From positions 1 through 58,546 of the forward strand of contig ONLW01000016.1 of NCBI GenBank assembly GCA_900318835.1: a DNA stretch of 58,546 nucleotides. Reading direction: 5' to 3'. The notes under the pieces were generated by a model. It worked only from the letters and a program-made list of their open reading frames with translations. It was not told the origin of the DNA and ran no database searches. Position numbers and translations under genes: made by a program. Source of the stretch: an uncultured Bacteroidales bacterium (GTDB lineage Bacteria > Bacteroidota > Bacteroidia > Bacteroidales > P3). Shown in pieces: positions 1-58,546 of this stretch (position 1 is the stretch's first letter; the number at the start of each line of letters is the position of its first letter).

Positions 1-153
1 AGAAAATAAATGTGCCGTTGTGGCGGGGCGCAGAAACAAGAAAGGCACATGACGCGCAGCCTCCCGCGTCGACATGGAGGTACAAAACATTAAACACAAA
101 GAATGCATAAAAGTTTAAGGTTAATTTATAGAATATAAAAAACAAGAAACATC

Positions 154-3100
154 ATGAGAAAAATAAAGACCATATTAATATTAACTGTCATAGGATTGCT
201 ACAAACAGCAAATGCCCAGACACTTAATAGCTTACGAATCACCGATGAAATAAAGGTGAGTAAAGCTTCCGATATAACGTCTATCCTGACTGAATATTGC
301 AACTTACCCAAAGGTAATACTTTTGTAGACAAAGGAGTGTATAGTGGCGATTCGCTTATAAGTAAGACTTCCGCTTATACAGATTCTCTTGGGTATACAC
401 ATATAAAATATAAACAGTATTATAAGGATGTCCCCGTTGAAGGTACTACACTGTGTGTACATATGAAGGGCAATAACATTATATATGCTAATGGAGAGTA
501 CTATCGTTGCAGTAATATTAATATCCGACCTGACATATCACCAGAGGATGCAATTGATGCAGCTCGCAAATATGTTGTTTCAACGTTTCATGGATTAGTT
601 GAAGACTCAATTACAGCTATTGATGAAAAACCCAAACTTCTAATTTGTCATAATAGATTGGATACTGCCGACACCTCGCTGTACCTGTGTTACAGAATGC
701 ATGTATCGCCATTGAGTTGTATTGTATATATTAACGCTCACACTGGCATACCAATGGGTTTTGCATCAACAATTGACTTTTCTGGGGGTACTGCCCATAC
801 AAGGTATAGTGGGACACGCTCAATAACTACTGAATGGGGGTACGACTTCCTTTTTTTTGGAGTAGAATATTATTTATATGATGAAGGAAGACATATTCAT
901 ACTATGAACCTATTAGACAGATATTATCCTATCGTTAGACCAAATACTATCTGTGAGTTTATTGATGAAAACGATAATAATTGGACCTCATCAGAGTTTC
1001 ACAATAGTACCAAAGACGATGGTGCATTGGATGTTCATTGGGGATTAGAACAAACATATGACTATTTTCTATATAATCACCGTTGGCGAAGTTTTGATGG
1101 AAACGGCTGCAATATTGATGCTTACGTACACGCCAAGATAATGGTTTCCGACCAATCAGGCAATTCTTATATAACGTCTGACAATGCGTGCTACGAAAAT
1201 CATTATAAACACTTTGAATTTGGTGATGGCGGTAATGTAAGAGATATCCACACATCGCTCGACATTGTGGCACATGAGTTTGCTCATGGAATATTTCGGC
1301 ACTGCATAGGGGACAATCCAATTACAAATGAAGAAACTTTGGCCATCAATGAAGGTCTAAGCGATATTTGGGGCGCATGTGTTGAAAGTTGGGCTACTAC
1401 AAATAAACAAACGTGGTTGGTTGGGGAAGACATTTACCACGGTTCCGGGGAAATCCGAAATATGTCCAATCCAAAATCCAAAGGTCATCCCAATACCTAC
1501 AAAGGAGAATTTTGGTACGAAAACGATGACTATCATTCACGAGCAGGCGTATTGGATTACTGGTTCTACCTGCTCGCCAATGGCGGTTCCGGAACAAATG
1601 ACAATGGAGTTCACTACAATGTATCTGGTATCGGGATAGAAAAAGCAGCCAAAATAGTTTTTCGCGCAGAGACTTCATATATGACTTATAATACAGGTTA
1701 CCGTAATGCTTGTGAGTACACAATACGCGCAGCAAGGGAACTATACAGCGATCAAGAGATAGTATCAACGATTGAGGCCTGGCGCGCGGTAGGATTATTG
1801 CCCGATTTCTATACAAAAGACAATTCCCGCGATGATGGTTCGGAACCGCTGCATTATGTGTCTGACGGCTACCAAGACAGCCCCGACATTTGGCTTAGAC
1901 GACATGCCGATGATGGAACCTCGCACCAGATAGCAAAACACAATAGCATAAACCATGTCTATATAAATGTACATAATAGGGGAATATCGCCGTATCCTCG
2001 GAGTATTATAAAGAAAGACAGTATAGAACTCTATGTGAAAAAGGCTTCGTTAAGTATCGATTCCTGGCCCCAAGGATGGCGAAAAATCGGTTGTGTTGCA
2101 ATACCTGCACTGGCCGGTGGAGAAACCCAGACTGTGAGAATAGATGCTCATTTCCCTTCGGTTGAGAATGGTTATCCCTTCGGAGGTATAGTAGGAAGTG
2201 ATGGACATATAGTGGGGAATGATGTAAACTATGCTATGTTGACGCGCATCGTTTCCTCTAAAGATCCAATTACATATTCGGAAATAGATAATACATTATT
2301 GAATGTCATTAATAATAACAATATCTCATACAAAAATGTGGTTGTTTCATCGGCAATGTTTATCGACGAAATTTATCAACAGCGGGCAATTTTGGATATT
2401 GATAATATAAAAAGACCGCTTTATATTACAAACATTCATCTTACTTCGCCTTCCAACGGTGACGGTGCCCAACTGATCAAAGAAGCCGAAGTACGGTTGA
2501 CGTTCGATCCACACTTACTCAAGTTGTGGCAAGATAAAGATGTCGAATTTGTCGGTTTGGAACCTATTGACGACACTACGTTTTTAGTATTATCTCCCGA
2601 AGCATCCATCAATGGAGCAATCATTCCCGAAGATTACTATGGTTATATGAGTATGCAGATCAACTTCTTGACAAAGGAATATTCAGACAAATTCTCGTAT
2701 GAATACCATGTCTCTGAATTTGATACGAAAGATGAGAATGTTTTGGGAAGCGCCACTATTGTAGTATATAAAAATCCACGCGATGTTCTGTTTGATGCGA
2801 AAGCTGGTGGCGATCTGATAGTGAAGAAAAACACCAATGCACTGCTCTCGGCAGAAAGTATCGATGAAGAGGCTGTATATAACTGGTATGATGCCCGCGG
2901 TGAATTGATTGGCAGTGGCGACACTCTGTCTGTCAATGTAACTGCGACTTCAAAGTACAAACTGGAAGTTATAGCGAAAGCCGACGGCTATAAAGATTAC
3001 GACAGTATATATGTCATCGCCAGCTATGGTTCTATCGAAGGCATTGCTCCTAATCCTGCTAACATGCAAACTATCGTGACCTATAACCTGTCCGAGGAGA

Positions 3101-3279
3101 TAACAAGTGCAACCATTGTTATCACCAATACCACAGGTCAGGTCTTCTACACCGCACCTCTCGACGTGATGCAAACCTCCCACACCGTCAACTTGCAATC
3201 CATTCCCGCGGGACAATACACCGTACGCATCGAGTCCCAGGGCATGCCTCTCGACTCCAAAACGCTCATCGTCTACTAA
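154..3279 (+). CDS. Secreted M4-like (thermolysin family) metallopeptidase with T9SS type A sorting domain
   Basis: A 1041-residue protein that should be exported and handled by the type IX secretion system. A signal peptide occupies about residues 1-22 and ends TANAQ. An FTP/PepSY-like propeptide region follows (about 40-200). The zinc site is HEFAH at 374-378, with NEGLSDIWG supplying the third ligand (Glu400) and NGVHYN (His487) matching the thermolysin active-site histidine. A long region of uncertain domains (about 590-950) precedes a C-terminal sorting domain that starts near IAPNPAN (about 963) and ends in KTLIVY. The family cleaves proteins outside the cell, and the precursor is normally cut after folding. 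The gene stands alone and ends in a strong hairpin at 3311. It is visibly richer in A and T than the genes to its right, which may mean acquisition or relaxed codon use. The catalytic call is strong; the substrate is unknown. Confidence 0.9.
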   Translation: MRKIKTILILTVIGLLQTANAQTLNSLRITDEIKVSKASDITSILTEYCNLPKGNTFVDKGVYSGDSLISKTSAYTDSLGYTHIKYKQYYKDVPVEGTTLCVHMKGNNIIYANGEYYRCSNINIRPDISPEDAIDAARKYVVSTFHGLVEDSITAIDEKPKLLICHNRLDTADTSLYLCYRMHVSPLSCIVYINAHTGIPMGFASTIDFSGGTAHTRYSGTRSITTEWGYDFLFFGVEYYLYDEGRHIHTMNLLDRYYPIVRPNTICEFIDENDNNWTSSEFHNSTKDDGALDVHWGLEQTYDYFLYNHRWRSFDGNGCNIDAYVHAKIMVSDQSGNSYITSDNACYENHYKHFEFGDGGNVRDIHTSLDIVAHEFAHGIFRHCIGDNPITNEETLAINEGLSDIWGACVESWATTNKQTWLVGEDIYHGSGEIRNMSNPKSKGHPNTYKGEFWYENDDYHSRAGVLDYWFYLLANGGSGTNDNGVHYNVSGIGIEKAAKIVFRAETSYMTYNTGYRNACEYTIRAARELYSDQEIVSTIEAWRAVGLLPDFYTKDNSRDDGSEPLHYVSDGYQDSPDIWLRRHADDGTSHQIAKHNSINHVYINVHNRGISPYPRSIIKKDSIELYVKKASLSIDSWPQGWRKIGCVAIPALAGGETQTVRIDAHFPSVENGYPFGGIVGSDGHIVGNDVNYAMLTRIVSSKDPITYSEIDNTLLNVINNNNISYKNVVVSSAMFIDEIYQQRAILDIDNIKRPLYITNIHLTSPSNGDGAQLIKEAEVRLTFDPHLLKLWQDKDVEFVGLEPIDDTTFLVLSPEASINGAIIPEDYYGYMSMQINFLTKEYSDKFSYEYHVSEFDTKDENVLGSATIVVYKNPRDVLFDAKAGGDLIVKKNTNALLSAESIDEEAVYNWYDARGELIGSGDTLSVNVTATSKYKLEVIAKADGYKDYDSIYVIASYGSIEGIAPNPANMQTIVTYNLSEEITSATIVITNTTGQVFYTAPLDVMQTSHTVNLQSIPAGQYTVRIESQGMPLDSKTLIVY

Positions 3280-3310
3280 CCCTACCGACCTTTTCTACAA
3301 CCACCTACCG

Positions 3311-3349
3311 CCGCAGCAAGTGTATTTCGCACTTGCTGCGGTCTTTTAT
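3311..3349 (+). terminator. Rho-independent terminator after the metallopeptidase
   Basis: A perfect 12-bp stem (CCGCAGCAAGTG at 3311-3322 with CACTTGCTGCGG at 3330-3341) encloses a 7-base loop and is followed by a T-rich tract. It lies 31 bases past the peptidase stop codon. Confidence 0.85.
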
Positions 3350-3378
3350 GTTTTTCCTCTACCGGTTGTAATCTGAAC

Positions 3379-3416
3379 AAAAAAAGGGGGGGCAGCAAGT
3401 TTGCTGCCCCCCCTTT
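3379..3416 (-). terminator. Rho-independent terminator of the sigma/anti-sigma/Spy-like operon
   Basis: A run of A, then G7-CAGCAA, a two- to four-base loop, TTGCTG-C7 and TTT. Read on the minus strand it is a GC-rich hairpin followed by a run of T, placed 17 bases past the stop of the Spy-like gene at 3433. Confidence 0.85.
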
Positions 3417-3432
3417 GGGTGGTAATTGGTAT

Positions 3433-3873
3433 TTATTTTCTCTTGCGGGATTTCTGGTGGCGCTTGCTGCGAGCTTTCAACTCCTTCCGCTGCTCTTTGG
3501 TAAGCACTTTGTCTATGCGGACCTTGGTGGCGTACATCTCACGCGAGATCTGGGCCTGAAGCTTGGCCTCTCGGTCAAATAGCCGGTAGAGCACCTTGGA
3601 CTGGTCGCCATCCATATCCATGTAGTGGTGGATACTGTCGCGAACGGTATTCTGCTGATTGCGCAGGGACTCAACACGCTTACGCGAGTCGTTGGAGAGG
3701 GTCTCCAACTTACTCTTCTGGCTGGAGGTAAGATCGCTTACAAGCTCGGTGATGTCGGGACGCTTCTCTGGACCCGGACGGCCGGGACCCTCGTGATGCG
3801 GACGCTGCGCATAGGAATGCGAGATGCTGAAAGAGGCAAATGTTATTATCGCTACAAGGAAAATCTTTTTCAT
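3433..3873 (-). CDS. Small secreted Spy/CpxP-like protein
   Basis: A 146-residue protein with a signal peptide (1-23, ending SYAQ), a His/Pro/Gly-rich mature N-terminus (RPHHEGPGRPGP), a mainly charged helical body and a very basic C-terminus. Two LTxxQ-type motifs (LTSSQ at 48-52 and LTKEQ at 124-128) resemble the Spy/CpxP periplasmic family, whose members act as chaperones or stress sensors. It is the last gene of a minus-strand set after an ECF sigma factor and a membrane protein, so it is likely a target or partner of that envelope stress system. The match rests on motif spacing and composition, so the family assignment is moderate and the function inferred. Confidence 0.65.
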   Translation of the reverse strand: MKKIFLVAIITFASFSISHSYAQRPHHEGPGRPGPEKRPDITELVSDLTSSQKSKLETLSNDSRKRVESLRNQQNTVRDSIHHYMDMDGDQSKVLYRLFDREAKLQAQISREMYATKVRIDKVLTKEQRKELKARSKRHQKSRKRK

Positions 3874-3892
3874 ATTCTTTAATCTTTAGACC

Positions 3893-4249
3893 TTATTCAT
3901 CGTAATCTTCATAAAGGAATTCGATGGGGTTGGAAGCCATCTCCTCAACAGGTGAATAGTAATCGTAATCAGACACATAGGCCAGCATATCGCCAATCTG
4001 ATCATCGTTGTAGGTGGGACGAAGGGTAATATTAAACACCACAAGAGCCGCCACCGCAGCAGCGGCGGAGAGGGCAATGCGGCGCCATAGAACTTTGCGG
4101 CGGCTGGTTGGCTGGTTGGCTGAATGGCCGAGTGGTTGGGTTATCATGTATGGGTGCTGGCGTACCTGTGCCATCACGGCATCGACCACATCGACCTGCT
4201 TGGGGCAGGTCTGACGTGAGAGTTCTTGTAATTGTTCGTCTATATTCAT
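3893..4249 (-). CDS. Single-pass membrane protein next to an ECF sigma factor (putative anti-sigma factor)
   Basis: A 118-residue protein with a cytoplasmic N-terminal half, one membrane segment at about 58-76 (alanine-rich) and an acidic, tyrosine-rich C-terminal tail of about 40 residues. It follows the sigma-factor gene with a 39-base gap, the usual place for an anti-sigma factor. No clear zinc anti-sigma motif (HxxxCxxC) is present and only one cysteine is visible, so the role is inferred from context and topology. Residues about 38-50 are encoded by a run of 8-base repeats at 4102-4141, so this part of the protein may vary between strains. Confidence 0.5.
   Translation of the reverse strand: MNIDEQLQELSRQTCPKQVDVVDAVMAQVRQHPYMITQPLGHSANQPTSRRKVLWRRIALSAAAAVAALVVFNITLRPTYNDDQIGDMLAYVSDYDYYSPVEEMASNPIEFLYEDYDE
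4102..4141. repeat. Period-8 repeat inside the putative anti-sigma gene
   Basis: Units GGCTGGTT, GGCTGGTT, GGCTGAAT, GGCCGAGT and GGTTGGGT follow each other without gaps. They encode part of the stretch just before the membrane segment. Because 8 is not a multiple of 3, a gain or loss of one unit would shift the frame. Confidence 0.75.
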
Positions 4250-4288
4250 CGGTTTTTATTTATGCCGACTGGAAGTCGGCTCTCTATT

Positions 4289-4822
4289 TTAACGTTTTAC
4301 CTCTTTTGCCAAATTCTTCTTGGCACGGAAGATGAGCGATTCCACCTTGGCGAGCGTACACTGCATGACATCGGCAATCTGCTGGTAGGAGAAGTCCTCG
4401 AAAGTGTAGAGCACCAAGGCTGTGCGCTGCTCATCCTTGAGATGTCCGATGGCGGTGCGCAGTTGGTCGAGTTGTTCCTGATGGATGATCTGCTGCTCGA
4501 CATTGCGGTCGGACGACACCTGTTGAGGAGGGGTTTCCAATTCGTCGCTGCTGACGAAGCGCTTGCTCTTGTTCAGCATCTTGCAGACGACGTTGACGGT
4601 GATGCGGTAGATGAAAGAACTCAGCTTCGAATCAAAGCGGAAGCGTGGCAGCGCCATGTAAAGCTCGACGAAGACCTGCTGTGTGACCTCCTCAATCTCG
4701 AGGCGCGTGCCACAGAGCTTGTAAGTCAGGTTGGCCACAATCTGCTGGTAACGACGCACGATTTCAGCATAGCACTCGGTGTCACCTGCAAGAATCCGTT
4801 CGACTATCTCTTTGTCTTCCAC
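4289..4822 (-). CDS. ECF-type RNA polymerase sigma factor (sigma-70 family)
   Basis: A 177-residue sigma factor with the two-domain layout of the ECF group. Sigma region 2 lies at about 10-80 (YAEIVRRYQQIVANL, then IEEVTQQVFVELY) and region 4 at about 115-170 (LKDEQRTALVLYTFEDFSYQQIADVMQ, then a helix-turn-helix ending in RAKKNL). It directs RNA polymerase to a small set of promoters, usually under control of a membrane-bound partner; the next gene downstream is a good candidate. The start codon appears to be GTG at 4822: I found no in-frame ATG upstream, and the reading starts with the usual short acidic leader. Length and motifs fit the family. Confidence 0.9.
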   Translation of the reverse strand: MEDKEIVERILAGDTECYAEIVRRYQQIVANLTYKLCGTRLEIEEVTQQVFVELYMALPRFRFDSKLSSFIYRITVNVVCKMLNKSKRFVSSDELETPPQQVSSDRNVEQQIIHQEQLDQLRTAIGHLKDEQRTALVLYTFEDFSYQQIADVMQCTLAKVESLIFRAKKNLAKEVKR

Positions 4823-4876
4823 TGGCTCGATTCTGTTATTAGGTATTCGATGAATGGGTTTTATTGCATAATGTCC

Positions 4877-4896
4877 CGGAAAAATATTTTTTTCCG
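4877..4896 (-). terminator. Hairpin between the S4 gene and the sigma-factor gene (possible terminator)
   Basis: CGGAAAAA and TTTTTCCG can pair around a short A/T loop. The hairpin lies just past the stop of the S4-domain gene at 4912. There is no separate T tract, so it is only a candidate. Confidence 0.4.
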
Positions 4897-4911
4897 TGGA
4901 AATTTCCCTTT

Positions 4912-5283
4912 TTACTCGTATTTGAAGCGCTCGATGTCACGGCGCTCGCGCTTGGTGGGACGCCCCACACCACGGTCGCGTTTCTCGAAAGCATACTGGC
5001 GCGCCATGCGGATGCGCTCATATTCCTCCTCGGGGGTGCGGTCAATCATGAAACCCTGCACCAAAGGGGCACCGACGCGGTTGGGCGGGATGGCAAGGAC
5101 TTCTATCTCCTTATGCAACTGGTCGATATTGAGGCTGAAGCGCTCCCCTATCTTCACATCGTGCGAGGGCTTGAGCTCACGTCCGTCGGAAGTCATCGTC
5201 ACCTTACCGCACTGGCAGGCATCTGCCGCCAGCGAACGGGTCTTGTAGAGCCGCACAGCCCAGAGATACTTGTCTAATCGCAT
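4912..5283 (-). CDS. S4-domain RNA-binding protein (Hsp15-like)
   Basis: A 123-residue protein with an S4 RNA-binding domain at residues 1-60 (MRLDKYLWAVRLYKTRSLA, then CQCGKV) followed by a charged C-terminal region. Hsp15-type proteins bind ribosomal RNA or stalled 50S subunits. The open frame runs 59 codons further upstream, but that part overlaps the tonB coding region and has no family resemblance. The ATG at 5283 shares one base with the TAA stop of tonB (TAATG), which points to translational coupling. It is the last gene of the exbB-exbD-tonB set. The exact substrate is not shown by the sequence. Confidence 0.85.
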   Translation of the reverse strand: MRLDKYLWAVRLYKTRSLAADACQCGKVTMTSDGRELKPSHDVKIGERFSLNIDQLHKEIEVLAIPPNRVGAPLVQGFMIDRTPEEEYERIRMARQYAFEKRDRGVGRPTKRERRDIERFKYE

Positions 5284-6026
5284 TAGATTTTGAAGATATA
5301 GGTGATGGTGCCGATCTGCTCCTCGGGGGCATTGGTGGAGGCGTTGAAGCGGGCACGCTTGGCGGCTGCCTTGGCCTGCTCCACAAGACGGCCAGTAGTG
5401 ATGGTCGACTCCTTCCACGGAGCCTCTACACGGGTGACGCGGCCCTGTTGGTCGACCCAAATACGCACCACAATCTTTCCCTGCTGGTTCGAGTTGTACT
5501 CGGGCTTGGGAAGCGACACAGCGGAACGGCCAGCCAACGAATAGTTGCCGCCATTGCCGCCGTTGCCGGTATAGTTGTTGCTATTGGGGGTTCCGTCGAG
5601 CTTACCCTGGTTGCCGTTGCCCTGTGAAGTTCCCTGACTACCACCGCCATTATTCTGGTTGCGCTTGCCCGGAAAGAGGGCATTCTTGTTGATTTCCGGC
5701 TCCTTGTTTTCGGGCTGCGGTTTGGTCTCAGCAGCAGGGTTGGTGACATTCCCGGGCTTGGGACTTGCGGGGATGGGCGTCGTGGCTTCAGCCTTCTGCG
5801 TGATGACCTGCTCCTGCGAGGCGGGAGGGGCATAACTGGTGGCCTGGGTGGCCGGTTCGGGACTGTCGCCATAGCCGAAGTCGGAGTCACCAAGGTTCAC
5901 CTCCACACCCTCTTCGGGAATGGGAGGATCAGGAGGCGTGTAGGCGAAAATATCCAGACTCATGAGCAACATAGCCAGAGCCACTATCACCGCCGTACAG
6001 ATACCGGAGATAAGCTTGGAATTCAT
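5283..6026 (-). CDS. tonB: TonB-family energy transducer
   Basis: A 247-residue protein with an N-terminal membrane anchor (about 7-28), a long periplasmic linker rich in Pro, Glu, Asn, Gln and Gly (about 30-155) and a C-terminal TonB domain (about 165-247; KIVVRIWVDQQGRVTRV and the closing ITYIFKI). It passes energy from the proton-driven ExbB-ExbD complex to outer-membrane receptors. Its start overlaps the stop of exbD by four bases. The low-complexity linker has the length and character expected for spanning the periplasm. Which receptor it serves cannot be told from here. Confidence 0.9.
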   Translation of the reverse strand: MNSKLISGICTAVIVALAMLLMSLDIFAYTPPDPPIPEEGVEVNLGDSDFGYGDSPEPATQATSYAPPASQEQVITQKAEATTPIPASPKPGNVTNPAAETKPQPENKEPEINKNALFPGKRNQNNGGGSQGTSQGNGNQGKLDGTPNSNNYTGNGGNGGNYSLAGRSAVSLPKPEYNSNQQGKIVVRIWVDQQGRVTRVEAPWKESTITTGRLVEQAKAAAKRARFNASTNAPEEQIGTITYIFKI

Positions 6027-6445
6027 GATGCTTGTTGTTTGGGTGAGGTGGCCAGAATGACCTTATGCTTTGTGCCAGTGGCATTGTTGATGTTGTTGAC
6101 AGCATCTATCACGTTAACAACATCCTGCACCGGTACGTCCTTGTCTGCACGGAGCACCACACAGGCATCCTCGACACCAGACTCAATACCGGCCTCGATA
6201 TTGCTCTGCAAGTCGACAACAGGCACCGCCACTTCACCGACATAGAAGTTGTGCTCGCGGTCAATGTAGACAGTGACATTCTGTTTGGCCATGGTGCGGC
6301 TCGAACTTTCTGGAAGCATTAACTTCACCGCATTGGGGGCGATGAGCGTCGAGGTGATCATGAAGAAGATAAGCAACAAGAACACCAAGTCGGACATCGA
6401 CGACGACGAAGTCTCTATTTTGACTTTATTCTGTAAATGTATCAT
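6023..6445 (-). CDS. exbD: ExbD/TolR-family biopolymer transport protein
   Basis: A 140-residue protein with a short cytoplasmic tail, one membrane helix at about 18-38 preceded by SSSSMSDLVFLLL (the conserved Asp lies in this helix start), and a periplasmic domain. ExbD forms the proton channel with ExbB and drives TonB. The order exbB, exbD, tonB and the four-base overlap with tonB support the call. A period-7 repeat at 6449-6476 lies immediately upstream of the start codon. Confidence 0.92.
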   Translation of the reverse strand: MIHLQNKVKIETSSSSMSDLVFLLLIFFMITSTLIAPNAVKLMLPESSSRTMAKQNVTVYIDREHNFYVGEVAVPVVDLQSNIEAGIESGVEDACVVLRADKDVPVQDVVNVIDAVNNINNATGTKHKVILATSPKQQAS

Positions 6446-6448
6446 AAC

Positions 6449-6476
6449 GGGTTACGAGTTACAGGTTACGGGTTAA
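6449..6476. repeat. Period-7 repeat between exbB and exbD
   Basis: Four units, GGGTTAC, GAGTTAC, AGGTTAC and GGGTTAA, fill most of the gap between the exbB stop (6513) and the exbD start (6445). The unit varies at its first two and last positions while GTTA stays fixed. Confidence 0.8.
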
Positions 6477-6512
6477 AATGTCGCGTCAGCCTCTTTAACC
6501 GTATAAACTTCA

Positions 6513-7151
6513 TCAAGCCGGTTCATGCAGCAGGTCCATAAACTCGTTGGCGCGCACCTCAAGTTCGAAGACGACCTTGTTGATGCGGGTGACAAGAAGA
6601 TTGTGGAGGAAATAGCAAATAATGCCGACAATGAGACCACCCACGGTGGTGACCATGGCGGTGTAGATTCCCGAGGCGAGCATCTGGATATCAATGTTGT
6701 TACCGGCATGGGCCATCTCCTGGAAAGCGGAAATCATGCCCACCACGGTGCCAAGGAAACCAATCATGGGGCCAAGGGATGCGACGGTAGCCACAAGGGA
6801 GACACGACGTTCGAGGTTAGCCACTTCGAGCTGGCCCTCGTTCTCGATAGCAGCCTGAATGTCGGGCAGCGGACGGCCGAGACGAGAGAAGCCCTTGTCA
6901 ATCATACGGCCCAGGGGTGTGTCGGTTTGCTTGGAGAGCTTGCGGGCTTCCTCGACATTGCCCTCATGGACATACTGACGAATGTTGTCCATGAAGACAT
7001 TGTCAGCCTCACCTTTGAGGGCTGCGCTGAGGGTGATGTAACGTTCGATGAAGATGTAGATGGCCAAAACCAGAAGGAGTGCCAGCACGAGCATAATCCA
7101 TCCACCATTAACGGCCATATCCCAAATAGTAATGTTTTCGGGTTGTTCCAT
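6513..7151 (-). CDS. exbB: ExbB/TolQ/MotA-family proton channel protein
   Basis: A 212-residue membrane protein with a first helix at about 15-35 and two more in the MotA/TolQ/ExbB domain (about 100-190; TVASLGPMIGFLGTVVGMI and GLIVGIICYFLHNLL). Together with ExbD it uses the proton gradient to energise TonB. The GxxGTVxGM core is well conserved and the length is normal for Bacteroidota ExbB. It sits between the DUF5683 gene and exbD on the minus strand. Confidence 0.92.
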   Translation of the reverse strand: MEQPENITIWDMAVNGGWIMLVLALLLVLAIYIFIERYITLSAALKGEADNVFMDNIRQYVHEGNVEEARKLSKQTDTPLGRMIDKGFSRLGRPLPDIQAAIENEGQLEVANLERRVSLVATVASLGPMIGFLGTVVGMISAFQEMAHAGNNIDIQMLASGIYTAMVTTVGGLIVGIICYFLHNLLVTRINKVVFELEVRANEFMDLLHEPA

Positions 7152-7212
7152 TGTTTTGTGTTTTTATGTGTTATTTTGCTTGTTATAACGTGTTATTGTC
7201 GCTTTTATTGTG

Positions 7213-7806
7213 TTAAAATTTCAATGTCACACCCAGGGTCGGCCGCAGGCCCATGCCCGTGGGCACCACTCCCGGTGTTAAACCGAGGGTGAGGTTGTCA
7301 TCAATCTGGAAGTCGTACAAATGGCCAAAGACATAGGCATCAAGGAGGTTCAACGCATAGATGCCCACAGTGATGATGACCATGAGTTGGAAGTCGCGCT
7401 CATAGGAATTGTAAAGGCTGTAGATATTCGACGTGGGATAGGTGGCGTAGTCTTCGAGATTGGGCGTGTCGTTGTGGTTGACACGGTAGAGGTATTCATC
7501 CTTGAATTTCACCGCACGCGTATAATTATAATGTATAAAATAGCCCATGCCGACAAAAGCGCCATAGATAATGGGAACTTTCCAAGCCTGTCCGTTGTAA
7601 ATCTGACCGCCACCAGGGAGGAACGACAACAACAATGCCTTGTTGGCAGAATGTTCCTTCGGCACCTCCACGGTCTTCACTTCAACCGGTTCCCTAATTT
7701 CCACACGCTGCGCCTGTAACAAGTGGAAAGTGGAAAGTGGAAAGTGGAGAACTATGCTGATGCACACCAGCACAAATACTTTCCACTTTCCACCTTTCAC
7801 ATTCAT
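7213..7806 (-). CDS. DUF5683-domain membrane protein
   Basis: A 197-residue protein with a signal sequence (about 1-33, ending LLQAQ) and a DUF5683 body (about 50-197; KALLLSFLPGGGQIYNGQ, then two membrane-helix stretches and NLLDAYVFGHLYDF). The molecular role of this family is unknown to me; it is often found next to parB in Bacteroidota. The open frame begins at 7848, but the ATG at 7806 gives a proper signal peptide and starts four bases past the parB stop, so I prefer it. Much of the signal peptide is encoded by inverted period-7 repeats (7723-7799). Confidence 0.75.
   Translation of the reverse strand: MNVKGGKWKVFVLVCISIVLHFPLSTFHLLQAQRVEIREPVEVKTVEVPKEHSANKALLLSFLPGGGQIYNGQAWKVPIIYGAFVGMGYFIHYNYTRAVKFKDEYLYRVNHNDTPNLEDYATYPTSNIYSLYNSYERDFQLMVIITVGIYALNLLDAYVFGHLYDFQIDDNLTLGLTPGVVPTGMGLRPTLGVTLKF
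7723..7799. repeat. Inverted period-7 repeats encoding the DUF5683 signal peptide
   Basis: The left arm is GTGGAAA three times plus GTGGAGA (7723-7750). The right arm is CTTTCCA twice plus CCTTTCA (7779-7799). The arms are reverse complements separated by about 28 bases, and both are translated as part of the signal peptide. Confidence 0.85.
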
Positions 7807-7810
7807 CTTT

Positions 7811-8686
7811 CTATTCCTCCAGAAGATGAATGATTCTGTCGAAGTCATCGTCGGAGTTGAAGAGGATGGTCAGTGAACCTTTTCCACGCTGCGAGCGTTT
7901 GATTTCGACGCTCGACTGCAGGTGCTCTTTGAGGCGACTCTGTGCAGCGGCATGCATCGCGGGAAGCTCGCCGCGTTTCTTGGCGGCGGGAACCGCAGGC
8001 TTCTTCTTGGCATTCTTGGCCATCTCCTCAGCCTGGTGCACCGAGAGGTGACGGTCAATGATGGCATGCAGAATCTCGAGGTGCAGCGTAATGTCCTCCA
8101 CACCGGCCAAAGCACGGGCATGAGCCATGCTAATCTTATCGTTGCTGAGAGCCAGCTGAGTCTCGGCAGGGAGGTTGAGCAAGCGCAGGTAGTTAGTGAT
8201 GGTACTGCGATTCTTGCCCACCTTCTCGCTGAGCTGGTCGTGCGTCAACTGGCATTCTTCGATAAGAGCCTTGTAGGCTAACGCCACCTCCATGGCGTTG
8301 AGGTTCTCGCGCTGGATATTCTCCACCAGGGCCATCTCCATCATCTGGTTGTCGGTAGCCACACGCACATAGGCGGGAATCTCCTTCAAGCCAGCCTTCT
8401 GTGCGGCACGGGTGCGACGCTCGCCAGCGATGAGCTGGTAGGTGTCGTCGGGCATTTTGCGCACTGTTACCGGGGTGATGACCCCCTGCTGCCTTATCGA
8501 CTGCGCCAGTTCCTCCAAAGCCTCCTCATCAAACTCCTTGCGCGGTTGATAAGGGTTGGCGACAATCTTCTTGATAGATATGGTGCTGATGGCGGCAGTG
8601 ACAGTGTTAGCCACCTCGAAATCCTTCGTATCGGGCAGTATAGAACTCAGTCCTCGGCCCAATCCTCCACTCTTCTTTATTGCCAT
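7811..8686 (-). CDS. parB: ParB/Spo0J chromosome-partitioning protein
   Basis: A 291-residue protein with the ParB N-terminal CTPase domain at about 35-125 (NPYQPRKEFDEEAL, GERRTRAAQKAG and ENIQRENLNAMEVA), a helix-turn-helix for parS binding (about 140-200; TITNYLRLLNLP) and a C-terminal dimerisation domain. It loads at parS sites and works with ParA in chromosome segregation. It lies six bases after parA. I did not find a clear parS site, though I looked only by eye. Confidence 0.95.
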   Translation of the reverse strand: MAIKKSGGLGRGLSSILPDTKDFEVANTVTAAISTISIKKIVANPYQPRKEFDEEALEELAQSIRQQGVITPVTVRKMPDDTYQLIAGERRTRAAQKAGLKEIPAYVRVATDNQMMEMALVENIQRENLNAMEVALAYKALIEECQLTHDQLSEKVGKNRSTITNYLRLLNLPAETQLALSNDKISMAHARALAGVEDITLHLEILHAIIDRHLSVHQAEEMAKNAKKKPAVPAAKKRGELPAMHAAAQSRLKEHLQSSVEIKRSQRGKGSLTILFNSDDDFDRIIHLLEE

Positions 8687-8692
8687 AATCTC

Positions 8693-9460
8693 TTATTGTT
8701 TGTTTCTTTCCAAAATCTCCTGTGCCAGATTGAGGTAGTTGACGGCACCCATCGAGGAGGCATCGTGCATGATGATACTCTTGCCGTAGCTCGGAGCCTC
8801 TGCCAACTTGGTGTTGCGGTAGATCAGTGTATTGAACACCATCTGCTTAAAGTGGCCACGGACATCCTCCACCACCTGACGGGCCAGGCGCAGGCGGTTA
8901 TCGTACATGGTGATAAGCAGTCCTTCTATGGAGAGCTTCGGGTTCAGGCGCGTCTGCACAATGCGTACCGTATTCAACAACTTGCCCAAACCTTCGAGGG
9001 CGAAATATTCGCTCTGGATGGGGATAATGACCGAGTCGCTGGCCGTCAAGGCGTTGATGGTTATCAAACCCAGCGACGGAGAGCAGTCAATGATGATATA
9101 ATCATAGTCGCTCCGCACGGGTTCGAGTGTACGTGAGAGGAACTGCTCTCGGCCTTTCTCGTTGATGAGTTCCACCTCGGCACCAACGAGGTCGATGCGC
9201 GTAGGCAGCAAGTCTAGGTTTGGCGTGTCAGTCTCAATGATGACATCCTTCACTTGAGCCTGCCCGAGGATGCAGTCATAGACACTCTTCTCAAGCTCGT
9301 CGGGATTGATGCCGAGACCGGAGGTAGCGTTGGCTTGCGGGTCGCAGTCCACCAGCAGCACTTTCTTTTCAAGCACTGCCAGCGAGGCGCTGAGGTTCAC
9401 AGCCGTGGTGGTCTTCCCCACCCCGCCCTTCTGGTTGGCTATGGAAATAATCTTACCCAT
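8693..9460 (-). CDS. parA: ParA/Soj chromosome-partitioning ATPase
   Basis: A 255-residue ATPase with the deviant Walker A motif KGGVGKTTTAVNL (about 10-22), DCDPQANATSGLG and the Walker B region DYIIIDCSPSLG (about 118-129). It binds DNA non-specifically in its ATP form and moves ParB-parS complexes. It is directly upstream of parB and has the normal size for a chromosomal Soj protein. Confidence 0.96.
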   Translation of the reverse strand: MGKIISIANQKGGVGKTTTAVNLSASLAVLEKKVLLVDCDPQANATSGLGINPDELEKSVYDCILGQAQVKDVIIETDTPNLDLLPTRIDLVGAEVELINEKGREQFLSRTLEPVRSDYDYIIIDCSPSLGLITINALTASDSVIIPIQSEYFALEGLGKLLNTVRIVQTRLNPKLSIEGLLITMYDNRLRLARQVVEDVRGHFKQMVFNTLIYRNTKLAEAPSYGKSIIMHDASSMGAVNYLNLAQEILERNKQ

Positions 9461-9467
9461 ATTTTTC

Positions 9468-9516
9468 TGAGTATCTGAGTATCTTGGTAGCTAAGAATCA
9501 AAAACACTTAGCTACC
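9468..9516. repeat. Period-8 repeat with inverted arm upstream of parA
   Basis: Units TGAGTATC, TGAGTATC, TTGGTAGC and TAAGAATC (9468-9499) are followed by an inverted partner: GGTAGCTAAG (9486-9495) pairs perfectly with CTTAGCTACC (9507-9516) across an 11-base loop. It fills the gap between the DUF3276 gene and parA. Confidence 0.8.
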
Positions 9517-9533
9517 AGAACACTTAGTCACTT

Positions 9534-9878
9534 TTAAAACTTGAAGTCGATTTCATCCAGTTTGGAGGCGGAATCGTCGCCATGCCAGTTGTCTTCGACA
9601 ACCACGGGAGGAGGCACGATACCCGTCTCGATGAACTTGAAAGCATTGTCGAGACCCTGACGGAACTTGTCAAAATCCTCCTTGTAGAGGAACATCTTGT
9701 TCTTCTCGAAATAGACGTCACCGGTATTGTTGTCAAACAACTTGCGGCTCTCGGTAATGGTAATAAACTTGTCACCTCCGCGAGTCTCTTTCACATCGAA
9801 GAAATATCTGCGTTTGCCGGCAGGGATAGCCTGGCTGTAGAGTTCTTCTTTTCTTTGCTCTTTGTTGTCCATACTCAT
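9534..9878 (-). CDS. DUF3276 (PUR-alpha-like) nucleic-acid-binding protein
   Basis: A 114-residue protein with the PUR-like fold signature of the DUF3276 family (about 17-85; RRYFFDVKETRGGDKFITITE and YLYKEDFDKF-like segments) and an acidic tail. Family members bind single-stranded DNA or RNA and occur widely in Bacteroidota. A second in-frame ATG two codons in (9872) is an equally possible start. A candidate -7 box, TATTTTTG, lies upstream at 9904-9911. Confidence 0.8.
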   Translation of the reverse strand: MSMDNKEQRKEELYSQAIPAGKRRYFFDVKETRGGDKFITITESRKLFDNNTGDVYFEKNKMFLYKEDFDKFRQGLDNAFKFIETGIVPPPVVVEDNWHGDDSASKLDEIDFKF

Positions 9879-9903
9879 ATATTTATTACGTTAAAAATTT
9901 CTG

Positions 9904-9911
9904 CAAAAATA
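9904..9911 (-). promoter_or_regulatory. Candidate Bacteroidota promoter (-7 box) for the DUF3276 gene
   Basis: TATTTTTG on the minus strand matches TAnnTTTG and lies 25 bases before the start codon in a very AT-rich stretch. The -33 element is not obvious. Confidence 0.5.
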
Positions 9912-9976
9912 GACATTTTTTATAAAAGATATCTCTTTATTATAAAAAAGTTATCAACAATCTTTATTTAAATCCG

Positions 9977-11269
9977 TTATTTCTTGTGGGTCATGATGTC
10001 GAGGATCATATCGTCGGTCTGGTTCATGCCGTCTTTACCAAGGCGGCCGAGGTTGCGGATGGAGCAGTCGATGTCGCTCTCGCTGAGGCCGTCGGTACAG
10101 TCTACCACTCGGTTGTGGACGGCCAGTTCGGCACAGACGAAGGCGCTATAGAGGCCCACGCTCATCTTCAAAGCGCAGCTGGGCTTGGCGCCGTCGCACA
10201 CCATGCCGGCAAGGGTATTGATCATGTTCTTCATGGCGTAGCATACCTGCTCATAGCCGCCACCTTCGAGGTAGGTGAGTGCGGCAGCACCGCCCATGGT
10301 GGCGTTAACAATGCCACAGAGGGCCGAGAGGCGACCGATGCCACGCTTGATGTAGATAGACATCAGATGGTTCATCGTCAGGGCGCGGAGGATTTGCTCG
10401 TCGCTGCAGCCCTTGAGCTTGCCGTAATAATAGGAAGGCAGGGTGCAGGTAATGCCTTGGTTGCCGGAGCCGGAGTTGGAGTAGACAGGCTTGGTGCAGC
10501 CGTCCATGCGGGCATCAGAGGCGGCGACAGTGCGAGCCACAACGGTATGCACCATGTCTCCCCTCGCCTGCTCCATGAGTATCTCGCCCGTATGCAGTCC
10601 CATGCCAGTGAGGCCACACTCCGAGGCGGCGGTGTTGTACTCCACCGTGTCCATCAGCCACTGAAGCTCATCGAGCGGTGCCGTAGTGGCATAGTCGTAG
10701 ACCATGCGGGCGGTAAGATCGAGGCGCTGCTTGTTGTCCTCCTGGGGGTTGTCGTCGTTGTCCTGCTCCTGAAAGAGGCCCTGCTTATGGTCAAGGAGGA
10801 TGCGGTCGTTCTTCTTGAGAAAGATGAAGTTGGTGTGGCGCTTGGCTATCACCGCGGTGGCCATGTTGGCATCGCAGCCTACTGAACATTCAATATAAAG
10901 CTTATCCGAAGTCTCCTTGACACCGATATTGATTCTTTCGGAGTTGTTGGCGAGCCACTGCTTGGCCTCCTCCACCTGGTCGGCAGGGATAGTGAGCACT
11001 TCGAGGCCGCGCGAAGAGTTGCCGTGGGTAACGGCCATAGCGACAGCTATGGGCAGTCCTATCATACCTGTGCCGGGAATGCCCACGCCCATGGCGTTCT
11101 TGTAGACATTCTTGCTGAGCTTAAGGGTGATGCTCTCGGGCTCGCAGCCCAAAGTCTCGACGGCTTTAGCCACACAGAGGGCCACGGCGCCTGGTTCGGT
11201 ACAGCCGGTGGCAAGGACCACCTCCTGCTGCATAATATCTTTCAGTTGCTTTCTTATCTGCTCTTCCAT
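9977..11269 (-). CDS. UPF0597 / L-cysteine desulfidase-like protein (serine dehydratase alpha family)
   Basis: A 430-residue protein of the UPF0597 family, related to archaeal L-cysteine desulfidase and the alpha subunit of iron-sulfur serine dehydratase. Conserved cysteine-containing motifs suited to a [4Fe-4S] cluster are visible: ATGCTEPGAVALC (about 20-32), SGSGNQGITCTLP (about 270-282) and CDGAKPSCALKM (about 358-369). The likely reaction is release of sulfide (or ammonia) from cysteine or serine with formation of pyruvate. It is downstream of dnaB, separated by a CTAG repeat array. The family is clear; the true substrate is not. Confidence 0.82.
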   Translation of the reverse strand: MEEQIRKQLKDIMQQEVVLATGCTEPGAVALCVAKAVETLGCEPESITLKLSKNVYKNAMGVGIPGTGMIGLPIAVAMAVTHGNSSRGLEVLTIPADQVEEAKQWLANNSERINIGVKETSDKLYIECSVGCDANMATAVIAKRHTNFIFLKKNDRILLDHKQGLFQEQDNDDNPQEDNKQRLDLTARMVYDYATTAPLDELQWLMDTVEYNTAASECGLTGMGLHTGEILMEQARGDMVHTVVARTVAASDARMDGCTKPVYSNSGSGNQGITCTLPSYYYGKLKGCSDEQILRALTMNHLMSIYIKRGIGRLSALCGIVNATMGGAAALTYLEGGGYEQVCYAMKNMINTLAGMVCDGAKPSCALKMSVGLYSAFVCAELAVHNRVVDCTDGLSESDIDCSIRNLGRLGKDGMNQTDDMILDIMTHKK

Positions 11270-11288
11270 ATTCTGCTACTGTTTTTTT

Positions 11289-11326
11289 CTAGTTCTAGTA
11301 TGACTAGAAATACTAGTTGTTATTAG
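11289..11326. repeat. CTAG repeat array (period 9) between dnaB and the UPF0597 gene
   Basis: CTAG tetramers begin at 11289, 11295, 11304 and 11313, with a degenerate TTAG next to the dnaB stop. The last intervals are 9 bases, with cores ACTAGA and ACTAGT and spacers AAT and TGT. It fills most of the 53-base gap. Confidence 0.85.
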
Positions 11327-12855
11327 AATGGCACATCGCCGTCGGCCTCCATCGGAGGAAGGTTGTCTTCGTTCATCTTCGAGTCGACAATCATGCTGCC
11401 TCCCTGCTGGTCGAAATTGCCGTTCTGCGGCATGCCGCCACCGAAGCCCTCGATACCCAGCTGCGGAGGATTCTCGAAGCGGGCGAACTCCTTGACAAAG
11501 CGCAGGCGCACGTCACCCGTGCCACCGGAGCGGTGCTTGGCGATAATCAGGTCAGCCATGCCGAGGGTGCTACCATGGTCATCCTCCTGGATGCCATAGT
11601 ATTCAGGACGATAGATAAACATCACAATGTCGGCATCCTGCTCGATAGCTCCCGACTCACGAAGGTCGCTCAGTTGCGGCTTGTTGCCCACGCGGTTCTC
11701 CACAGCACGGGAGAGCTGCGACATGGCCAGCACCGGTATCTGAAGCTCCTTCGAGAGCGCCTTCAGCTGACGCGAAATCATACTGATCTCCTGCTCACGG
11801 TTACCGTTGCGGTTGTCGCTGCTGCCGCTGGACATTAGCTGCAGGTAGTCGATAAAAATCATCTGGATATCATAGCGTTGTTTGAGACGGCGGGCTTTGG
11901 CGCGAAGCTCGAAGATGGTGAGCTGCGGTGTGTCGTCAATGTAGATGGGAGCGCTGTTGAGCGGCTGGGCGCCGCGCTTGAGCTGTTCCTTCTCGTAAGG
12001 TTCCAGATGACCCTTCTTGAGCTTGTCTCCCGGCAGTTTGGCCTCGCTGCTGATGAGACGCATGGCCAGTTCCTGACCCGTCATCTCGAGCGAGAAGAAA
12101 GCCACCGCCTTGTGGAAATCGACGGCCATGTTGCGGGCCATCGAGAGGGCGCAAGCCGTCTTACCCATGGCGGGACGGGCGGCAAGGATGATGAGGGTGC
12201 CGGGCTGGAAACCCGCCGTCATGCGGTCGAGTCCGATAAAACCGCTCTCCAGTCCACTCAAGCCATCACTTTTCTCCCCAGCCTCCTTGATCTGGTCCAT
12301 GGCCATGGTGACAAAGTCGCCCATGGGATGGTAGTCCGAGCGGAAATTCTTGTCGTTGATGTCCATCAGGCGCTGCTCCGTCTTGTCAAGTAGGTTGACC
12401 ACATCGGTGGTCTCGTCGTAGGCCTCGGTGATGGTCTCGGTGGAGATGCGTATCATCTCGCGCTGGATGAACTTCTCACTCAGCACGCGGATGTGGTACT
12501 CAATATGGGCGGCCGAGACAACGTTCTCGGTGAGTTTGGAGACGGCGTAGGCGCCGCCGGCGGCCTCAAGTTCGCCGTCGAGGCGCAGACGCTCCACTAC
12601 CGTCAGCAAGTCCACCGGCTGGCTCTGCTCGAAGAGTTTCCTTATAGCCTTGTAGACGGTCTGGTGTTCTGGCTTGTAGAAGTATTCAACATGCAAGGTC
12701 TCGATGGCGTTGATGAGCGCCGTTTGGTCGAGCATCAAAGCGCCCAACACACTCTCCTCAAGCGCTATCGCCTGAGGAGGTGTGTTGCCGTTGATGTCAA
12801 AGGCCTGCGTGTATGTCAGCCTATCCTTGCGTCGTGTCGCAGTGGTGGTCGGCAT
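11323..12855 (-). CDS. dnaB: Replicative DNA helicase DnaB
   Basis: A 510-residue hexameric helicase that unwinds DNA at the replication fork. The N-terminal DnaB domain (about 25-130; PPQAIALEESVLGALM) is followed by the RecA-like helicase core (about 200-470) with Walker A ARPAMGKTACAL, the Walker B region MIFIDYLQLM and the downstream LRESGAIEQDADIVMFIYR motif. The C-terminal 45 residues are rich in Gly, Gln and Asn. It is preceded at one base by a tiny lipoprotein gene and probably co-transcribed with ftcD. Confidence 0.97.
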   Translation of the reverse strand: MPTTTATRRKDRLTYTQAFDINGNTPPQAIALEESVLGALMLDQTALINAIETLHVEYFYKPEHQTVYKAIRKLFEQSQPVDLLTVVERLRLDGELEAAGGAYAVSKLTENVVSAAHIEYHIRVLSEKFIQREMIRISTETITEAYDETTDVVNLLDKTEQRLMDINDKNFRSDYHPMGDFVTMAMDQIKEAGEKSDGLSGLESGFIGLDRMTAGFQPGTLIILAARPAMGKTACALSMARNMAVDFHKAVAFFSLEMTGQELAMRLISSEAKLPGDKLKKGHLEPYEKEQLKRGAQPLNSAPIYIDDTPQLTIFELRAKARRLKQRYDIQMIFIDYLQLMSSGSSDNRNGNREQEISMISRQLKALSKELQIPVLAMSQLSRAVENRVGNKPQLSDLRESGAIEQDADIVMFIYRPEYYGIQEDDHGSTLGMADLIIAKHRSGGTGDVRLRFVKEFARFENPPQLGIEGFGGGMPQNGNFDQQGGSMIVDSKMNEDNLPPMEADGDVPF

Positions 12856-12856
12856 A

Positions 12857-12979
12857 CTATCTCACTTCAGCCATTGCCGTGCTTCCGCGGTAGGCGGGAC
12901 AGGTGTGGTGAGTGCAACTGGCGGCCACGCCGGCCAGCATCAGCACGAGGGCTGCAATAGCAAAAACTTTCTTCTTCAT
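12857..12979 (-). CDS. Tiny (40-residue) predicted lipoprotein
   Basis: A complete 40-codon reading frame: ATG at 12979, stop TAG at 12857-12859. It starts MKKKVFAIAALVLMLAGVAA and has a lipobox-like VAAS-Cys at residue 22. The mature peptide would be only about 19 residues (CTHHTCPAY, then RGSTAMAEVR). The ATG is one base past the ftcD stop and the TAG is one base before the dnaB ATG, so it fits exactly between them, which supports it as real. Below common size cut-offs, it would be missed by most gene callers. No function is known to me; an envelope-anchored peptide is the plain reading. Confidence 0.7.
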   Translation of the reverse strand: MKKKVFAIAALVLMLAGVAASCTHHTCPAYRGSTAMAEVR

Positions 12980-12980
12980 A

Positions 12981-14678
12981 TTACAAACCAATTTTTTCGT
13001 TGACAATCTTCAGAATTTCGGCTTCCTGCTTGATGGCCTCGTCCTCGATGGCTTGCGCCTTGGCCAGAATGTCGGCCTTGAAGGCCTCGTCCTTCAGCGA
13101 GGAGGCATTGATCTTCACGTTGAGGTGGGCACCCATAACGGCGCTGCGGGCAGCAAGGCTTCCCACGCCACCGTCAGTGACACTGTTGGGGTTGCCCCAT
13201 TCCACCATGGCGCGGCAGACCTCGAAGGCCTCGAGAGAGCGCTGCATGGTGCGGAAGGGCACCTCGGTGGCGAACTTGGTGGCCTCTTGGATGGCGGCGC
13301 TGCGGGTGGCCTTCTCCTCGTCGGTCTTCTTGGGCAGGCCAAAGGCATCCATAATCTTGTTGAAGGCGGCGGTATCCTCGTCCACGAGGTGCAGCAGCTC
13401 GTCCTTCAGGGCCTGACCTTTGACAGCCACATCGGAGAATTTCTCCCACTCGTCGTCGTAGGCGGCTTTGCCACCGGTGAGGTTGGCCACCATGGTGCCA
13501 AGCGAGGCGGCGAGGGCACCCATGTAGGCGCTGACGCTGCCGCCGCCGGGAGCGGGACTCTCGCTGGCGGTCTCGTCACAGAAGCCACGGCAGGTGAGGT
13601 CGACCAGTTTCTTCTTCGAATGGTCCTCGATAAGATATTCGATAACTTTCTCCTTGGGGTCGAAGGGCTTGAGGTCGTCGAGACCCATACTCTTGATAGC
13701 CACTTTCATGATTTCCTCCTCGCTGACGCCGAGGGAGCGCTGCTGTTTGGCCAAGTAGTATTTGCCGGCATCGATAAGCACACTCTTGGGGATAAGACCC
13801 ACAATCTCGCAACCGGTGACGCGGAGGCCACGGTTGGCGGCGCAACGGCAGACCTCGTCGAAGCAGAGGTGCACGGGAGCCACCTTGATGGAGGTGATGT
13901 TCATGGAGACCTGGGCGATGCCGTAGTCCTCGATGTACCAGCCAATAGCCTTGGTACCCTTGAGGGTGCCGGGAATCATGATGGTCTTGCCATTCTCATC
14001 CTTCATCGGCTTGCCGCTGGGCTTGCCCCCCTCGCGCATTGGACGGCCTTTCTCACGGACGTCGAATGCGATAGCGTTGGCACGGCGGGTGCTGGTAGTG
14101 TTGAGGTTGTAGTTGATTGCCACGAGGAAATCGCGGGCACCCACTTGGGTGGCACCGGTATGGGCGGTGTGGTCGTTCCAGACGTTGGGGCCGAAGTCGG
14201 GCTTCCACTGCTCAGTACCAAGACGGCTTGAAAGGCTCTCGTACTCGCCGGTGCGGCAGTAGGCCAAATTGCGGCGTTCGGGGATAAAGGCGGCGTTCTC
14301 GTAGCAGTAGATGGGAATCTGCAGTTCCTCGCCGAGACGCTTGCCCAGCTTGTGTGCGTACTCGACCACCTCTTCCATGGTGATGTTGGAGACGGGGATG
14401 AGGGGGCAGACGTCGGTGGCACCTTGACGGGGGTGGGCACCGTGGTGCTGGGTCATGTCGATAAGCTCGGCAGCCTTTTTCACCACCTGATAGGCAGCCT
14501 CGAGGACAGGCTCAGGCTCACCCACGAAGGTGATGACAGTGCGGTTGGTGGTCTGGCCGGGGTCGACGTCAAGGAGCTTCACTCCTTCGACCTTTTCAAT
14601 CTCGGCAGTCACCTGATTGATGATATCCATGTTGCGCCCTTCACTGATATTGGGCACGCATTCAATAAGTTGCTTCAT
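12981..14678 (-). CDS. ftcD: Bifunctional glutamate formiminotransferase / formimidoyl-tetrahydrofolate cyclodeaminase
   Basis: A 565-residue enzyme of histidine breakdown. The N-terminal formiminotransferase half (about 1-330) has CVPNISEGRN at the start and HHGAHPRQGATDVCPLIP. The C-terminal cyclodeaminase half (about 345-565) has PAPGGGSVSAYMGALAASLG. The first half moves the formimino group of formiminoglutamate to tetrahydrofolate; the second converts it to methenyl-tetrahydrofolate and ammonia. The open frame extends 44 codons upstream, but the ATG at 14678 gives the family's usual start and follows a good -7 box. No other hut genes are in view. Confidence 0.93.
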   Translation of the reverse strand: MKQLIECVPNISEGRNMDIINQVTAEIEKVEGVKLLDVDPGQTTNRTVITFVGEPEPVLEAAYQVVKKAAELIDMTQHHGAHPRQGATDVCPLIPVSNITMEEVVEYAHKLGKRLGEELQIPIYCYENAAFIPERRNLAYCRTGEYESLSSRLGTEQWKPDFGPNVWNDHTAHTGATQVGARDFLVAINYNLNTTSTRRANAIAFDVREKGRPMREGGKPSGKPMKDENGKTIMIPGTLKGTKAIGWYIEDYGIAQVSMNITSIKVAPVHLCFDEVCRCAANRGLRVTGCEIVGLIPKSVLIDAGKYYLAKQQRSLGVSEEEIMKVAIKSMGLDDLKPFDPKEKVIEYLIEDHSKKKLVDLTCRGFCDETASESPAPGGGSVSAYMGALAASLGTMVANLTGGKAAYDDEWEKFSDVAVKGQALKDELLHLVDEDTAAFNKIMDAFGLPKKTDEEKATRSAAIQEATKFATEVPFRTMQRSLEAFEVCRAMVEWGNPNSVTDGGVGSLAARSAVMGAHLNVKINASSLKDEAFKADILAKAQAIEDEAIKQEAEILKIVNEKIGL

Positions 14679-14700
14679 AAATTTATATTTAATATTTTGT

Positions 14701-14709
14701 GCAAATATA
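14701..14709 (-). promoter_or_regulatory. Candidate promoter (-7 box) for ftcD
   Basis: TATATTTGC on the minus strand, 22 bases before the ftcD start, matches TAnnTTTG. The -33 element is weak. Confidence 0.6.
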
Positions 14710-14807
14710 CAAATAATATTCAAAACGCCGAAAAAATATTTATCAACACCCCAACAGACATAGGCTCGGATTATGTCATGGCGACGAGGGGTCAAACTCG
14801 TACTTTG

Positions 14808-14870
14808 CACCTACCAAAACCCTACCAACTCCTTACCAACTCCTACCATAGTAGGAGATGATAGGTCGTT
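14808..14870. repeat. Palindromic repeat family P, copy 1 (ftcD-dapD divergent region)
   Basis: Tandem CCTACCAAnn units lead into a hairpin, CTCCTAC-CATA-GTAGGAG at 14840-14857, followed by ATGATAGG. Its reverse complement resembles copies at 29585 and 40485. It lies between the divergent genes ftcD and dapD. Confidence 0.8.
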
Positions 14871-14958
14871 CATTAAGTTAAAATCGGGCATTTTAAGGGT
14901 TATTAACAAAGTTCGGGCAATATTTTCACGTCTTTCGAGTTATCTCTTTATTAAAAGA

Positions 14959-15765
14959 ATGAATAGCATGAGACAACTGATTGAACAGGCGTGGGAAAAC
15001 CGCGAACTGTTGAAAGAAAAAAAATACAAAGAAGCTGTGGAAGAGACTGTTGCTGAGCTTGACGGCGGCAGGCTGAGGGTTGCGGCTCCTCAGGGGAACG
15101 GAGAATGGCAGGTCAACGAGTGGGTGAAGAAGGCTGTGCTGTTGTATTTCCCGCTGTGCGGCATGGAGACCCTCGAAGCCGGGCCCATGGAGTACCACGA
15201 CAAGATACCTCTGAAGCACGAATATGAGGCTAAGGGAGTGAGAGTTGTGCCTCCCGCCGTGGCTCGCTACGGTTGCTATCTGGCTCCCGGAAGCATCCTA
15301 ATGCCGTCGTATGTCAACATCGGTGCCTATGTGGACAGCGGCACCATGGTCGACACCTGGGCTACGGTAGGTAGCTGTGCCCAGATTGGCAAGCACGTGC
15401 ATCTCTCTGGAGGTGTGGGTATTGGAGGCGTGTTGGAGCCCGTGCAGGCGGCCCCTGTCATTGTGGAGGACAACTGCTTCATCGGTAGCCGCTGCATCAT
15501 CGTCGAGGGTGCCCATATCGGGACTGAGGCGGTGATTGGAGCCGGCACGGTCATCACCGCCAGCACCAAGATTATCGACGTGACCGGTTCTGAACCAAAA
15601 ACATACATAGGCCATGTGCCACCACGCAGTGTGGTCATCCCCGGCAGCTACACCAAACATTTCCCCGCAGGCGACTACCAGGTGCCCTGCGCCATGATTA
15701 TCGGACAAAGAAAAGAATCGACCGACAAAAAAACCTCACTCAATGAAGCACTTCGTTTGTTTTAA
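14959..15765 (+). CDS. dapD: 2,3,4,5-tetrahydropyridine-2,6-dicarboxylate N-succinyltransferase
   Basis: A 268-residue acyltransferase of the succinylase branch of lysine and diaminopimelate synthesis. The C-terminal two thirds is a left-handed beta-helix built of hexapeptide repeats (about 100-230; VNIGAYVDSGTMVDTWATVG, then CFIGSRCIIVEGAHIG). The open frame starts 62 codons earlier, but that part runs through a repeat and lacks family character; ATG 14959 or 14968 gives the normal N-terminus (MRQLIEQAWENRELL). Downstream a lipoprotein frame overlaps its end by 23 bases. Confidence 0.93.
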   Translation: MNSMRQLIEQAWENRELLKEKKYKEAVEETVAELDGGRLRVAAPQGNGEWQVNEWVKKAVLLYFPLCGMETLEAGPMEYHDKIPLKHEYEAKGVRVVPPAVARYGCYLAPGSILMPSYVNIGAYVDSGTMVDTWATVGSCAQIGKHVHLSGGVGIGGVLEPVQAAPVIVEDNCFIGSRCIIVEGAHIGTEAVIGAGTVITASTKIIDVTGSEPKTYIGHVPPRSVVIPGSYTKHFPAGDYQVPCAMIIGQRKESTDKKTSLNEALRLF

Positions 15766-16177
15766 GCTAAGAGTCAAGAACCTTGAACTAAGAATCCAAA
15801 AGGCTGTGCCAACACTCCTACTTCTTAGTTCTTACCTCTTACTTCTTACCTCTTGTTCCAAGCAGGACGAGGTGGACTTCAAAGGAACCATCATCGACAC
15901 CCGCGAGTGTACCTTTTCTTACACGCGCCCCGATTTAGGATACATCGTAGAACTCTCAACACCAAAAGATTATGGTTCTGAATACACCCTTCAGGACGGC
16001 ACTATCTACCACAATGTAGTTATCCTTTACGATCCGGGCTGCCTGCTCTACCTGCACGACGACATCAAGGGCTCTTTCTACATCGACGATGAATATCCCC
16101 GCGCCCATTGCTCGGTACACTGGAACGACATCGACAATATCCCCATCGGAGTTTTCACCGAAGTGAGTGTTGATTAA
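15743..16177 (+). CDS. Predicted lipoprotein of unknown function
   Basis: A 144-residue protein with a long N-terminal leader ending in the lipobox LLTSC (Cys about 38) and an acidic mature domain of about 105 residues with several Tyr and Asp. I do not recognise the family. The start overlaps the end of dapD by 23 bases and no later Met exists before the lipobox, so either this overlap is real or a non-ATG start is used. Most of the leader is encoded by two inverted arrays of period-7 repeats (15769-15856), which is odd and suggests the signal peptide was rebuilt from repeat DNA. Confidence 0.6.
   Translation: MKHFVCFKLRVKNLELRIQKAVPTLLLLSSYLLLLTSCSKQDEVDFKGTIIDTRECTFSYTRPDLGYIVELSTPKDYGSEYTLQDGTIYHNVVILYDPGCLLYLHDDIKGSFYIDDEYPRAHCSVHWNDIDNIPIGVFTEVSVD
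15769..15856. repeat. Inverted period-7 arrays inside a lipoprotein signal peptide
   Basis: Left array: AAGAGTC, AAGAACC, TTGAACT, AAGAATC (15769-15796). Right array: TTCTTAG, TTCTTAC, CTCTTAC, TTCTTAC, CTCTTGT (15822-15856). The two arrays are roughly reverse complementary and both lie in the coding frame of the leader. Confidence 0.8.
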
Positions 16178-16226
16178 TTGTTAACAAAATCTTTAACATT
16201 TAACCTCCAACCATTAACCTTTTTCG

Positions 16227-16234
16227 TATTTTTG
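16227..16234 (+). promoter_or_regulatory. Candidate promoter (-7 box) for dnaN
   Basis: TATTTTTG, followed by C, lies 36 bases before the dnaN ATG. The upstream -33 element is not clear. Confidence 0.55.
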
Positions 16235-16269
16235 CACTTTGAAATAGAATAATTAAAAACACCGAGAAT

Positions 16270-17412
16270 ATGAAATTTATCGTCAACAGTCAGCAGTTAC
16301 ACAAGCAGTTACAGTCGCTTAGCGGAGTTCTTTCGTCGAGCAACACCATGCCCATAATCGGTTGCTTCCTCTTCCATCTTGAAGAAAACAACCTCACCAT
16401 CAAGACCACGGACCTCTCCACCACCCTGGTGGCGAAGATGACCGTTGAGACGGGCCGCATGGAGAACTCCGAGGAGGTGGCCATCCCCTCGAAGATGCTC
16501 CTCGACATCCTAAAGACCTTCGACGATGTGCCGCTGACCTTCGACGTCGACCCCTCCAACTTCACCGTGGACATTGTCTCCGGTCAGGGCCAATACCGCC
16601 TTGCCGGCATGGACGCCGCAACCTATCCCACCATGCCTGTTGCCGAAAGCACCAGCAAGATTGAGATGAGCAGCGCCGCCCTCGTCAACGCCATCAACAA
16701 AACAGTCTTCGCCACCAGCAACGACGAAATGCACCAGCAAATGAGCGGTATCTACTGCGAGATGACGCCCGACGGCGTGACCTTCGTGGCCACCGACGCA
16801 CACAAACTGGTCCGTTACCGCCGCAAAGACGTTGCCTCCGACGAGAGCACCAACTTCATCCTCCCCAAGAAACCCATCATCATCGTCAAGAACATTCTTG
16901 CCGCCCGCAAGGAAGAGAGCGATGTGACCATCGAATACAACAACACCAACCTCTTCATCACCTTCGACAACTTCTACATCGTCTGCCGTCTGGTCGACGG
17001 TCGCTACCCCAACTACGAGGCCGCCATCCCGAAGGACAACCCCAACAAGCTCATCCTCGACCGCCAGTCGTTCCTCAATACCCTGCGCCGCGTGAGCATC
17101 TTCGCCAGCGAGGCCACCCGTCAGGTACGCCTCTCCATCGCTGCCGACAAGTTGGAGATTTCGGCCGAAGATCTCGAGCTCTCCAACAACGCCCACGAGA
17201 CCATCCCCTGCCAGTATGAGGGCGACCCGATGGACATCGGTTTCAACGCCAAGTTCCTCACCGAGATGATTTCCTACCTCGACAGTGAACAGGTTCTCAT
17301 CGAACTGTCGCACCCCTCGCGCGCGGGTATCATATTCCCTTATGGAGAGGACGACAGCGAGAAGAAAGACGACATCCTGATGCTCGTCATGCCTGTGATG
17401 CTGGCCAACTAA
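16270..17412 (+). CDS. dnaN: DNA polymerase III beta subunit (sliding clamp)
   Basis: A 380-residue sliding clamp that tethers the replicative polymerase to DNA. Three clamp domains of about 120 residues each are present (MKFIVNSQQLHKQLQ at the start; MPVAESTSKIEMSSAAL near 125; NPNKLILDRQSFLNTLRRV near 260) and it closes with LMLVMPVMLAN, the usual clamp C-terminus. It begins a plus-strand run with ftsX seven bases downstream. Confidence 0.97.
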   Translation: MKFIVNSQQLHKQLQSLSGVLSSSNTMPIIGCFLFHLEENNLTIKTTDLSTTLVAKMTVETGRMENSEEVAIPSKMLLDILKTFDDVPLTFDVDPSNFTVDIVSGQGQYRLAGMDAATYPTMPVAESTSKIEMSSAALVNAINKTVFATSNDEMHQQMSGIYCEMTPDGVTFVATDAHKLVRYRRKDVASDESTNFILPKKPIIIVKNILAARKEESDVTIEYNNTNLFITFDNFYIVCRLVDGRYPNYEAAIPKDNPNKLILDRQSFLNTLRRVSIFASEATRQVRLSIAADKLEISAEDLELSNNAHETIPCQYEGDPMDIGFNAKFLTEMISYLDSEQVLIELSHPSRAGIIFPYGEDDSEKKDDILMLVMPVMLAN

Positions 17413-17418
17413 TAGCTT

Positions 17419-18279
17419 ATGAAAAACAAAATCAACCTCTGGGGCACACATGGAGCTACCATCCTCGGTATCTCCTTGGTGCTCTTTATGCTGGGACTGC
17501 TGCTCACCATCGAGTACCACTCCTACCGCCTAACCCACGACGCCCAAGAGCGCATCACCTATAAGGTGGATCTCTCACCCGACGTCACCGACAGTCTGGC
17601 ATTGGCCCTCAAGGCCGACATCGCCAAGATGGAAGTCGTCAAGCAGGTGGACTATATCTCGAAGAAACAGGCCGCTGAGATTTTCACCGAGGAACTCGAC
17701 GAGGACTTCATCGACTTTGCAGGCTACAACCCCCTCTACCCCTCGCTGATGGTCAACTTCAACGTGGCCCTGCTGCCCGACAACAGCACCAAGGTTCTTG
17801 ACGACTTCTGTGCCGAAATGCGCACCCATGATTTCGTCACCGGTGTGGCCTATCAGGAAAACATCGTCAACGACCTGCGCGACATCTTCTACAAGCTCTC
17901 ATGGTTCCTCATCATCTTTGTGGCACTACTGCTGGTCATCACCATCGTGCTCATCTCCAGCCTCATCCGCATAGCCCTCTTCTCGCGCCGCGACACCATC
18001 GCCACCATGCGTCTGGTGGGAGCCAAACCCTCCTTCATCTCGCAGCCCTTCCGTCTGCGCAGCCTGGCCTACGGTGCCATCGGAGGTCTCATTGCCGACG
18101 TGATCCTCATCGTCACCCTTTGGATCTTCAGTAACCAGTTTGGGGTTGAACTGATTAGCGAGACCCATCTGCTGTGGTATGTTTTGATAGCCGTAGCCGT
18201 CATCCTCGTAGGCATCATCATCTCCTACCTTGCCACTATCGCCACCGTGCGCCGTTACACAAGAAAACTTGAAAATTAA
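17419..18279 (+). CDS. ftsX: Cell-division protein FtsX (ABC transporter-like permease)
   Basis: A 286-residue membrane protein with an N-terminal helix (about 12-34), a periplasmic domain (about 40-160; LALALKADIAKMEVVKQVDY) and three further helices (about 165-190, 215-235, 250-275). FtsX works with the ATPase FtsE to activate peptidoglycan hydrolases at the septum. The pattern IATMRLVGAKPSFI is typical. ftsE is not in the window. The gene is followed at seven bases by the DUF3098 gene and uppP, a common Bacteroidota grouping. Confidence 0.93.
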   Translation: MKNKINLWGTHGATILGISLVLFMLGLLLTIEYHSYRLTHDAQERITYKVDLSPDVTDSLALALKADIAKMEVVKQVDYISKKQAAEIFTEELDEDFIDFAGYNPLYPSLMVNFNVALLPDNSTKVLDDFCAEMRTHDFVTGVAYQENIVNDLRDIFYKLSWFLIIFVALLLVITIVLISSLIRIALFSRRDTIATMRLVGAKPSFISQPFRLRSLAYGAIGGLIADVILIVTLWIFSNQFGVELISETHLLWYVLIAVAVILVGIIISYLATIATVRRYTRKLEN

Positions 18280-18286
18280 AAACCGT

Positions 18287-18538
18287 ATGGATAACAAAGA
18301 AGAAAAAAACAACAACCTCGGCTTCGCCTTTGGCCGCATGAATTACGTCCTCATGGCAGCGGGTCTCATCGTCCTCGCTCTCGGATACATACTCCTCAGC
18401 GGTGGCGGCAGCGACGACCCCAACACCTTCAACCCCGCCATGTTCGACAACCGACGCCTCGTCGTGGCCCCCATCCTCATCACCGTGGGCTTCATCGTCG
18501 AAATTCTGGCCATCATGCTTAAAGGTAAAAAGGAATAA
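18287..18538 (+). CDS. DUF3098-family small membrane protein
   Basis: An 83-residue protein with two membrane helices (about 17-38 and 58-76) separated by GGGSDDPNTFNPAMFDNRR, the signature of DUF3098. The function is unknown. The longer open frame from 18230 overlaps ftsX; ATG 18287 begins with a normal polar leader seven bases past the ftsX stop. It lies between ftsX and uppP, so a link to envelope synthesis or division is likely but unproven. Confidence 0.85.
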   Translation: MDNKEEKNNNLGFAFGRMNYVLMAAGLIVLALGYILLSGGGSDDPNTFNPAMFDNRRLVVAPILITVGFIVEILAIMLKGKKE

Positions 18539-18541
18539 TCC

Positions 18542-19345
18542 ATGGATTGGTTGCAAGCGCTTATCCTGGGCATCGTCCAGGGTCTTACTGAGTATCTGCC
18601 CGTCAGCTCCAGCGGCCATCTGGCCATTGGAGCCAATCTCTTCGGCATGAGTGGTGAGGAAAACCTCACTTTCACCATCGCCGTCCATGTGGCCACCGTA
18701 CTCAGCACCGTCGTCATCCTTTGGAAGGAACTTGTCTGGATTTTTGCCGACATTTTCAAATGGAAATGGAACGAAGGTATGAAATATGCCATTAACATTC
18801 TCATCTCCATGATTCCCGTGGCCATCGTGGGATTCTTCTTCAAAGACAAAGTGGAGGCGATTTTCGGCAGCGGGCTCCTTGTGGTCGGCATCTGCCTGCT
18901 GATTACCGCTGCCCTGCTGGCTTTCAGCTACTGGGCCAAGCCGCGCCAACGCGAGAACATCTCGCCGTTGCACGCATTCATTATTGGTATTGCTCAAGCC
19001 GCAGCCGTGCTACCGGGACTCTCTCGCTCTGGTTCCACCATCGCCACCGGACTCCTGCTGGGCAACATGAAGGAACGCCTCGCGCAGTTTTCCTTTCTCA
19101 TGGTCATTCCACCCATCCTCGGTGAAGCACTGCTCGATGTGAAAGACATGGCCGAAGTGGGAGTCTCTACAGCCATGGCTGGTCTCTCACCAGTAGCCCT
19201 GGCCATCGGCTTCCTTGCCGCCTTCATCAGCGGCTGCCTGGCATGCAAGTGGATGATCAACATCGTGAAAAAAGGCAAGCTCATCTGGTTCGCACTCTAC
19301 TGCGCTATTGTAGGCTTGGCAACGATAATCATTCCTTTATTCTAA
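18542..19345 (+). CDS. uppP: Undecaprenyl-diphosphatase UppP (BacA)
   Basis: A 267-residue integral membrane enzyme that removes a phosphate from undecaprenyl diphosphate so that the lipid carrier of cell-wall synthesis can be reused; excess gives bacitracin resistance. The two catalytic motifs are clear: [20 protein letters not shown] (about 12-31) and [18 protein letters not shown] (about 158-175). About eight membrane helices are present. Three bases separate it from the DUF3098 gene. Confidence 0.97.
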
Positions 19346-19346
19346 T

Positions 19347-19409
19347 CAACTAGTACAACTAGTCACACTAGTAATACTAGTTGTACTAGTAAAACTAGAA
19401 ATACTAGAT
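19347..19409. repeat. Seven-unit CTAG nonamer array between uppP and truB
   Basis: CTAG begins at 19350, 19359, 19368, 19377, 19386, 19395 and 19404: seven units at an exact 9-base period. The cores are ACTAGT (five times) and ACTAGA (twice); the trinucleotide spacers (ACA, CAC, AAT, TGT, AAA, AAT) differ. The array fills the whole gap and ends one base before the truB ATG. Confidence 0.95.
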
Positions 19410-20213
19410 ATGGTCACCCTCGAACAACTACAGGCGGGCATCGTCATTCCCATTGACAAACCGCGGCAATGGACCTCATTTCAGGCTGTCAACAAAATTA
19501 AGGCCGTAGTGCGCAACACCTACGGCCTTAAAAAATTCAAGATAGGCCATGCCGGAACTCTCGACCCTTTGGCCACAGGCCTTTTGTTGGTCTGCGTCGG
19601 CAAAGCCACCAAGACCATCCCGCAGCTGCAGGACGGCGACAAGGTCTATACCGGCACCCTGGTCCTCGGAGCCACCACACCCTGCTACGACCTCGAGCGT
19701 CCCGTCGACCAATACTATCCCTATGAACACATCACCCAGCAGCTTGTCGAGGAAACGGCACGGCAGTTTGTGGGCACTATCATGCAGGTGCCACCCATGT
19801 TCAGTGCAGTGAAAATTAACGGACAAAGGGCATACGAATACGCCCGTCAAGACAATCCCACCGCCACCATCCAACCCAAATCTGTCAACGTCTACAGCTT
19901 TGAAATCACAGCCTTCCGCAAAGGCGCTAGTATTTCTAGTTCATCTAGTACTACTAGTATAAATAGTCCTACTAGAAACAAGAATCTCTACCAAAACCCC
20001 TTGGGAGAGATTCCTGCGCACCTGCCACAGGCCGACTTCCGAGTCCATTGCGGCAAAGGCACGTATATTCGCAGTCTGGCACGCGACTTAGGTCTCGCCC
20101 TCGGCGGCGGAGCATTCCTCTCCGCCCTCCGTCGCGAAAGCATAGGCGATTACACTGTTGCAAATGCGCTCTCCCTTGACCAGGTCGAATCCTTCCTGAA
20201 CGGCATCCAGTAA
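19410..20213 (+). CDS. truB: tRNA pseudouridine-55 synthase TruB
   Basis: A 267-residue enzyme that makes pseudouridine at position 55 in the T-loop of tRNAs. The catalytic motif KIGHAGTLDPLATGLL (about 46-61) includes the essential Asp, and GTYIRSLARDLG lies near residue 218. It is longer than usual because an 18-codon block (ASISSSSSTTSINSPTR, about 173-190) is inserted between conserved parts; this block is encoded by period-9 CTAG repeats. The insert is Ser/Thr-rich and probably a disordered surface loop, so activity may be kept. Confidence 0.95.
   Translation: MVTLEQLQAGIVIPIDKPRQWTSFQAVNKIKAVVRNTYGLKKFKIGHAGTLDPLATGLLLVCVGKATKTIPQLQDGDKVYTGTLVLGATTPCYDLERPVDQYYPYEHITQQLVEETARQFVGTIMQVPPMFSAVKINGQRAYEYARQDNPTATIQPKSVNVYSFEITAFRKGASISSSSSTTSINSPTRNKNLYQNPLGEIPAHLPQADFRVHCGKGTYIRSLARDLGLALGGGAFLSALRRESIGDYTVANALSLDQVESFLNGIQ
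19926..19979. repeat. In-frame CTAG nonamer array inside truB
   Basis: CTAG begins at 19927, 19936, 19945, 19954 and 19972, with ATAG at 19963: six units with a 9-base period. The cores are GCTAGT, TCTAGT, TCTAGT, ACTAGT, AATAGT and ACTAGA. Each core is exactly two codons and each spacer one codon. Confidence 0.93.
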
Positions 20214-20219
20214 TTTTTT

Positions 20220-20250
20220 TTTGCCACATCGGAAAAACTTCGTATCTTTG
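20220..20250 (+). promoter_or_regulatory. Consensus Bacteroidota promoter for the DUF349 gene
   Basis: TTTG at 20220-20223, a 19-base spacer and TATCTTTG at 20243-20250 match the TTTG-N19-TAnnTTTG consensus exactly. A leader of about 80 bases follows before the start at 20335. Confidence 0.85.
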
Positions 20251-20334
20251 CGGTTGCGCTTCCAAAAAGAGCGCACGAGATTTTAACCTGTAAAACATTA
20301 TTACAGAAGTAGTTCTATTTAAAAAAACATTACT

Positions 20335-22296
20335 ATGGAAGAAACCAACGAACTGCAGAACGCCGCCAATGAGGCTCTGCCGAACCCTGAGAACGTCACC
20401 ATCGAACAAGAGGTAACGAACCCTGAACCCGCCATTGTCGAAGAGACAGTCGCAGAACCCTCCGTCAAAGAGAAGTCGCAAACTCCTGTCAAAGAGACTC
20501 CTGCCGAGGAGGCACCTGTTGAGGAATCTCCCGCAGAAGAGGCTGAACCCGAACCCGACTACACCAATTGTACACGAGAAGAACTCGTCACTGCCATGAA
20601 GGAACTGCTGGGCTTGGATGTACAGAAAATCAAGAATCGCGTCACCAGCATCCGCAATCGTTTCAACGAATTGAACCGCGAGGTGCAAAATGCCGCCTAC
20701 GAGAAATTTCTCGCTGATGGCGGCAACAAAGATGACTACCAGTATGAGAACGACGCCGTGGCCGAAGAGATGCACCGCCTGCACGACCAATACCGCGCCA
20801 TGCGCCAGAAATATATGGAAGAACTCGAGGAACAGAAAAAAAGCAACCTCGAAGCCAAACAAGCCCTTATTGAAGAGATGCGTCAACTCATCGACTCCGA
20901 AGAGGAGCAGGTACGCACCTCTATGGACAAATTCAACAATATCCAAGAGCGTTGGAAAGCCATTGGAGAAGTGCCCCGCGAGCAGATGAACGACCTTTGG
21001 CAGAACTACCACTTCCAAATTGAACAGTTCTTCAACAAACTGAAGATCAACCGTGAGCTTCGCGCCCTCGACCAGAAGCGCAACCTTGAAGAAAAGATAA
21101 AACTCTGCGAGAACGCTGAAGAGCTCATCATGGAGCCTTCGGTAACCAAAGCTTTCAAAGGCCTGCAGGACCTCCGTGCCCGCTGGAAAGAGGTGGGACC
21201 TGTTCCCGCTGAACAAAACGAGGAAATCTGGCAGCGTTTCTGCAACGCCGCTAACCAGATTGACGAACGTCGCAAAGAATACTACGACCAGCGCAAAGAA
21301 GAGATGGACAACAACCTGCTGGCCAAGCAGGCCCTCATCGACAAAGCCACCGAGCTCACTGAGAAGCGCCCCGAGAGCACCAAAGAGTGGAACGACACCA
21401 CTGCCGCCCTCGACGAGTTGCTCAAGGTGTGGAAGACCATCGGTCCCGTACCCCGTGAGGTCAACGAGGAAATCTGGGCCAAGTTCAAGGGCATGATTGA
21501 CAAACACTACAGTGAGAAAAAAGAATACTTCGGTGCCATCCGCGACGAGCAGGAGATCAACTACCAGAAGAAAGTGGACCTCTGCCTCAAAGCCGAAGCC
21601 ATTGCCAAACGCGAGGACTGGAAGAAAGCCACCGAGGAACTGCTGGAGTTGCAGAAAGAGTGGAAAGCCATTGGTGCCACCAGCCGCAAAGTCAGCGAAA
21701 AAATCTGGCAGCGCTTCCGTAAATCCTGCGACGAATTCTTCGCCAAAAAAGGCGAGTTCTTTGCCGAGCGCCGCACCTCAGAGAGTGAGAACTTGGCTGC
21801 CAAAGAGGCCATTCTGAGTGAGCTCAAGGCACACCAATTCGGTGACGACCGCGAGGAAAACCTCTCGGCCATCAAGGACTTCCAGCGCCGCTGGGCCGAG
21901 ATTGGATTTGTGCCCATGGCCGATAAAGACCGTCTGCATAAGGAATTCCGTGGTGAAATTGACCGCATCTTCGAGCAACTGAAGATCAGTGCCCGCGAGG
22001 CCGAAGAGACCGCCTACCGCGAACGCATCAAAAACGTAGGCGGCGACGCACGCAAGTTTGTCAATAACGAGAAAGCCGAATTGCAGGAGAAGATTGAGAA
22101 ACTGCGCAGCGACCTCAACCTGTGGGAAAACAACTTGGGCTTCCTTGCCAGCTCCAAGCAGGCCGACCTGCTGAAGCAGGAGTTCGAGAAGAAAATGCAG
22201 GGTGCCCGCCAACAGATTGCCCTCATGCAGGCCAAACTTCGCATCCTCAACGAAGCTGAGAAAGCCGAGAAGGAAGAACCTAAAACTGAAGAATAA
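20335..22296 (+). CDS. DUF349-repeat protein
   Basis: A 653-residue, highly charged, mostly helical protein. A Glu/Pro-rich disordered N-terminus (about 1-80) is followed by repeated DUF349 units of about 70 residues, each with a pattern like WKAIGEVPREQ, then W, then F, then FF (for example near 205, 283, 365, 435, 520). Coiled-coil heptads fill the last 120 residues. DUF349 proteins occur widely in bacteria; their molecular role is not settled. It has its own consensus promoter and is followed closely by a glycosyltransferase gene. Confidence 0.85.
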   Translation: MEETNELQNAANEALPNPENVTIEQEVTNPEPAIVEETVAEPSVKEKSQTPVKETPAEEAPVEESPAEEAEPEPDYTNCTREELVTAMKELLGLDVQKIKNRVTSIRNRFNELNREVQNAAYEKFLADGGNKDDYQYENDAVAEEMHRLHDQYRAMRQKYMEELEEQKKSNLEAKQALIEEMRQLIDSEEEQVRTSMDKFNNIQERWKAIGEVPREQMNDLWQNYHFQIEQFFNKLKINRELRALDQKRNLEEKIKLCENAEELIMEPSVTKAFKGLQDLRARWKEVGPVPAEQNEEIWQRFCNAANQIDERRKEYYDQRKEEMDNNLLAKQALIDKATELTEKRPESTKEWNDTTAALDELLKVWKTIGPVPREVNEEIWAKFKGMIDKHYSEKKEYFGAIRDEQEINYQKKVDLCLKAEAIAKREDWKKATEELLELQKEWKAIGATSRKVSEKIWQRFRKSCDEFFAKKGEFFAERRTSESENLAAKEAILSELKAHQFGDDREENLSAIKDFQRRWAEIGFVPMADKDRLHKEFRGEIDRIFEQLKISAREAEETAYRERIKNVGGDARKFVNNEKAELQEKIEKLRSDLNLWENNLGFLASSKQADLLKQEFEKKMQGARQQIALMQAKLRILNEAEKAEKEEPKTEE

Positions 22297-22302
22297 GCCA
22301 TC

Positions 22303-23319
22303 ATGGCCAACGCAACCATAGGCTATATCTTGCACAGTGGCAAAAACTCTAAAGCCGGCTATTATGTCAAAGCCGGCTTTAGAGATATTCTGCCCAATAT
22401 CCTATTCCGTGGCCGTCTGAAGCACGAGATGGAGACCTGCCAACGTCTCTATGACGGAGCCTACATCGAAGACCGCGTGAATTACTACTGCCGCTTCAAC
22501 GAGCGTCGCGCCTTGGGGCCTGGAGCCCAAAGCATCGGAGGACTGCTGAAACGCAACCACGGCAGTACCTACTATTATGATAGTCGCGAACTACTGCAGT
22601 GGTTCAATCCTGATTTGCGATGGAACTATGTCTTTGGCGATGTACGCGACATTCCGCCCTACCCTTCCATCGTGAAAAGTCGTAGCCTAAGTAATGATAC
22701 CCACGCTTTGGGGAGTGAAGACAACAGCAACAGTGTGTTGCTGAAGTTGGATAAATGCCGCCACTACGTCTTCCTGCGCGACCGCCGTCCATTTGAGGCC
22801 AAAACCGACCGTGCCATCTTCCGCGGCTACATCGGCCAACGGCCCAACCGACTACTTTTTTGCAACACCTTCGCTGACAACCCTCGTGTTGATGTAGCCA
22901 ATACCCTTTCGGGGGGCAGTCCCTTTGCCGAGGAGAAGATTCCCAACTCTGGCAACGCCGCACCACGTCTATCACTCTACGAGCACCTCGACTACCGCTA
23001 CATCATGGCCCTCGAGGGCAACGATGTAGCGTCGAACCTCCGATGGGTAATGTCAAGCAATTCATTGGCCGTCATGCCCAAGCCTACATGCGAATCGTGG
23101 TTCATGGAAGAACGACTTGTTCCGGGAGTTCACTACATCCTCGTCAAAGATGACTTCAGCGACCTCGAGACTCAACTCGACTACTACAGCAGCCATCTTG
23201 AAGAGGCTAGGGAAATTGCAAGAAATGCCAACCTCTATGTCGACCAGTTCCGAGACCTGCGACGTGAACGTTACATAGGCCTCCGGGTGCTGGAGAAATA
23301 TTTCAAACTAACCAACTGA
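22303..23319 (+). CDS. Glycosyltransferase family 90-like (CAP10-type) enzyme
   Basis: A 338-residue soluble protein. The C-terminal part has LYEHLDYRYIMALEGNDVAS, then LRWVMSSNSLAVMPKP, then ESWFMEE and PGVHYI; this matches the sugar-nucleotide-binding region of the GT90/CAP10 family, which adds xylose, glucose or other sugars to polysaccharide or LPS. No membrane segment is seen. It is six bases after the DUF349 gene and overlaps gldB by one base. The first 30 codons include a perfect 14-bp inverted repeat that encodes KAGYYVKAGF. The family call is moderate; substrate unknown. Confidence 0.65.
   Translation: MANATIGYILHSGKNSKAGYYVKAGFRDILPNILFRGRLKHEMETCQRLYDGAYIEDRVNYYCRFNERRALGPGAQSIGGLLKRNHGSTYYYDSRELLQWFNPDLRWNYVFGDVRDIPPYPSIVKSRSLSNDTHALGSEDNSNSVLLKLDKCRHYVFLRDRRPFEAKTDRAIFRGYIGQRPNRLLFCNTFADNPRVDVANTLSGGSPFAEEKIPNSGNAAPRLSLYEHLDYRYIMALEGNDVASNLRWVMSSNSLAVMPKPTCESWFMEERLVPGVHYILVKDDFSDLETQLDYYSSHLEEAREIARNANLYVDQFRDLRRERYIGLRVLEKYFKLTN
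22347..22384. repeat. Perfect 14-bp inverted repeat in the 5' coding region of the GT90-like gene
   Basis: CTCTAAAGCCGGCT (22347-22360) pairs perfectly with AGCCGGCTTTAGAG (22371-22384) across a 10-base loop. It lies 44 bases inside the gene and would make a very stable mRNA hairpin. Confidence 0.9.
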
Positions 23320-24254
23320 TGAGACACATACTCACATACCTCCTGCCAGCAATGCTGGCTTTTGTTGCCTGTGGACACCCAGCCGAACCGGTAAAGATTC
23401 ACCGGTTCGAACAGTTCTTGTTCGCCAACCAAGGGGAAACCGCCAACTTTCAAACGCCACTACTCAACTATTACCCTGACGACCCCAACTTTATGGCCGT
23501 GCTGAACGACTTCCGCAACGATCCCATCGTTCGCCATATCTATGAAGTAACCGACAGTCTCTATCACGACCTCTCGTGGCTTGAGCAGGATCTGGGTGAC
23601 GCCATAGCAAAGACCCACGAGATTTGCCCCGAAATCGACTACCACAATTTCTACACACTTGTCACAGCCGACTTCGACAACTACGCCAACCGGGTTTTCT
23701 GCAACCTTAACGACATGGCTATCGCCATCGATTGCTACACCCTCGGTCACAGCGAGGAGATGCAACGCTTCGGTGTACCCAATTACATAATGAACCTTTG
23801 CCGTCGCGAGTATATAGCCTCTGACGTCATGGCCACCGCCGCCCGTAGTCACATTGCACTGCCCGATGGTGACCTTACCTTTCTCGATCATGCCATTGCA
23901 GAAGGCAAGACGCTTTATTTCGTCGACCAAGTGCTTCCTTCCACTCCCGATACCATCAAGATACGCTACACGAAGGAGCAACTCGACTGGATGAAAGAGA
24001 ATACTGAGAACGTATGGGGATGGCTCATCCAGAACGATGTGCTTTTCAGTACTGACATGACAAAATTGCGCAACCTCCTTGACGATGCCCCGAAGACCAA
24101 CGCCTTTGGAGAAGGCTCCGCACCCCGCACCGGTGATTATATCGGATGGCAGATTGTCAAACAATACATGAAGAAAAGTGGTGCCACCATGAGCGAACTC
24201 TTCGCTGAAACCAATAGCCGTAAAATCTTGGAACAATCGGGATGGCGCCCGTAA
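23319..24254 (+). CDS. gldB: GldB-like gliding/T9SS lipoprotein
   Basis: A 311-residue lipoprotein with a signal peptide ending FVACG (lipid-modified Cys about 18) and a domain that matches GldB: RFEQFLF near the start, then SDP-like and YNFYT segments, and a C-terminal PRTGDYIGWQIVKQYMKK with ILEQSGWRP. In gliding Bacteroidota GldB is needed for motility; here, with T9SS cargo in the window, it more likely supports T9SS function. Start and previous stop overlap as TGATG. Confidence 0.78.
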   Translation: MRHILTYLLPAMLAFVACGHPAEPVKIHRFEQFLFANQGETANFQTPLLNYYPDDPNFMAVLNDFRNDPIVRHIYEVTDSLYHDLSWLEQDLGDAIAKTHEICPEIDYHNFYTLVTADFDNYANRVFCNLNDMAIAIDCYTLGHSEEMQRFGVPNYIMNLCRREYIASDVMATAARSHIALPDGDLTFLDHAIAEGKTLYFVDQVLPSTPDTIKIRYTKEQLDWMKENTENVWGWLIQNDVLFSTDMTKLRNLLDDAPKTNAFGEGSAPRTGDYIGWQIVKQYMKKSGATMSELFAETNSRKILEQSGWRP

Positions 24255-24266
24255 AGACAAAAAACT

Positions 24267-26159
24267 ATGGATAAAAAAGGCAATAACACGTATATCTATC
24301 TCCTTCACAAGCTACTGCTGGCCTTTGTTTCACTACTAGCCATGCAGGTGCTTTTCTTTGTGGCCAACAGTCACATTTTCCGCCCCGACGGCATCTATGA
24401 ATGGGTCGGCATCATCTGGGGCAACATCATCTTCGGGCTGGCCACGGTCTTCACCGTGCTGTTGCCCTTTATCGTGCTGATGCTCCTGCCTATCAAAGAG
24501 CGCTGGAAACGCTGGTACCGCATTCTCTCTGAGACTCTCTACCTCTTGCCATGGCTGGTAGTGTTGGTGGCCAAAGGTGCCGACTCAGCCTATTTCCAGT
24601 ACACCTACCGCATGCTGTCGAACGAGATATTCACCTACCTCGGCAACAGCGGCCCCATGGACAAGCTCATCCCCCACTTCATGGTCAACTACTGGTATGC
24701 CTTTGTCTTCGGCATCATTATCATCATTGCCTTCCTCATCCTCAACCGCCGCATCCACCTCGCCCAGCGCAACCAGTACACCGTGTGGTCCAATGAATGG
24801 ATAGGTCTCGTTGCGGGACTCCTCATAACCTTCTTCTTCATGCGCGGCGGCTTCGGCAGCCTCATCCAGCTCACCGACGCCTCCCACTACTGCCAGCCTA
24901 AAAATATCCCGGTGGTGAGTAACAGCGGCTACAACATCCTCCGCACCCTCTTCGAGCCCCAGCTCGAGGCCAAAGAATACATGAGCCAAGCCGAGGCCGA
25001 CCGCCTCTTCACCCCCGCATTCCGCGGTATGGGTAGCCCCGTTGCCGACACACTGGTCGTCGACACTCTCCCGCAACGTCCCAAGAACATCGTCCTCATC
25101 ATTGTTGAGAGCTTCGGCCAAGAATACAGCGGCACCTACAACCACCAGACCAATGCCGACACCCGCACCCCCTTCCTCGACTCGCTGGCGAATTACAGCA
25201 CCGTCTATCAGGGGCGTGCCAATGGCAAACGCTCCATCGAAGGCATCACGGCCATCCTCACCGGCATCCCCACGTTAATGAACGTTCCGTTTGTCAACTG
25301 CACCTATCGCAACGACTCCATCGCCGGTATCCCCACCGTCCTCAATCGCCACGGATACCACACCGCATTCTTCCATGGCAGCCACAACGGCGTGATGGAC
25401 TTCGACAAAGTATGCAAACGTATCGGCTTCCACGAATACCTCGGCCTCAACGAGTTCCAAGCCGACAACAAATCCAAAGAGACAGACTTCGACAACGTCT
25501 GGGGCGTCTATGACGAGCCTTTCCTGCAATATGTCGTGCGCCATACCAGCACTTTTACAGAGCCTTTCCTCACTACCGTCTTCACCGTCACCTCCCACGA
25601 CCCCTTTCCCCTGCCTGAGCAATACAAAGGCCAATTCCTTGAGGGCAAGCACCCCATCCTGAAGTGCGTCGAATACATGGACAACTCGCTGCGCCACTTC
25701 TTCGCCGAAGCCAGAAAGCAGCCGTGGTTCGACAACACCCTCTTCATCATCACCGCCGACCATAGTGGTCCGGGCCTTAGCCCCGAGTACCTCGACTACG
25801 ACGGTTCCTACCGCATTCCCATGATTGTCTACAACCCGCAGAACCCCGTGGGACGTGTTGACCAGCGCATCGTCCAGCAGACCGACATCCTGCCCTCACT
25901 CATCGACCGCCTGGAGTTCGACGACCGTGTCGTCGCCTTCGGCCAGAGCATCAAACAACAGCCGCAGGGCTGGCAGATCTACTTCGGCAACGACTTCTTC
26001 TGCATGGTCAGCAACAACCCCGACGATCCATCGAAGCACGACATTACCGTCCTCTGCGGCCAGATGGGCTACGGCGATCCGGAAAACATCCGCTTCCTCA
26101 AAGCTGTGCTGCAGCAATACTTTAACCGAGTAATGAACAACAAACTCATAGACCAATGA
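24267..26159 (+). CDS. LtaS/OpgB-like membrane sulfatase-fold phosphotransferase
   Basis: A 630-residue protein with five N-terminal membrane helices (about 1-200) and a large extracytoplasmic sulfatase-fold domain (about 265-560). NIVLIIVESFGQEYSG gives the first metal ligand region, RANGKRSIEGITAIL the catalytic Ser/Thr region and ITADHSGPG a further metal site. Relatives move phosphoglycerol or phosphoethanolamine from phospholipids to glycans. The next gene is a lipid kinase overlapping by four bases, which could recycle the diacylglycerol released by such a reaction; this pairing supports a phospholipid-donor reaction but is an inference. Confidence 0.85.
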   Translation: MDKKGNNTYIYLLHKLLLAFVSLLAMQVLFFVANSHIFRPDGIYEWVGIIWGNIIFGLATVFTVLLPFIVLMLLPIKERWKRWYRILSETLYLLPWLVVLVAKGADSAYFQYTYRMLSNEIFTYLGNSGPMDKLIPHFMVNYWYAFVFGIIIIIAFLILNRRIHLAQRNQYTVWSNEWIGLVAGLLITFFFMRGGFGSLIQLTDASHYCQPKNIPVVSNSGYNILRTLFEPQLEAKEYMSQAEADRLFTPAFRGMGSPVADTLVVDTLPQRPKNIVLIIVESFGQEYSGTYNHQTNADTRTPFLDSLANYSTVYQGRANGKRSIEGITAILTGIPTLMNVPFVNCTYRNDSIAGIPTVLNRHGYHTAFFHGSHNGVMDFDKVCKRIGFHEYLGLNEFQADNKSKETDFDNVWGVYDEPFLQYVVRHTSTFTEPFLTTVFTVTSHDPFPLPEQYKGQFLEGKHPILKCVEYMDNSLRHFFAEARKQPWFDNTLFIITADHSGPGLSPEYLDYDGSYRIPMIVYNPQNPVGRVDQRIVQQTDILPSLIDRLEFDDRVVAFGQSIKQQPQGWQIYFGNDFFCMVSNNPDDPSKHDITVLCGQMGYGDPENIRFLKAVLQQYFNRVMNNKLIDQ

Positions 26160-27037
26160 AAACCAAGACCGTTGTCGTCGTCAACCCTATTTCAGGCGTT
26201 GGCAAACAAAAAAAGATAGAGTCCATACTGAAGGAGAACCTCAATCAGGATTTCTTCGACTATAGTGTGCGCTATACCGAGCACATCCACCACGGCACCG
26301 AGATAGCCCGCGAGGCTGCCGAGCAGGGAGTCGACTGCGTAGTGGCTGTGGGTGGCGACGGCAGCGTCAATGACGTGGCCCAAGGTCTCAAGGACACTGG
26401 CGTCACCCTGGGCATCATCCCCTGCGGCAGCGGCAACGGATTGGCCCGTTCCCTCAAAATTCCCCTCACCCCTGCCTCCGCAGTCAAGCTCCTCAACCAG
26501 CGCAACGAGCACTTCATCGACTCCATCGTCATCAACGACAAGTATATCTCTGTCAACGCCGCAGGTGTGGGGTTCGATGCCCACATCGCACGCCTGATGA
26601 AAGCCGCCAAAACACGCGGTTTTGCGGCCTACACAAACCTTATCCTTCGCGAATACGCAAGCTACAAGAACAACACATACCGCCTCACCGTCGATGGCCG
26701 CACCCTTGAGCGAAGCGCCTGGTTCATCGCCATCGCCAACGGCCGCCAATTTGGATATAACCTCTCCGTGGCACCCAAGGCAAACCTCAGCGACGGCTTC
26801 ATCGACATCTCCATCATCGACAAGATTCCCCTCGACCACATCCTCATCACCGCCCCCATGGCTTTCATGAACCTCCTTGACCACTCGCAGCATGCCGAGA
26901 TGTTCCGCGCCAAAGACATCGTCATCGAGGGCAACGTCCACAAGTGGGTCAACATCGACGGTGAAGGTGAGAACCTCGGCAAAGAGCTCCATTTCGTCAA
27001 CCACCCTCAGTCCATCAAAATATTCGCCCGCAAATGA
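26156..27037 (+). CDS. Diacylglycerol/lipid kinase (DagK/YegS family)
   Basis: A 293-residue soluble kinase with the family motifs VVNPISGVGK at the start, VAVGGDGSVNDVAQGL (about 61-76) and IIPCGSGNGLARSL (about 87-100). It phosphorylates diacylglycerol or a related lipid with ATP. It starts inside the last codons of the LtaS-like gene (ATGA overlap) and ends the same way into the SUI1 gene, so the three are co-translated. Confidence 0.9.
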   Translation: MKTKTVVVVNPISGVGKQKKIESILKENLNQDFFDYSVRYTEHIHHGTEIAREAAEQGVDCVVAVGGDGSVNDVAQGLKDTGVTLGIIPCGSGNGLARSLKIPLTPASAVKLLNQRNEHFIDSIVINDKYISVNAAGVGFDAHIARLMKAAKTRGFAAYTNLILREYASYKNNTYRLTVDGRTLERSAWFIAIANGRQFGYNLSVAPKANLSDGFIDISIIDKIPLDHILITAPMAFMNLLDHSQHAEMFRAKDIVIEGNVHKWVNIDGEGENLGKELHFVNHPQSIKIFARK

Positions 27038-27345
27038 ACAACATAGTCTTTTCCACCAATCCCGACTCCAACTATAGCGACGAGGAGCCCAAGGTGGAAA
27101 CCCTTGCTCCCGAACGCCAGAAACTCCGCGTCAGCATAGAGCGCCACCACCGTGGCGGCAAGACCGTCACCCTGATAAAAGGATTCGTGGGAACAGACGA
27201 TGACCTGCAGGCCCTCGCCAAACAATTGAAAACCAAATGCGGGACAGGTGGAAGCGCCAAGGACAGCGAAATCATCATCCAAGGCGAAGTGAAGGACAAA
27301 GTCCTCACCCTCCTGCAATCCCTCGGTTACAAAAATTCAAAATAA
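27034..27345 (+). CDS. SUI1/eIF1-like translation factor (YciH family)
   Basis: A 103-residue protein with the SUI1 fold (about 30-103): RHHRGGKTVTLIKGFVG, LAKQLKTKCGTGGSAKD and IIIQGEVKDKVLTLLQSLGY. These are the standard motifs of bacterial YciH proteins, which affect start-site choice in translation. It overlaps the lipid kinase gene by four bases. Confidence 0.9.
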   Translation: MNNIVFSTNPDSNYSDEEPKVETLAPERQKLRVSIERHHRGGKTVTLIKGFVGTDDDLQALAKQLKTKCGTGGSAKDSEIIIQGEVKDKVLTLLQSLGYKNSK

Positions 27346-27347
27346 TT

Positions 27348-27941
27348 TCACTTCTTCACGTGGCCGCCTTTATAAAAATGCTTCTCCCAGTAAGCATTAT
27401 CGAGACGACTCACACTGACGCCATTGCTCGTTGAGGCATGGGCAAATAATCCGTCCTTGAGATAGATACCCACATGCGACACCTTGCCTTTCGAGTTAGT
27501 GAAGAACACAATGTCTCCCTCCTTTAGCTGAGCCTTTGAGATAAGCGTCACATTGCGCAACATATCGTTAGCCGTGCGGTTCAGCGAGATGCCATACACC
27601 TGACGGTAGATTTCACCCACAAAAGCCGAGCAGTCAATACCCTCCCGGTCAGTGCCGCCATACTTGTAAGGAACGCCCAACCAGGAATTCACAGCCTCGT
27701 AGAGCTCATTGTTGTCCCCCTCTGAAGAGGTGAGGCCCAGCGCATTCCTGTCCTTGCCGTTGGGCTTCTGGAGGGGCTTGGCAATAACCGGTATTTCGTC
27801 GACACGCTCGTCCACATAGAGCTGACCTATAATGAAATCCTCCTCTTCGAGGTCGCGCGACATGAAACTGCGCAGTGTATCGCATCCCGTTAGCATCATG
27901 CAGACGGCACACAGAAAGATTATATATCGGCTCTTTTTCAT
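27348..27941 (-). CDS. NlpC/P60 cell-wall peptidase lipoprotein
   Basis: A 197-residue lipoprotein with lipobox MLTGC (Cys about 20) and a C-terminal NlpC/P60 domain (about 80-197). The catalytic Cys is in EGIDCSAFVGEIYRQVYG, the His in GKVSHVGIYLKDG, and FAHAST supplies the third position. It cleaves peptide bonds in peptidoglycan stem peptides. It overlaps the upstream FtsB/DivIC-like gene by four bases and faces the SUI1 gene tail to tail with two bases between them. Confidence 0.92.
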   Translation of the reverse strand: MKKSRYIIFLCAVCMMLTGCDTLRSFMSRDLEEEDFIIGQLYVDERVDEIPVIAKPLQKPNGKDRNALGLTSSEGDNNELYEAVNSWLGVPYKYGGTDREGIDCSAFVGEIYRQVYGISLNRTANDMLRNVTLISKAQLKEGDIVFFTNSKGKVSHVGIYLKDGLFAHASTSNGVSVSRLDNAYWEKHFYKGGHVKK

Positions 27942-28243
27942 TTAATTACAAAAATATCCTCGTTGGAACGTTTCATATAATAGTTCTCACGTCCATAGTG
28001 TTCTATTGCATCAATATTGTCCTTCAGCCGGGCATTATTGATGCTATCCTGCACAATGGCCTCCGCCAATTCGCGTTCCTCTTCGTGCAAGCTATGCACC
28101 TGGCGTCCAAGCTTGAAAGTGACCAGCAGGTTGTTGGGGTCGATGAACAGAATCACCACAACAAACACCGCTGTTGCAATCCAGTACTTCAAACCCTTGA
28201 TATTTTTTACCTTCTTAAAAACCATCACAAAACCTTTAAACAA
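27938..28243 (-). CDS. FtsB/DivIC-family septum formation initiator
   Basis: A 101-residue bitopic protein: a short cytoplasmic N-terminus, a membrane helix (about 18-36) and a periplasmic coiled coil (about 45-90; EEERELAEAIVQDSINNARLKDNI) followed by GRENYYMKR, the typical septum-initiator motif. FtsB/DivIC links FtsL and FtsQ in the divisome. A second ATG at codon 7 is a possible start. It lies between two peptidoglycan hydrolase genes. Confidence 0.85.
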   Translation of the reverse strand: MFKGFVMVFKKVKNIKGLKYWIATAVFVVVILFIDPNNLLVTFKLGRQVHSLHEEERELAEAIVQDSINNARLKDNIDAIEHYGRENYYMKRSNEDIFVIK

Positions 28244-28256
28244 TACCCCGTAACCC

Positions 28257-29513
28257 TTACCTCACCTTCAATCTTTGTCCAACATTGATTTGGTCTCTCT
28301 TCAAGCCGTTCAACTGCTTGAGCTTCTGAACAGAAATACCATACTGGCGCGACACCGACGAGAGGGTCTCGCCCTTCTTCACCGTATGGTAACGGCCTTC
28401 CCCGCCTTTCTTTCCTTTCCCATTGCCATTGGCACCTTTCACCTTCACCGGCTCTACCGTCAGCGGTCTGCGCGACAAGCTATCCTGCGAGTGGACATAG
28501 ATAGAATCCTGATTGGCAATGAAAAGCGGCATCTTGTTCGTCGGAAGACAGAGCGAATATTGCCCCGATGACGCAGGAATATAGTCGGCACGATATTGGG
28601 GGTTCAGCGTTCTCAACTCCTCGTCGGCGACACCTGCATACTGCTCCACATACTGCAGCAGTACATCCGAGGAGAGCATCAGCGTGTCGGTCCTCACTGG
28701 TGCCTTCACCTCTACGGGACGCAAGCCATGTTCCCGGTAGTAGTTCATAACATAAGTAGCTGCAATAAAAGCCGGTATATATCCACGCGTTTCACGTGGC
28801 AGAAAATAGTAAATCTCCCAGAAATCGCGCTTGCCGCCACTTCGGGCGATGGCCTTGTTGATGTTGCCCGGACCACAGTTGTAGGCGGCGATAGCCAACT
28901 GCCAGTCGCCAAACACCTTATACAAATCGCTCAAAAAATGGGCGGCAGCGTAGGTCGACTTGTACACATCACGCCTTTCGTCGACCACAGAGTTGACCTC
29001 CAGGCCGTAGAGTTTGCCCGTGCTATACATGAACTGCCACAAGCCCGCGGCGCCCACCCTCGAGGTAGCCATAGGATTCATGGCGCTCTCCACAATAGTC
29101 AGATACTTAAGCTCTTCCGGAACACCATAGCGGCTCAATGCATCTTCAAACATTGGGTAATAATACTGCCCAAGCGAAAGCATCACATCCAGACGGCGCG
29201 ACATATATTTTAGGTAAAACCTTATGTATGAGCGGACTTCGCTGTTGAATGTCATAGGTATCACCGTGTGCAGCGAAGACAATCGTTTGGCAATCACCGA
29301 GTCGGACAATGCGTCGAACTCATCGAGATTCAACTCCTTGCTACTCAGCAGTCGGCTATGGGCGAACTGTCTCAAGTAGAAACTGTTAATCAAACTGTCG
29401 TAGGCGTCGGTATAGCGTTTCGTCATCATCTCCACCTCACTCTGCCCCTTCGCGGGCATCACCCACACGGCCAATATCGTAGCGGATATATATATATATT
29501 TCCTAATATTCAT
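28257..29513 (-). CDS. LysM-containing lytic transglycosylase (MltD-like)
   Basis: A 418-residue exported protein: signal peptide (about 1-24, ending AKGQ), SLT/GH23 transglycosylase domain (about 115-260; VESAMNPMATSRVGAAGLWQ has the catalytic Glu, followed by AIAAYNCGPGNINKAI) and one C-terminal LysM (about 372-418; YHTVKKGETLSSVSRQYGIS). It cuts peptidoglycan between MurNAc and GlcNAc. The open frame extends 30 codons upstream without a signal peptide; ATG 29513 gives the proper export signal. Confidence 0.92.
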   Translation of the reverse strand: MNIRKYIYISATILAVWVMPAKGQSEVEMMTKRYTDAYDSLINSFYLRQFAHSRLLSSKELNLDEFDALSDSVIAKRLSSLHTVIPMTFNSEVRSYIRFYLKYMSRRLDVMLSLGQYYYPMFEDALSRYGVPEELKYLTIVESAMNPMATSRVGAAGLWQFMYSTGKLYGLEVNSVVDERRDVYKSTYAAAHFLSDLYKVFGDWQLAIAAYNCGPGNINKAIARSGGKRDFWEIYYFLPRETRGYIPAFIAATYVMNYYREHGLRPVEVKAPVRTDTLMLSSDVLLQYVEQYAGVADEELRTLNPQYRADYIPASSGQYSLCLPTNKMPLFIANQDSIYVHSQDSLSRRPLTVEPVKVKGANGNGKGKKGGEGRYHTVKKGETLSSVSRQYGISVQKLKQLNGLKRDQINVGQRLKVR

Positions 29514-29584
29514 AATAAAGTTAACGACAAAAGCCACATTATAGTATACGTTCCCTAAAAAAAACTTTTTACCCCCTGCCACAC

Positions 29585-29632
29585 CCCTACCAACACCTAC
29601 CATGGTAGGAGTTGGTTAGGAGTTGGTAAGGC
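29585..29632. repeat. Palindromic repeat family P, copy 2
   Basis: The centre CCTACCATGGTAGG (29596-29609) is a perfect 14-base palindrome. It is flanked by CCTACCAAC on the left and GTTGGTTAGG on the right, which pair in turn, followed by another AGTTGGTAAGG. It lies upstream of the transglycosylase gene in a divergent region. Confidence 0.85.
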
Positions 29633-29842
29633 GTTCATAAGTGGTTATCAGCTAGTTAACATCTAAACAACATCTAAACTCATCCTTCTTATATCTGACA
29701 ATCAATAAATTAAACCAACTTTTACCCTTGTAACTCACTGATTTCCAATTTCAGTTTCATTGAAGAAAAAAACTTGCAAAATCAAAAAAAATTTACGTTT
29801 ATTTGCAGAAAGATTCATTTCAAACACAAAAACAATATCAGC

Positions 29843-29914
29843 ATGAAAATCAAATTATTATTAATCGCATGCCTCCTGATGGTACAGGGAAATATGTCAC
29901 TCCTTGTCCTGTAG
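29843..29914 (+). pseudogene. Truncated signal-peptide fragment
   Basis: ATG AAA ATC opens a 23-codon frame (MKIKLLLIACLLMVQG, then NMSLLVL) that stops at TAG. It reads as an export signal with no mature protein; a shifted frame continues a little further. It is probably the broken start of a secreted protein gene like the one just downstream. Confidence 0.4.
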
Positions 29915-29964
29915 GGTCTTCTTATGATAATCATTCCTGCCACGAACAATAAATATCAGTTACA

Positions 29965-30456
29965 ATGAAAAAAAGTCTATTATTATCTATTTCATTCTTG
30001 GCACTGTGTATTGCAGCCACACAAGACACCGTGCATGACGGATTTGGCAACGATGTATTTATTTTCGAAAAAGCATATCCTGTAGACACCATCGGTTACA
30101 GTCACCCGTCATACCTGTTCAACCCCATTTACACCAATCAAATGGTTACTTTTCCATCAGACAATCCGTATCATAATCATACTGGTCTTAACTATGGCTT
30201 TTTTCAGAAATATTCATACAATGGATATGACTTGATTTACGGATTGCTGAGGCCAAAGATATTGCCACGTTCTACCTCTCCCCCAACCCGGCAACGGGGA
30301 CGGTGATGGTGAAGATCGACGGGGAGACGCAGCAGGCGGCGCGTCTCTACAGATTGTACAATTGATGTCACCACATTGTCTTCAGGCGTCTACCTCGTCC
30401 GCCTACAATCGTTGCGAAGCTGCGCTTCACGCAAACTCACCATTACCAGGTATTAA
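29965..30456 (+). pseudogene. Decayed T9SS-secreted protein gene
   Basis: Frame 1 (29965-30306) begins MKKSLLLSISFLALCIAAT, a signal peptide, and continues with an unrecognised Tyr/Asn-rich stretch. From about 30258 the coding pattern moves to another frame: IATFYLSPNPATGTVMVKID is the start of a T9SS type A sorting domain. Past about 30360 it moves again, to DVTTLSSGVYLVRLQS and finally SRKLTITRY before TAA at 30454-30456. At least two frameshifts and probably a large internal deletion are needed to explain this. Strong similarity to sorting-domain ends makes the pseudogene reading firm; the original function is lost. Confidence 0.75.
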
Positions 30457-30498
30457 GTGCTCCTGCAAGCGAAACGCCTGCGCTTCAAAAAAAAATTT

Positions 30499-30530
30499 AA
30501 TCCGTATATACCAATACGGATTTTTTTTCG
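30499..30530 (+). terminator. Rho-independent terminator after the T9SS pseudogene
   Basis: AATCCGTAT (30499-30507) pairs perfectly with ATACGGATT (30514-30522) around a 6-base loop and is followed by a run of T. The run of A before it suggests it may also work on the other strand. Confidence 0.8.
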
Positions 30531-30566
30531 TTATAGAAAATATTTATAGGAAAAGAAGAAGAAGAG

Positions 30567-31622
30567 ATGAAATTATCGCAATTCAGGTTTAACCTGCCAA
30601 AAGAACTTATTGCAGAAAAGCCTCCGCGTAACCGCGACGAGGCGCGAATGCTGGTCCTTCACCGCGACACGGGCGAAGTGGAGCATCGCATTTTCAAAGA
30701 CTTTATAGACTATGTTGACGAAGACGATGTGGTCATCGCCAACAATACACGCGTCTTCCCTGCCCTCCTCGAAGGTGAGAAGGAAAAGACTGGGGCACGA
30801 ATCCAAGTCTTCCTGCTGCGTGAACTGAATGCCGACATGCGTCTGTGGGACGTGATTGTTGACCCCGCGCGTAAAATCCGTATCGGCAACAAGCTGTATT
30901 TCGGAGTGAACGATGCCTTAGTAGCGGAGGTGGTGGACAATACAACTTCGCGCGGCCGCACGATAAGGTTTCTTTTTGACGGCAGCCATGAGGAGTTCAT
31001 TTCGATCATCCGTGGCATGGGACGTACGCCGCTGCCCGAGGAGTTGCGCCGTCTGCGCGACATCGAGAAGAGCGATGCAGAGAACTATCAGACCCTTTAC
31101 GCCAAGGAGGAGGGGGCTGTTGCAGCCCCCATCGCAGGCCTTCATTTCAGCCGCGAACTCCTCAAGCGCATGGAAATCAAAGGTGTGAAATGGGAAGAGT
31201 TGACGCTGCACGCAGGAGTTGGCGAGTTTAAGCCCATCGAAGTGGAGGACCTCTCGAAGCACCGCATGGATGCCGAGGAGATGCATCTGGGAGAGAATGT
31301 CTGCAACGCGGTCCATGAGGCCAAGGAGAAAGGCAAGAGGGTGTGCTGCGTGGGCACCACAACAATGCGTGCGTTGGAGAGTGCAGTGACAATTCCCGGA
31401 AAGATCTGCGCCTACGACGGCTGGACGAACAAGTTCATCTTCCCGCCCTACGACTTCACGATTGCGGACATGATGGTCACCAACTTCCATCACTCTATGA
31501 GTTCACAATTCATCATGGCCAGTGCTTTTGCAGGGCCTGAACTGCTCATGCAGACCTACCAGACCGCCATCAAGGAGAAATACCGCTTCTCGACCTACGG
31601 TGACGCGATGCTGATTGTATGA
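30567..31622 (+). CDS. queA: S-adenosylmethionine:tRNA ribosyltransferase-isomerase QueA
   Basis: A 351-residue enzyme that moves the ribosyl part of SAM onto preQ1-modified tRNA to form epoxyqueuosine. Typical motifs: [24 protein letters not shown] at the start, [14 protein letters not shown] (about 53-66), [10 protein letters not shown] (about 185-194) and [21 protein letters not shown] near the end. Its last four bases overlap the start of rarA. In many Bacteroidales queA follows truB; here it sits 10 kb away. Confidence 0.95.
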
Positions 31623-32875
31623 CGCCATTAGCGGAGATACTGAGGCCTAAGAGCCTGGATGACTATATTGGACAACAGCACCTGATAGGACCGGGTGCTG
31701 TTCTTCGCACATTGTTAGAGAGCGGCAATATTCCGAGCATGATTTTCTGGGGTCCTCCAGGCATTGGGAAGACTACGCTGGCGATGATTATTTCCAATAC
31801 TCTCAACCGTCCCTTCCACACCCTCAGTGCTATCAATAGCGGTGTGAAAGAGGTGCGCGAGGTAATCAATGCCGCCCAGAAGGAAGATGGAGCTATTTTG
31901 TTCATTGACGAAATCCACCGCTTCAACAAGGCGCAACAGGACTCGCTGCTTGGGGCTGTGGAGCGTGGCACAATCACGCTGATAGGTGCCACCACCGAGA
32001 ATCCTTCGTTCGAAGTCATCTCAGCTCTTTTGAGCCGCTGCCAAGTATATGTGCTAAAGGAGTTCGGTGAGGAGGAGATGCGGAAACTGATAGATGCTGC
32101 CGTGCAACACTATGCCTCGCAAGGGATTACCGTGGAGGTAACGGAGGCCGACGCGCTGATGCGCATCAGCGGTGGCGACGCAAGAAAGTTACTCAATGCG
32201 ATAGAGCTGGTGGTGAATCGGAGTAATCAGAATAATCAGATTATTCTGAATAATTCCTCTGTGACCACCGTCATCCAACAGAACCTGGCCTACTACGACA
32301 AGGGTGGCGAGATGCACTACGACATTATCTCGGCCTTTATCAAATCAATGCGCGGCTCAGACCCCAACGGGGCGGTCTACTGGCTGGCAAGAATGATTGC
32401 AGGTGGCGAAGACCCGCTGTTCATCGCACGCCGCATGCTGATCTTCGCCAGCGAGGATATCGGCAATGCCAACCCCAATGCATTGCTGCTGGCCAACGCT
32501 ACCTTCGAGGCGGTAAGCAAGATTGGGTATCCCGAATGTCGCATCAACCTCTCACAATGCGCCTGCTACTTGGCCTGCTCGGTAAAGAGCAATGCGACAT
32601 ATATGGCATTGAAGAATGCGGAGGAGGCTGTGCGCCGTTGGGGCGACCTGCCAGTGCCTCTGCATATCCGCAACGCCCCCACCAAGCTCATGAAAGGCAT
32701 GGGGTACGGCGACGGCTATAAATACGCCCACGATTATGAGGGCAACTTCGCCCTTCAAGAATACCTTCCCGCAGGTCTTGAAGGTTCTCATTTCTACGAC
32801 CCCTGCAACACCCCACGCGAGAACGAGACACGACGCTCGCTTCACGAACACTGGGGGGAGAAATACGGATATTAG
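31619..32875 (+). CDS. rarA: Replication-associated recombination protein RarA (MgsA)
   Basis: A 418-residue AAA+ ATPase of the RarA/WRNIP1 family that acts at stalled replication forks. Walker A is [12 protein letters not shown] (about 43-54), Walker [23 protein letters not shown] (about 95-115) and sensor [10 protein letters not shown]. The MgsA C-terminal tetramerisation domain covers about 245-415. Between the AAA lid and that domain it carries [15 protein letters not shown] (about 200-214), encoded by an in-frame period-9 repeat. The gene meets folC tail to tail with a 4-base overlap of the stop codons. Confidence 0.95.
32222..32257. repeat. In-frame AATAAT nonamer array inside rarA
   Basis: Units AGTAAT-CAG, AATAAT-CAG, ATTATT-CTG and AATAAT-TCC. 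The period is 9, the core is two codons and the spacer one codon. The third core and its CTG spacer are the reverse complement of the others, so the array folds on itself. Confidence 0.9.
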
Positions 32876-34125
32876 GCCAAAGCGTCGGCAATAAGGAATA
32901 TGCTACCGGTCACGAGGATAAAATCATCGGGACCGGCTTTCTTTTGCGCCGCAGCGATAGCCTTCTTAACGTTGCCATAACCTTGGCCCTCGATACCCAA
33001 TTCCTTTGCAGCGGCCACAAGGTCGCCAACCGGTAAGCGGCGAGGAACGGAAGGTTGAGAAAAATACCAAGTAAGTTCGGAGTGATGAATCTGGAGTTCG
33101 GAATTGAGGAGTTGGAGGATATGACGATAGTCTTTGTCATTGACACAACCATAGACCAAATGAAGATGTCGGAATGACATGGTCTGAAGCTTGTCCATCA
33201 TGGCACGGATGCCGGGTTCATTGTGTGCAGTCTCACAAACGGTCAACGGACACTCCCCTATCTTCTGCCAGCGACCATGGAGGTGTGTATTGGTAACAAC
33301 CTTAGCCAACCCACTACGTACAGCTAAAGGCTGCAAATCAAAACCTATTTTGTGCAACACCTCGACAGCCTCCAACACCGTGGCAATGTTTTTCTTCTGG
33401 TATTCACCGGTCAATTCATCGGTATAGCGGCTGATGTCATCTATCACATAATGCTGGTCTGCAAAAGTGATGGGTGCACAATGCCTGGCAGCAGTCTGTA
33501 TAAAGACGGGGGCGGTCTCGGGCTGAGTCTCCCCTATCACCACAGGGATGCCGTCCTTGATAATACCAGCTTTCTCACCGGCTATCTTCTCCAAGGTATC
33601 TCCGAGGAACTGAGTATGGTCGAGACCGATATTGGTGATAATCGAGAGTTCGGGGGTGATGACATTGGTGCTGTCAAGACGTCCGCCCATGCCGACCTCA
33701 ATGACTGAGATATCAACTTTTTCCTTAGCAAAATAATCGAAAGCCAATCCCACTGTCATTTCAAAAAACGACAGTTTAAACTTGTCGAACATGCCACGCT
33801 GTTTTTCCACAAAATCAACAACGGCCTGCTGCGGAATCATTTCGCCGTTGATGCGAACACGCTCACGGAAGTCAACGAGATGGGGGGAGGTGTAAAGACC
33901 CACTTTGTAGCCTGCCTCTTGGAGGATGGATGCCAGGAAATGAGAGACTGATCCCTTGCCGTTGGTGCCGGCGACATGAATACTTTTGATTTTTTTTTGA
34001 GGGTTACCAAGCGCATCCATCATGTCGATGGTGGGCTGAATATCGGCCTTATAGGCAGCAGCGCCGATGCGGTGATACATCGGCAGCTGCGAAAACATGA
34101 AGTCAAGCGTTTCTTGATAGGTCAT
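32872..34125 (-). CDS. folC: Bifunctional folylpolyglutamate / dihydrofolate synthase
   Basis: A 417-residue Mur-ligase-family enzyme that adds glutamate to folates and dihydropteroate. The P-loop is VAGTNGKGSVSHFLA (about 48-62), then VGLYTSPHLVDFRERVRING, and VIEVGMGGRLDSTNVI. The frame is open for 77 more codons upstream, but these overlap the outer-membrane protein gene; ATG 34125 overlaps its stop by four bases. Residues about 330-350 (NSELQIHHSELTW) come from a 21-base imperfect repeat. Last gene of a four-gene operon. Confidence 0.93.
   Translation of the reverse strand: MTYQETLDFMFSQLPMYHRIGAAAYKADIQPTIDMMDALGNPQKKIKSIHVAGTNGKGSVSHFLASILQEAGYKVGLYTSPHLVDFRERVRINGEMIPQQAVVDFVEKQRGMFDKFKLSFFEMTVGLAFDYFAKEKVDISVIEVGMGGRLDSTNVITPELSIITNIGLDHTQFLGDTLEKIAGEKAGIIKDGIPVVIGETQPETAPVFIQTAARHCAPITFADQHYVIDDISRYTDELTGEYQKKNIATVLEAVEVLHKIGFDLQPLAVRSGLAKVVTNTHLHGRWQKIGECPLTVCETAHNEPGIRAMMDKLQTMSFRHLHLVYGCVNDKDYRHILQLLNSELQIHHSELTWYFSQPSVPRRLPVGDLVAAAKELGIEGQGYGNVKKAIAAAQKKAGPDDFILVTGSIFLIADALA
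33055..33110. repeat. Imperfect 21-base repeat inside folC
   Basis: On the coding strand TCCGAACT occurs twice 21 bases apart, giving the peptide repeat SELQIHH / SELTWYF. The surrounding bases are partly similar. The unit is a multiple of three, so the frame is kept. Confidence 0.55.
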
Positions 34126-35852
34126 TTGTGAGGCATTGTGTATGTTAAACCGAGGATGAAGAGTCCCTTCTGCGAGGGGTAGTTGCTCCAATAGTAATAG
34201 CGCTGGAATGCGAGGTTGTCCATCTTGAGGAAGAAAGAGAGGGCGCGGTTGTGGCGGTACTCCACTTCGGCGTTGATGCCGTAACGCATGGGCAGTTCCT
34301 CGTTGTTGTCGCCCTGCATCTTTCCCAGCAGCTGTCCTTCGAGGTGGAAGAGCCACTTGTCGTTGTAGTTGACATCGGCAGAAGCCAGAAGGTCCCAGTC
34401 GGGACGATAGAGAGGCTTGATACCGGACTGCCCGGTCTTATTATAGTAATAGTGTCCGCCGAAGCGAAGAGTAAGCATCTCGTCGTTGACAAAAGCGATG
34501 TCGGCACCCATGATAAGGCGTTTGTTGTCGAAATAGAGAGGAGTGTAGACGTTGTCGAGTTGGTATGAGGGATCAAGCGTGAAGGTAAGATCATCCTGCA
34601 ATGATGTGTAACGTATCTCCGCATTGGCCTCCAGTTTCTTGCTGATAGTCCAGCGGGCATGGCCAGTAAGGTCGTAGTGGCGAGTAGCACGCTGGTAAGC
34701 ACCTGAAACCACATAGGGGTTTATTCTGCGAATAACATCCCAATTGTTGGCATCAAAACCGCCTGTGAGACCTAGGCTGAGCACCAAGGCCTCTTTCATA
34801 AGGCTCTTGCTAACCACTACGTCTGGGAAAAAGCGGAATGTAACCTCCGACGGATCGGTGAAACCATCCCACCCTGTGGTAAATCCGGCATGGAAGAGGA
34901 GGCCGCTGTACATAAAATCAACGTAGGGATTAAGCTTAACGATATTGCGGCTTCCCTTATAGTTAATAGTAAGCGGTGTGGGAGAATAGCCCAGCGGCAT
35001 CTCACCACCGGGACTGTAGCTGAACTTATAGGCGTCCCATTCGGCCTGCAGGTAGGCCACACCTTTCACTTCGCGCAGCATCATGAAACCATAGTGGATG
35101 TCGCCGCTAAGGTTGAGATTAAACTCGTTCTGGTTCCACGAGGCCCAGAGATCACTCACACGCACATTGGCATTATAACCCAGCTTGTATCCGTCAAGCT
35201 GCATATTCTTCACACCAGCGTTCCAGGTAAAGACATTGTATTTTGCTTTATAGTCGCCTACAGAAATATCGTCGCGGTCCTTGCCGAGTGTCACCTGCAG
35301 TTTGTCGTCAGTGAATCCATAATAAAGATTGTGGTCGTGCTCATAGTTGAGATCTGTGGAAAGTTGCAATTTATCGGCGAGAATATATTTACCAAAGAGG
35401 GTAACTCCCGTGAGGCCAAAGAGATTCTTACCATAGTCGGGCAACGTGCCCCATGACGAGCGGTGGTTGATACGAATGCCGTAGGTCTTCTCGCGGTCAC
35501 GCGTCGAACTCCAATAGAGGTCGGCCAGAGGACTCCAGTAGTTGCCCATACCCAGACGCAGATAATTGCTGTAAAGCCTTGTGGCTGGTTCACCAAGGAT
35601 ACGGGCAGCCTTAATGCGCGAAGGCTCGTATGTCGAACGAAGGCGCCGCGGCGTGATAGAGTACTGGAATGTGTGGTCAAAGCGCGTCATCGTGTCAGTA
35701 ATCACAGCAGGAAACTGTACTTTCTCAGCCTGTTCAATCACCGGGCGAAAGGATCCCTTCACCAACACACTCTCATTGTAAGTCTCTTCCTGCTGGGCAT
35801 AAACCATCGTGCCCATCAGGCCCATCAGACCTATAAATAATATCTTTTTCAT
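34122..35852 (-). CDS. Outer-membrane beta-barrel protein (TonB-receptor-like, no plug seen)
   Basis: A 576-residue protein with a signal peptide (about 1-20, ending MVYAQ) and a mature part made of alternating, aromatic-rich beta strands (for example FSYSPGGEMPLGYS, YVDFMYSGLLFHAGF, MLTLRFGGHYYYNK) that ends RYYYWSNYPSQKGLFILGLTYTMPHK. This is typical of Bacteroidota outer-membrane barrels; no clear plug domain or TonB box is seen. It lies between a TPR protein and folC in an operon. Three codon triplets of the signal peptide (GLMGLMGTMV) come from a period-9 repeat. Ligand unknown. Confidence 0.7.
   Translation of the reverse strand: MKKILFIGLMGLMGTMVYAQQEETYNESVLVKGSFRPVIEQAEKVQFPAVITDTMTRFDHTFQYSITPRRLRSTYEPSRIKAARILGEPATRLYSNYLRLGMGNYWSPLADLYWSSTRDREKTYGIRINHRSSWGTLPDYGKNLFGLTGVTLFGKYILADKLQLSTDLNYEHDHNLYYGFTDDKLQVTLGKDRDDISVGDYKAKYNVFTWNAGVKNMQLDGYKLGYNANVRVSDLWASWNQNEFNLNLSGDIHYGFMMLREVKGVAYLQAEWDAYKFSYSPGGEMPLGYSPTPLTINYKGSRNIVKLNPYVDFMYSGLLFHAGFTTGWDGFTDPSEVTFRFFPDVVVSKSLMKEALVLSLGLTGGFDANNWDVIRRINPYVVSGAYQRATRHYDLTGHARWTISKKLEANAEIRYTSLQDDLTFTLDPSYQLDNVYTPLYFDNKRLIMGADIAFVNDEMLTLRFGGHYYYNKTGQSGIKPLYRPDWDLLASADVNYNDKWLFHLEGQLLGKMQGDNNEELPMRYGINAEVEYRHNRALSFFLKMDNLAFQRYYYWSNYPSQKGLFILGLTYTMPHK
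35804..35830. repeat. Period-9 repeat in the signal peptide of the outer-membrane barrel
   Basis: On the coding strand: CTGATGGGC, CTGATGGGC, ACGATGGTT. CAT occurs at 35805, 35814 and 35823 on the plus strand, an exact 9-base step, in phase with the codons. Confidence 0.8.
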
Positions 35853-35862
35853 AATTCTCGAT

Positions 35863-38800
35863 TTACAATTCAATTACCATTTCTTCGCCCTCGACTGGTT
35901 CCTTCGGTTGCTCGGTAGCCACAATGGCGGCATACTTCTGGCGAGCCACACTCACAAGGTCCTCACCATCATAATTGTCGATAATGCTCTGCAGCGTCTG
36001 CTTAGCCTGAAGGTTGTTTCCGCGAGCGTAATAGATATCGGCCCAGAGAATGAAACTATAGGCAAGCCAGTAGTCGCTCGAAGCGTCTTTCACAATGCTT
36101 TCAATCATCTTTTCTGCTTGGTCGAGTTTTTCTTCGAGCATCAGTATCTCAGCCTGACGGCAACGAGCCTCTCCATTAAACTCGCCGTTGGCAGAACGTG
36201 TCAAATTACCATAATAAGTGAACGCCATTTCGCGGCGACCATTGTCAAAACAAGTGCGAGCCATAGCCAATGCAGCCTCATCCTTCATCTCGGCCGTTGC
36301 CTTGGTCTCTCCCATCACACGCTGTCCTGCGGTGATGATTTCGGCATCTCGATTCAGCGCCACCGCGCAGCGCAACGCACCCATCTCGCCTTGCAACAAA
36401 CTCTGGTTGGTCTCGGCGTTTTCCACCATACGCTGATAGTAAGGTGCAGCCTTGGCATAGTCGCCTAAACTGAAAGCAATATTGGCAGCAGCCGTCAGTG
36501 AACGCTCGCTGTATTGATTGCTGCCGCTCTGCACCACCCATTCATAGTGCGGCAACGCTTTGGAACACCAATCACGGTTGTCGGCAAAGCCGTCACCTTG
36601 CGCTTGGCGGTTATAGCTATCAGCCAGCAGGTAGTGGGCCTTGAGGGCGAACATACCGTTCGGGAAACGCTGAAGGTAGTCTTCCAGGCCCGAGACAGCC
36701 ACATCGTACCGTCCCTCCTGATAGCGTTCCTCGACAGCCATGAAGATGGTGCTATCTTGTTCGAGAGTCGAAACCTTGACCTTGGTGGTGCGCTCCACAT
36801 AGGGGAAATATTCCGCCACACGATTTTGTGCCACATAGATATTCTTCACAGTACTCAAGGCATCGCGAGCCTCATCGGTGCCAGGATACTCGGTCAAAAG
36901 CTTGTCAAAGGTGGTCAGTGCCTGATCATAACGGTCCGTATTGTAATATATCAAACCTTCATTGAGCAGAGCCGTCTTCACATATACACTCTGCGGATAC
37001 TGCTTCTTAAAGTTGTTGTAGTAGGTCATGGCCATCTCATTATTGTCGCACATCATATAGGTGTTGGCAATCTCAAGCATAGCCTTGCTCTTAAGCGGTG
37101 AATTCTCGAACTTCTCAAAAATATAGTTCAAGTAGGTCAACTTCTCGTTGTTCTTACCTTGTGCACCGTAAGCCAGTGCCTTCTGGTAGGTGGCGTAGTC
37201 GGCATCCTTGCTCTTGGCATCGATGACTTTGTTGTACATCTTGATTGCCTCGGCAAAGCGGCTTTGCACATAGCGGCAGTCGCCGATACGGTTCCACACA
37301 TCATTTCTCATGGTACGCTCTTTCGCATCATTTCCATCAATCATTCTTTCCAGTTCCTCAAAAGTCTCTTGTGCCTCGTCGTATTTCTTTTTTCGCATCT
37401 GCAGATAGCCATAGGCATAACGCGCATCGGCTGCATAGGGGCTGGTCTTGCTAAACGACGAAAGCAGGAGTTTGTTCATGCATTTCTCTGCTTCATCGTA
37501 GCGTCCTGCACGGTAATGAGCCTCACCCAATAAGTAGTTGGCATCGGCCGTGATACGAGGCACAGCATTAATCTTCACTGCTTTGGCATACATAGCCTCA
37601 CCCTCGTCCATTTTTCCACTATTGCACAACTCGATACCTCGGTTAAGCACAGCACGCTGGTAGGCCCGCTCAAGGGCGGCATTGCGTTGTGGAATCTCTT
37701 CCAGTAGGCGGATGGCATCCTTGTAGTTGCTGGTCGAGCAATAGAGTTCTGTGAGTATTTCCTGAACCTCCGTCTTGTGAACCGTATGGGGATACTGTTT
37801 CAGGTAGCTCTCCATGGCGCGGATATTCTCATTGTAGGCACTCTCGTTAAGCTCGCAGCTCAACTTGGCGTAATTGAAAAGTGCATCTTCCTTAATCTTC
37901 GGGTCGAAATTCATCTTCGACGACTGCAGGAACATGCTACGGGCCTCTTTCCTTTTGCCCATACGCACATAGCAGTCACCCAACACATACATGGCATTCT
38001 GTGCCACACTGTCCTCACAGACAGTTTTCCTTGCCAAGAATTCCGCTGCTTTGGCGTAATCGCCAGCCTGATAGTGGCAATAACCTATCTGGTAGTCGTT
38101 GTCCTGCGGCGTGCAGCTCTGCGTCTGTTCCAACTTGATTGCCTCATCCACCAAACGGTACTGTTCCAGAGCTTTTCCATACTCGCCGCGGTTGAAATAG
38201 ACCTCGCCCACCATCTGGTGAACCTCATTGCGACGGAATGCGTCCTTGTCGTTCAACAGTCGCGGAGCCAGCTCCAACAACTCGTCCTCACGGCCTAGAT
38301 AATAGTAGATTCTTGCGATATACGACGGGGCTATCTTACCAAATTTCTTGTCGTTCTCCAGTTCTTTGAAATTTTTGAGGGCCGACTCGTACTCGCCGTT
38401 CATATATTGGATGTGGGCGTAGTAGTAGAGCGATGAGGTGCGGTATTTCGACTGGCCGTCAATCTGCTGCGCAAAACATTTTGCAGCCTTGGCCTTGTCT
38501 CCCTGCTGGAAATGGCAATAGCCCTTCTTAAAGTTGAACTCGCTCCGGTGGTTGTACTCCACTTCGCTGGTGTTCACCTGGTTGTACCACACCAGAGCCT
38601 CCTTCCATTCGTTGCGTGCATAGTAGAAATTGCCCAGATAGAAACGTGCCATGTTGCAGCGCGAACTCTGCGGGTAGAGACGAAGGAACTCCTCAAGGCG
38701 GTAGGATGCATCGTTATTGTCGAGCTTCTCGGAGCAGGCACCGGCAAAATAGCAGGCATCGGCCGTCGTCATATCGGTACGGTCAGCGGCCCCCTGCGCT

Positions 38801-38970
38801 ATCTCGTCGTAAATCTGCTGTGCGGCGGCGTATTTCTGTTTGCCGTAAAGGTCCATGGCCTGACGGTAGAGCTCTCGCTGTCGGTCACCCTCACTCTTCT
38901 TCTGCCCATAGGCCATCGGGGGCATCACCCCCATTAAACCCATCAGTCCCAATAAAATCAGCTTCTTCAT
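35863..38970 (-). CDS. Large TPR-repeat exported protein
   Basis: A 1035-residue protein with a signal peptide (about 1-23, ending AYGQ) and tetratricopeptide or Sel1-like helical repeats along almost its whole length (examples: AMDLYGKQKYAAAQQIYDEIA near 38; KALEQYRLVDEAIKL near 265; YDEAQETFEELERMI near 535; YDQALTTFDKLLTEYPGT near 680; KAAPYYQRMVENAE near 835). Such arrays bind partner proteins. It lies between a redoxin-like protein and a beta-barrel, 12 and 10 bases apart, so the three probably form an envelope complex or pathway. Part of the signal peptide is encoded by a period-9 repeat. Confidence 0.85.
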   Translation of the reverse strand: MKKLILLGLMGLMGVMPPMAYGQKKSEGDRQRELYRQAMDLYGKQKYAAAQQIYDEIAQGAADRTDMTTADACYFAGACSEKLDNNDASYRLEEFLRLYPQSSRCNMARFYLGNFYYARNEWKEALVWYNQVNTSEVEYNHRSEFNFKKGYCHFQQGDKAKAAKCFAQQIDGQSKYRTSSLYYYAHIQYMNGEYESALKNFKELENDKKFGKIAPSYIARIYYYLGREDELLELAPRLLNDKDAFRRNEVHQMVGEVYFNRGEYGKALEQYRLVDEAIKLEQTQSCTPQDNDYQIGYCHYQAGDYAKAAEFLARKTVCEDSVAQNAMYVLGDCYVRMGKRKEARSMFLQSSKMNFDPKIKEDALFNYAKLSCELNESAYNENIRAMESYLKQYPHTVHKTEVQEILTELYCSTSNYKDAIRLLEEIPQRNAALERAYQRAVLNRGIELCNSGKMDEGEAMYAKAVKINAVPRITADANYLLGEAHYRAGRYDEAEKCMNKLLLSSFSKTSPYAADARYAYGYLQMRKKKYDEAQETFEELERMIDGNDAKERTMRNDVWNRIGDCRYVQSRFAEAIKMYNKVIDAKSKDADYATYQKALAYGAQGKNNEKLTYLNYIFEKFENSPLKSKAMLEIANTYMMCDNNEMAMTYYNNFKKQYPQSVYVKTALLNEGLIYYNTDRYDQALTTFDKLLTEYPGTDEARDALSTVKNIYVAQNRVAEYFPYVERTTKVKVSTLEQDSTIFMAVEERYQEGRYDVAVSGLEDYLQRFPNGMFALKAHYLLADSYNRQAQGDGFADNRDWCSKALPHYEWVVQSGSNQYSERSLTAAANIAFSLGDYAKAAPYYQRMVENAETNQSLLQGEMGALRCAVALNRDAEIITAGQRVMGETKATAEMKDEAALAMARTCFDNGRREMAFTYYGNLTRSANGEFNGEARCRQAEILMLEEKLDQAEKMIESIVKDASSDYWLAYSFILWADIYYARGNNLQAKQTLQSIIDNYDGEDLVSVARQKYAAIVATEQPKEPVEGEEMVIEL
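38914..38949. repeat. Period-9 repeat in the signal peptide of the TPR protein
   Basis: On the coding strand: CTGATGGGT, TTAATGGGG, GTGATGCCC, CCGATGGCC. CAT falls at 38914, 38923, 38932 and 38941 on the plus strand. The peptide is LMG LMG VMP PMA. Confidence 0.85.
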
Positions 38971-38982
38971 ATCTTCTTTTTC

Positions 38983-40401
38983 TTATTTTCTGTTTCCAAT
39001 ATTCAAAAGTATTCCCGAAGCCGGCCACGGCGTCCAGTCATAGACGCGCCGTCCTTCGGGGTCAAGGAGCACGAAGGTGGGATAGCTTGTTATCCCCCAA
39101 CGTTCCAGCATCTCATAGTTGCCGTCGAAATGAAGCCACGTCCAGTTGCAGCGAACACCGCGACGGCTGTTTTTCACAAAATGATACATCTTCTGGAATT
39201 CACGGTCGCACACCACGGTAACGAAAACCACTTCGGGATGAGTCGCATATATGGTATCACGGAAATGCGCCATGGTTTCTATTTCCTTCAGAGAGTTCGG
39301 GTCTCCCGTCTTCACAAAGCCGATGTACACCCATTTCCCTCGCAAGTCCTCCAGTTTCACCTTGTTTCTGTCAGTATCGGGCAACTCAAAGGAAAGTCCC
39401 TGCTGACCTTTCATCATGGCAGCAGACTGCCGCGTCTCCATCATCTCGAGCAAGCTTCCGGCCAACGTCCGATGTTCCTCAAACTTAGACCTTTCTCCGA
39501 GCATCTGCGTCATCTGCATCACCGCCTCACAGTCGTAGTGACGGGAGAAGAACATCTCTTTCAATGCTTCCAGTGCCGCCAGTTCTCGAACTTGTTCATT
39601 CTGCAGCAGGGGATCAAGACCCAAAGTGTCAAGCCACGAGTCAAGGGCCCCGCGGACTATCAGGTCGGCCATCTGCCACTGCGCCACCTTTTTGGTGCCG
39701 TCGCTGATGGCATGCTCGAAGAGCGCAAAGAAGAAACGCATGTAGTTTTCGTCGTAGTAGCGCACAGGTTCATTGACGATATATTTGTTCACCAGGTGTT
39801 TACGCGAATCCATCCGCATGGCCAGCTTCATCTCCTGCAGGTTAAAACGCACATAGCGGTCGTAAAAACCATCCTGTTGAGTTTCCGGGAACATCCGTTC
39901 CAATTCTCCAAAAACCTTTTTATCGGGTTTGAACTTGAAGTCAAGCCTCTCACGATTGGCGGAGAGGAAGCTATCAATAGTGTTTTCGAAACGCATAATC
40001 TTGAGGTTCAGCTCCGAGCCATCCACACCGAGAAACTCTACTGGCAGCGCCACGGGATCCAGATAGACATTTCGCCTCTCATCCATATCCCAATCGAAAT
40101 CAGGCACATAAACATTATATATCCTACCGGGTTCTATGTAGAACAACTGGCTGTAACGCTCCATCTGGAGGAAGACCAGCCGGGGGTAGTTGGCATAACA
40201 TTTGAGCCTGAAGCGTCCGTCGCTACCAATAGTTATCGAGTCAAGTACCACCTCGCGCTGGGTGAGCATATCGCGGTAGCCGCCAAGGATAACCCGCTTA
40301 CCGGCACCGCCCGCCACTTCACCTGCAATCTCCACATTAGTCTGGGCCATAGTCGCCAGCGCAAACAGCACCATCCATCCTGACAACAATAATCGCTTCA
40401 T
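38983..40401 (-). CDS. Exported redoxin-fold protein without a CxxC motif
   Basis: A 472-residue protein with a signal peptide (about 1-19, ending TMAQ), an N-terminal region resembling the DUF4369 or TlpA-associated domain (about 22-125), a helical middle and a C-terminal thioredoxin-like domain (about 335-472; LEDLRGKWVYIGFVKTGDPNS, then YPTFVLLDPEGR). Where TlpA-like thiol reductases have WCxxC, this has VKTGDPNS, so it probably lacks disulfide chemistry and may be a binding or scaffold version. It is the first gene of the redoxin-TPR-barrel-folC operon. Confidence 0.72.
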   Translation of the reverse strand: MKRLLLSGWMVLFALATMAQTNVEIAGEVAGGAGKRVILGGYRDMLTQREVVLDSITIGSDGRFRLKCYANYPRLVFLQMERYSQLFYIEPGRIYNVYVPDFDWDMDERRNVYLDPVALPVEFLGVDGSELNLKIMRFENTIDSFLSANRERLDFKFKPDKKVFGELERMFPETQQDGFYDRYVRFNLQEMKLAMRMDSRKHLVNKYIVNEPVRYYDENYMRFFFALFEHAISDGTKKVAQWQMADLIVRGALDSWLDTLGLDPLLQNEQVRELAALEALKEMFFSRHYDCEAVMQMTQMLGERSKFEEHRTLAGSLLEMMETRQSAAMMKGQQGLSFELPDTDRNKVKLEDLRGKWVYIGFVKTGDPNSLKEIETMAHFRDTIYATHPEVVFVTVVCDREFQKMYHFVKNSRRGVRCNWTWLHFDGNYEMLERWGITSYPTFVLLDPEGRRVYDWTPWPASGILLNIGNRK

Positions 40402-40484
40402 TTATATATATACATTATTAATTCCACCCTATTAACGCAACCCCACTATTTTTATTGTACACTTGAATAAAAAATAATCCCAAC

Positions 40485-40572
40485 ACCCTACCAACGACCT
40501 ATCATCCCCCTATCAACTCCTACTATAGTAGGACATGGCTAGGAGTTGGTTAGGAGTTGGTAGGGAGATGAT
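40485..40572. repeat. Palindromic repeat family P, copy 3
   Basis: The core TCCTACTATAGTAGGA (40518-40533) is a perfect 16-base palindrome. The left arm has CCTACCAAC and CCTATCA units; the right arm has TAGGAGTTGGT twice in tandem, then AGGGAGATGATA. It is the longest of the three copies. Confidence 0.85.
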
Positions 40573-40679
40573 ATTTAGTTTCAAGCAGTTGGAATTGTCG
40601 TTTTTTTTGACCTACTTTTCATTTTTCTTAAAAAAAATTTTACATTATATACAACTATAATTCAGCATATTATATTTTA

Positions 40680-40703
40680 TTCGATAAAAAAGGTACGATT
40701 TTT
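40680..40703 (+). promoter_or_regulatory. Regulatory element shared by aspA and sdhC (aspA copy)
   Basis: TTCGATAAAAAA, two bases (GG), then TACGATTTTT. The same sequence with AT in the middle occurs at 51720-51743 upstream of sdhC. The distance from its first base to the first base of the -7 box is 47 bases here and 48 there. Confidence 0.65.
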
Positions 40704-40734
40704 TTTGTCACATTAGTTTTTTTTTGTATTTTTG
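40704..40734 (+). promoter_or_regulatory. Consensus Bacteroidota promoter for aspA
   Basis: TTTG at 40704-40707, exactly 19 bases, then TATTTTTG at 40727-40734. The start codon of aspA is 78 bases further on. Confidence 0.85.
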
Positions 40735-40811
40735 CCTCTCGAAAGAAACGGAGAAAATCCATCAAGAAATTGAAAAACAACAAATAAAACATTATAAACA
40801 TTCATTATAAT

Positions 40812-42224
40812 ATGAACAAAGATAATTTCCGCACCGAGAGTGACCTTCTGGGTCAAAAACAGGTTCCCGCCGAGGCTTTGTACGGCGTACAGACCACCCG
40901 TGCCATCGAGAACTTCCACATCAGCGGTCATCTGCTGAGTGATTATCACAACTTCATCCGCGGTATGGCCATCACCAAGAAGGCCGCCGCCATGGCCAAC
41001 GTGGAAGTGGGTATGATTACCGAGCAGCAGGGTGAGGCCATCATGTGGGCCTGCGACCAGCTCATCGAGGGCAAGTACCACGACCAGTTCCCCATCGACA
41101 TGATCCAGGGCGGTGCCGGTACCAGCACCAACATGGCTGCCAACGAGGTCATCGCCAACCTGGCCCTCGAGCGTATGGGCTACAAACGCGGTGAATATCA
41201 ATATTGTTCTCCCAACGACGTGGTCAACGCTTCGCAGTCGACCAACGACGCTTACCCTTGCGCCATCCACATGGCTCTGGCCCTCGAACACCTCGAGTTC
41301 ATGCCCCATCTGGAAAAAATCATCACAGCCCTTGATGCTAAGAGCGAAGAGTTCAAACATGTCATCAAGATGGGTCGTACCCAGCTGCAGGACGCTGTGC
41401 CCATGACTCTCGGCCAGACCTTCGGCGCCTTTGCCGACTCGCTGCGCGGTGAATATAAGAACCTGCGCGCTACCGCCGACGAATTCCTTATTGTTAATAT
41501 GGGTGCCACCGCCATCGGCACCGGCATCTGCTCCAAACCCGGCTACAGCGAGGCCTGCATCAAGGCTTTGAGAAAGATCACCGGTTGGAACATCACGCTG
41601 GCCGACAACCTCATCGAGGCCACCAGCGCCACCACCTGCATGATTGCCTACAGCGCCGCCATGAAACGCTTGGCCATCAAGACCAACAAGATTTGCAATG
41701 ACCTGCGTCTCCTCTCCAGCGGCCCCCGTTGCGGCCTCAACGAGATACACCTGCCTGAGCGCCAGCCCGGTTCGAGCATCATGCCCGGCAAGGTGAACCC
41801 CGTCATTCCCGAGGTGATGAACCAGGTGTGCTATCGCGTCATTGGCAACGATATGACCATCAGTCTCGCCAGCGACAACGGTCAGCTGGAGCTCAACGTC
41901 ATGGAGCCCGTCATCGCCTATACCCTCTTTGAAAGCATACACCTGCTGGAAAACGGCTACGACACATTAAGAAGCTTCTGCATCGAAGGCATCGTGGCTA
42001 ACGAGGAGCGCTGCCGCCAGCTGGTTGAGCACAGCATCGGCATCGTCACCATGCTCAACCCTATCATCGGCTACAAGCAGAGCACCAAGATTGCCAAGGA
42101 AGCCTCTGAGACCGGCCGCGGCGTCTACGAACTCGTCCTTGAGCATGGCCTGCTCACCAAGGACCAACTGGACGAGATTCTCAAGCCGGAGAATATGCTG
42201 CAGCCTGTGGAGCTGAAAATATGA
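40812..42224 (+). CDS. aspA: Aspartate ammonia-lyase
   Basis: A 470-residue enzyme of the fumarase/aspartase superfamily that splits aspartate into fumarate and ammonia. Motifs: FRTESDLLGQKQVPAEALYGVQT at the start, GGAGTSTNMAANEVIAN (about 98-114) and the signature GSSIMPGKVNPVIPEV (about 319-334). The N-terminus (ESDLLG with LYGVQTTRA) and overall length fit aspartases better than class II fumarases, which usually have the GSSAMPYK or GSSIMPGKVNPT form. It has a strong promoter and lies ten bases before nqrA, so it may head an aspA-nqr operon. Confidence 0.92.
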   Translation: MNKDNFRTESDLLGQKQVPAEALYGVQTTRAIENFHISGHLLSDYHNFIRGMAITKKAAAMANVEVGMITEQQGEAIMWACDQLIEGKYHDQFPIDMIQGGAGTSTNMAANEVIANLALERMGYKRGEYQYCSPNDVVNASQSTNDAYPCAIHMALALEHLEFMPHLEKIITALDAKSEEFKHVIKMGRTQLQDAVPMTLGQTFGAFADSLRGEYKNLRATADEFLIVNMGATAIGTGICSKPGYSEACIKALRKITGWNITLADNLIEATSATTCMIAYSAAMKRLAIKTNKICNDLRLLSSGPRCGLNEIHLPERQPGSSIMPGKVNPVIPEVMNQVCYRVIGNDMTISLASDNGQLELNVMEPVIAYTLFESIHLLENGYDTLRSFCIEGIVANEERCRQLVEHSIGIVTMLNPIIGYKQSTKIAKEASETGRGVYELVLEHGLLTKDQLDEILKPENMLQPVELKI

Positions 42225-42234
42225 AATAGACATA

Positions 42235-43581
42235 ATGTTTAAAAGTTTAATGGTTAATAAATTAAAGATCTCAAAAGGTCTCGATATTCCTCTCGGCGGC
42301 TCCGCCGAGAGGTTTGTCGTTGACACACGAGGCGTGGAGCGCTACGCCGTGAAGCCGCCAGATGTGGTGGGTTTCACGCCGCGGCTGCTTGTCGCCGAGG
42401 GCGACACGGTGGTCGCCGGACAGCCCCTGGTGCAGGACAAGCGCGACGAGCGGCTCTTCCTGCCCTCGCCCGTGAGCGGCACGGTGGAGGCCCTAGTGAG
42501 GGGTGAGAAGCGCAAGCTGCTGGAAGTGGTGGTTTGTCGGACCAGTCAGACTAGTCTGACAAGTCTGACAAGTCTGACCCCGGAGGCCCCTGTCTGGTGG
42601 ATGATTAAAGAGCGTCCGTTTGGTATTATCGCCAATCCCGACCATAAACCCAAAGGTATATTTGTCAGCCTCCGCGACACCAACCCTTTGGCTCCAGACC
42701 TTGACTTCGCGCTGAAAGGGCGCGAGCAGGAGTTCGAAGCTGGCGTGAAGGCGCTGGAGGCTTACGGTGAGGTGCACCTGGTGAAGGCCGAAGGCCCCCA
42801 CCCTGCCGGGAATATCGGCACTATCGTGGCGGTTCTCGACCCTATCAACAAAGGAGAATATGTGTGGAGCGTGAACGCGCAGGATGTTGCCAATATCGGT
42901 CGCTGGTGTCTCACAGGAGAATACAAGCCGGAGCGGGTGATTGCCGTAGGTGGACCCGCAGCGAAGTGCCCGAAATACTATAGGGTGATTTGTGGGGCTT
43001 GCATGGAAAGAATTAGCGAGGCGCAGATGATGGATGCTAGTTATCCTAGATTATCTAGAGAAACTAGAGCATCTAGAGAAACTAGAATTATCTCTGGCAG
43101 TCCGCTTTCGGGCAGCACCGTTGCCCCCAACGGATTCCTCGGGATGTACGACCAGCAGGTGTGCTTTATCGAGGAGGGCGACAAATACGATTTTATGGGA
43201 TGGCTGATGCCGGGGTTGAAGAAATTTAGCTTCAGCAAGACATTCCTGAGCGGCTTGCTAGGAAAACTAGGAAACCTAGAAATCCTAGATACTCTAGGAA
43301 TGCCTAGGATGTCCTATAACTTCAACACTAACGTCCACGGCTCCGTGCGTCCGTTCCTGTTCACAGGGTCGTTCGAGCGGGTCTTCCCGTTCGACATCTA
43401 TCCGCTGCAGCTTATCAAGGCCTGCATCGTGGGCGACGTGGAGTTGCAGGAAAAACTCGGCATCTACGAGGTAGAGCCAGAGGACTTTGCGCTGTGCGAG
43501 TTCATCGACCCCTCGAAGACCGAGATACAGAGCATTATCCGCGAGGCGCTTGAAGTCCTCAGAAAGGAGGCTATCGCATGA
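42235..43581 (+). CDS. nqrA: Na+-translocating NADH:quinone reductase subunit A
   Basis: A 448-residue peripheral subunit of the Na+-NQR complex. The beginning (KLKISKGLDIPLGGSAE) and the barrel-sandwich segment (PSPVSGTVEALVRGEKRK) are typical. A second ATG at 42250 matches the usual family start better. The gene carries three separate in-frame period-9 repeats: TSQTSLTSLTSLT (about 103-115), ASYPRLSRETRASRETR (about 268-284) and LGKLGNLEILDTLGMPR (about 342-358). All three would fall in loops if the protein is to fold. It overlaps nqrB by four bases. Confidence 0.93.
   Translation: MFKSLMVNKLKISKGLDIPLGGSAERFVVDTRGVERYAVKPPDVVGFTPRLLVAEGDTVVAGQPLVQDKRDERLFLPSPVSGTVEALVRGEKRKLLEVVVCRTSQTSLTSLTSLTPEAPVWWMIKERPFGIIANPDHKPKGIFVSLRDTNPLAPDLDFALKGREQEFEAGVKALEAYGEVHLVKAEGPHPAGNIGTIVAVLDPINKGEYVWSVNAQDVANIGRWCLTGEYKPERVIAVGGPAAKCPKYYRVICGACMERISEAQMMDASYPRLSRETRASRETRIISGSPLSGSTVAPNGFLGMYDQQVCFIEEGDKYDFMGWLMPGLKKFSFSKTFLSGLLGKLGNLEILDTLGMPRMSYNFNTNVHGSVRPFLFTGSFERVFPFDIYPLQLIKACIVGDVELQEKLGIYEVEPEDFALCEFIDPSKTEIQSIIREALEVLRKEAIA
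42541..42579. repeat. In-frame nonamer array 1 in nqrA
   Basis: Cores ACCAGT, ACTAGT, ACAAGT and ACAAGT start at 42541, 42550, 42559 and 42568, with spacers CAG, CTG, CTG, CTG. Each core starts at codon position 1. Confidence 0.9.
43036..43089. repeat. In-frame CTAG nonamer array 2 in nqrA
   Basis: CTAG at 43037, 43046, 43055, 43064, 43073 and 43082. The cores are GCTAGT, CCTAGA, TCTAGA, ACTAGA, TCTAGA and ACTAGA with spacers TAT, TTA, GAA, GCA, GAA and ATT. The phase is locked to the codons. Confidence 0.93.
43258..43311. repeat. In-frame CTAG nonamer array 3 in nqrA
   Basis: CTAG at 43258, 43267, 43276, 43285 and 43294, then CCTAGG at 43303. The core/spacer pairs are CTAGGA-AAA, CTAGGA-AAC, CTAGAA-ATC, CTAGAT-ACT, CTAGGA-ATG and CCTAGG-ATG, again two codons plus one codon. 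Confidence 0.92.
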
Positions 43582-44723
43582 CGATTAAATGGTTAGAGAA
43601 GTGGTTCGAGAAGATTGAACCCAAGGGCAAATGGGCCTGGTTGGGGAGCACCTACGAGGCGTTCCACACCTTCGCTTTCACGCCCAAGACGGTGACCAAG
43701 AGCGGATCGCATATCCGCGACGCGGTGGACATGAAGCGCAGCATCATCATCGTGGTGATTGTGCTGATTCCAGCGCTGCTGTTCGGTATGTGGAATATCG
43801 GCTATCAGCATTTTCTTGGTGTCGAAGGGCAAACCTTCGACCACACTATATTAGAGTGCTGGTGGTTCGGATTCCTGCGCATGCTGCCACTCATCGTGGT
43901 GAGCTACGCCGTGGGCTTGTTTATAGAGTTTGCCTTCGCCCAGTATCGTCACCATGAGGTGAACGAGGGCTACCTGGCTACGGGTCTGCTGATACCGATG
44001 ATTGTGCCGGTCACCACGCCGCTGTGGCAGGTGGCGCTGGCCGTGGCTTTCGCCGTCATCATCGGCAAGGAGGTCTTCGGCGGCAGCGGCATGAACTTCC
44101 TCAACCCTGCTCTCGTGGCGCGCGCTTTCCTCTTCTTCGCCTACCCGACGCACATGAGTGGCGACAAGGTGTGGATTGCCAACGACCTCTGGGGCTCTGA
44201 CGCTATCGCCGGTGCTACGCCTATGGGCGAGTTGGCCGCTGGCTCTCATCCCAGCGCTTCGGCCCTCGACATGCTTATCGGCACCATCCCAGGCTCCACC
44301 TGCGAGACCTCCGTCATCGCCATAGCACTCGGTGCAATACTGCTGCTCTTCACGGGCATTGCTTCCTGGCGCATCATGTTGAGTGTGTTTGTTGGCGGCG
44401 GCGCCATGGGACTGCTGTTCAACGCCATCGGCTATAACGACTACATGCAGTTGCCGTTCTACTACCACTTCCTGATGGGCGGCTTCGCGTTCGGCGCGGT
44501 CTTCATGGCCACCGACCCCGTGACCGCTGCGCAGACCAACTGCGGCAAGTGGATCTACGGCCTGCTCATCGGTGCCTTCGCCGTGCTGCTGCGCGTCTGC
44601 AACCCCGCCTACCCCGAAGGCATGATGCTCAGCATCCTCTTCATGAACTGCATGGCTCCGCTGATTGACCACTGTGTTGTGGCGACCAACATCAAACGTA
44701 GAGAAAGGAGGATTGCCCGATGA
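43578..44723 (+). CDS. nqrB: Na+-translocating NADH:quinone reductase subunit B
   Basis: A 381-residue membrane subunit of Na+-NQR with about nine to ten helices. SDAIAGATPMGELA (about 207-220) contains Thr214, which fits the site of covalent FMN attachment in this family; PALVARAFLFFAYP and GGFAFGAVFMATDPVTAAQT are also typical. It takes part in quinone reduction and Na+ movement. It overlaps nqrA and nqrC by four bases each. Confidence 0.95.
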   Translation: MTIKWLEKWFEKIEPKGKWAWLGSTYEAFHTFAFTPKTVTKSGSHIRDAVDMKRSIIIVVIVLIPALLFGMWNIGYQHFLGVEGQTFDHTILECWWFGFLRMLPLIVVSYAVGLFIEFAFAQYRHHEVNEGYLATGLLIPMIVPVTTPLWQVALAVAFAVIIGKEVFGGSGMNFLNPALVARAFLFFAYPTHMSGDKVWIANDLWGSDAIAGATPMGELAAGSHPSASALDMLIGTIPGSTCETSVIAIALGAILLLFTGIASWRIMLSVFVGGGAMGLLFNAIGYNDYMQLPFYYHFLMGGFAFGAVFMATDPVTAAQTNCGKWIYGLLIGAFAVLLRVCNPAYPEGMMLSILFMNCMAPLIDHCVVATNIKRRERRIAR

Positions 44724-45391
44724 AAAAGACTTTCAGCAACCGCTATATCTTCATCTACTCGGCGGCATTGGTGGTGGTGGCGGCGCTCATCCTCACGGTG
44801 GTGAGCGTAAGCCTCAAGCCACTGCAGACCCGCAACCAGCAGGCCGAGACCAAGCAGATGATCCTGAAGACCATCGGTGTGGAGGCCACACGCGACAACG
44901 CCGACAAGCTCTTTGACCAATACATCTCTGTAGGGGCGTACCCCAGTGTACGCCCTGACGAGGCTACCGAAGAGGGCGTACACGGGAGTACGCCCCTACA
45001 GTTCTATCGCTATGATGGAGGAATCATCATCCCTATGCGCGGTACCGGCCTGTGGGGACCTATCTGGGGATATCTTGCTCTCGACAATAGCAGCACCGTC
45101 GTGGGTGCCGTCTTCGACCACAAGGGCGAGACGCCCGGCCTCGGCGGCGAGATTGCCACCGACAAGTTCGCCGCCCGCTTCATCGGCAAGCGCATGGACA
45201 CCCAAGCCATCCACCTGGCCAAGAACGCCGACAAGAGCAACCCCTATGAGGTCGACGCCATCAGCGGCGGCACCATGACCAGCAACGGCGTCACAGCCAT
45301 GCTAGCCAAAGCCTATAACGACTACAAAAATCTGAATACTCAGAATACTCCGAGTACTCCGATTAATCAGAGAAAGGAGGCTACCGAATGA
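44720..45391 (+). CDS. nqrC: Na+-translocating NADH:quinone reductase subunit C
   Basis: A 223-residue subunit with an N-terminal helix (about 9-30) and a periplasmic FMN-binding domain. DAISGGTMTSNGV (about 179-191) carries the flavin-bearing Thr185; most relatives have SGAT, here SGGT. Two repeat elements lie in frame: a large inverted repeat that encodes about residues 70-94 (SVGAYPSVRPDE, then GVHGSTPL), and a period-9 array that encodes the C-terminal NLNTQNTPSTPINQR. It overlaps its neighbours by four bases on both sides. An ApbE flavin transferase would be needed but is not in the window. Confidence 0.93.
   Translation: MKKTFSNRYIFIYSAALVVVAALILTVVSVSLKPLQTRNQQAETKQMILKTIGVEATRDNADKLFDQYISVGAYPSVRPDEATEEGVHGSTPLQFYRYDGGIIIPMRGTGLWGPIWGYLALDNSSTVVGAVFDHKGETPGLGGEIATDKFAARFIGKRMDTQAIHLAKNADKSNPYEVDAISGGTMTSNGVTAMLAKAYNDYKNLNTQNTPSTPINQRKEATE
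44928..45001. repeat. Large inverted repeat with hairpin arms inside nqrC
   Basis: The left arm 44928-44956 and right arm 44973-45001 are reverse complements at 27 of 29 positions, with a 16-base loop. Each arm is itself a hairpin: GGGCGTAC pairs with GTACGCCC. The ends are CTGTAGGGG and CCCCTACAG. It is translated in frame. Confidence 0.92.
45332..45374. repeat. In-frame nonamer array at the 3' end of nqrC
   Basis: Units CTG-AATACT, CAG-AATACT, CCG-AGTACT, CCG-ATTAAT and CAG begin at 45332, 45341, 45350, 45359 and 45368. Here the cores AATACT, AGTACT and ATTAAT are palindromic or nearly so. Confidence 0.9.
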
Positions 45392-46002
45392 AGAACTTCG
45401 ACCTTATCAAACTCCCCTTCAGCAAGGAGAACCCCATCCTGGTGCAGGTGCTGGGCGTCTGCTCCTGCCTGGCGGTGACGGCGCAGCTGAAGCCCGCCGT
45501 GGTGATGTCGCTGAGCGTCATCGTCGTGGTGACGCTGGCCAACCTCATCGTCTCGCTGCTGCGCAACACCATCCCGCCGCGCATCCGCATCATCGTGCAG
45601 CTCGTCGTCGTCTCCACCCTCGTGGTGCTGGTCGACCAGGTGCTGAAAGCCTACGTCTACGACGTCAGCAAGCAGCTCTCGGTCTTCGTGGGCCTCATCA
45701 TCACCAACTGCATCGTCATGGGCCGCCTCGAGGCCTTCGCTATGGTGCAGAAGCCGCTCCCGAGCGTCCTCGACGGCCTGGGCAACGGCCTCGGCTACAG
45801 CGTCATCCTCATCGCCCTGGGCTTCGTCCGCGAGCTCTTCGGCAGCGGCACCCTCTGGGGCTACCCCGTGATGGAGAAGCTCGGACTCTACGGCATCGGC
45901 TACGAGAACAACGGCCTGATGATCATGCCCCCCATGGCCCTCATCCTCGTCGGCCTCATCATCTGGTGGCACCGCTCGAAAAACAAAGACCTCTGCGAGT
46001 AA
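45388..46002 (+). CDS. nqrD: Na+-translocating NADH:quinone reductase subunit D
   Basis: A 204-residue membrane subunit with six helices. LGVCSCLAVTAQLKPA (about 16-31), LIITNCIVMGRLEAFAM (about 107-123) and LIALGFVRELFGSGTLWG (about 135-152) are typical of NqrD; paired with NqrE it forms the membrane core and holds an iron centre between conserved cysteines (Cys in GVCSC and in TNC). It overlaps nqrC by four bases. The gap to nqrE (188 bases) is unusually long and holds a 24-base repeat array. Confidence 0.95.
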   Translation: MKNFDLIKLPFSKENPILVQVLGVCSCLAVTAQLKPAVVMSLSVIVVVTLANLIVSLLRNTIPPRIRIIVQLVVVSTLVVLVDQVLKAYVYDVSKQLSVFVGLIITNCIVMGRLEAFAMVQKPLPSVLDGLGNGLGYSVILIALGFVRELFGSGTLWGYPVMEKLGLYGIGYENNGLMIMPPMALILVGLIIWWHRSKNKDLCE

Positions 46003-46067
46003 TGAAAACGACTTTTGTAACCATCTTCGTAAATGCATAAAACACAACCGATTATGAGCCTGCCAAT

Positions 46068-46155
46068 GAAAGCCTCGTTTTCATGCCGAACAAAAGCCTC
46101 GCTTTTATTGCCTATAAAAGCCTCGCTTTTGTCACCCATAAAAGCCTCGCTTTTG
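46068..46155. repeat. Four-unit 24-base hairpin repeat between nqrD and nqrE
   Basis: AAAAGCCTCGCTTTT (variant GAAAGCCTCGTTTTC in the first unit) occurs at 46068, 46092, 46116 and 46140, each followed by nine variable bases. Each 15-mer is a hairpin (AAAAGC / GCTTTT around CTC). The units stay open in frame on both strands, reading KSLAF on plus and KSEAF on minus. Confidence 0.92.
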
Positions 46156-46190
46156 TTCCGACCCATAACCTCGTACCAAAAAAACGCCTA

Positions 46191-46805
46191 ATGGACTACA
46201 TTAACATATTCATCAAGTCGATATTTGTCGACAATATGATATTCGCCTTCTTCCTCGGCATGTGCTCCTACCTTGCCGTGTCGAAGACGGTGAAGACCTC
46301 CGCGGGACTGGGCATCGCCGTCACCTTCGTGCTGCTCATCACCGTGCCAATCAACTTCCTGCTGAACAAGTACTTCCTCGCCGACGGCGCGCTGGCGTGG
46401 CTCTCGCCCTCGCTGGCCAATGTCGACCTCAGTTTCCTGAGCCTCATCATGTTTATCGCCGTCATCGCAGCCATCGTGCAGATGGTCGAGATGGTGGTGG
46501 AGAAGTTCAGCCCCGCGCTCTACAACTCGCTGGGCATCTTCCTGCCGCTCATCGCCGTGAACTGCGCCGTCATGTCGGGCTCGCTCTTCATGCAGGAGCG
46601 CGGCTATGCCAACATCGGCGAGGCCACGGTCTTCGCCCTCGGCAGCGGCATCGGCTGGTTCCTGGCCATCGTGGCCATCGCCGCCATCCGCGAGAAGCTG
46701 CGCTACAGCCACATCCCGCCGGCACTCCGCGGCGTGGGCATCACCTTCATCATCACCGGCCTCATGGGCCTGGCATTCATGTCATTTATGGGCTTCAAAC
46801 TCTAA
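46191..46805 (+). CDS. nqrE: Na+-translocating NADH:quinone reductase subunit E
   Basis: A 204-residue membrane subunit with six helices, the partner of Nqr[19 protein letters not shown] (about 24-41) and [20 protein letters not shown] (about 118-137) are typical. The frame is open for 36 codons upstream through the 24-base repeats ([18 protein letters not shown]), but ATG 46191 gives the normal start [20 protein letters not shown]. An extended form starting at 46083 cannot be excluded. Confidence 0.94.
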
Positions 46806-46813
46806 ATCACACC

Positions 46814-46847
46814 GCCCATTAACCCCATTAACCCCATTAGCCCCATG
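46814..46847. repeat. Period-9 repeat between nqrE and nqrF, overlapping the nqrF start codon
   Basis: Units CCCATTAAC, CCCATTAAC, CCCATTAGC and CCCATGTCC; CAT falls at 46817, 46826, 46835 and 46844, and the last one contains the nqrF ATG. On the other strand the unit is TTAATGGGG, close to the signal-peptide repeats at 35804 and 38914. Confidence 0.92.
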
Positions 46848-48122
46848 TCCACAACATTAATATCAGCCATAGCAATCATCCTCGTCGTCATCCTGCTCCT
46901 GGTGGCCGCGCTACTCATTCTCCGCGCCAAGCTCATCCCGCAGGGCAACGTCAAGATAACCATCAACGACGACAAAGAGCTGGAGGTACCCACCGGCGGC
47001 ACCCTCATCAGCACCCTCGGCGAGGCCGGCGTCCACCTGCCCTCGGCCTGCGGCGGCAAAGGCAGCTGCGGCCAGTGCAAATGCCGCGTCGTCAAGGGCG
47101 GCGGCAGCATCCTCCCCACCGAGGTGCCCCACTTCACCCGCAAGCAAATACAGGAAGGCTGGCGCCTCGGCTGCCAGGTGAAGGTCAAGGAAGACCTCTC
47201 CCTGCGCCTCCCCGAAAGCATCCTCAACGTCAAGGAATACGAGTGCACCGTGGTGTCGAACCGTAACGTCGCCACCTTCATCAAGGAGTTCAAGGTGCAG
47301 CTGCCCGCCGGCGAGCACATGGACTTCGTGCCCGGCAGCTACGCACAGATCAAGATACCCACCTTCCGCATCAACTACAACGATTTCGACCGCAGCCTTA
47401 TCGGCGACGAGTACCTGCCAGCATGGGAGAAGTTCAAGATGTTCGACCTCGTCTGCGTCAACACCGAGCCCACCGTCCGCGCATACTCCATGGCCAACTA
47501 TCCCGCCGAGGGCGACGTCTTCATGCTCACCGTACGCATCGCCACGCCACCCTTCACGGCCGACCGCAGCGGTTTCCAGAACGTCAATCCTGGCATCGCC
47601 TCTTCCTATATATTCTCCCTCAAACCCGGCGACAAGGTCATCATGAGCGGCCCCTACGGCGAGTTCCGTGTCAAGGAGGACAGCAAAGCCGAGATGATCT
47701 GGGTCGGCGGCGGCGCCGGCATGGCACCCCTCCGCGCACAGATTATGCACATGACCCGCACCCTCCACACCACCGACCGCAAGATGAGCTACTTCTACGG
47801 CGCCCGCGCCCTAAACGAAGTCTTCTACCTGCAGGACTTCCTCCAGCTCGAGAAGGACTTCCCCAACTTCAGCTTCCACCTGGCCCTCGACCGTCCCGAC
47901 CCCGCCGCCGACGCCGCCGGCGTGAAGTACACCGCAGGCTTCGTCCACAACGTCATGTACGAGACCTACCTGAAAGACCACGCCGCCCCCGAGGACATCG
48001 AGTACTACATGTGCGGCCCAGGCCCCATGAGCAGCGCCGTAGTCAACATGCTCGACTCCCTCGGCGTCCAACCTGAGAACATCGCCTATGATGATTTCGG
48101 CGGCGGCGCCCCGAAGAAGTGA
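46845..48122 (+). CDS. nqrF: Na+-translocating NADH:quinone reductase subunit F
   Basis: A 425-residue electron-entry subunit. One N-terminal helix (about 5-27), a plant-type [2Fe-2S] domain with Cys69, Cys75, Cys78 and Cys110 (CGGKGSCGQC, then GWRLGCQV), an FAD domain (RAYSMANYPAEGD about 212-224) and an NADH-binding domain (WVGGGAGMAPLRAQI about 285-299; YYMCGPGPMSS about 388-398). It oxidises NADH and feeds the complex. Its start codon lies in the last unit of a period-9 repeat. Last gene of nqrABCDEF. Confidence 0.96.
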   Translation: MSTTLISAIAIILVVILLLVAALLILRAKLIPQGNVKITINDDKELEVPTGGTLISTLGEAGVHLPSACGGKGSCGQCKCRVVKGGGSILPTEVPHFTRKQIQEGWRLGCQVKVKEDLSLRLPESILNVKEYECTVVSNRNVATFIKEFKVQLPAGEHMDFVPGSYAQIKIPTFRINYNDFDRSLIGDEYLPAWEKFKMFDLVCVNTEPTVRAYSMANYPAEGDVFMLTVRIATPPFTADRSGFQNVNPGIASSYIFSLKPGDKVIMSGPYGEFRVKEDSKAEMIWVGGGAGMAPLRAQIMHMTRTLHTTDRKMSYFYGARALNEVFYLQDFLQLEKDFPNFSFHLALDRPDPAADAAGVKYTAGFVHNVMYETYLKDHAAPEDIEYYMCGPGPMSSAVVNMLDSLGVQPENIAYDDFGGGAPKK

Positions 48123-48197
48123 GGAGCGAACCGAAGGTCGCGACCGATAGTGGAGCCAACGACGCCCACAAGGCGGAGCCCCGAAGAAATAATACGG

Positions 48198-50591
48198 TTA
48201 GCGCAATAGTAGCACCGTTCCCAGATACCGCTTGGCGACATTTCCCGCCAGGCGGTATTCGCATATATATGCATAGGCACCTTGCTGACACGCTGCACCG
48301 CGGATGTCCCTGCCGTCCCATCCCGCAACAGCATCGGTACATCGGGCCACAAGCAACCCCTGTCGGTTGTATATCGTCATCTCGTATTCCACCACCGCCT
48401 GGTTGGTGACCATCACAAAGCGGTTGTTCATCTCCCCGTCGGGGGTGAACACATTGGGGAACCAAACAGACACAATGGAAATCGGGAACACCAGCAGGGT
48501 ATCGCTGCAACAGCCTATCTCCGTGCATCCCTCCACGTTCACCCAAAGGCTGTCGCCCGTCACGTTGCCGAAGTGCCAGCGCACCTTGCGTCCTGTGGCC
48601 TCGCCACCGTCGGAGAAAGACCACCTCACACGCTTCACCGCCTCCGACAGCTCCTCCAGCGTCAGCACCGGGTTGTCGAAGTCGACGGCCTCTACATCAG
48701 CAACGACGCGCAACTCAGGATAGGGCTGCACGACTATCACCACACTATCGGCCACCGTGCCGCCGGGGGTCAGCAGGTAGTAGGTAGTGGTCGTCTGCGG
48801 GCTCACCGTCAGCAACCGGCATCCCGGACAACCGTCGAACGCCGTATCCACCGGCCGCGAGGACCATTGGAAGAAATCGGTCTGTAGGGCGCGAAGTACC
48901 ACACTGTCGCCCAAACAGATAGATTCCCTCGAGGGCACGATGACGGGCTGCACGGAGTGTGCCACCAAAAGCACCGAATCGGCCGACAGGCAGTAGCGCC
49001 GCAAGGTGAGCCGGGTGAGATTAGCCGACACAGAGGAGCGGAAAGCAAGCGTAACTTCGCTATTTTGATAGGTAAAGAAGGTGGCCCGCAGGATGCCGCC
49101 GGCGCATGCGATGTCCTCCGGCGCACGGCCCTGCACCTCCAGCGCCACCTCGCCAGTCACATCGGCCTCGAGCAGATAGCGTGTCTGCGACTCGACGGGC
49201 ACCGTCAGATGGAAGGTACCCAACAGGGTGTCCAACGACAAGCCGTGATAGACATGGTTCACAGTATCAACCCTTTCCACCTCGAGCCGCACCTGCTGCT
49301 CGCCGTCGGGTAGCAGCATCACATAGGCGTCGCGTTGCGTGCTGTCACCCTGCAGCGAGTCGGCTTGCCAGCGGTAGCGCGTGCCCTCGCTCTCCGTCCA
49401 GAGGTGCACCGCGGTGGGTCGTGAAATATACCAATCCGTCTGCTCCACCTCGATATCGGCGCCGCACGCCATAGGCGGAAGCCGACGGATGGAAAGCTCG
49501 AGAGAGTCCTTGACGGGACAGCCGTAGGCGTTCAGCCCGCGGTCGACGCCATAGTTTCCAGCCAGCGTCAACTCGCGGCCAAAGAAAGTGTAGGCCTCAC
49601 CGGGAAAGATGCTGTCGCGGACAAACGTCAGTTCCGACGGAAGCACCCTCAGCGTCAGCACCTTCACATGGCACAGGCAGGAGTCGGAGGAGAAGAATCC
49701 GTATTCGTGAATCACGAAGATGCGCGTGCCGGTGTCGGCCGTCTCGCTGGCCGCGAGGGCGATGCCGTTCCGCTGGTAGAGGCTGTGCTGACAGATGCTG
49801 TCGGTGATGTAGACGGTGTCGGTCGATTGCGGCGGCGGGCACGTGGCAGTATCCATCGTAATCCGCCAAATCTCGAATTCGTAGTAAAAATAGTTGGTCG
49901 AAACATAGTTCTGCGCCGGTCCCTGCGCCTTGCTGCGCATACGCAGCGCGAAATGGCTTCCGGCCGGTGGATTGCCATGCAACGGTATACACCAATGGTA
50001 CAACGAAGTGTCCGAAAGAGTAAACGAGCGTATGGCAAACGTCCCCGTATGAAGAAAAGATTCGTCGGGATGCGCCATATCCGTCACCCATCCCATCTCC
50101 AGACGGCCCCAGTAGCGTTCCTCTTCACCCCCCGGGGGATATGGGGCGGCGGGATTGAAATATCTTTCCAACCGCCCGTGCACCCGGATAGCGGCAGGAG
50201 CGGTGACAAACTCAGGGGCGATGAGCATGGCCATGCCGTGATGGGTCGAATCCTTGACGGCTATCTCGGCATATTGAGGCCATGACACGCCATCAACATA
50301 ATCGTTGAAACCGAAACGTCCCCTAGCCGAGTTGGCGTCGAGTATGTAAGGATAAGGGACATCATCGCCAAAGTCGAGGTATCCCGCCCAGCAGTTGTCG
50401 CTGTTCAACCCCTCCGTCCATGGGTATACGAGCTCTGTCGAATCGGATGGGGGTTGGAAACCCGTCAGCAAGTCGGTGGTGTAGGGCAGCGGCAACGGCT
50501 CGCATTGCCCCTGGGCCATCGCCACGGGAAACAGCATCGCGGCCAACAGTAGCCAGCGTGCCAACGACCAAAACATCCAATTGCATTTCAT
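48198..50591 (-). CDS. Large secreted protein with gliding-motility-type (T9SS type B) C-terminal domain
   Basis: A 797-residue protein with a signal peptide (about 1-28, ending MAQGQ), a long beta-rich middle with no enzyme motif that I recognise (repeated phrases with Asp-Ser-Cys such as DTVYITDSICQHSLYQRNG and PSRESICLGDSVVLRA are typical of Ig/PKD-like modules), and a C-terminal WFPNVFTPDGEMNNRFVMV domain ending in GTVLLLR, the CHU_C / type B sorting signal. It is likely bound to or released from the cell surface by T9SS. It faces nqrF tail to tail. Adhesin-like use is a guess. Confidence 0.82.
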   Translation of the reverse strand: MKCNWMFWSLARWLLLAAMLFPVAMAQGQCEPLPLPYTTDLLTGFQPPSDSTELVYPWTEGLNSDNCWAGYLDFGDDVPYPYILDANSARGRFGFNDYVDGVSWPQYAEIAVKDSTHHGMAMLIAPEFVTAPAAIRVHGRLERYFNPAAPYPPGGEEERYWGRLEMGWVTDMAHPDESFLHTGTFAIRSFTLSDTSLYHWCIPLHGNPPAGSHFALRMRSKAQGPAQNYVSTNYFYYEFEIWRITMDTATCPPPQSTDTVYITDSICQHSLYQRNGIALAASETADTGTRIFVIHEYGFFSSDSCLCHVKVLTLRVLPSELTFVRDSIFPGEAYTFFGRELTLAGNYGVDRGLNAYGCPVKDSLELSIRRLPPMACGADIEVEQTDWYISRPTAVHLWTESEGTRYRWQADSLQGDSTQRDAYVMLLPDGEQQVRLEVERVDTVNHVYHGLSLDTLLGTFHLTVPVESQTRYLLEADVTGEVALEVQGRAPEDIACAGGILRATFFTYQNSEVTLAFRSSVSANLTRLTLRRYCLSADSVLLVAHSVQPVIVPSRESICLGDSVVLRALQTDFFQWSSRPVDTAFDGCPGCRLLTVSPQTTTTYYLLTPGGTVADSVVIVVQPYPELRVVADVEAVDFDNPVLTLEELSEAVKRVRWSFSDGGEATGRKVRWHFGNVTGDSLWVNVEGCTEIGCCSDTLLVFPISIVSVWFPNVFTPDGEMNNRFVMVTNQAVVEYEMTIYNRQGLLVARCTDAVAGWDGRDIRGAACQQGAYAYICEYRLAGNVAKRYLGTVLLLR

Positions 50592-50864
50592 GACAAAATC
50601 ATTCCCTATATATAAAGAGTAACGGATGACCTTTTGGGCTCACTCTTTTAACTTTTTTTTCAGCAACAGCCCTTTTCGCCCCTTTTTTGCCGTTTGCAAC
50701 TCGCTATAAATCAATGTCTGAAAAGATTCCTCTCTTATTCCTCTCTTACTTCCCTCCAATCCCTCACATTAAGAGAAACTACACAAGTAAGCAATAATAA
50801 GGAGAGAGTAACGTTATAATAAGTAGAAAATAAATCATAAATATAAACTAAACATCTGGTAATC
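50592..50864. other. Divergent region between the type-B T9SS protein and the DUF6266 gene
   Basis: It holds a direct repeat, ATTCCTCTCTT twice in tandem (50726-50747), and an inverted relative, AAGGAGAGAG, at 50799-50808. No clear promoter was seen; the rest is AT-rich and unremarkable. Confidence 0.5.
50726..50808. repeat. 11-base tandem repeat with inverted partner
   Basis: ATTCCTCTCTT is repeated directly at 50726 and 50737; AAGGAGAGAG about 50 bases later is close to its reverse complement. It follows the same tandem-plus-inverted plan as the other arrays in the window. Confidence 0.65.
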
Positions 50865-51638
50865 ATGGCGAAGCAAGCAGGAGGATTTCTTGGCGGTTTC
50901 AATGGAAGGTTGGGGCCGGTGGTGGGCTACCGCTGGAAAAACATTTGGTGTGTGCGGTCGCAGTCGAACGATGTCCGCAATCCACGCACGGAGGCGCAGC
51001 AGCTGCACCGCGCCCTGTTCAAGGCCGAGGTGCAATTGGCCGGGCGCATGCGGTGGGCGCTGAACACAGGGCTCAAACTGCCGTCCGACGAGCTGAACAT
51101 GACACCGATGAATCTATTCGTAAGTGCCAACCAGCAGGCTTTCAGTGAGGTTGACGGAAAACTAAAGGTGGATTATGCCTCGCTGCGCATCAGCGGCGGC
51201 ACGGTGGCGCCGGTGGCGCTGACGGAGGTCTCGGTAGACGAGGACAACGTGCTGGAGGTCAGGTTCGAGAAGAATCCCCTCAGGAAAACGTGCAGTATGC
51301 ACGACAACGTCTATTTCTGGATATACAGCGAGGAGCTGGCAATGGGCTATCTGTCCAATCCTGTCTATCGGCGGATGCAACGGGCGAGCGTCGCCCTGCC
51401 GGATATGTTCGGCGGCCATGAGCTGCACGTCTACGCATTTGCGCAGGACAACACGGGGCGTTGCTCGGAAACGGCATACGCCCATAGCGGCAGCTCTTCC
51501 GATACGCAGGAAACAATTGATATTGAGACGGGTGAGGTGCTCTCTCCCACCCTCTCCGCACCCCTGGATACACCCCAAAGCAACGAGGCTGTCACCCGCA
51601 GCTCCCCGGAGACAGCAGAATTGTCGCGAAGCGACTGA
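50865..51638 (+). CDS. DUF6266-family protein
   Basis: A 257-residue protein beginning MAKQAGGFLGGFNGRLGPVVGYRWKN, the glycine-rich N-terminal signature of DUF6266, followed by VRSQSNDVRNPRTEAQQLHR. The middle (about 95-200) is beta-rich; the last 50 residues are Ser/Thr/Glu-rich and look disordered. These proteins are frequent in gut Bacteroidales and of unknown function; no signal peptide is seen. It is a single gene between two unrelated neighbours. Confidence 0.75.
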   Translation: MAKQAGGFLGGFNGRLGPVVGYRWKNIWCVRSQSNDVRNPRTEAQQLHRALFKAEVQLAGRMRWALNTGLKLPSDELNMTPMNLFVSANQQAFSEVDGKLKVDYASLRISGGTVAPVALTEVSVDEDNVLEVRFEKNPLRKTCSMHDNVYFWIYSEELAMGYLSNPVYRRMQRASVALPDMFGGHELHVYAFAQDNTGRCSETAYAHSGSSSDTQETIDIETGEVLSPTLSAPLDTPQSNEAVTRSSPETAELSRSD

Positions 51639-51719
51639 GGGACAGATTACCCTCTTGCGGACCTCGAAAAAGGTCTCGCCGTGTAAATTATTTTTTGTCA
51701 ATTAAAAAAAATATACTTT

Positions 51720-51743
51720 TTCGATAAAAAAATTACGATTTTT
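51720..51743 (+). promoter_or_regulatory. Regulatory element shared by aspA and sdhC (sdhC copy)
   Basis: TTCGATAAAAAA, AT, TACGATTTTT. It continues into GTCGAA, so that the whole 51720-51749 forms an imperfect palindrome (TTCGATAAAAA with TTTTTGTCGAA, one mismatch) of 30 bases, as expected for a dimeric regulator. Confidence 0.65.
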
Positions 51744-51767
51744 GTCGAAAATATGGTTTTTATTTCG

Positions 51768-51775
51768 TATATTTG
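51768..51775 (+). promoter_or_regulatory. Promoter (-7 box) for sdhCAB
   Basis: TATATTTG followed by C, 45 bases before the sdhC ATG. A TTTG at 51741 is 23 bases upstream, wider than usual, so activation by a bound protein may be needed. Confidence 0.65.
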
Positions 51776-51819
51776 CATTTTTAAATCAGTATAATTTAAA
51801 ACGTATAACATTAAAAGAT

Positions 51820-52773
51820 ATGGATTTACCCAAGATTCACTCCATTACCAAGAAGCTGTTTGTGGCTTTGGTGGGCGGCTTCCTGCTGCTGTTCCTGCTG
51901 TTCCACATGACGGCCAACCTCTTCATCCTGCGCCACGACGACGGCCAGTGGTACTCGGCATTCTGCCATTTCATGGGCACCAACTGGGTGGTGAAGATTT
52001 TTGAGCTTGTGCTCCTCGGCGTCATCGCCCTGCACATCCTGCTGACCCTATGGCTGGCCTTCACCAACCGCCTGGCCCGTCCCGTGCGCTACCACCAGGC
52101 CTCGCGCTCGAAGACCCACCCCGGCTCCAAACTCATGATATGGACTGGCATCCTCATCTTCGTCTGCATCGGTATCCACTTCTACGATTTTTACTTCGTC
52201 AAGATTGGAGTAGTGAAGGGAGACTACATGGTTGAAGTAGAAAAACTGCAGAACGACGAGGTCAACTCAATCCTCCAGTATTCCGCCCAGAGCGGCATGG
52301 CCCCCGCCGACGTGGTGGCCACCGTGGAGAACCAGATGGCCATGTATGCAGATCAGATGACTCCCGACCAACAGGCCGAGATGAAGGGCAACCTTGACAA
52401 GCTGCGCGCCGCCGTGCCTGTCGCCGAGCTCATCGCCATTGGACAACGTAGCGACGACGGCAAATGGATCCGCCACCTAGACTACGACCAGCGCACCATG
52501 CTCAAGGAGAACGCCCCCGACTGCGGCGTGGAACCCGATTTCTATTTCATGACCCGCGACAAGTTCAGCCACCTGCACATCGTCATCGGATACCTCTTCT
52601 TCTTCGTCATCATTTTCTTCCACCTGATGCACGCTTTCCCGTCGGTCTTCCAGACCCTCGGCCTGAACAACTATAAGTACAACCCCATCATCGAAGCCCT
52701 CGGTAAAATCTACACCTGGATTATCGTCCTCGGCTTCGCCGCAGTACCCATCTTAGTTTACTTAGGATTATAG
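51820..52773 (+). CDS. sdhC: Succinate dehydrogenase / fumarate reductase cytochrome b subunit
   Basis: A 317-residue membrane subunit with five helices (about 15-35, 58-80, 105-125, 245-268, 285-310) that holds heme b and passes electrons between quinone and the FrdAB part. LLFLLFHMTANL, VIALHILLTLWLAFTNRLARPV, and FHLMHAFPSVFQTLGLNNYKY are typical of the Bacteroidota type. It is about 80-90 residues longer than I would expect because of an extra loop (about 140-230, EVEKLQNDEVNS to DYDQRTML) between helices 3 and 4. The ATG at 51820 is preferred over the upstream frame start. It is 20 bases before sdhA. Confidence 0.9.
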   Translation: MDLPKIHSITKKLFVALVGGFLLLFLLFHMTANLFILRHDDGQWYSAFCHFMGTNWVVKIFELVLLGVIALHILLTLWLAFTNRLARPVRYHQASRSKTHPGSKLMIWTGILIFVCIGIHFYDFYFVKIGVVKGDYMVEVEKLQNDEVNSILQYSAQSGMAPADVVATVENQMAMYADQMTPDQQAEMKGNLDKLRAAVPVAELIAIGQRSDDGKWIRHLDYDQRTMLKENAPDCGVEPDFYFMTRDKFSHLHIVIGYLFFFVIIFFHLMHAFPSVFQTLGLNNYKYNPIIEALGKIYTWIIVLGFAAVPILVYLGL

Positions 52774-52793
52774 ACCTTAAAGACCCTTAAGCA

Positions 52794-54767
<1,974 letters not shown>

Positions 54768-54770
54768 GCC

Positions 54771-55529
54771 ATGAAATTCACACTACATATCTGGCGCCAG
54801 GAGAACGCCCGCGCCAAAGGGCACTTCGAGACCTACGAGATTGACAACATCAGCGCCGACTGCTCGTTCCTCGAGATGCTCGACCAGCTCAACGAGAAGC
54901 TGATCAACGACCATATCGCCCACCCCGTCTGCTTCGACAACGACTGCCGCGAGGGTATCTGCGGCATGTGCGGCCTCTACATCAACGGCCGTCCACACGG
55001 CAACGACGACGGTGTCACCACCTGCCAGCTCCACATGCGCCACTTCCACGACGGCGATGAAATCTGGGTCGAACCGTGGCGTGCCAAAGCTTTCCCTGTG
55101 ATTCGCGACCTGGTGGTTGACCGTACCGCCTTCGACAAGATTATCCAGGCCGGTGGCTACATCAGTGCCACCACCGGCGGCGTGCCCGATGCCAACAACA
55201 TCCTCGTGCCCAAACACAAAGCTGACCAAGCCATGGATGCCGCCGCCTGCATCGGTTGCGGCGCCTGTGTGGCAGCCTGCAAGAACGCCAGCGCCATGCT
55301 CTTCGTGGGTGCCAAGGTGAGCCACCTCGCCCTCCTGCCCCAGGGCCGTCCCGAGGCGCAGGACCGCGTGAAGAAGATGGTATGCAAGATGGACGAACTG
55401 GGTTTCGGTTCCTGCACCAACACTTACGCCTGCGAGGCCGAGTGTCCGAAGCAAATCAAGCGTCAAAACATCGCCCGCCTCAACCGCAACTGGATAGGTC
55501 AAATCTTCGGCCGCGACCGCAACAACTAA
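54771..55529 (+). CDS. sdhB: Succinate dehydrogenase / fumarate reductase iron-sulfur subunit
   Basis: A 252-residue electron-transfer subunit. The [2Fe-2S] ligands are in [14 protein letters not shown] and DGVTTC (about 57-83); [14 protein letters not shown] (about 160-173) and [10 protein letters not shown] (about 221-230) bind the other clusters. It joins SdhA to the membrane subunit. Last gene of sdhCAB, followed by a terminator hairpin. Confidence 0.96.
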
Positions 55530-55547
55530 CCAACGCATTCAAAATCA

Positions 55548-55580
55548 GCAAGCCGCCACACTCTTGGCGGCTTGCTTTGC
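55548..55580 (+). terminator. Terminator hairpin after sdhB
   Basis: GCAAGCCGCCA (55548-55558) pairs perfectly with TGGCGGCTTGC (55565-55575) around a 6-base loop. The T tract is short. Confidence 0.7.
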
Positions 55581-55590
55581 ATCCCTCGCA

Positions 55591-55606
55591 TCACCAACGT
55601 TGGTGA
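55591..55606. promoter_or_regulatory. Perfect 16-base palindrome upstream of the CDF exporter (candidate operator)
   Basis: TCACCAACGTTGGTGA reads the same on both strands. It ends two bases before the expected -33 position of the promoter whose -7 box is at 55631, a typical place for a metal-responsive regulator to bind. Confidence 0.55.
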
Positions 55607-55630
55607 TAGTGCCGTTTCCGGAAAAGTTCG

Positions 55631-55638
55631 TAATTTTG
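55631..55638 (+). promoter_or_regulatory. Promoter (-7 box) for the CDF exporter
   Basis: TAATTTTG followed by C, 47 bases before the ATG. No clear -33 element. Confidence 0.6.
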
Positions 55639-55684
55639 CAAACTGAAATTAAAGTTCAATCAACACAAAAAAACAATCAAAATT

Positions 55685-56689
55685 ATGGAACATACACACG
55701 AACACCATCACGAAGAACATGAGCATGGCCACGAAGCATGCTCCACGAGATTGCCGAACAAACACGGGCATCATGAACACCACGACCATCATGAGCATGG
55801 TCACGGTCACCATCACGCACACACAATAGAAAGATTGTCTACAATCTATATTGTAGCGGTAGCGCTCAATCTGGCTTTCGTCATCGTCGAGGCTGTAGCG
55901 GGCTTCGTCGGCAACAGCCTCGGCCTGCTCTCCGATGCGGGGCACAACCTCAGCGACGTCTTCTCGCTACTGCTGGCCATGATAGCGCTCAAGTTGGCCT
56001 CGAGCCACGCCACCAAGCGCTTCACCTACGGCCACCGCAAGGCCTCGGTGCTCATCTCGCTGCTCAACGCCATCATCCTCCTTGTTGCCGTGGGCGCCAT
56101 CATCGTGGAAAGCATTGAGAAATTCTTCACCCCCATGGAAGTCAACGGCACCCTAATCATCTGGACGGCCGCCGTGGGCATCGTCATCAACGGCGTGACG
56201 GCCTGGGTCCTCAGCCGACAGAACCAGCACGACATCAACACTCGCGGCGCATTTTTGCACATGCTGGCCGACACACTGGTGAGTGTCGGCGTGGTAGTCT
56301 CGGGTGTGGTTATCAACATCACAGGTTGGACCATCGTCGACCCTATCATCGGCCTAGTCATCGCCGTGGTCATTCTGGTGAGCACGTGGGACTTGCTATC
56401 TGAGAGCCTCCGCATGAGCACCGACGCCGTGCCCGAAGGCTTCGACGTCGACGACATCCAGAACCGCATCTCTGCCATCGACGGCGTCCTCAACGTGCAC
56501 CACCTGCACATCTGGGCAATCTCGACGACTGAAACGGCATTAACCTGCCACATCGTCATTCCCGACGCCACAATGCTCGAAGAGGTCACCGACCGCGTGA
56601 AAGAGCTCCTTGACGGCATCAACATCCACCACAGCACGCTGGAGTTGGAGACGAAGAGTTCACATTGCAAAGATGTGAATTGCTGCTAA
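55685..56689 (+). CDS. Cation diffusion facilitator (CzcD/ZitB-like metal exporter)
   Basis: A 334-residue metal/proton antiporter. A His-rich cytoplasmic N-terminus (about 1-42; several HxH and HHEEHEHGHE) is followed by six helices. The transport site is built from HxxxD-type motifs in helices 2 and 5 (LSDAGHNLSDVFSLL about 80-94; HMLADTLVSVG about 196-206). A C-terminal regulatory domain (about 250-334) ends in CKDVNCC, extra cysteines that could also bind metal. Zinc is the most likely substrate. It is a single gene with its own promoter and a palindromic candidate operator. Confidence 0.92.
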   Translation: MEHTHEHHHEEHEHGHEACSTRLPNKHGHHEHHDHHEHGHGHHHAHTIERLSTIYIVAVALNLAFVIVEAVAGFVGNSLGLLSDAGHNLSDVFSLLLAMIALKLASSHATKRFTYGHRKASVLISLLNAIILLVAVGAIIVESIEKFFTPMEVNGTLIIWTAAVGIVINGVTAWVLSRQNQHDINTRGAFLHMLADTLVSVGVVVSGVVINITGWTIVDPIIGLVIAVVILVSTWDLLSESLRMSTDAVPEGFDVDDIQNRISAIDGVLNVHHLHIWAISTTETALTCHIVIPDATMLEEVTDRVKELLDGINIHHSTLELETKSSHCKDVNCC

Positions 56690-56698
56690 ATTGATTAA

Positions 56699-56812
56699 GA
56701 GAAAACCCCTACGGGGTAATGGAATATAAGAGAGGAAGAAAACAGCTATTAAAAGGAAACGCCTAAAGGCGTATACCCCCCCTACTGGAAGATACCCCGT
56801 AGGGGTTTTCTT
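56699..56812. repeat. Nested inverted repeat between the CDF gene and the regulatory-domain array
   Basis: GAAAACCCCTACGGGGTA (56701-56718) pairs perfectly with TACCCCGTAGGGGTTTTC (56793-56810). Each arm also folds by itself (ACCCC-TAC-GGGGT), and the middle holds a third hairpin, ACGCC-TAAA-GGCGT (about 56759-56772). The outer ends in A and T runs could act as a terminator in both directions. Confidence 0.88.
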
Positions 56813-57773
56813 TTAATATTGTATCCGCAGTTGCACTCCGTCAATCTCAGCGCCGGAGGTCACGCCCGGTGCCTCCATGTCAATCAGCGGCTCCTTGTGA
56901 TCAATTATACCCATTATCTCTACACTACCCCTGCTTTCTAGTTCGATAACCATGAGCGGCATATCATTACCTTCACAGGGATGCGCTTTCGTGCATAGCC
57001 AACCTCTGAAACCACAAACTCATACTCACCCTTCTCCAGCTGAAGTTTGAAATTGCCGTCGAAATCGGTGCAGGTACCTGTCAAATACTTTCCGTCCTTC
57101 TTAACTATGACATTGAAAAACGGCAGCGGTTCTTTCGTCAAACTGTCTTTCACTACTCCTTCAAGCCATACAGACCTAAGTTCCTGATAGACGCGGGCCG
57201 TATCAGCAGGGTCAATAGAAATAATCCCCGCCAGACGCTCACAGGAAATCTCAATCTCCTCCAGTTGCTTAGCGCTAGGCGCTATCACGATGGTATCCAA
57301 CATTGCAGTCGGTGCTTTAATGTCCACCTCTCGGCGGTATTCGAGATATCCTACAGTCTTGGCCACCAGCATGTAATGTCCAGGTAATACGTGGAAACTG
57401 AAACGTCCATCGAAATCCGTAGTCTCCACCAGCACTCTAGAGGTGTCCCGATAGAGCATCACCTGCATAAACGCCTGTGGTTCTCTAAGAATGGAATCAA
57501 TAACCACACCCGTCACTTCGCACTCGTCCACCTGCCGCTCGTGCGACGGCGGTAATTTTTCTGTCTCAGTGCTTTGTGCAACAGCGCTACCAGTAACTCC
57601 CGAGCCAAGGCGTTCTCGAGGTACCGCACCTCGCTCTCGCACCTCGGACAGGTGCCCTTGCAGGGGCCTTGGTAGGTGCACTCCGGAATTTCTAGTTCGA
57701 TGCCGTTCTCCTCAGCGATACGGCGGCGTACCTCCTTAAGTTACTTACAGATATATTTACCGTGATTTTTCAT
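56813..57773 (-). pseudogene. Broken carboxypeptidase-regulatory-like gene with Cys-rich N-terminal domain
   Basis: Read from ATG 57773, the frame gives MKNHGKYICK, an in-frame TAA at 57741-57743, then LKEVRRRIAEENGIELEI and a Cys-rich segment CTYQGPC-KGT-CPRC-ESEVRYLENALA (C-x5-C-x3-C-x2-C). The coding pattern then moves to another frame near 57600 (SGVTGSAVAQSTETEK), followed by two CarboxypepD_reg-like beta domains (ECEVTGVVIDSILREP; LEGVVKDSLTKEPLPFFNV). Near 56965 a 4-base deletion relative to the neighbouring copy shifts the frame again; the lost tail (NDMPLMVIELE to QLRIQY) continues to TAA at 56813. One stop and two shifts make it a pseudogene unless recoded. It follows the next copy by one base. 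Confidence 0.72.
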
Positions 57774-57774
57774 A

Positions 57775-58546
57775 TCAATATTGTATCCGCAGCGGGACAC
57801 CGTCGATTTCAGTTCTGGTCTGGCCCTCGGGACCTATTTCTATCATGGGTGTCGAGCCACCCTCGATAATCACCTCACCCATCACAGTTGCTGTACCCTC
57901 CAACTCGATGGCCTTGAGCGGCATATCATTCGGCACCTTCACCGGGATGCGCTTTCGTGCATAGCCAACCTCTGAAAACACAAACTCATACTCACCCTTC
58001 TCCAACTTAAAATTAAAATTGCCGTCGAAATCGGTGTTTACTACGTTCACTTGCTTGCTATTTTTCAAAACAATAACATTGACAAACGGCAACACTTCCT
58101 TTGTCTTGCTGTCGATGACAGTACCCTTTGCGTTGAACGTCGCCCCCACCTGCCCCTTTGACGGCCTTTCCATTCCAACAGTATCAACCTTGGGTCTATC
58201 GTATGTGTCAAATTGTTTAGAATTGTAAACCAATTTCATAACACATTGTTCTTCGCCCCTTTGCACCCTCACATCGCGACGGTATTCATTATAGCCTAGG
58301 CTGCGCACCACCAATGTATATCTCCCATTATGGACAGTGAAGCGGTAGCGGCCGTTAAGATCAGTCTGCACCACCATGGCCCGGGCGGTGTCCTTGTAGA
58401 GCATCACCTCTGCGAACGGTATCGGCTCGTGGTTTCTCTCGTCGACCACCACACCCGTCACTTCGCACTCGTCCACCTGCCGCTCGTGCGACGGCGGTAA
58501 TTTTTCTGTCTCAGTGCTTTGTGCAACAGCGCTACCAGTAACTCCC
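57775..58546 (-). CDS. Carboxypeptidase-regulatory-like protein, 5' end outside the window
   Basis: The C-terminal 257 codons of a longer gene that continues beyond the right edge. Two CarboxypepD_reg-like beta domains are visible: CEVTGVVVDERNHEPIPFAEV with GRYTLVVRSLGYNEYRR, and KGTVIDSKTKEVLPFVNVIV with GEYEFVFSEVGYARKRIPV. It ends TEIDGVPLRIQY. The frame is open to the window edge, so the GTG at 58476 is not the likely start. A block of about 100 bases at the edge is identical to 57503-57601, 945 bases away in the broken copy. These domains often occur on surface or TonB-linked proteins; the role here is unknown. Confidence 0.75.
   Translation of the reverse strand, partial: GVTGSAVAQSTETEKLPPSHERQVDECEVTGVVVDERNHEPIPFAEVMLYKDTARAMVVQTDLNGRYRFTVHNGRYTLVVRSLGYNEYRRDVRVQRGEEQCVMKLVYNSKQFDTYDRPKVDTVGMERPSKGQVGATFNAKGTVIDSKTKEVLPFVNVIVLKNSKQVNVVNTDFDGNFNFKLEKGEYEFVFSEVGYARKRIPVKVPNDMPLKAIELEGTATVMGEVIIEGGSTPMIEIGPEGQTRTEIDGVPLRIQY

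Follow-up and report, generated by a model that had tools for sequence, protein, structure and literature searches.

Arrays of short, mostly palindromic boxes at a 9-bp step, with cores that differ between genomes, in some gut and rumen Bacteroidales

Related repeats and operators

The genomes of Calothrix and Nostoc carry degenerate heptameric repeats, the elements called STRR. In Xanthomonas, degenerate heptameric repeats of the sequence GGGAATC have been described (PMC4692102). Heptameric repeats are like the arrays reported below in being genome-specific, dispersed and of short period, and in lying at the same places in related species with varying length and sequence; they have a period of 7, are intergenic and keep the whole unit. 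The present arrays, unlike STRR, have a period of 9, keep a box of 4–6 bases and lie mostly in genes or just before their starts.

A short box, a fixed step and a free spacer are also features of the operators of the ribbon-helix-helix proteins CopG, MetJ and omega and of MraZ boxes. CopG contacts TGCA-N5-TGCA, a 9-bp step, and CopG-type operators thus resemble our arrays in having short palindromic boxes 9 bp apart; to our knowledge, however, ribbon-helix-helix and MraZ operators number few per genome and do not occur by the dozen inside unrelated genes. Rickettsia palindromic elements are tolerated in-frame palindromic insertions in housekeeping proteins, but are longer and are copies of one family; like MITEs they are alike across loci, whereas the present arrays have no common blocks.

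PARCEL repeats are palindromic coding repeats of punctate distribution that form 25-residue domains with a protein-level motif (PMC2996958), and REP elements are single, short, dispersed palindromes of 20–40 bp with GTAG or CGTC tags (PMC3733652). PARCEL repeats differ from our arrays, which have a 9-bp unit rather than a 25-residue one, two reading phases and copies in untranslated leaders, and REP elements share the short dispersed palindromes but lack 9-bp arrays. In searches of the open-access literature, no entry among those listed describes such repeats in this group.

Arrays in the window and their extent

The window is the whole 58,546-nucleotide stretch of DNA analyzed here, from an uncultured Bacteroidales bacterium. 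A first-pass annotation, made from the sequence alone, had listed period-9 arrays at eleven places; arrays are present at all eleven, although some of the cores and the rule given for reading phase needed correction. They are as follows (no strand is assigned unless given).

11289..11316: CTAG array, 4 CTAG, gaps 6 then 9, 9; 20 bp upstream of a minus-strand ORF starting at 11269
19350..19407: CTAG-N5, 7 units; occupies most of the 64-bp gap from the uppP-like gene stop to the truB start, ending 2 bp before the ATG
19927..19975: CTAG-N5, 5 CTAG in 6 unit positions; TruB variable loop
32218..32249: TCNGA-N4, 4 units; inside a RarA-like AAA ATPase
35804..35830, minus strand: weak CCCAT-type, 3 units; near a minus-strand ORF start
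38914..38949, minus strand: weak CCCAT-type, 3–4 loose units; near a minus-strand ORF start
42537..42577: TCNGA-N4, 5 units; NqrA loop A1
43037..43085: CTAG-N5, 6 units; NqrA loop A2
43258..43307: CTAG, 5 units in register and a sixth CTAG at a 10-bp step; NqrA loop A3
45331..45371: TCNGA-N4, 5 units; NqrC C-terminal tail, with the next start codon 16 bp downstream
46815..46846: CCCAT-N4, 4 units; nqrE–nqrF gap, running into the nqrF start codon

TruB scores above its NCBIfam cut-off; the UppP model TIGR00753 (198 vs 217.5 bits) and both RarA-like models, NCBIfam PRK13341 and PRK14700, fall below theirs. The window's cores are CTAG, TCNGA and, more weakly, CCCAT. The sequences AATAAT, AATACT and AGTACT, previously read as cores, are really spacer, and at 32222, 42541 and 45332 the invariant element is TC-N-GA every 9 bp. 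CCCAT is loosely common to the arrays at 35804, 38914 and 46814, but only 46815–46846 passes a three-unit CCCAT-N4 search. An Rfam search of the window gave no matches at the gathering threshold.

The excess of these arrays is real. Within the window 28 of the 47 CTAG fall in CTAG arrays and 20 CTAG pairs have exact 9-bp spacing. Outside arrays CTAG is rare (observed/expected 0.29). The 2.34-Mb genome to which the window belongs has 39 CTAG-N5 x4 matches and none to the reversed-pattern control, and 458 kb of it hold 32 degenerate period-9 arrays against about one after codon shuffling, far above what codon use predicts. Thus the original observation of spaced palindrome arrays is confirmed, and it extends to other genomes: within the genus, 44 of the 79 genomes sampled contain CTAG-N5 x4 (0–251 matches per genome), against one of 70 genomes taken from 11 further genera of the family. 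Prevotellamassilia timonensis, a carrier available in culture, has 27 x4 matches. Such period-9 arrays, found in some gut and rumen Bacteroidales, are genome-specific, dispersed and degenerate.

Placement and reading phase

With CTAG arrays of identical sequence counted once, 32 of 51 are wholly coding; of the TCNGA arrays, 23 of 26 are coding. A start codon follows within 30 bp in 14 of the other 19 CTAG arrays, in 9 of those 13 that are clear of any gene edge, and in 367 of 4358 random non-coding 31-mers used as a control; 5 of the 51 CTAG arrays are neither coding nor so placed. The core does not in general begin at codon position 1, as the first-pass annotation had it: coding CTAG arrays read CTA|G in 8 of 32 cases and NCT|AG in 24, and the third phase, which would read a TAG stop, is not occupied. 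In 6 of the 14 leader arrays TAG shares the frame of the start codon that follows; the 9-bp step is thus found in untranslated leaders too.

Cores of different genomes and their conservation

The cores are genome-specific. In a three-unit search of samples of 80–459 kb per genome, in which codon-shuffle means were 0–0.4 throughout, G000 gave 42 CTAG and 21 TCNGA matches, G119 gave 39 of each and G129 gave 35 CTAG and no TCNGA; G150 gave 5 TCCGGA, G096 gave 11 CCTTA and 3 TAAGG, and 150 kb of E. coli gave none for any of the ten patterns. Thus other genomes favor TCCGGA or CCTTA/TTAA, still at a 9-bp step, and a single genome may hold two or three cores together.

The same is seen locus by locus. 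Loops that carry arrays in the window (three in nqrA, one in truB and the nqrC tail) have, in related species, another core, a heptamer hairpin or no insert at all, and so are not ancient protein segments that every relative has. The nqrC tail is without any insert in 6 of 21 genomes (G105, G095, G185, G168, G120 and G101) and has CTAG or TCNGA arrays in others. In G171 the nqrA A3 array has decayed, and this 77%-complete genome has no CTAG x3 match. In G105 all six CTAG of the A2 array are now CTGG/CCAG with spacers unchanged; elsewhere that genome retains 29 CTAG x3 matches.

In 64 ungapped orthologous pairs (gapped pairs left out, identical arrays counted once) changes number 214/1172 in the core, 422/1145 in the spacer and 1681/8682 in the flank. 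At four-fold sites with unchanged amino acid (9 of 65 pairs lacking a clean reading frame left out) the base is identical at 112/157 core, 10/24 spacer and 425/760 flank positions. The orthologue comparisons use pairs that are not independent and come mostly from a small number of loci, among them nqrA and nqrC. Conservation of the core at synonymous sites indicates a constraint on the nucleic acid, and the earlier suggestion that something acts on the core is supported at that level.

Growth of the arrays

Among 69 orthologous pairs in which both arrays have at least 3 CTAG, length is the same in 30; of the remaining 39 pairs, 28 show a difference of exactly 9 bp. Spacers 18 bp (two units) apart are identical more often than in order-shuffled arrays (125 vs 85.7 +/- 6.2 in 204 arrays, identical arrays counted once and viral loci left out; a companion test on arrays of at least 5 units shows the excess as well), and this is also true of the genus alone (25 vs 14.0 +/- 2.7, 61 arrays). 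Together with the 9-bp length steps, this excess argues that slippage or unequal exchange takes part, contrary to the view that spacers vary and are never copied. Identical neighboring spacers are in shortage in the mixed set (90 vs 107.8 +/- 7.0 expected), and this shortage is absent in the genus alone (16 vs 17.6 +/- 2.7). Two-unit hairpin slippage, prompted by the 18-bp excess, was rejected as the growth step since orthologue lengths show a 9-bp step: length differences of 18 bp number 0/69 when both orthologues hold an array and 10 among all pairs listed.

Array blocks are not common to different loci. In 44 arrays from six genomes, identical arrays counted once, two-spacer words are shared in 2/2151 comparisons within genomes and 5/9905 between, and three-spacer words in 0/1156 and 0/5716, so copying of blocks between loci is not supported. 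Single spacers are shared somewhat more within genomes (70/2854) than between (172/11874), which leaves room for some exchange or shared composition. Template switching, proposed earlier, would invert spacers, and 0 of 58 changed spacers in orthologous arrays are inverted.

Possible origins of the arrays

Our explanation, which we consider about equally likely to prove right or wrong, is that slippage extends each array in place and that a sequence-reading factor, specific to the lineage, imposes the core. We infer both growth from a local seed and imposition in trans: slippage or unequal exchange would duplicate a seed that contains a core, adding one 9-bp unit (at times perhaps two) per step, after which spacers would drift, and the core would be imposed by a putative factor that recognizes short, mostly palindromic boxes 9 bp apart in double-stranded DNA. 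The arrays might be functional oligomeric binding sites maintained by selection. Alternatively they may reflect molecular drive, in which the bound factor would block replication or transcription at occupied boxes, promote slippage and so amplify its own site at any place where the host can bear arrays; were the factor lost, cores would decay. We slightly favor drive, given that arrays sit in unrelated host genes and that one loop can change from one core to another; its full form, in which each lineage's putative factor writes its own core genome-wide as fixed-step arrays and overwrites earlier cores in tolerant loops, is tentative and would probably not hold as a whole.

Several observations count against this explanation. 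Two or three cores in one genome would need several factors, CCCAT is not palindromic, and the replaced A2 core of G105, in a genome that keeps its other CTAG arrays, shows that a simple on/off factor is insufficient. The 18-bp identity excess has no matching 18-bp length differences in orthologues, and single spacers are shared more within genomes than between. As for candidate readers, PF01402 (RHH_1, the CopG type) matches 3 of 119 genomes of the genus and gives no match in the window's own, unlike what a CopG-type operator coat would need, and such a coat is ruled out as far as this model shows. HU-HIG, present in 119 of 119, was rejected because its copy number does not follow the arrays (Spearman 0.15, p 0.19, 78 of the 79 tallied genomes).

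If a trans factor does write its own box at dozens to hundreds of sites, proteins would have a new source of in-frame variation and genomes a new kind of signature. An old question would also become testable: what fixes the period of degenerate short-period repeats, and what makes their core differ between genomes. Even if the cause is passive, the arrays record in nature how repeats arise, turn over and decay within the coding sequences of bacteria from gut and rumen.

A passive cause, rather unlikely in our judgment, would be self-complementarity itself: hairpin-assisted slippage and quasipalindrome template switching would expand periodic self-complementary DNA with no trans factor, and cores would be chance founders. 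Period-9 cores are indeed mostly palindromes, the CTGG/CCAG mix of G105 A2 is still complementary between units, and in yeast coding DNA template switching is reported to homogenize the arms of inverted repeats (PMC8604942). SbcD has no match in the window's genome, but its loss as a permissive factor is a trend only, with arrays in 16/35 SbcD-positive and 28/44 SbcD-negative genomes of the genus (Fisher p 0.17, Mann-Whitney p 0.07, kinship ignored). Moreover, reverse-complement spacers within arrays equal the order-shuffled expectation (10 vs 10.0), there are no inversions, and few CTAG arrays (5/51) lie in ordinary intergenic DNA, where tolerance should presumably be greatest; the presence of one core at separately built loci of a genome is left unexplained. 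The arrays might instead be a restriction-modification footprint: resident type II systems would recognize the cores, and slippage would accompany the repair of breaks made there. CTAG, TCNGA, TCCGGA and CTTAAG are type II recognition sequences, and presence is patchy between species; in seven genome samples, however, the core is not avoided more in array genomes than in others (CTAG observed/expected 0.12 in G150 and 0.17 in G096, samples without CTAG x3, 0.29 in G000, and 0.81 in G201, a genome with 142 CTAG x4 matches in all), and we find this origin highly improbable.

A mobile or copied cassette, spreading between loci as a unit in the manner of MITEs or Rickettsia palindromic elements, would account for the empty nqrC tails and the single spacers shared within genomes, but the near absence of shared two-spacer words and the lack of three-spacer words make it very improbable. 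Still harder to credit is selection at the protein level for tripeptide repeats or flexible loops: many arrays do lie in variable loops and tails, and 59 of 135 CTAG arrays of viral contigs have a Gly-X-Y reading, but two reading phases are used, untranslated leaders carry TAG in frame, and the core is conserved at synonymous sites. These genomes also hold arrays with periods of 7, 8 and 11, many of them imperfect hairpin arms, as the self-complementarity model would have it, and the period-7 arrays, which are separate from those of period 9, are the nearer of the two to the heptameric repeats.

Period-9 arrays and their cores

All eleven places at which the first-pass annotation had reported arrays with a period of 9 proved on inspection of the window to carry them. 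Each array is a short core recurring every 9 bp with a variable spacer, and by core they include the following:

CTAG-N5 arrays: window 19350, 19927, 43037 and 43258, with a short one at 11295
TCNGA-N4 arrays: window 32218, 42537 and 45331
CCCAT-N4 array: window 46815

AATAAT, AATACT and AGTACT, which that annotation took for cores, are really spacer within TCNGA arrays. Arrays contain 28 of the 47 window CTAG tetramers, and 20 CTAG pairs there are spaced exactly 9 bp apart. The genome from which the window comes (2,336,476 bp, 94.6% complete) holds 39 forward matches to the four-unit CTAG-N5 pattern, against 0 for the reversed pattern (GATC boxes). With degenerate arrays defined by four units and at least five invariant columns, 458 kb of this genome hold 24, 9, 32 and 28 of them at periods 7, 8, 9 and 11, against codon-shuffled means of 0 to 1.0, and none at period 10; the shuffling check proposed earlier thus leaves 32 period-9 arrays against a mean of at most 1.0. 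No degenerate arrays were found in 150 kb of E. coli K-12 (periods 5 to 23) or in 40 kb from each of two sister genera (periods 5 to 11). The core is genome-specific, as tabulated below; shuffling gives means of 0 to 0.4 for the three-unit core patterns, and the E. coli sample has 0 matches for all ten.

Main three-unit core matches per genome sample (ten patterns scored)
G000 (window's own genome): CTAG 42, TCNGA 21, CCCAT/ATGGG 5, TTAA 2
G150: TCCGGA 5, CCCAT/ATGGG 2
G096: CCTTA 11, TAAGG 3, TTAA 3, CCCAT/ATGGG 2
G061: TTAA 14, TCNGA 6, CCTTA 4, CTAG 3
G119: CTAG 39, TCNGA 39
G129: CTAG 35, CCCAT/ATGGG 1, TCNGA 0
G117: TCNGA 2, TTAA 1
G201: CTAG 25, TCNGA 3

Distribution across genomes

Within the family, 149 genomes were scanned and 45 contain the four-unit CTAG-N5 pattern. 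The window's genus accounts for 44 of these (out of 79 genomes, with 0 to 251 matches each); the 70 genomes from 11 other genera contribute 1. The reversed control is positive in one family genome (G009, GATC, 3 matches) and in 3 of the 20 genomes reached via named loci, which were selected for holding arrays (1, 25 and 1 matches). Isolates among the named genomes carry four-unit matches too (Prevotella sp. tc2-28, 21; Prevotellamassilia timonensis, 27; Prevotella conceptionensis 9403948, 142), which rules out metagenome assembly as the cause. The five-unit CTAG pattern occurs in at least 117 stretches of named genomes; among the 80 matches listed, 63 bear Bacteroidota names (a manual count, with two of the names checked), 13 name other groups and 4 name no group. 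Outside Bacteroidota, the 13 listed loci hold 14 arrays, and in 10 of these no more than half of the spacers differ; a Gly-X-Y reading is possible in 59 of 135 CTAG arrays from 119 viral loci. The pattern by itself is not diagnostic in either setting.

Orthologous loci

The first-pass annotation had proposed comparing orthologues. NqrA was compared at 30 loci, those of 29 relatives plus the window's, and each of its three array sites is a hypervariable loop. What the loops hold depends on the species: CTAG, TCNGA, AAGGNCCTT, TCCGGA or ATGGG arrays, arrays of heptamers (in some cases with inverted arms), or nothing. The content of the TruB loop varies between species in the same way, and the truB leader has CCTAGG- or CTAGGA-type arrays in at least G087, G061, G095 and G100. 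The NqrC tail, in 21 species, is a clean empty site in 6, a CTAG array in 5, a decayed CTAG array in 1, a TCNGA array in 4, another tail in 4 and cut off in 1. Separately, G096 and G089 (L389, L390) have three copies of a ~60-bp repeat inserted in frame near the TruB N terminus, a feature not seen in the remaining readable truB sequences.

Constraint on the core and placement relative to genes

The 75 query arrays yielded 64 ungapped orthologous pairs, in which 214 of 1172 core positions changed, compared with 422 of 1145 in spacers and 1681 of 8682 in flanks. At four-fold sites with the same amino acid (56 pairs) the base is unchanged at 112/157 sites in cores, 10/24 in spacers and 425/760 in flanks; core identity is 85/86 when at least 60% of the subject's cores persist and 27/71 elsewhere, a split that is itself biased. 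Every core is kept in 18 of 55 ungapped pairs, none in 16, with 21 intermediate. Spacers can near saturation with cores unchanged: in the second NqrA loop (A2), G121 and G104 differ at 0/16 core and 12/15 spacer positions. The opposite is seen at A2 of G105, where all 6 cores have changed by one transition each with 0/25 spacer changes, and this genome keeps 29 three-unit matches elsewhere. G171, whose third NqrA loop array is decayed, has 0 three-unit matches in its 77%-complete genome.

Genes were predicted with a basic codon-score script, which makes their edges approximate. The sampled genus stretches hold 51 distinct CTAG arrays: 32 coding (phase CTA|G in 8, NCT|AG in 24) and 19 not wholly coding. 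Of these 19, 14 fall in the 30 bp preceding a start codon (9 of the 13 that touch no gene edge), against 367 of 4358 random non-coding 31-mers. TAG is in frame with the start in 6 of these 14, which are therefore leaders. Among the 32 coding arrays, 9 have the next start no more than 100 bp downstream, a situation found at 5.0% of random coding positions. For TCNGA, 23 of 26 arrays are coding, and the remaining three all lie farther than 30 bp from a start.

Array growth and candidate mechanisms

Spacer order was compared with order shuffles in 204 distinct arrays (1084 spacers). Identical spacers two units apart (lag 2) number 125 versus 85.7 ± 6.2, and identical neighbours 90 versus 107.8 ± 7.0; the 61 genus arrays hold the two-unit excess (25 versus 14.0 ± 2.7) and do not reproduce the neighbour deficit (16 versus 17.6 ± 2.7). 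Reverse-complement spacers within arrays show no excess (10 versus 10.0 expected). Taken over arrays of every kind, excess identity falls at lag 2 in periods 8 (z 5.9) and 9 (z 5.3), at lag 1 (z 3.4) and lag 2 (z 2.8) in period 7, and at lag 1 in period 11 (z 4.7). Despite the lag-2 excess, 18-bp length differences are absent from the 69 orthologous pairs with at least three CTAG on both sides: 30 pairs do not differ in length, and 28 of the other 39 differ by exactly 9 bp. Over all pairs, with or without arrays, 18 bp occurs 10 times. From these length differences we infer single-unit slippage in both directions.

Array blocks are not common to different loci: two-spacer words recur in 2/2151 comparisons within genomes versus 5/9905 between, and three-spacer words in none of either. 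Single spacers recur in 70/2854 within versus 172/11874 between, an excess that may reflect composition or some exchange. Since arrays are separately built, their core is genome-specific, synonymous sites in it are conserved and arrays are placed in leaders, we favour a putative trans-acting sequence reader over passive slippage. A self-amplifying binding-site drive, if true, would be categorically new. As far as our searches of the open-access literature show, the nearest published likeness is the degenerate heptameric repeats, a known genome-specific kind whose role is not agreed (PMC4692102); the period-9 palindromic-box arrays differ from them in period, box-only retention and placement.

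Among candidate factors, RHH_1 was rejected as reader, being present in just 3 of 119 genomes, as was HU-HIG, found in all 119 and uncorrelated with arrays. Restriction avoidance does not track array type. SbcD (TIGR00619) scores above cut-off in 35 of the 79 genomes of the genus, has no match in the window's own genome, and shows a non-significant trend with arrays; hairpin tolerance may be greater in hairpin-rich genomes.

Other periods and repeats

Repeat period, like core, is genome-specific. In 400 kb of Prevotella conceptionensis (G201, L395-L414), period 8 is almost the sole period, with 84 arrays, and the same test gives just 4 at period 9 and 46, 35 and 35 at periods 16, 22 and 24. 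Period-11 arrays are intergenic in 27 of 28 cases in 458 kb; joined, 9 of 22 places lie between divergent genes, versus 28 of 137 gaps of at least 60 bp, and their motifs differ in other genomes. Further repeats in the window are:

29573-29650, 40477-40574 and about 14800-14870: period-11 intergenic imperfect hairpins or arms with a GTTGGTAGGAG-type motif
50726-50837: another such period-11 place
7719-7798: period-7 array, folding as a hairpin of heptamers
15819-15854: period-7 array
20436-20498: 24-bp tandem repeat
46061-46157: 24-bp tandem repeat, 4 copies with a AAAAGCCTCGCTTTT core, self-complementary, spanning the nqrE start

Two related period-11 hairpins on one contig (L069:7220-7370 and L069:14481-14574) appear to differ in tip repeat number, suggesting growth at the tip. 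Window 154-3279, a 1041-aa ORF, lies in a low-GC stretch (about 36-45% versus 53% for the window) that is possibly acquired DNA.
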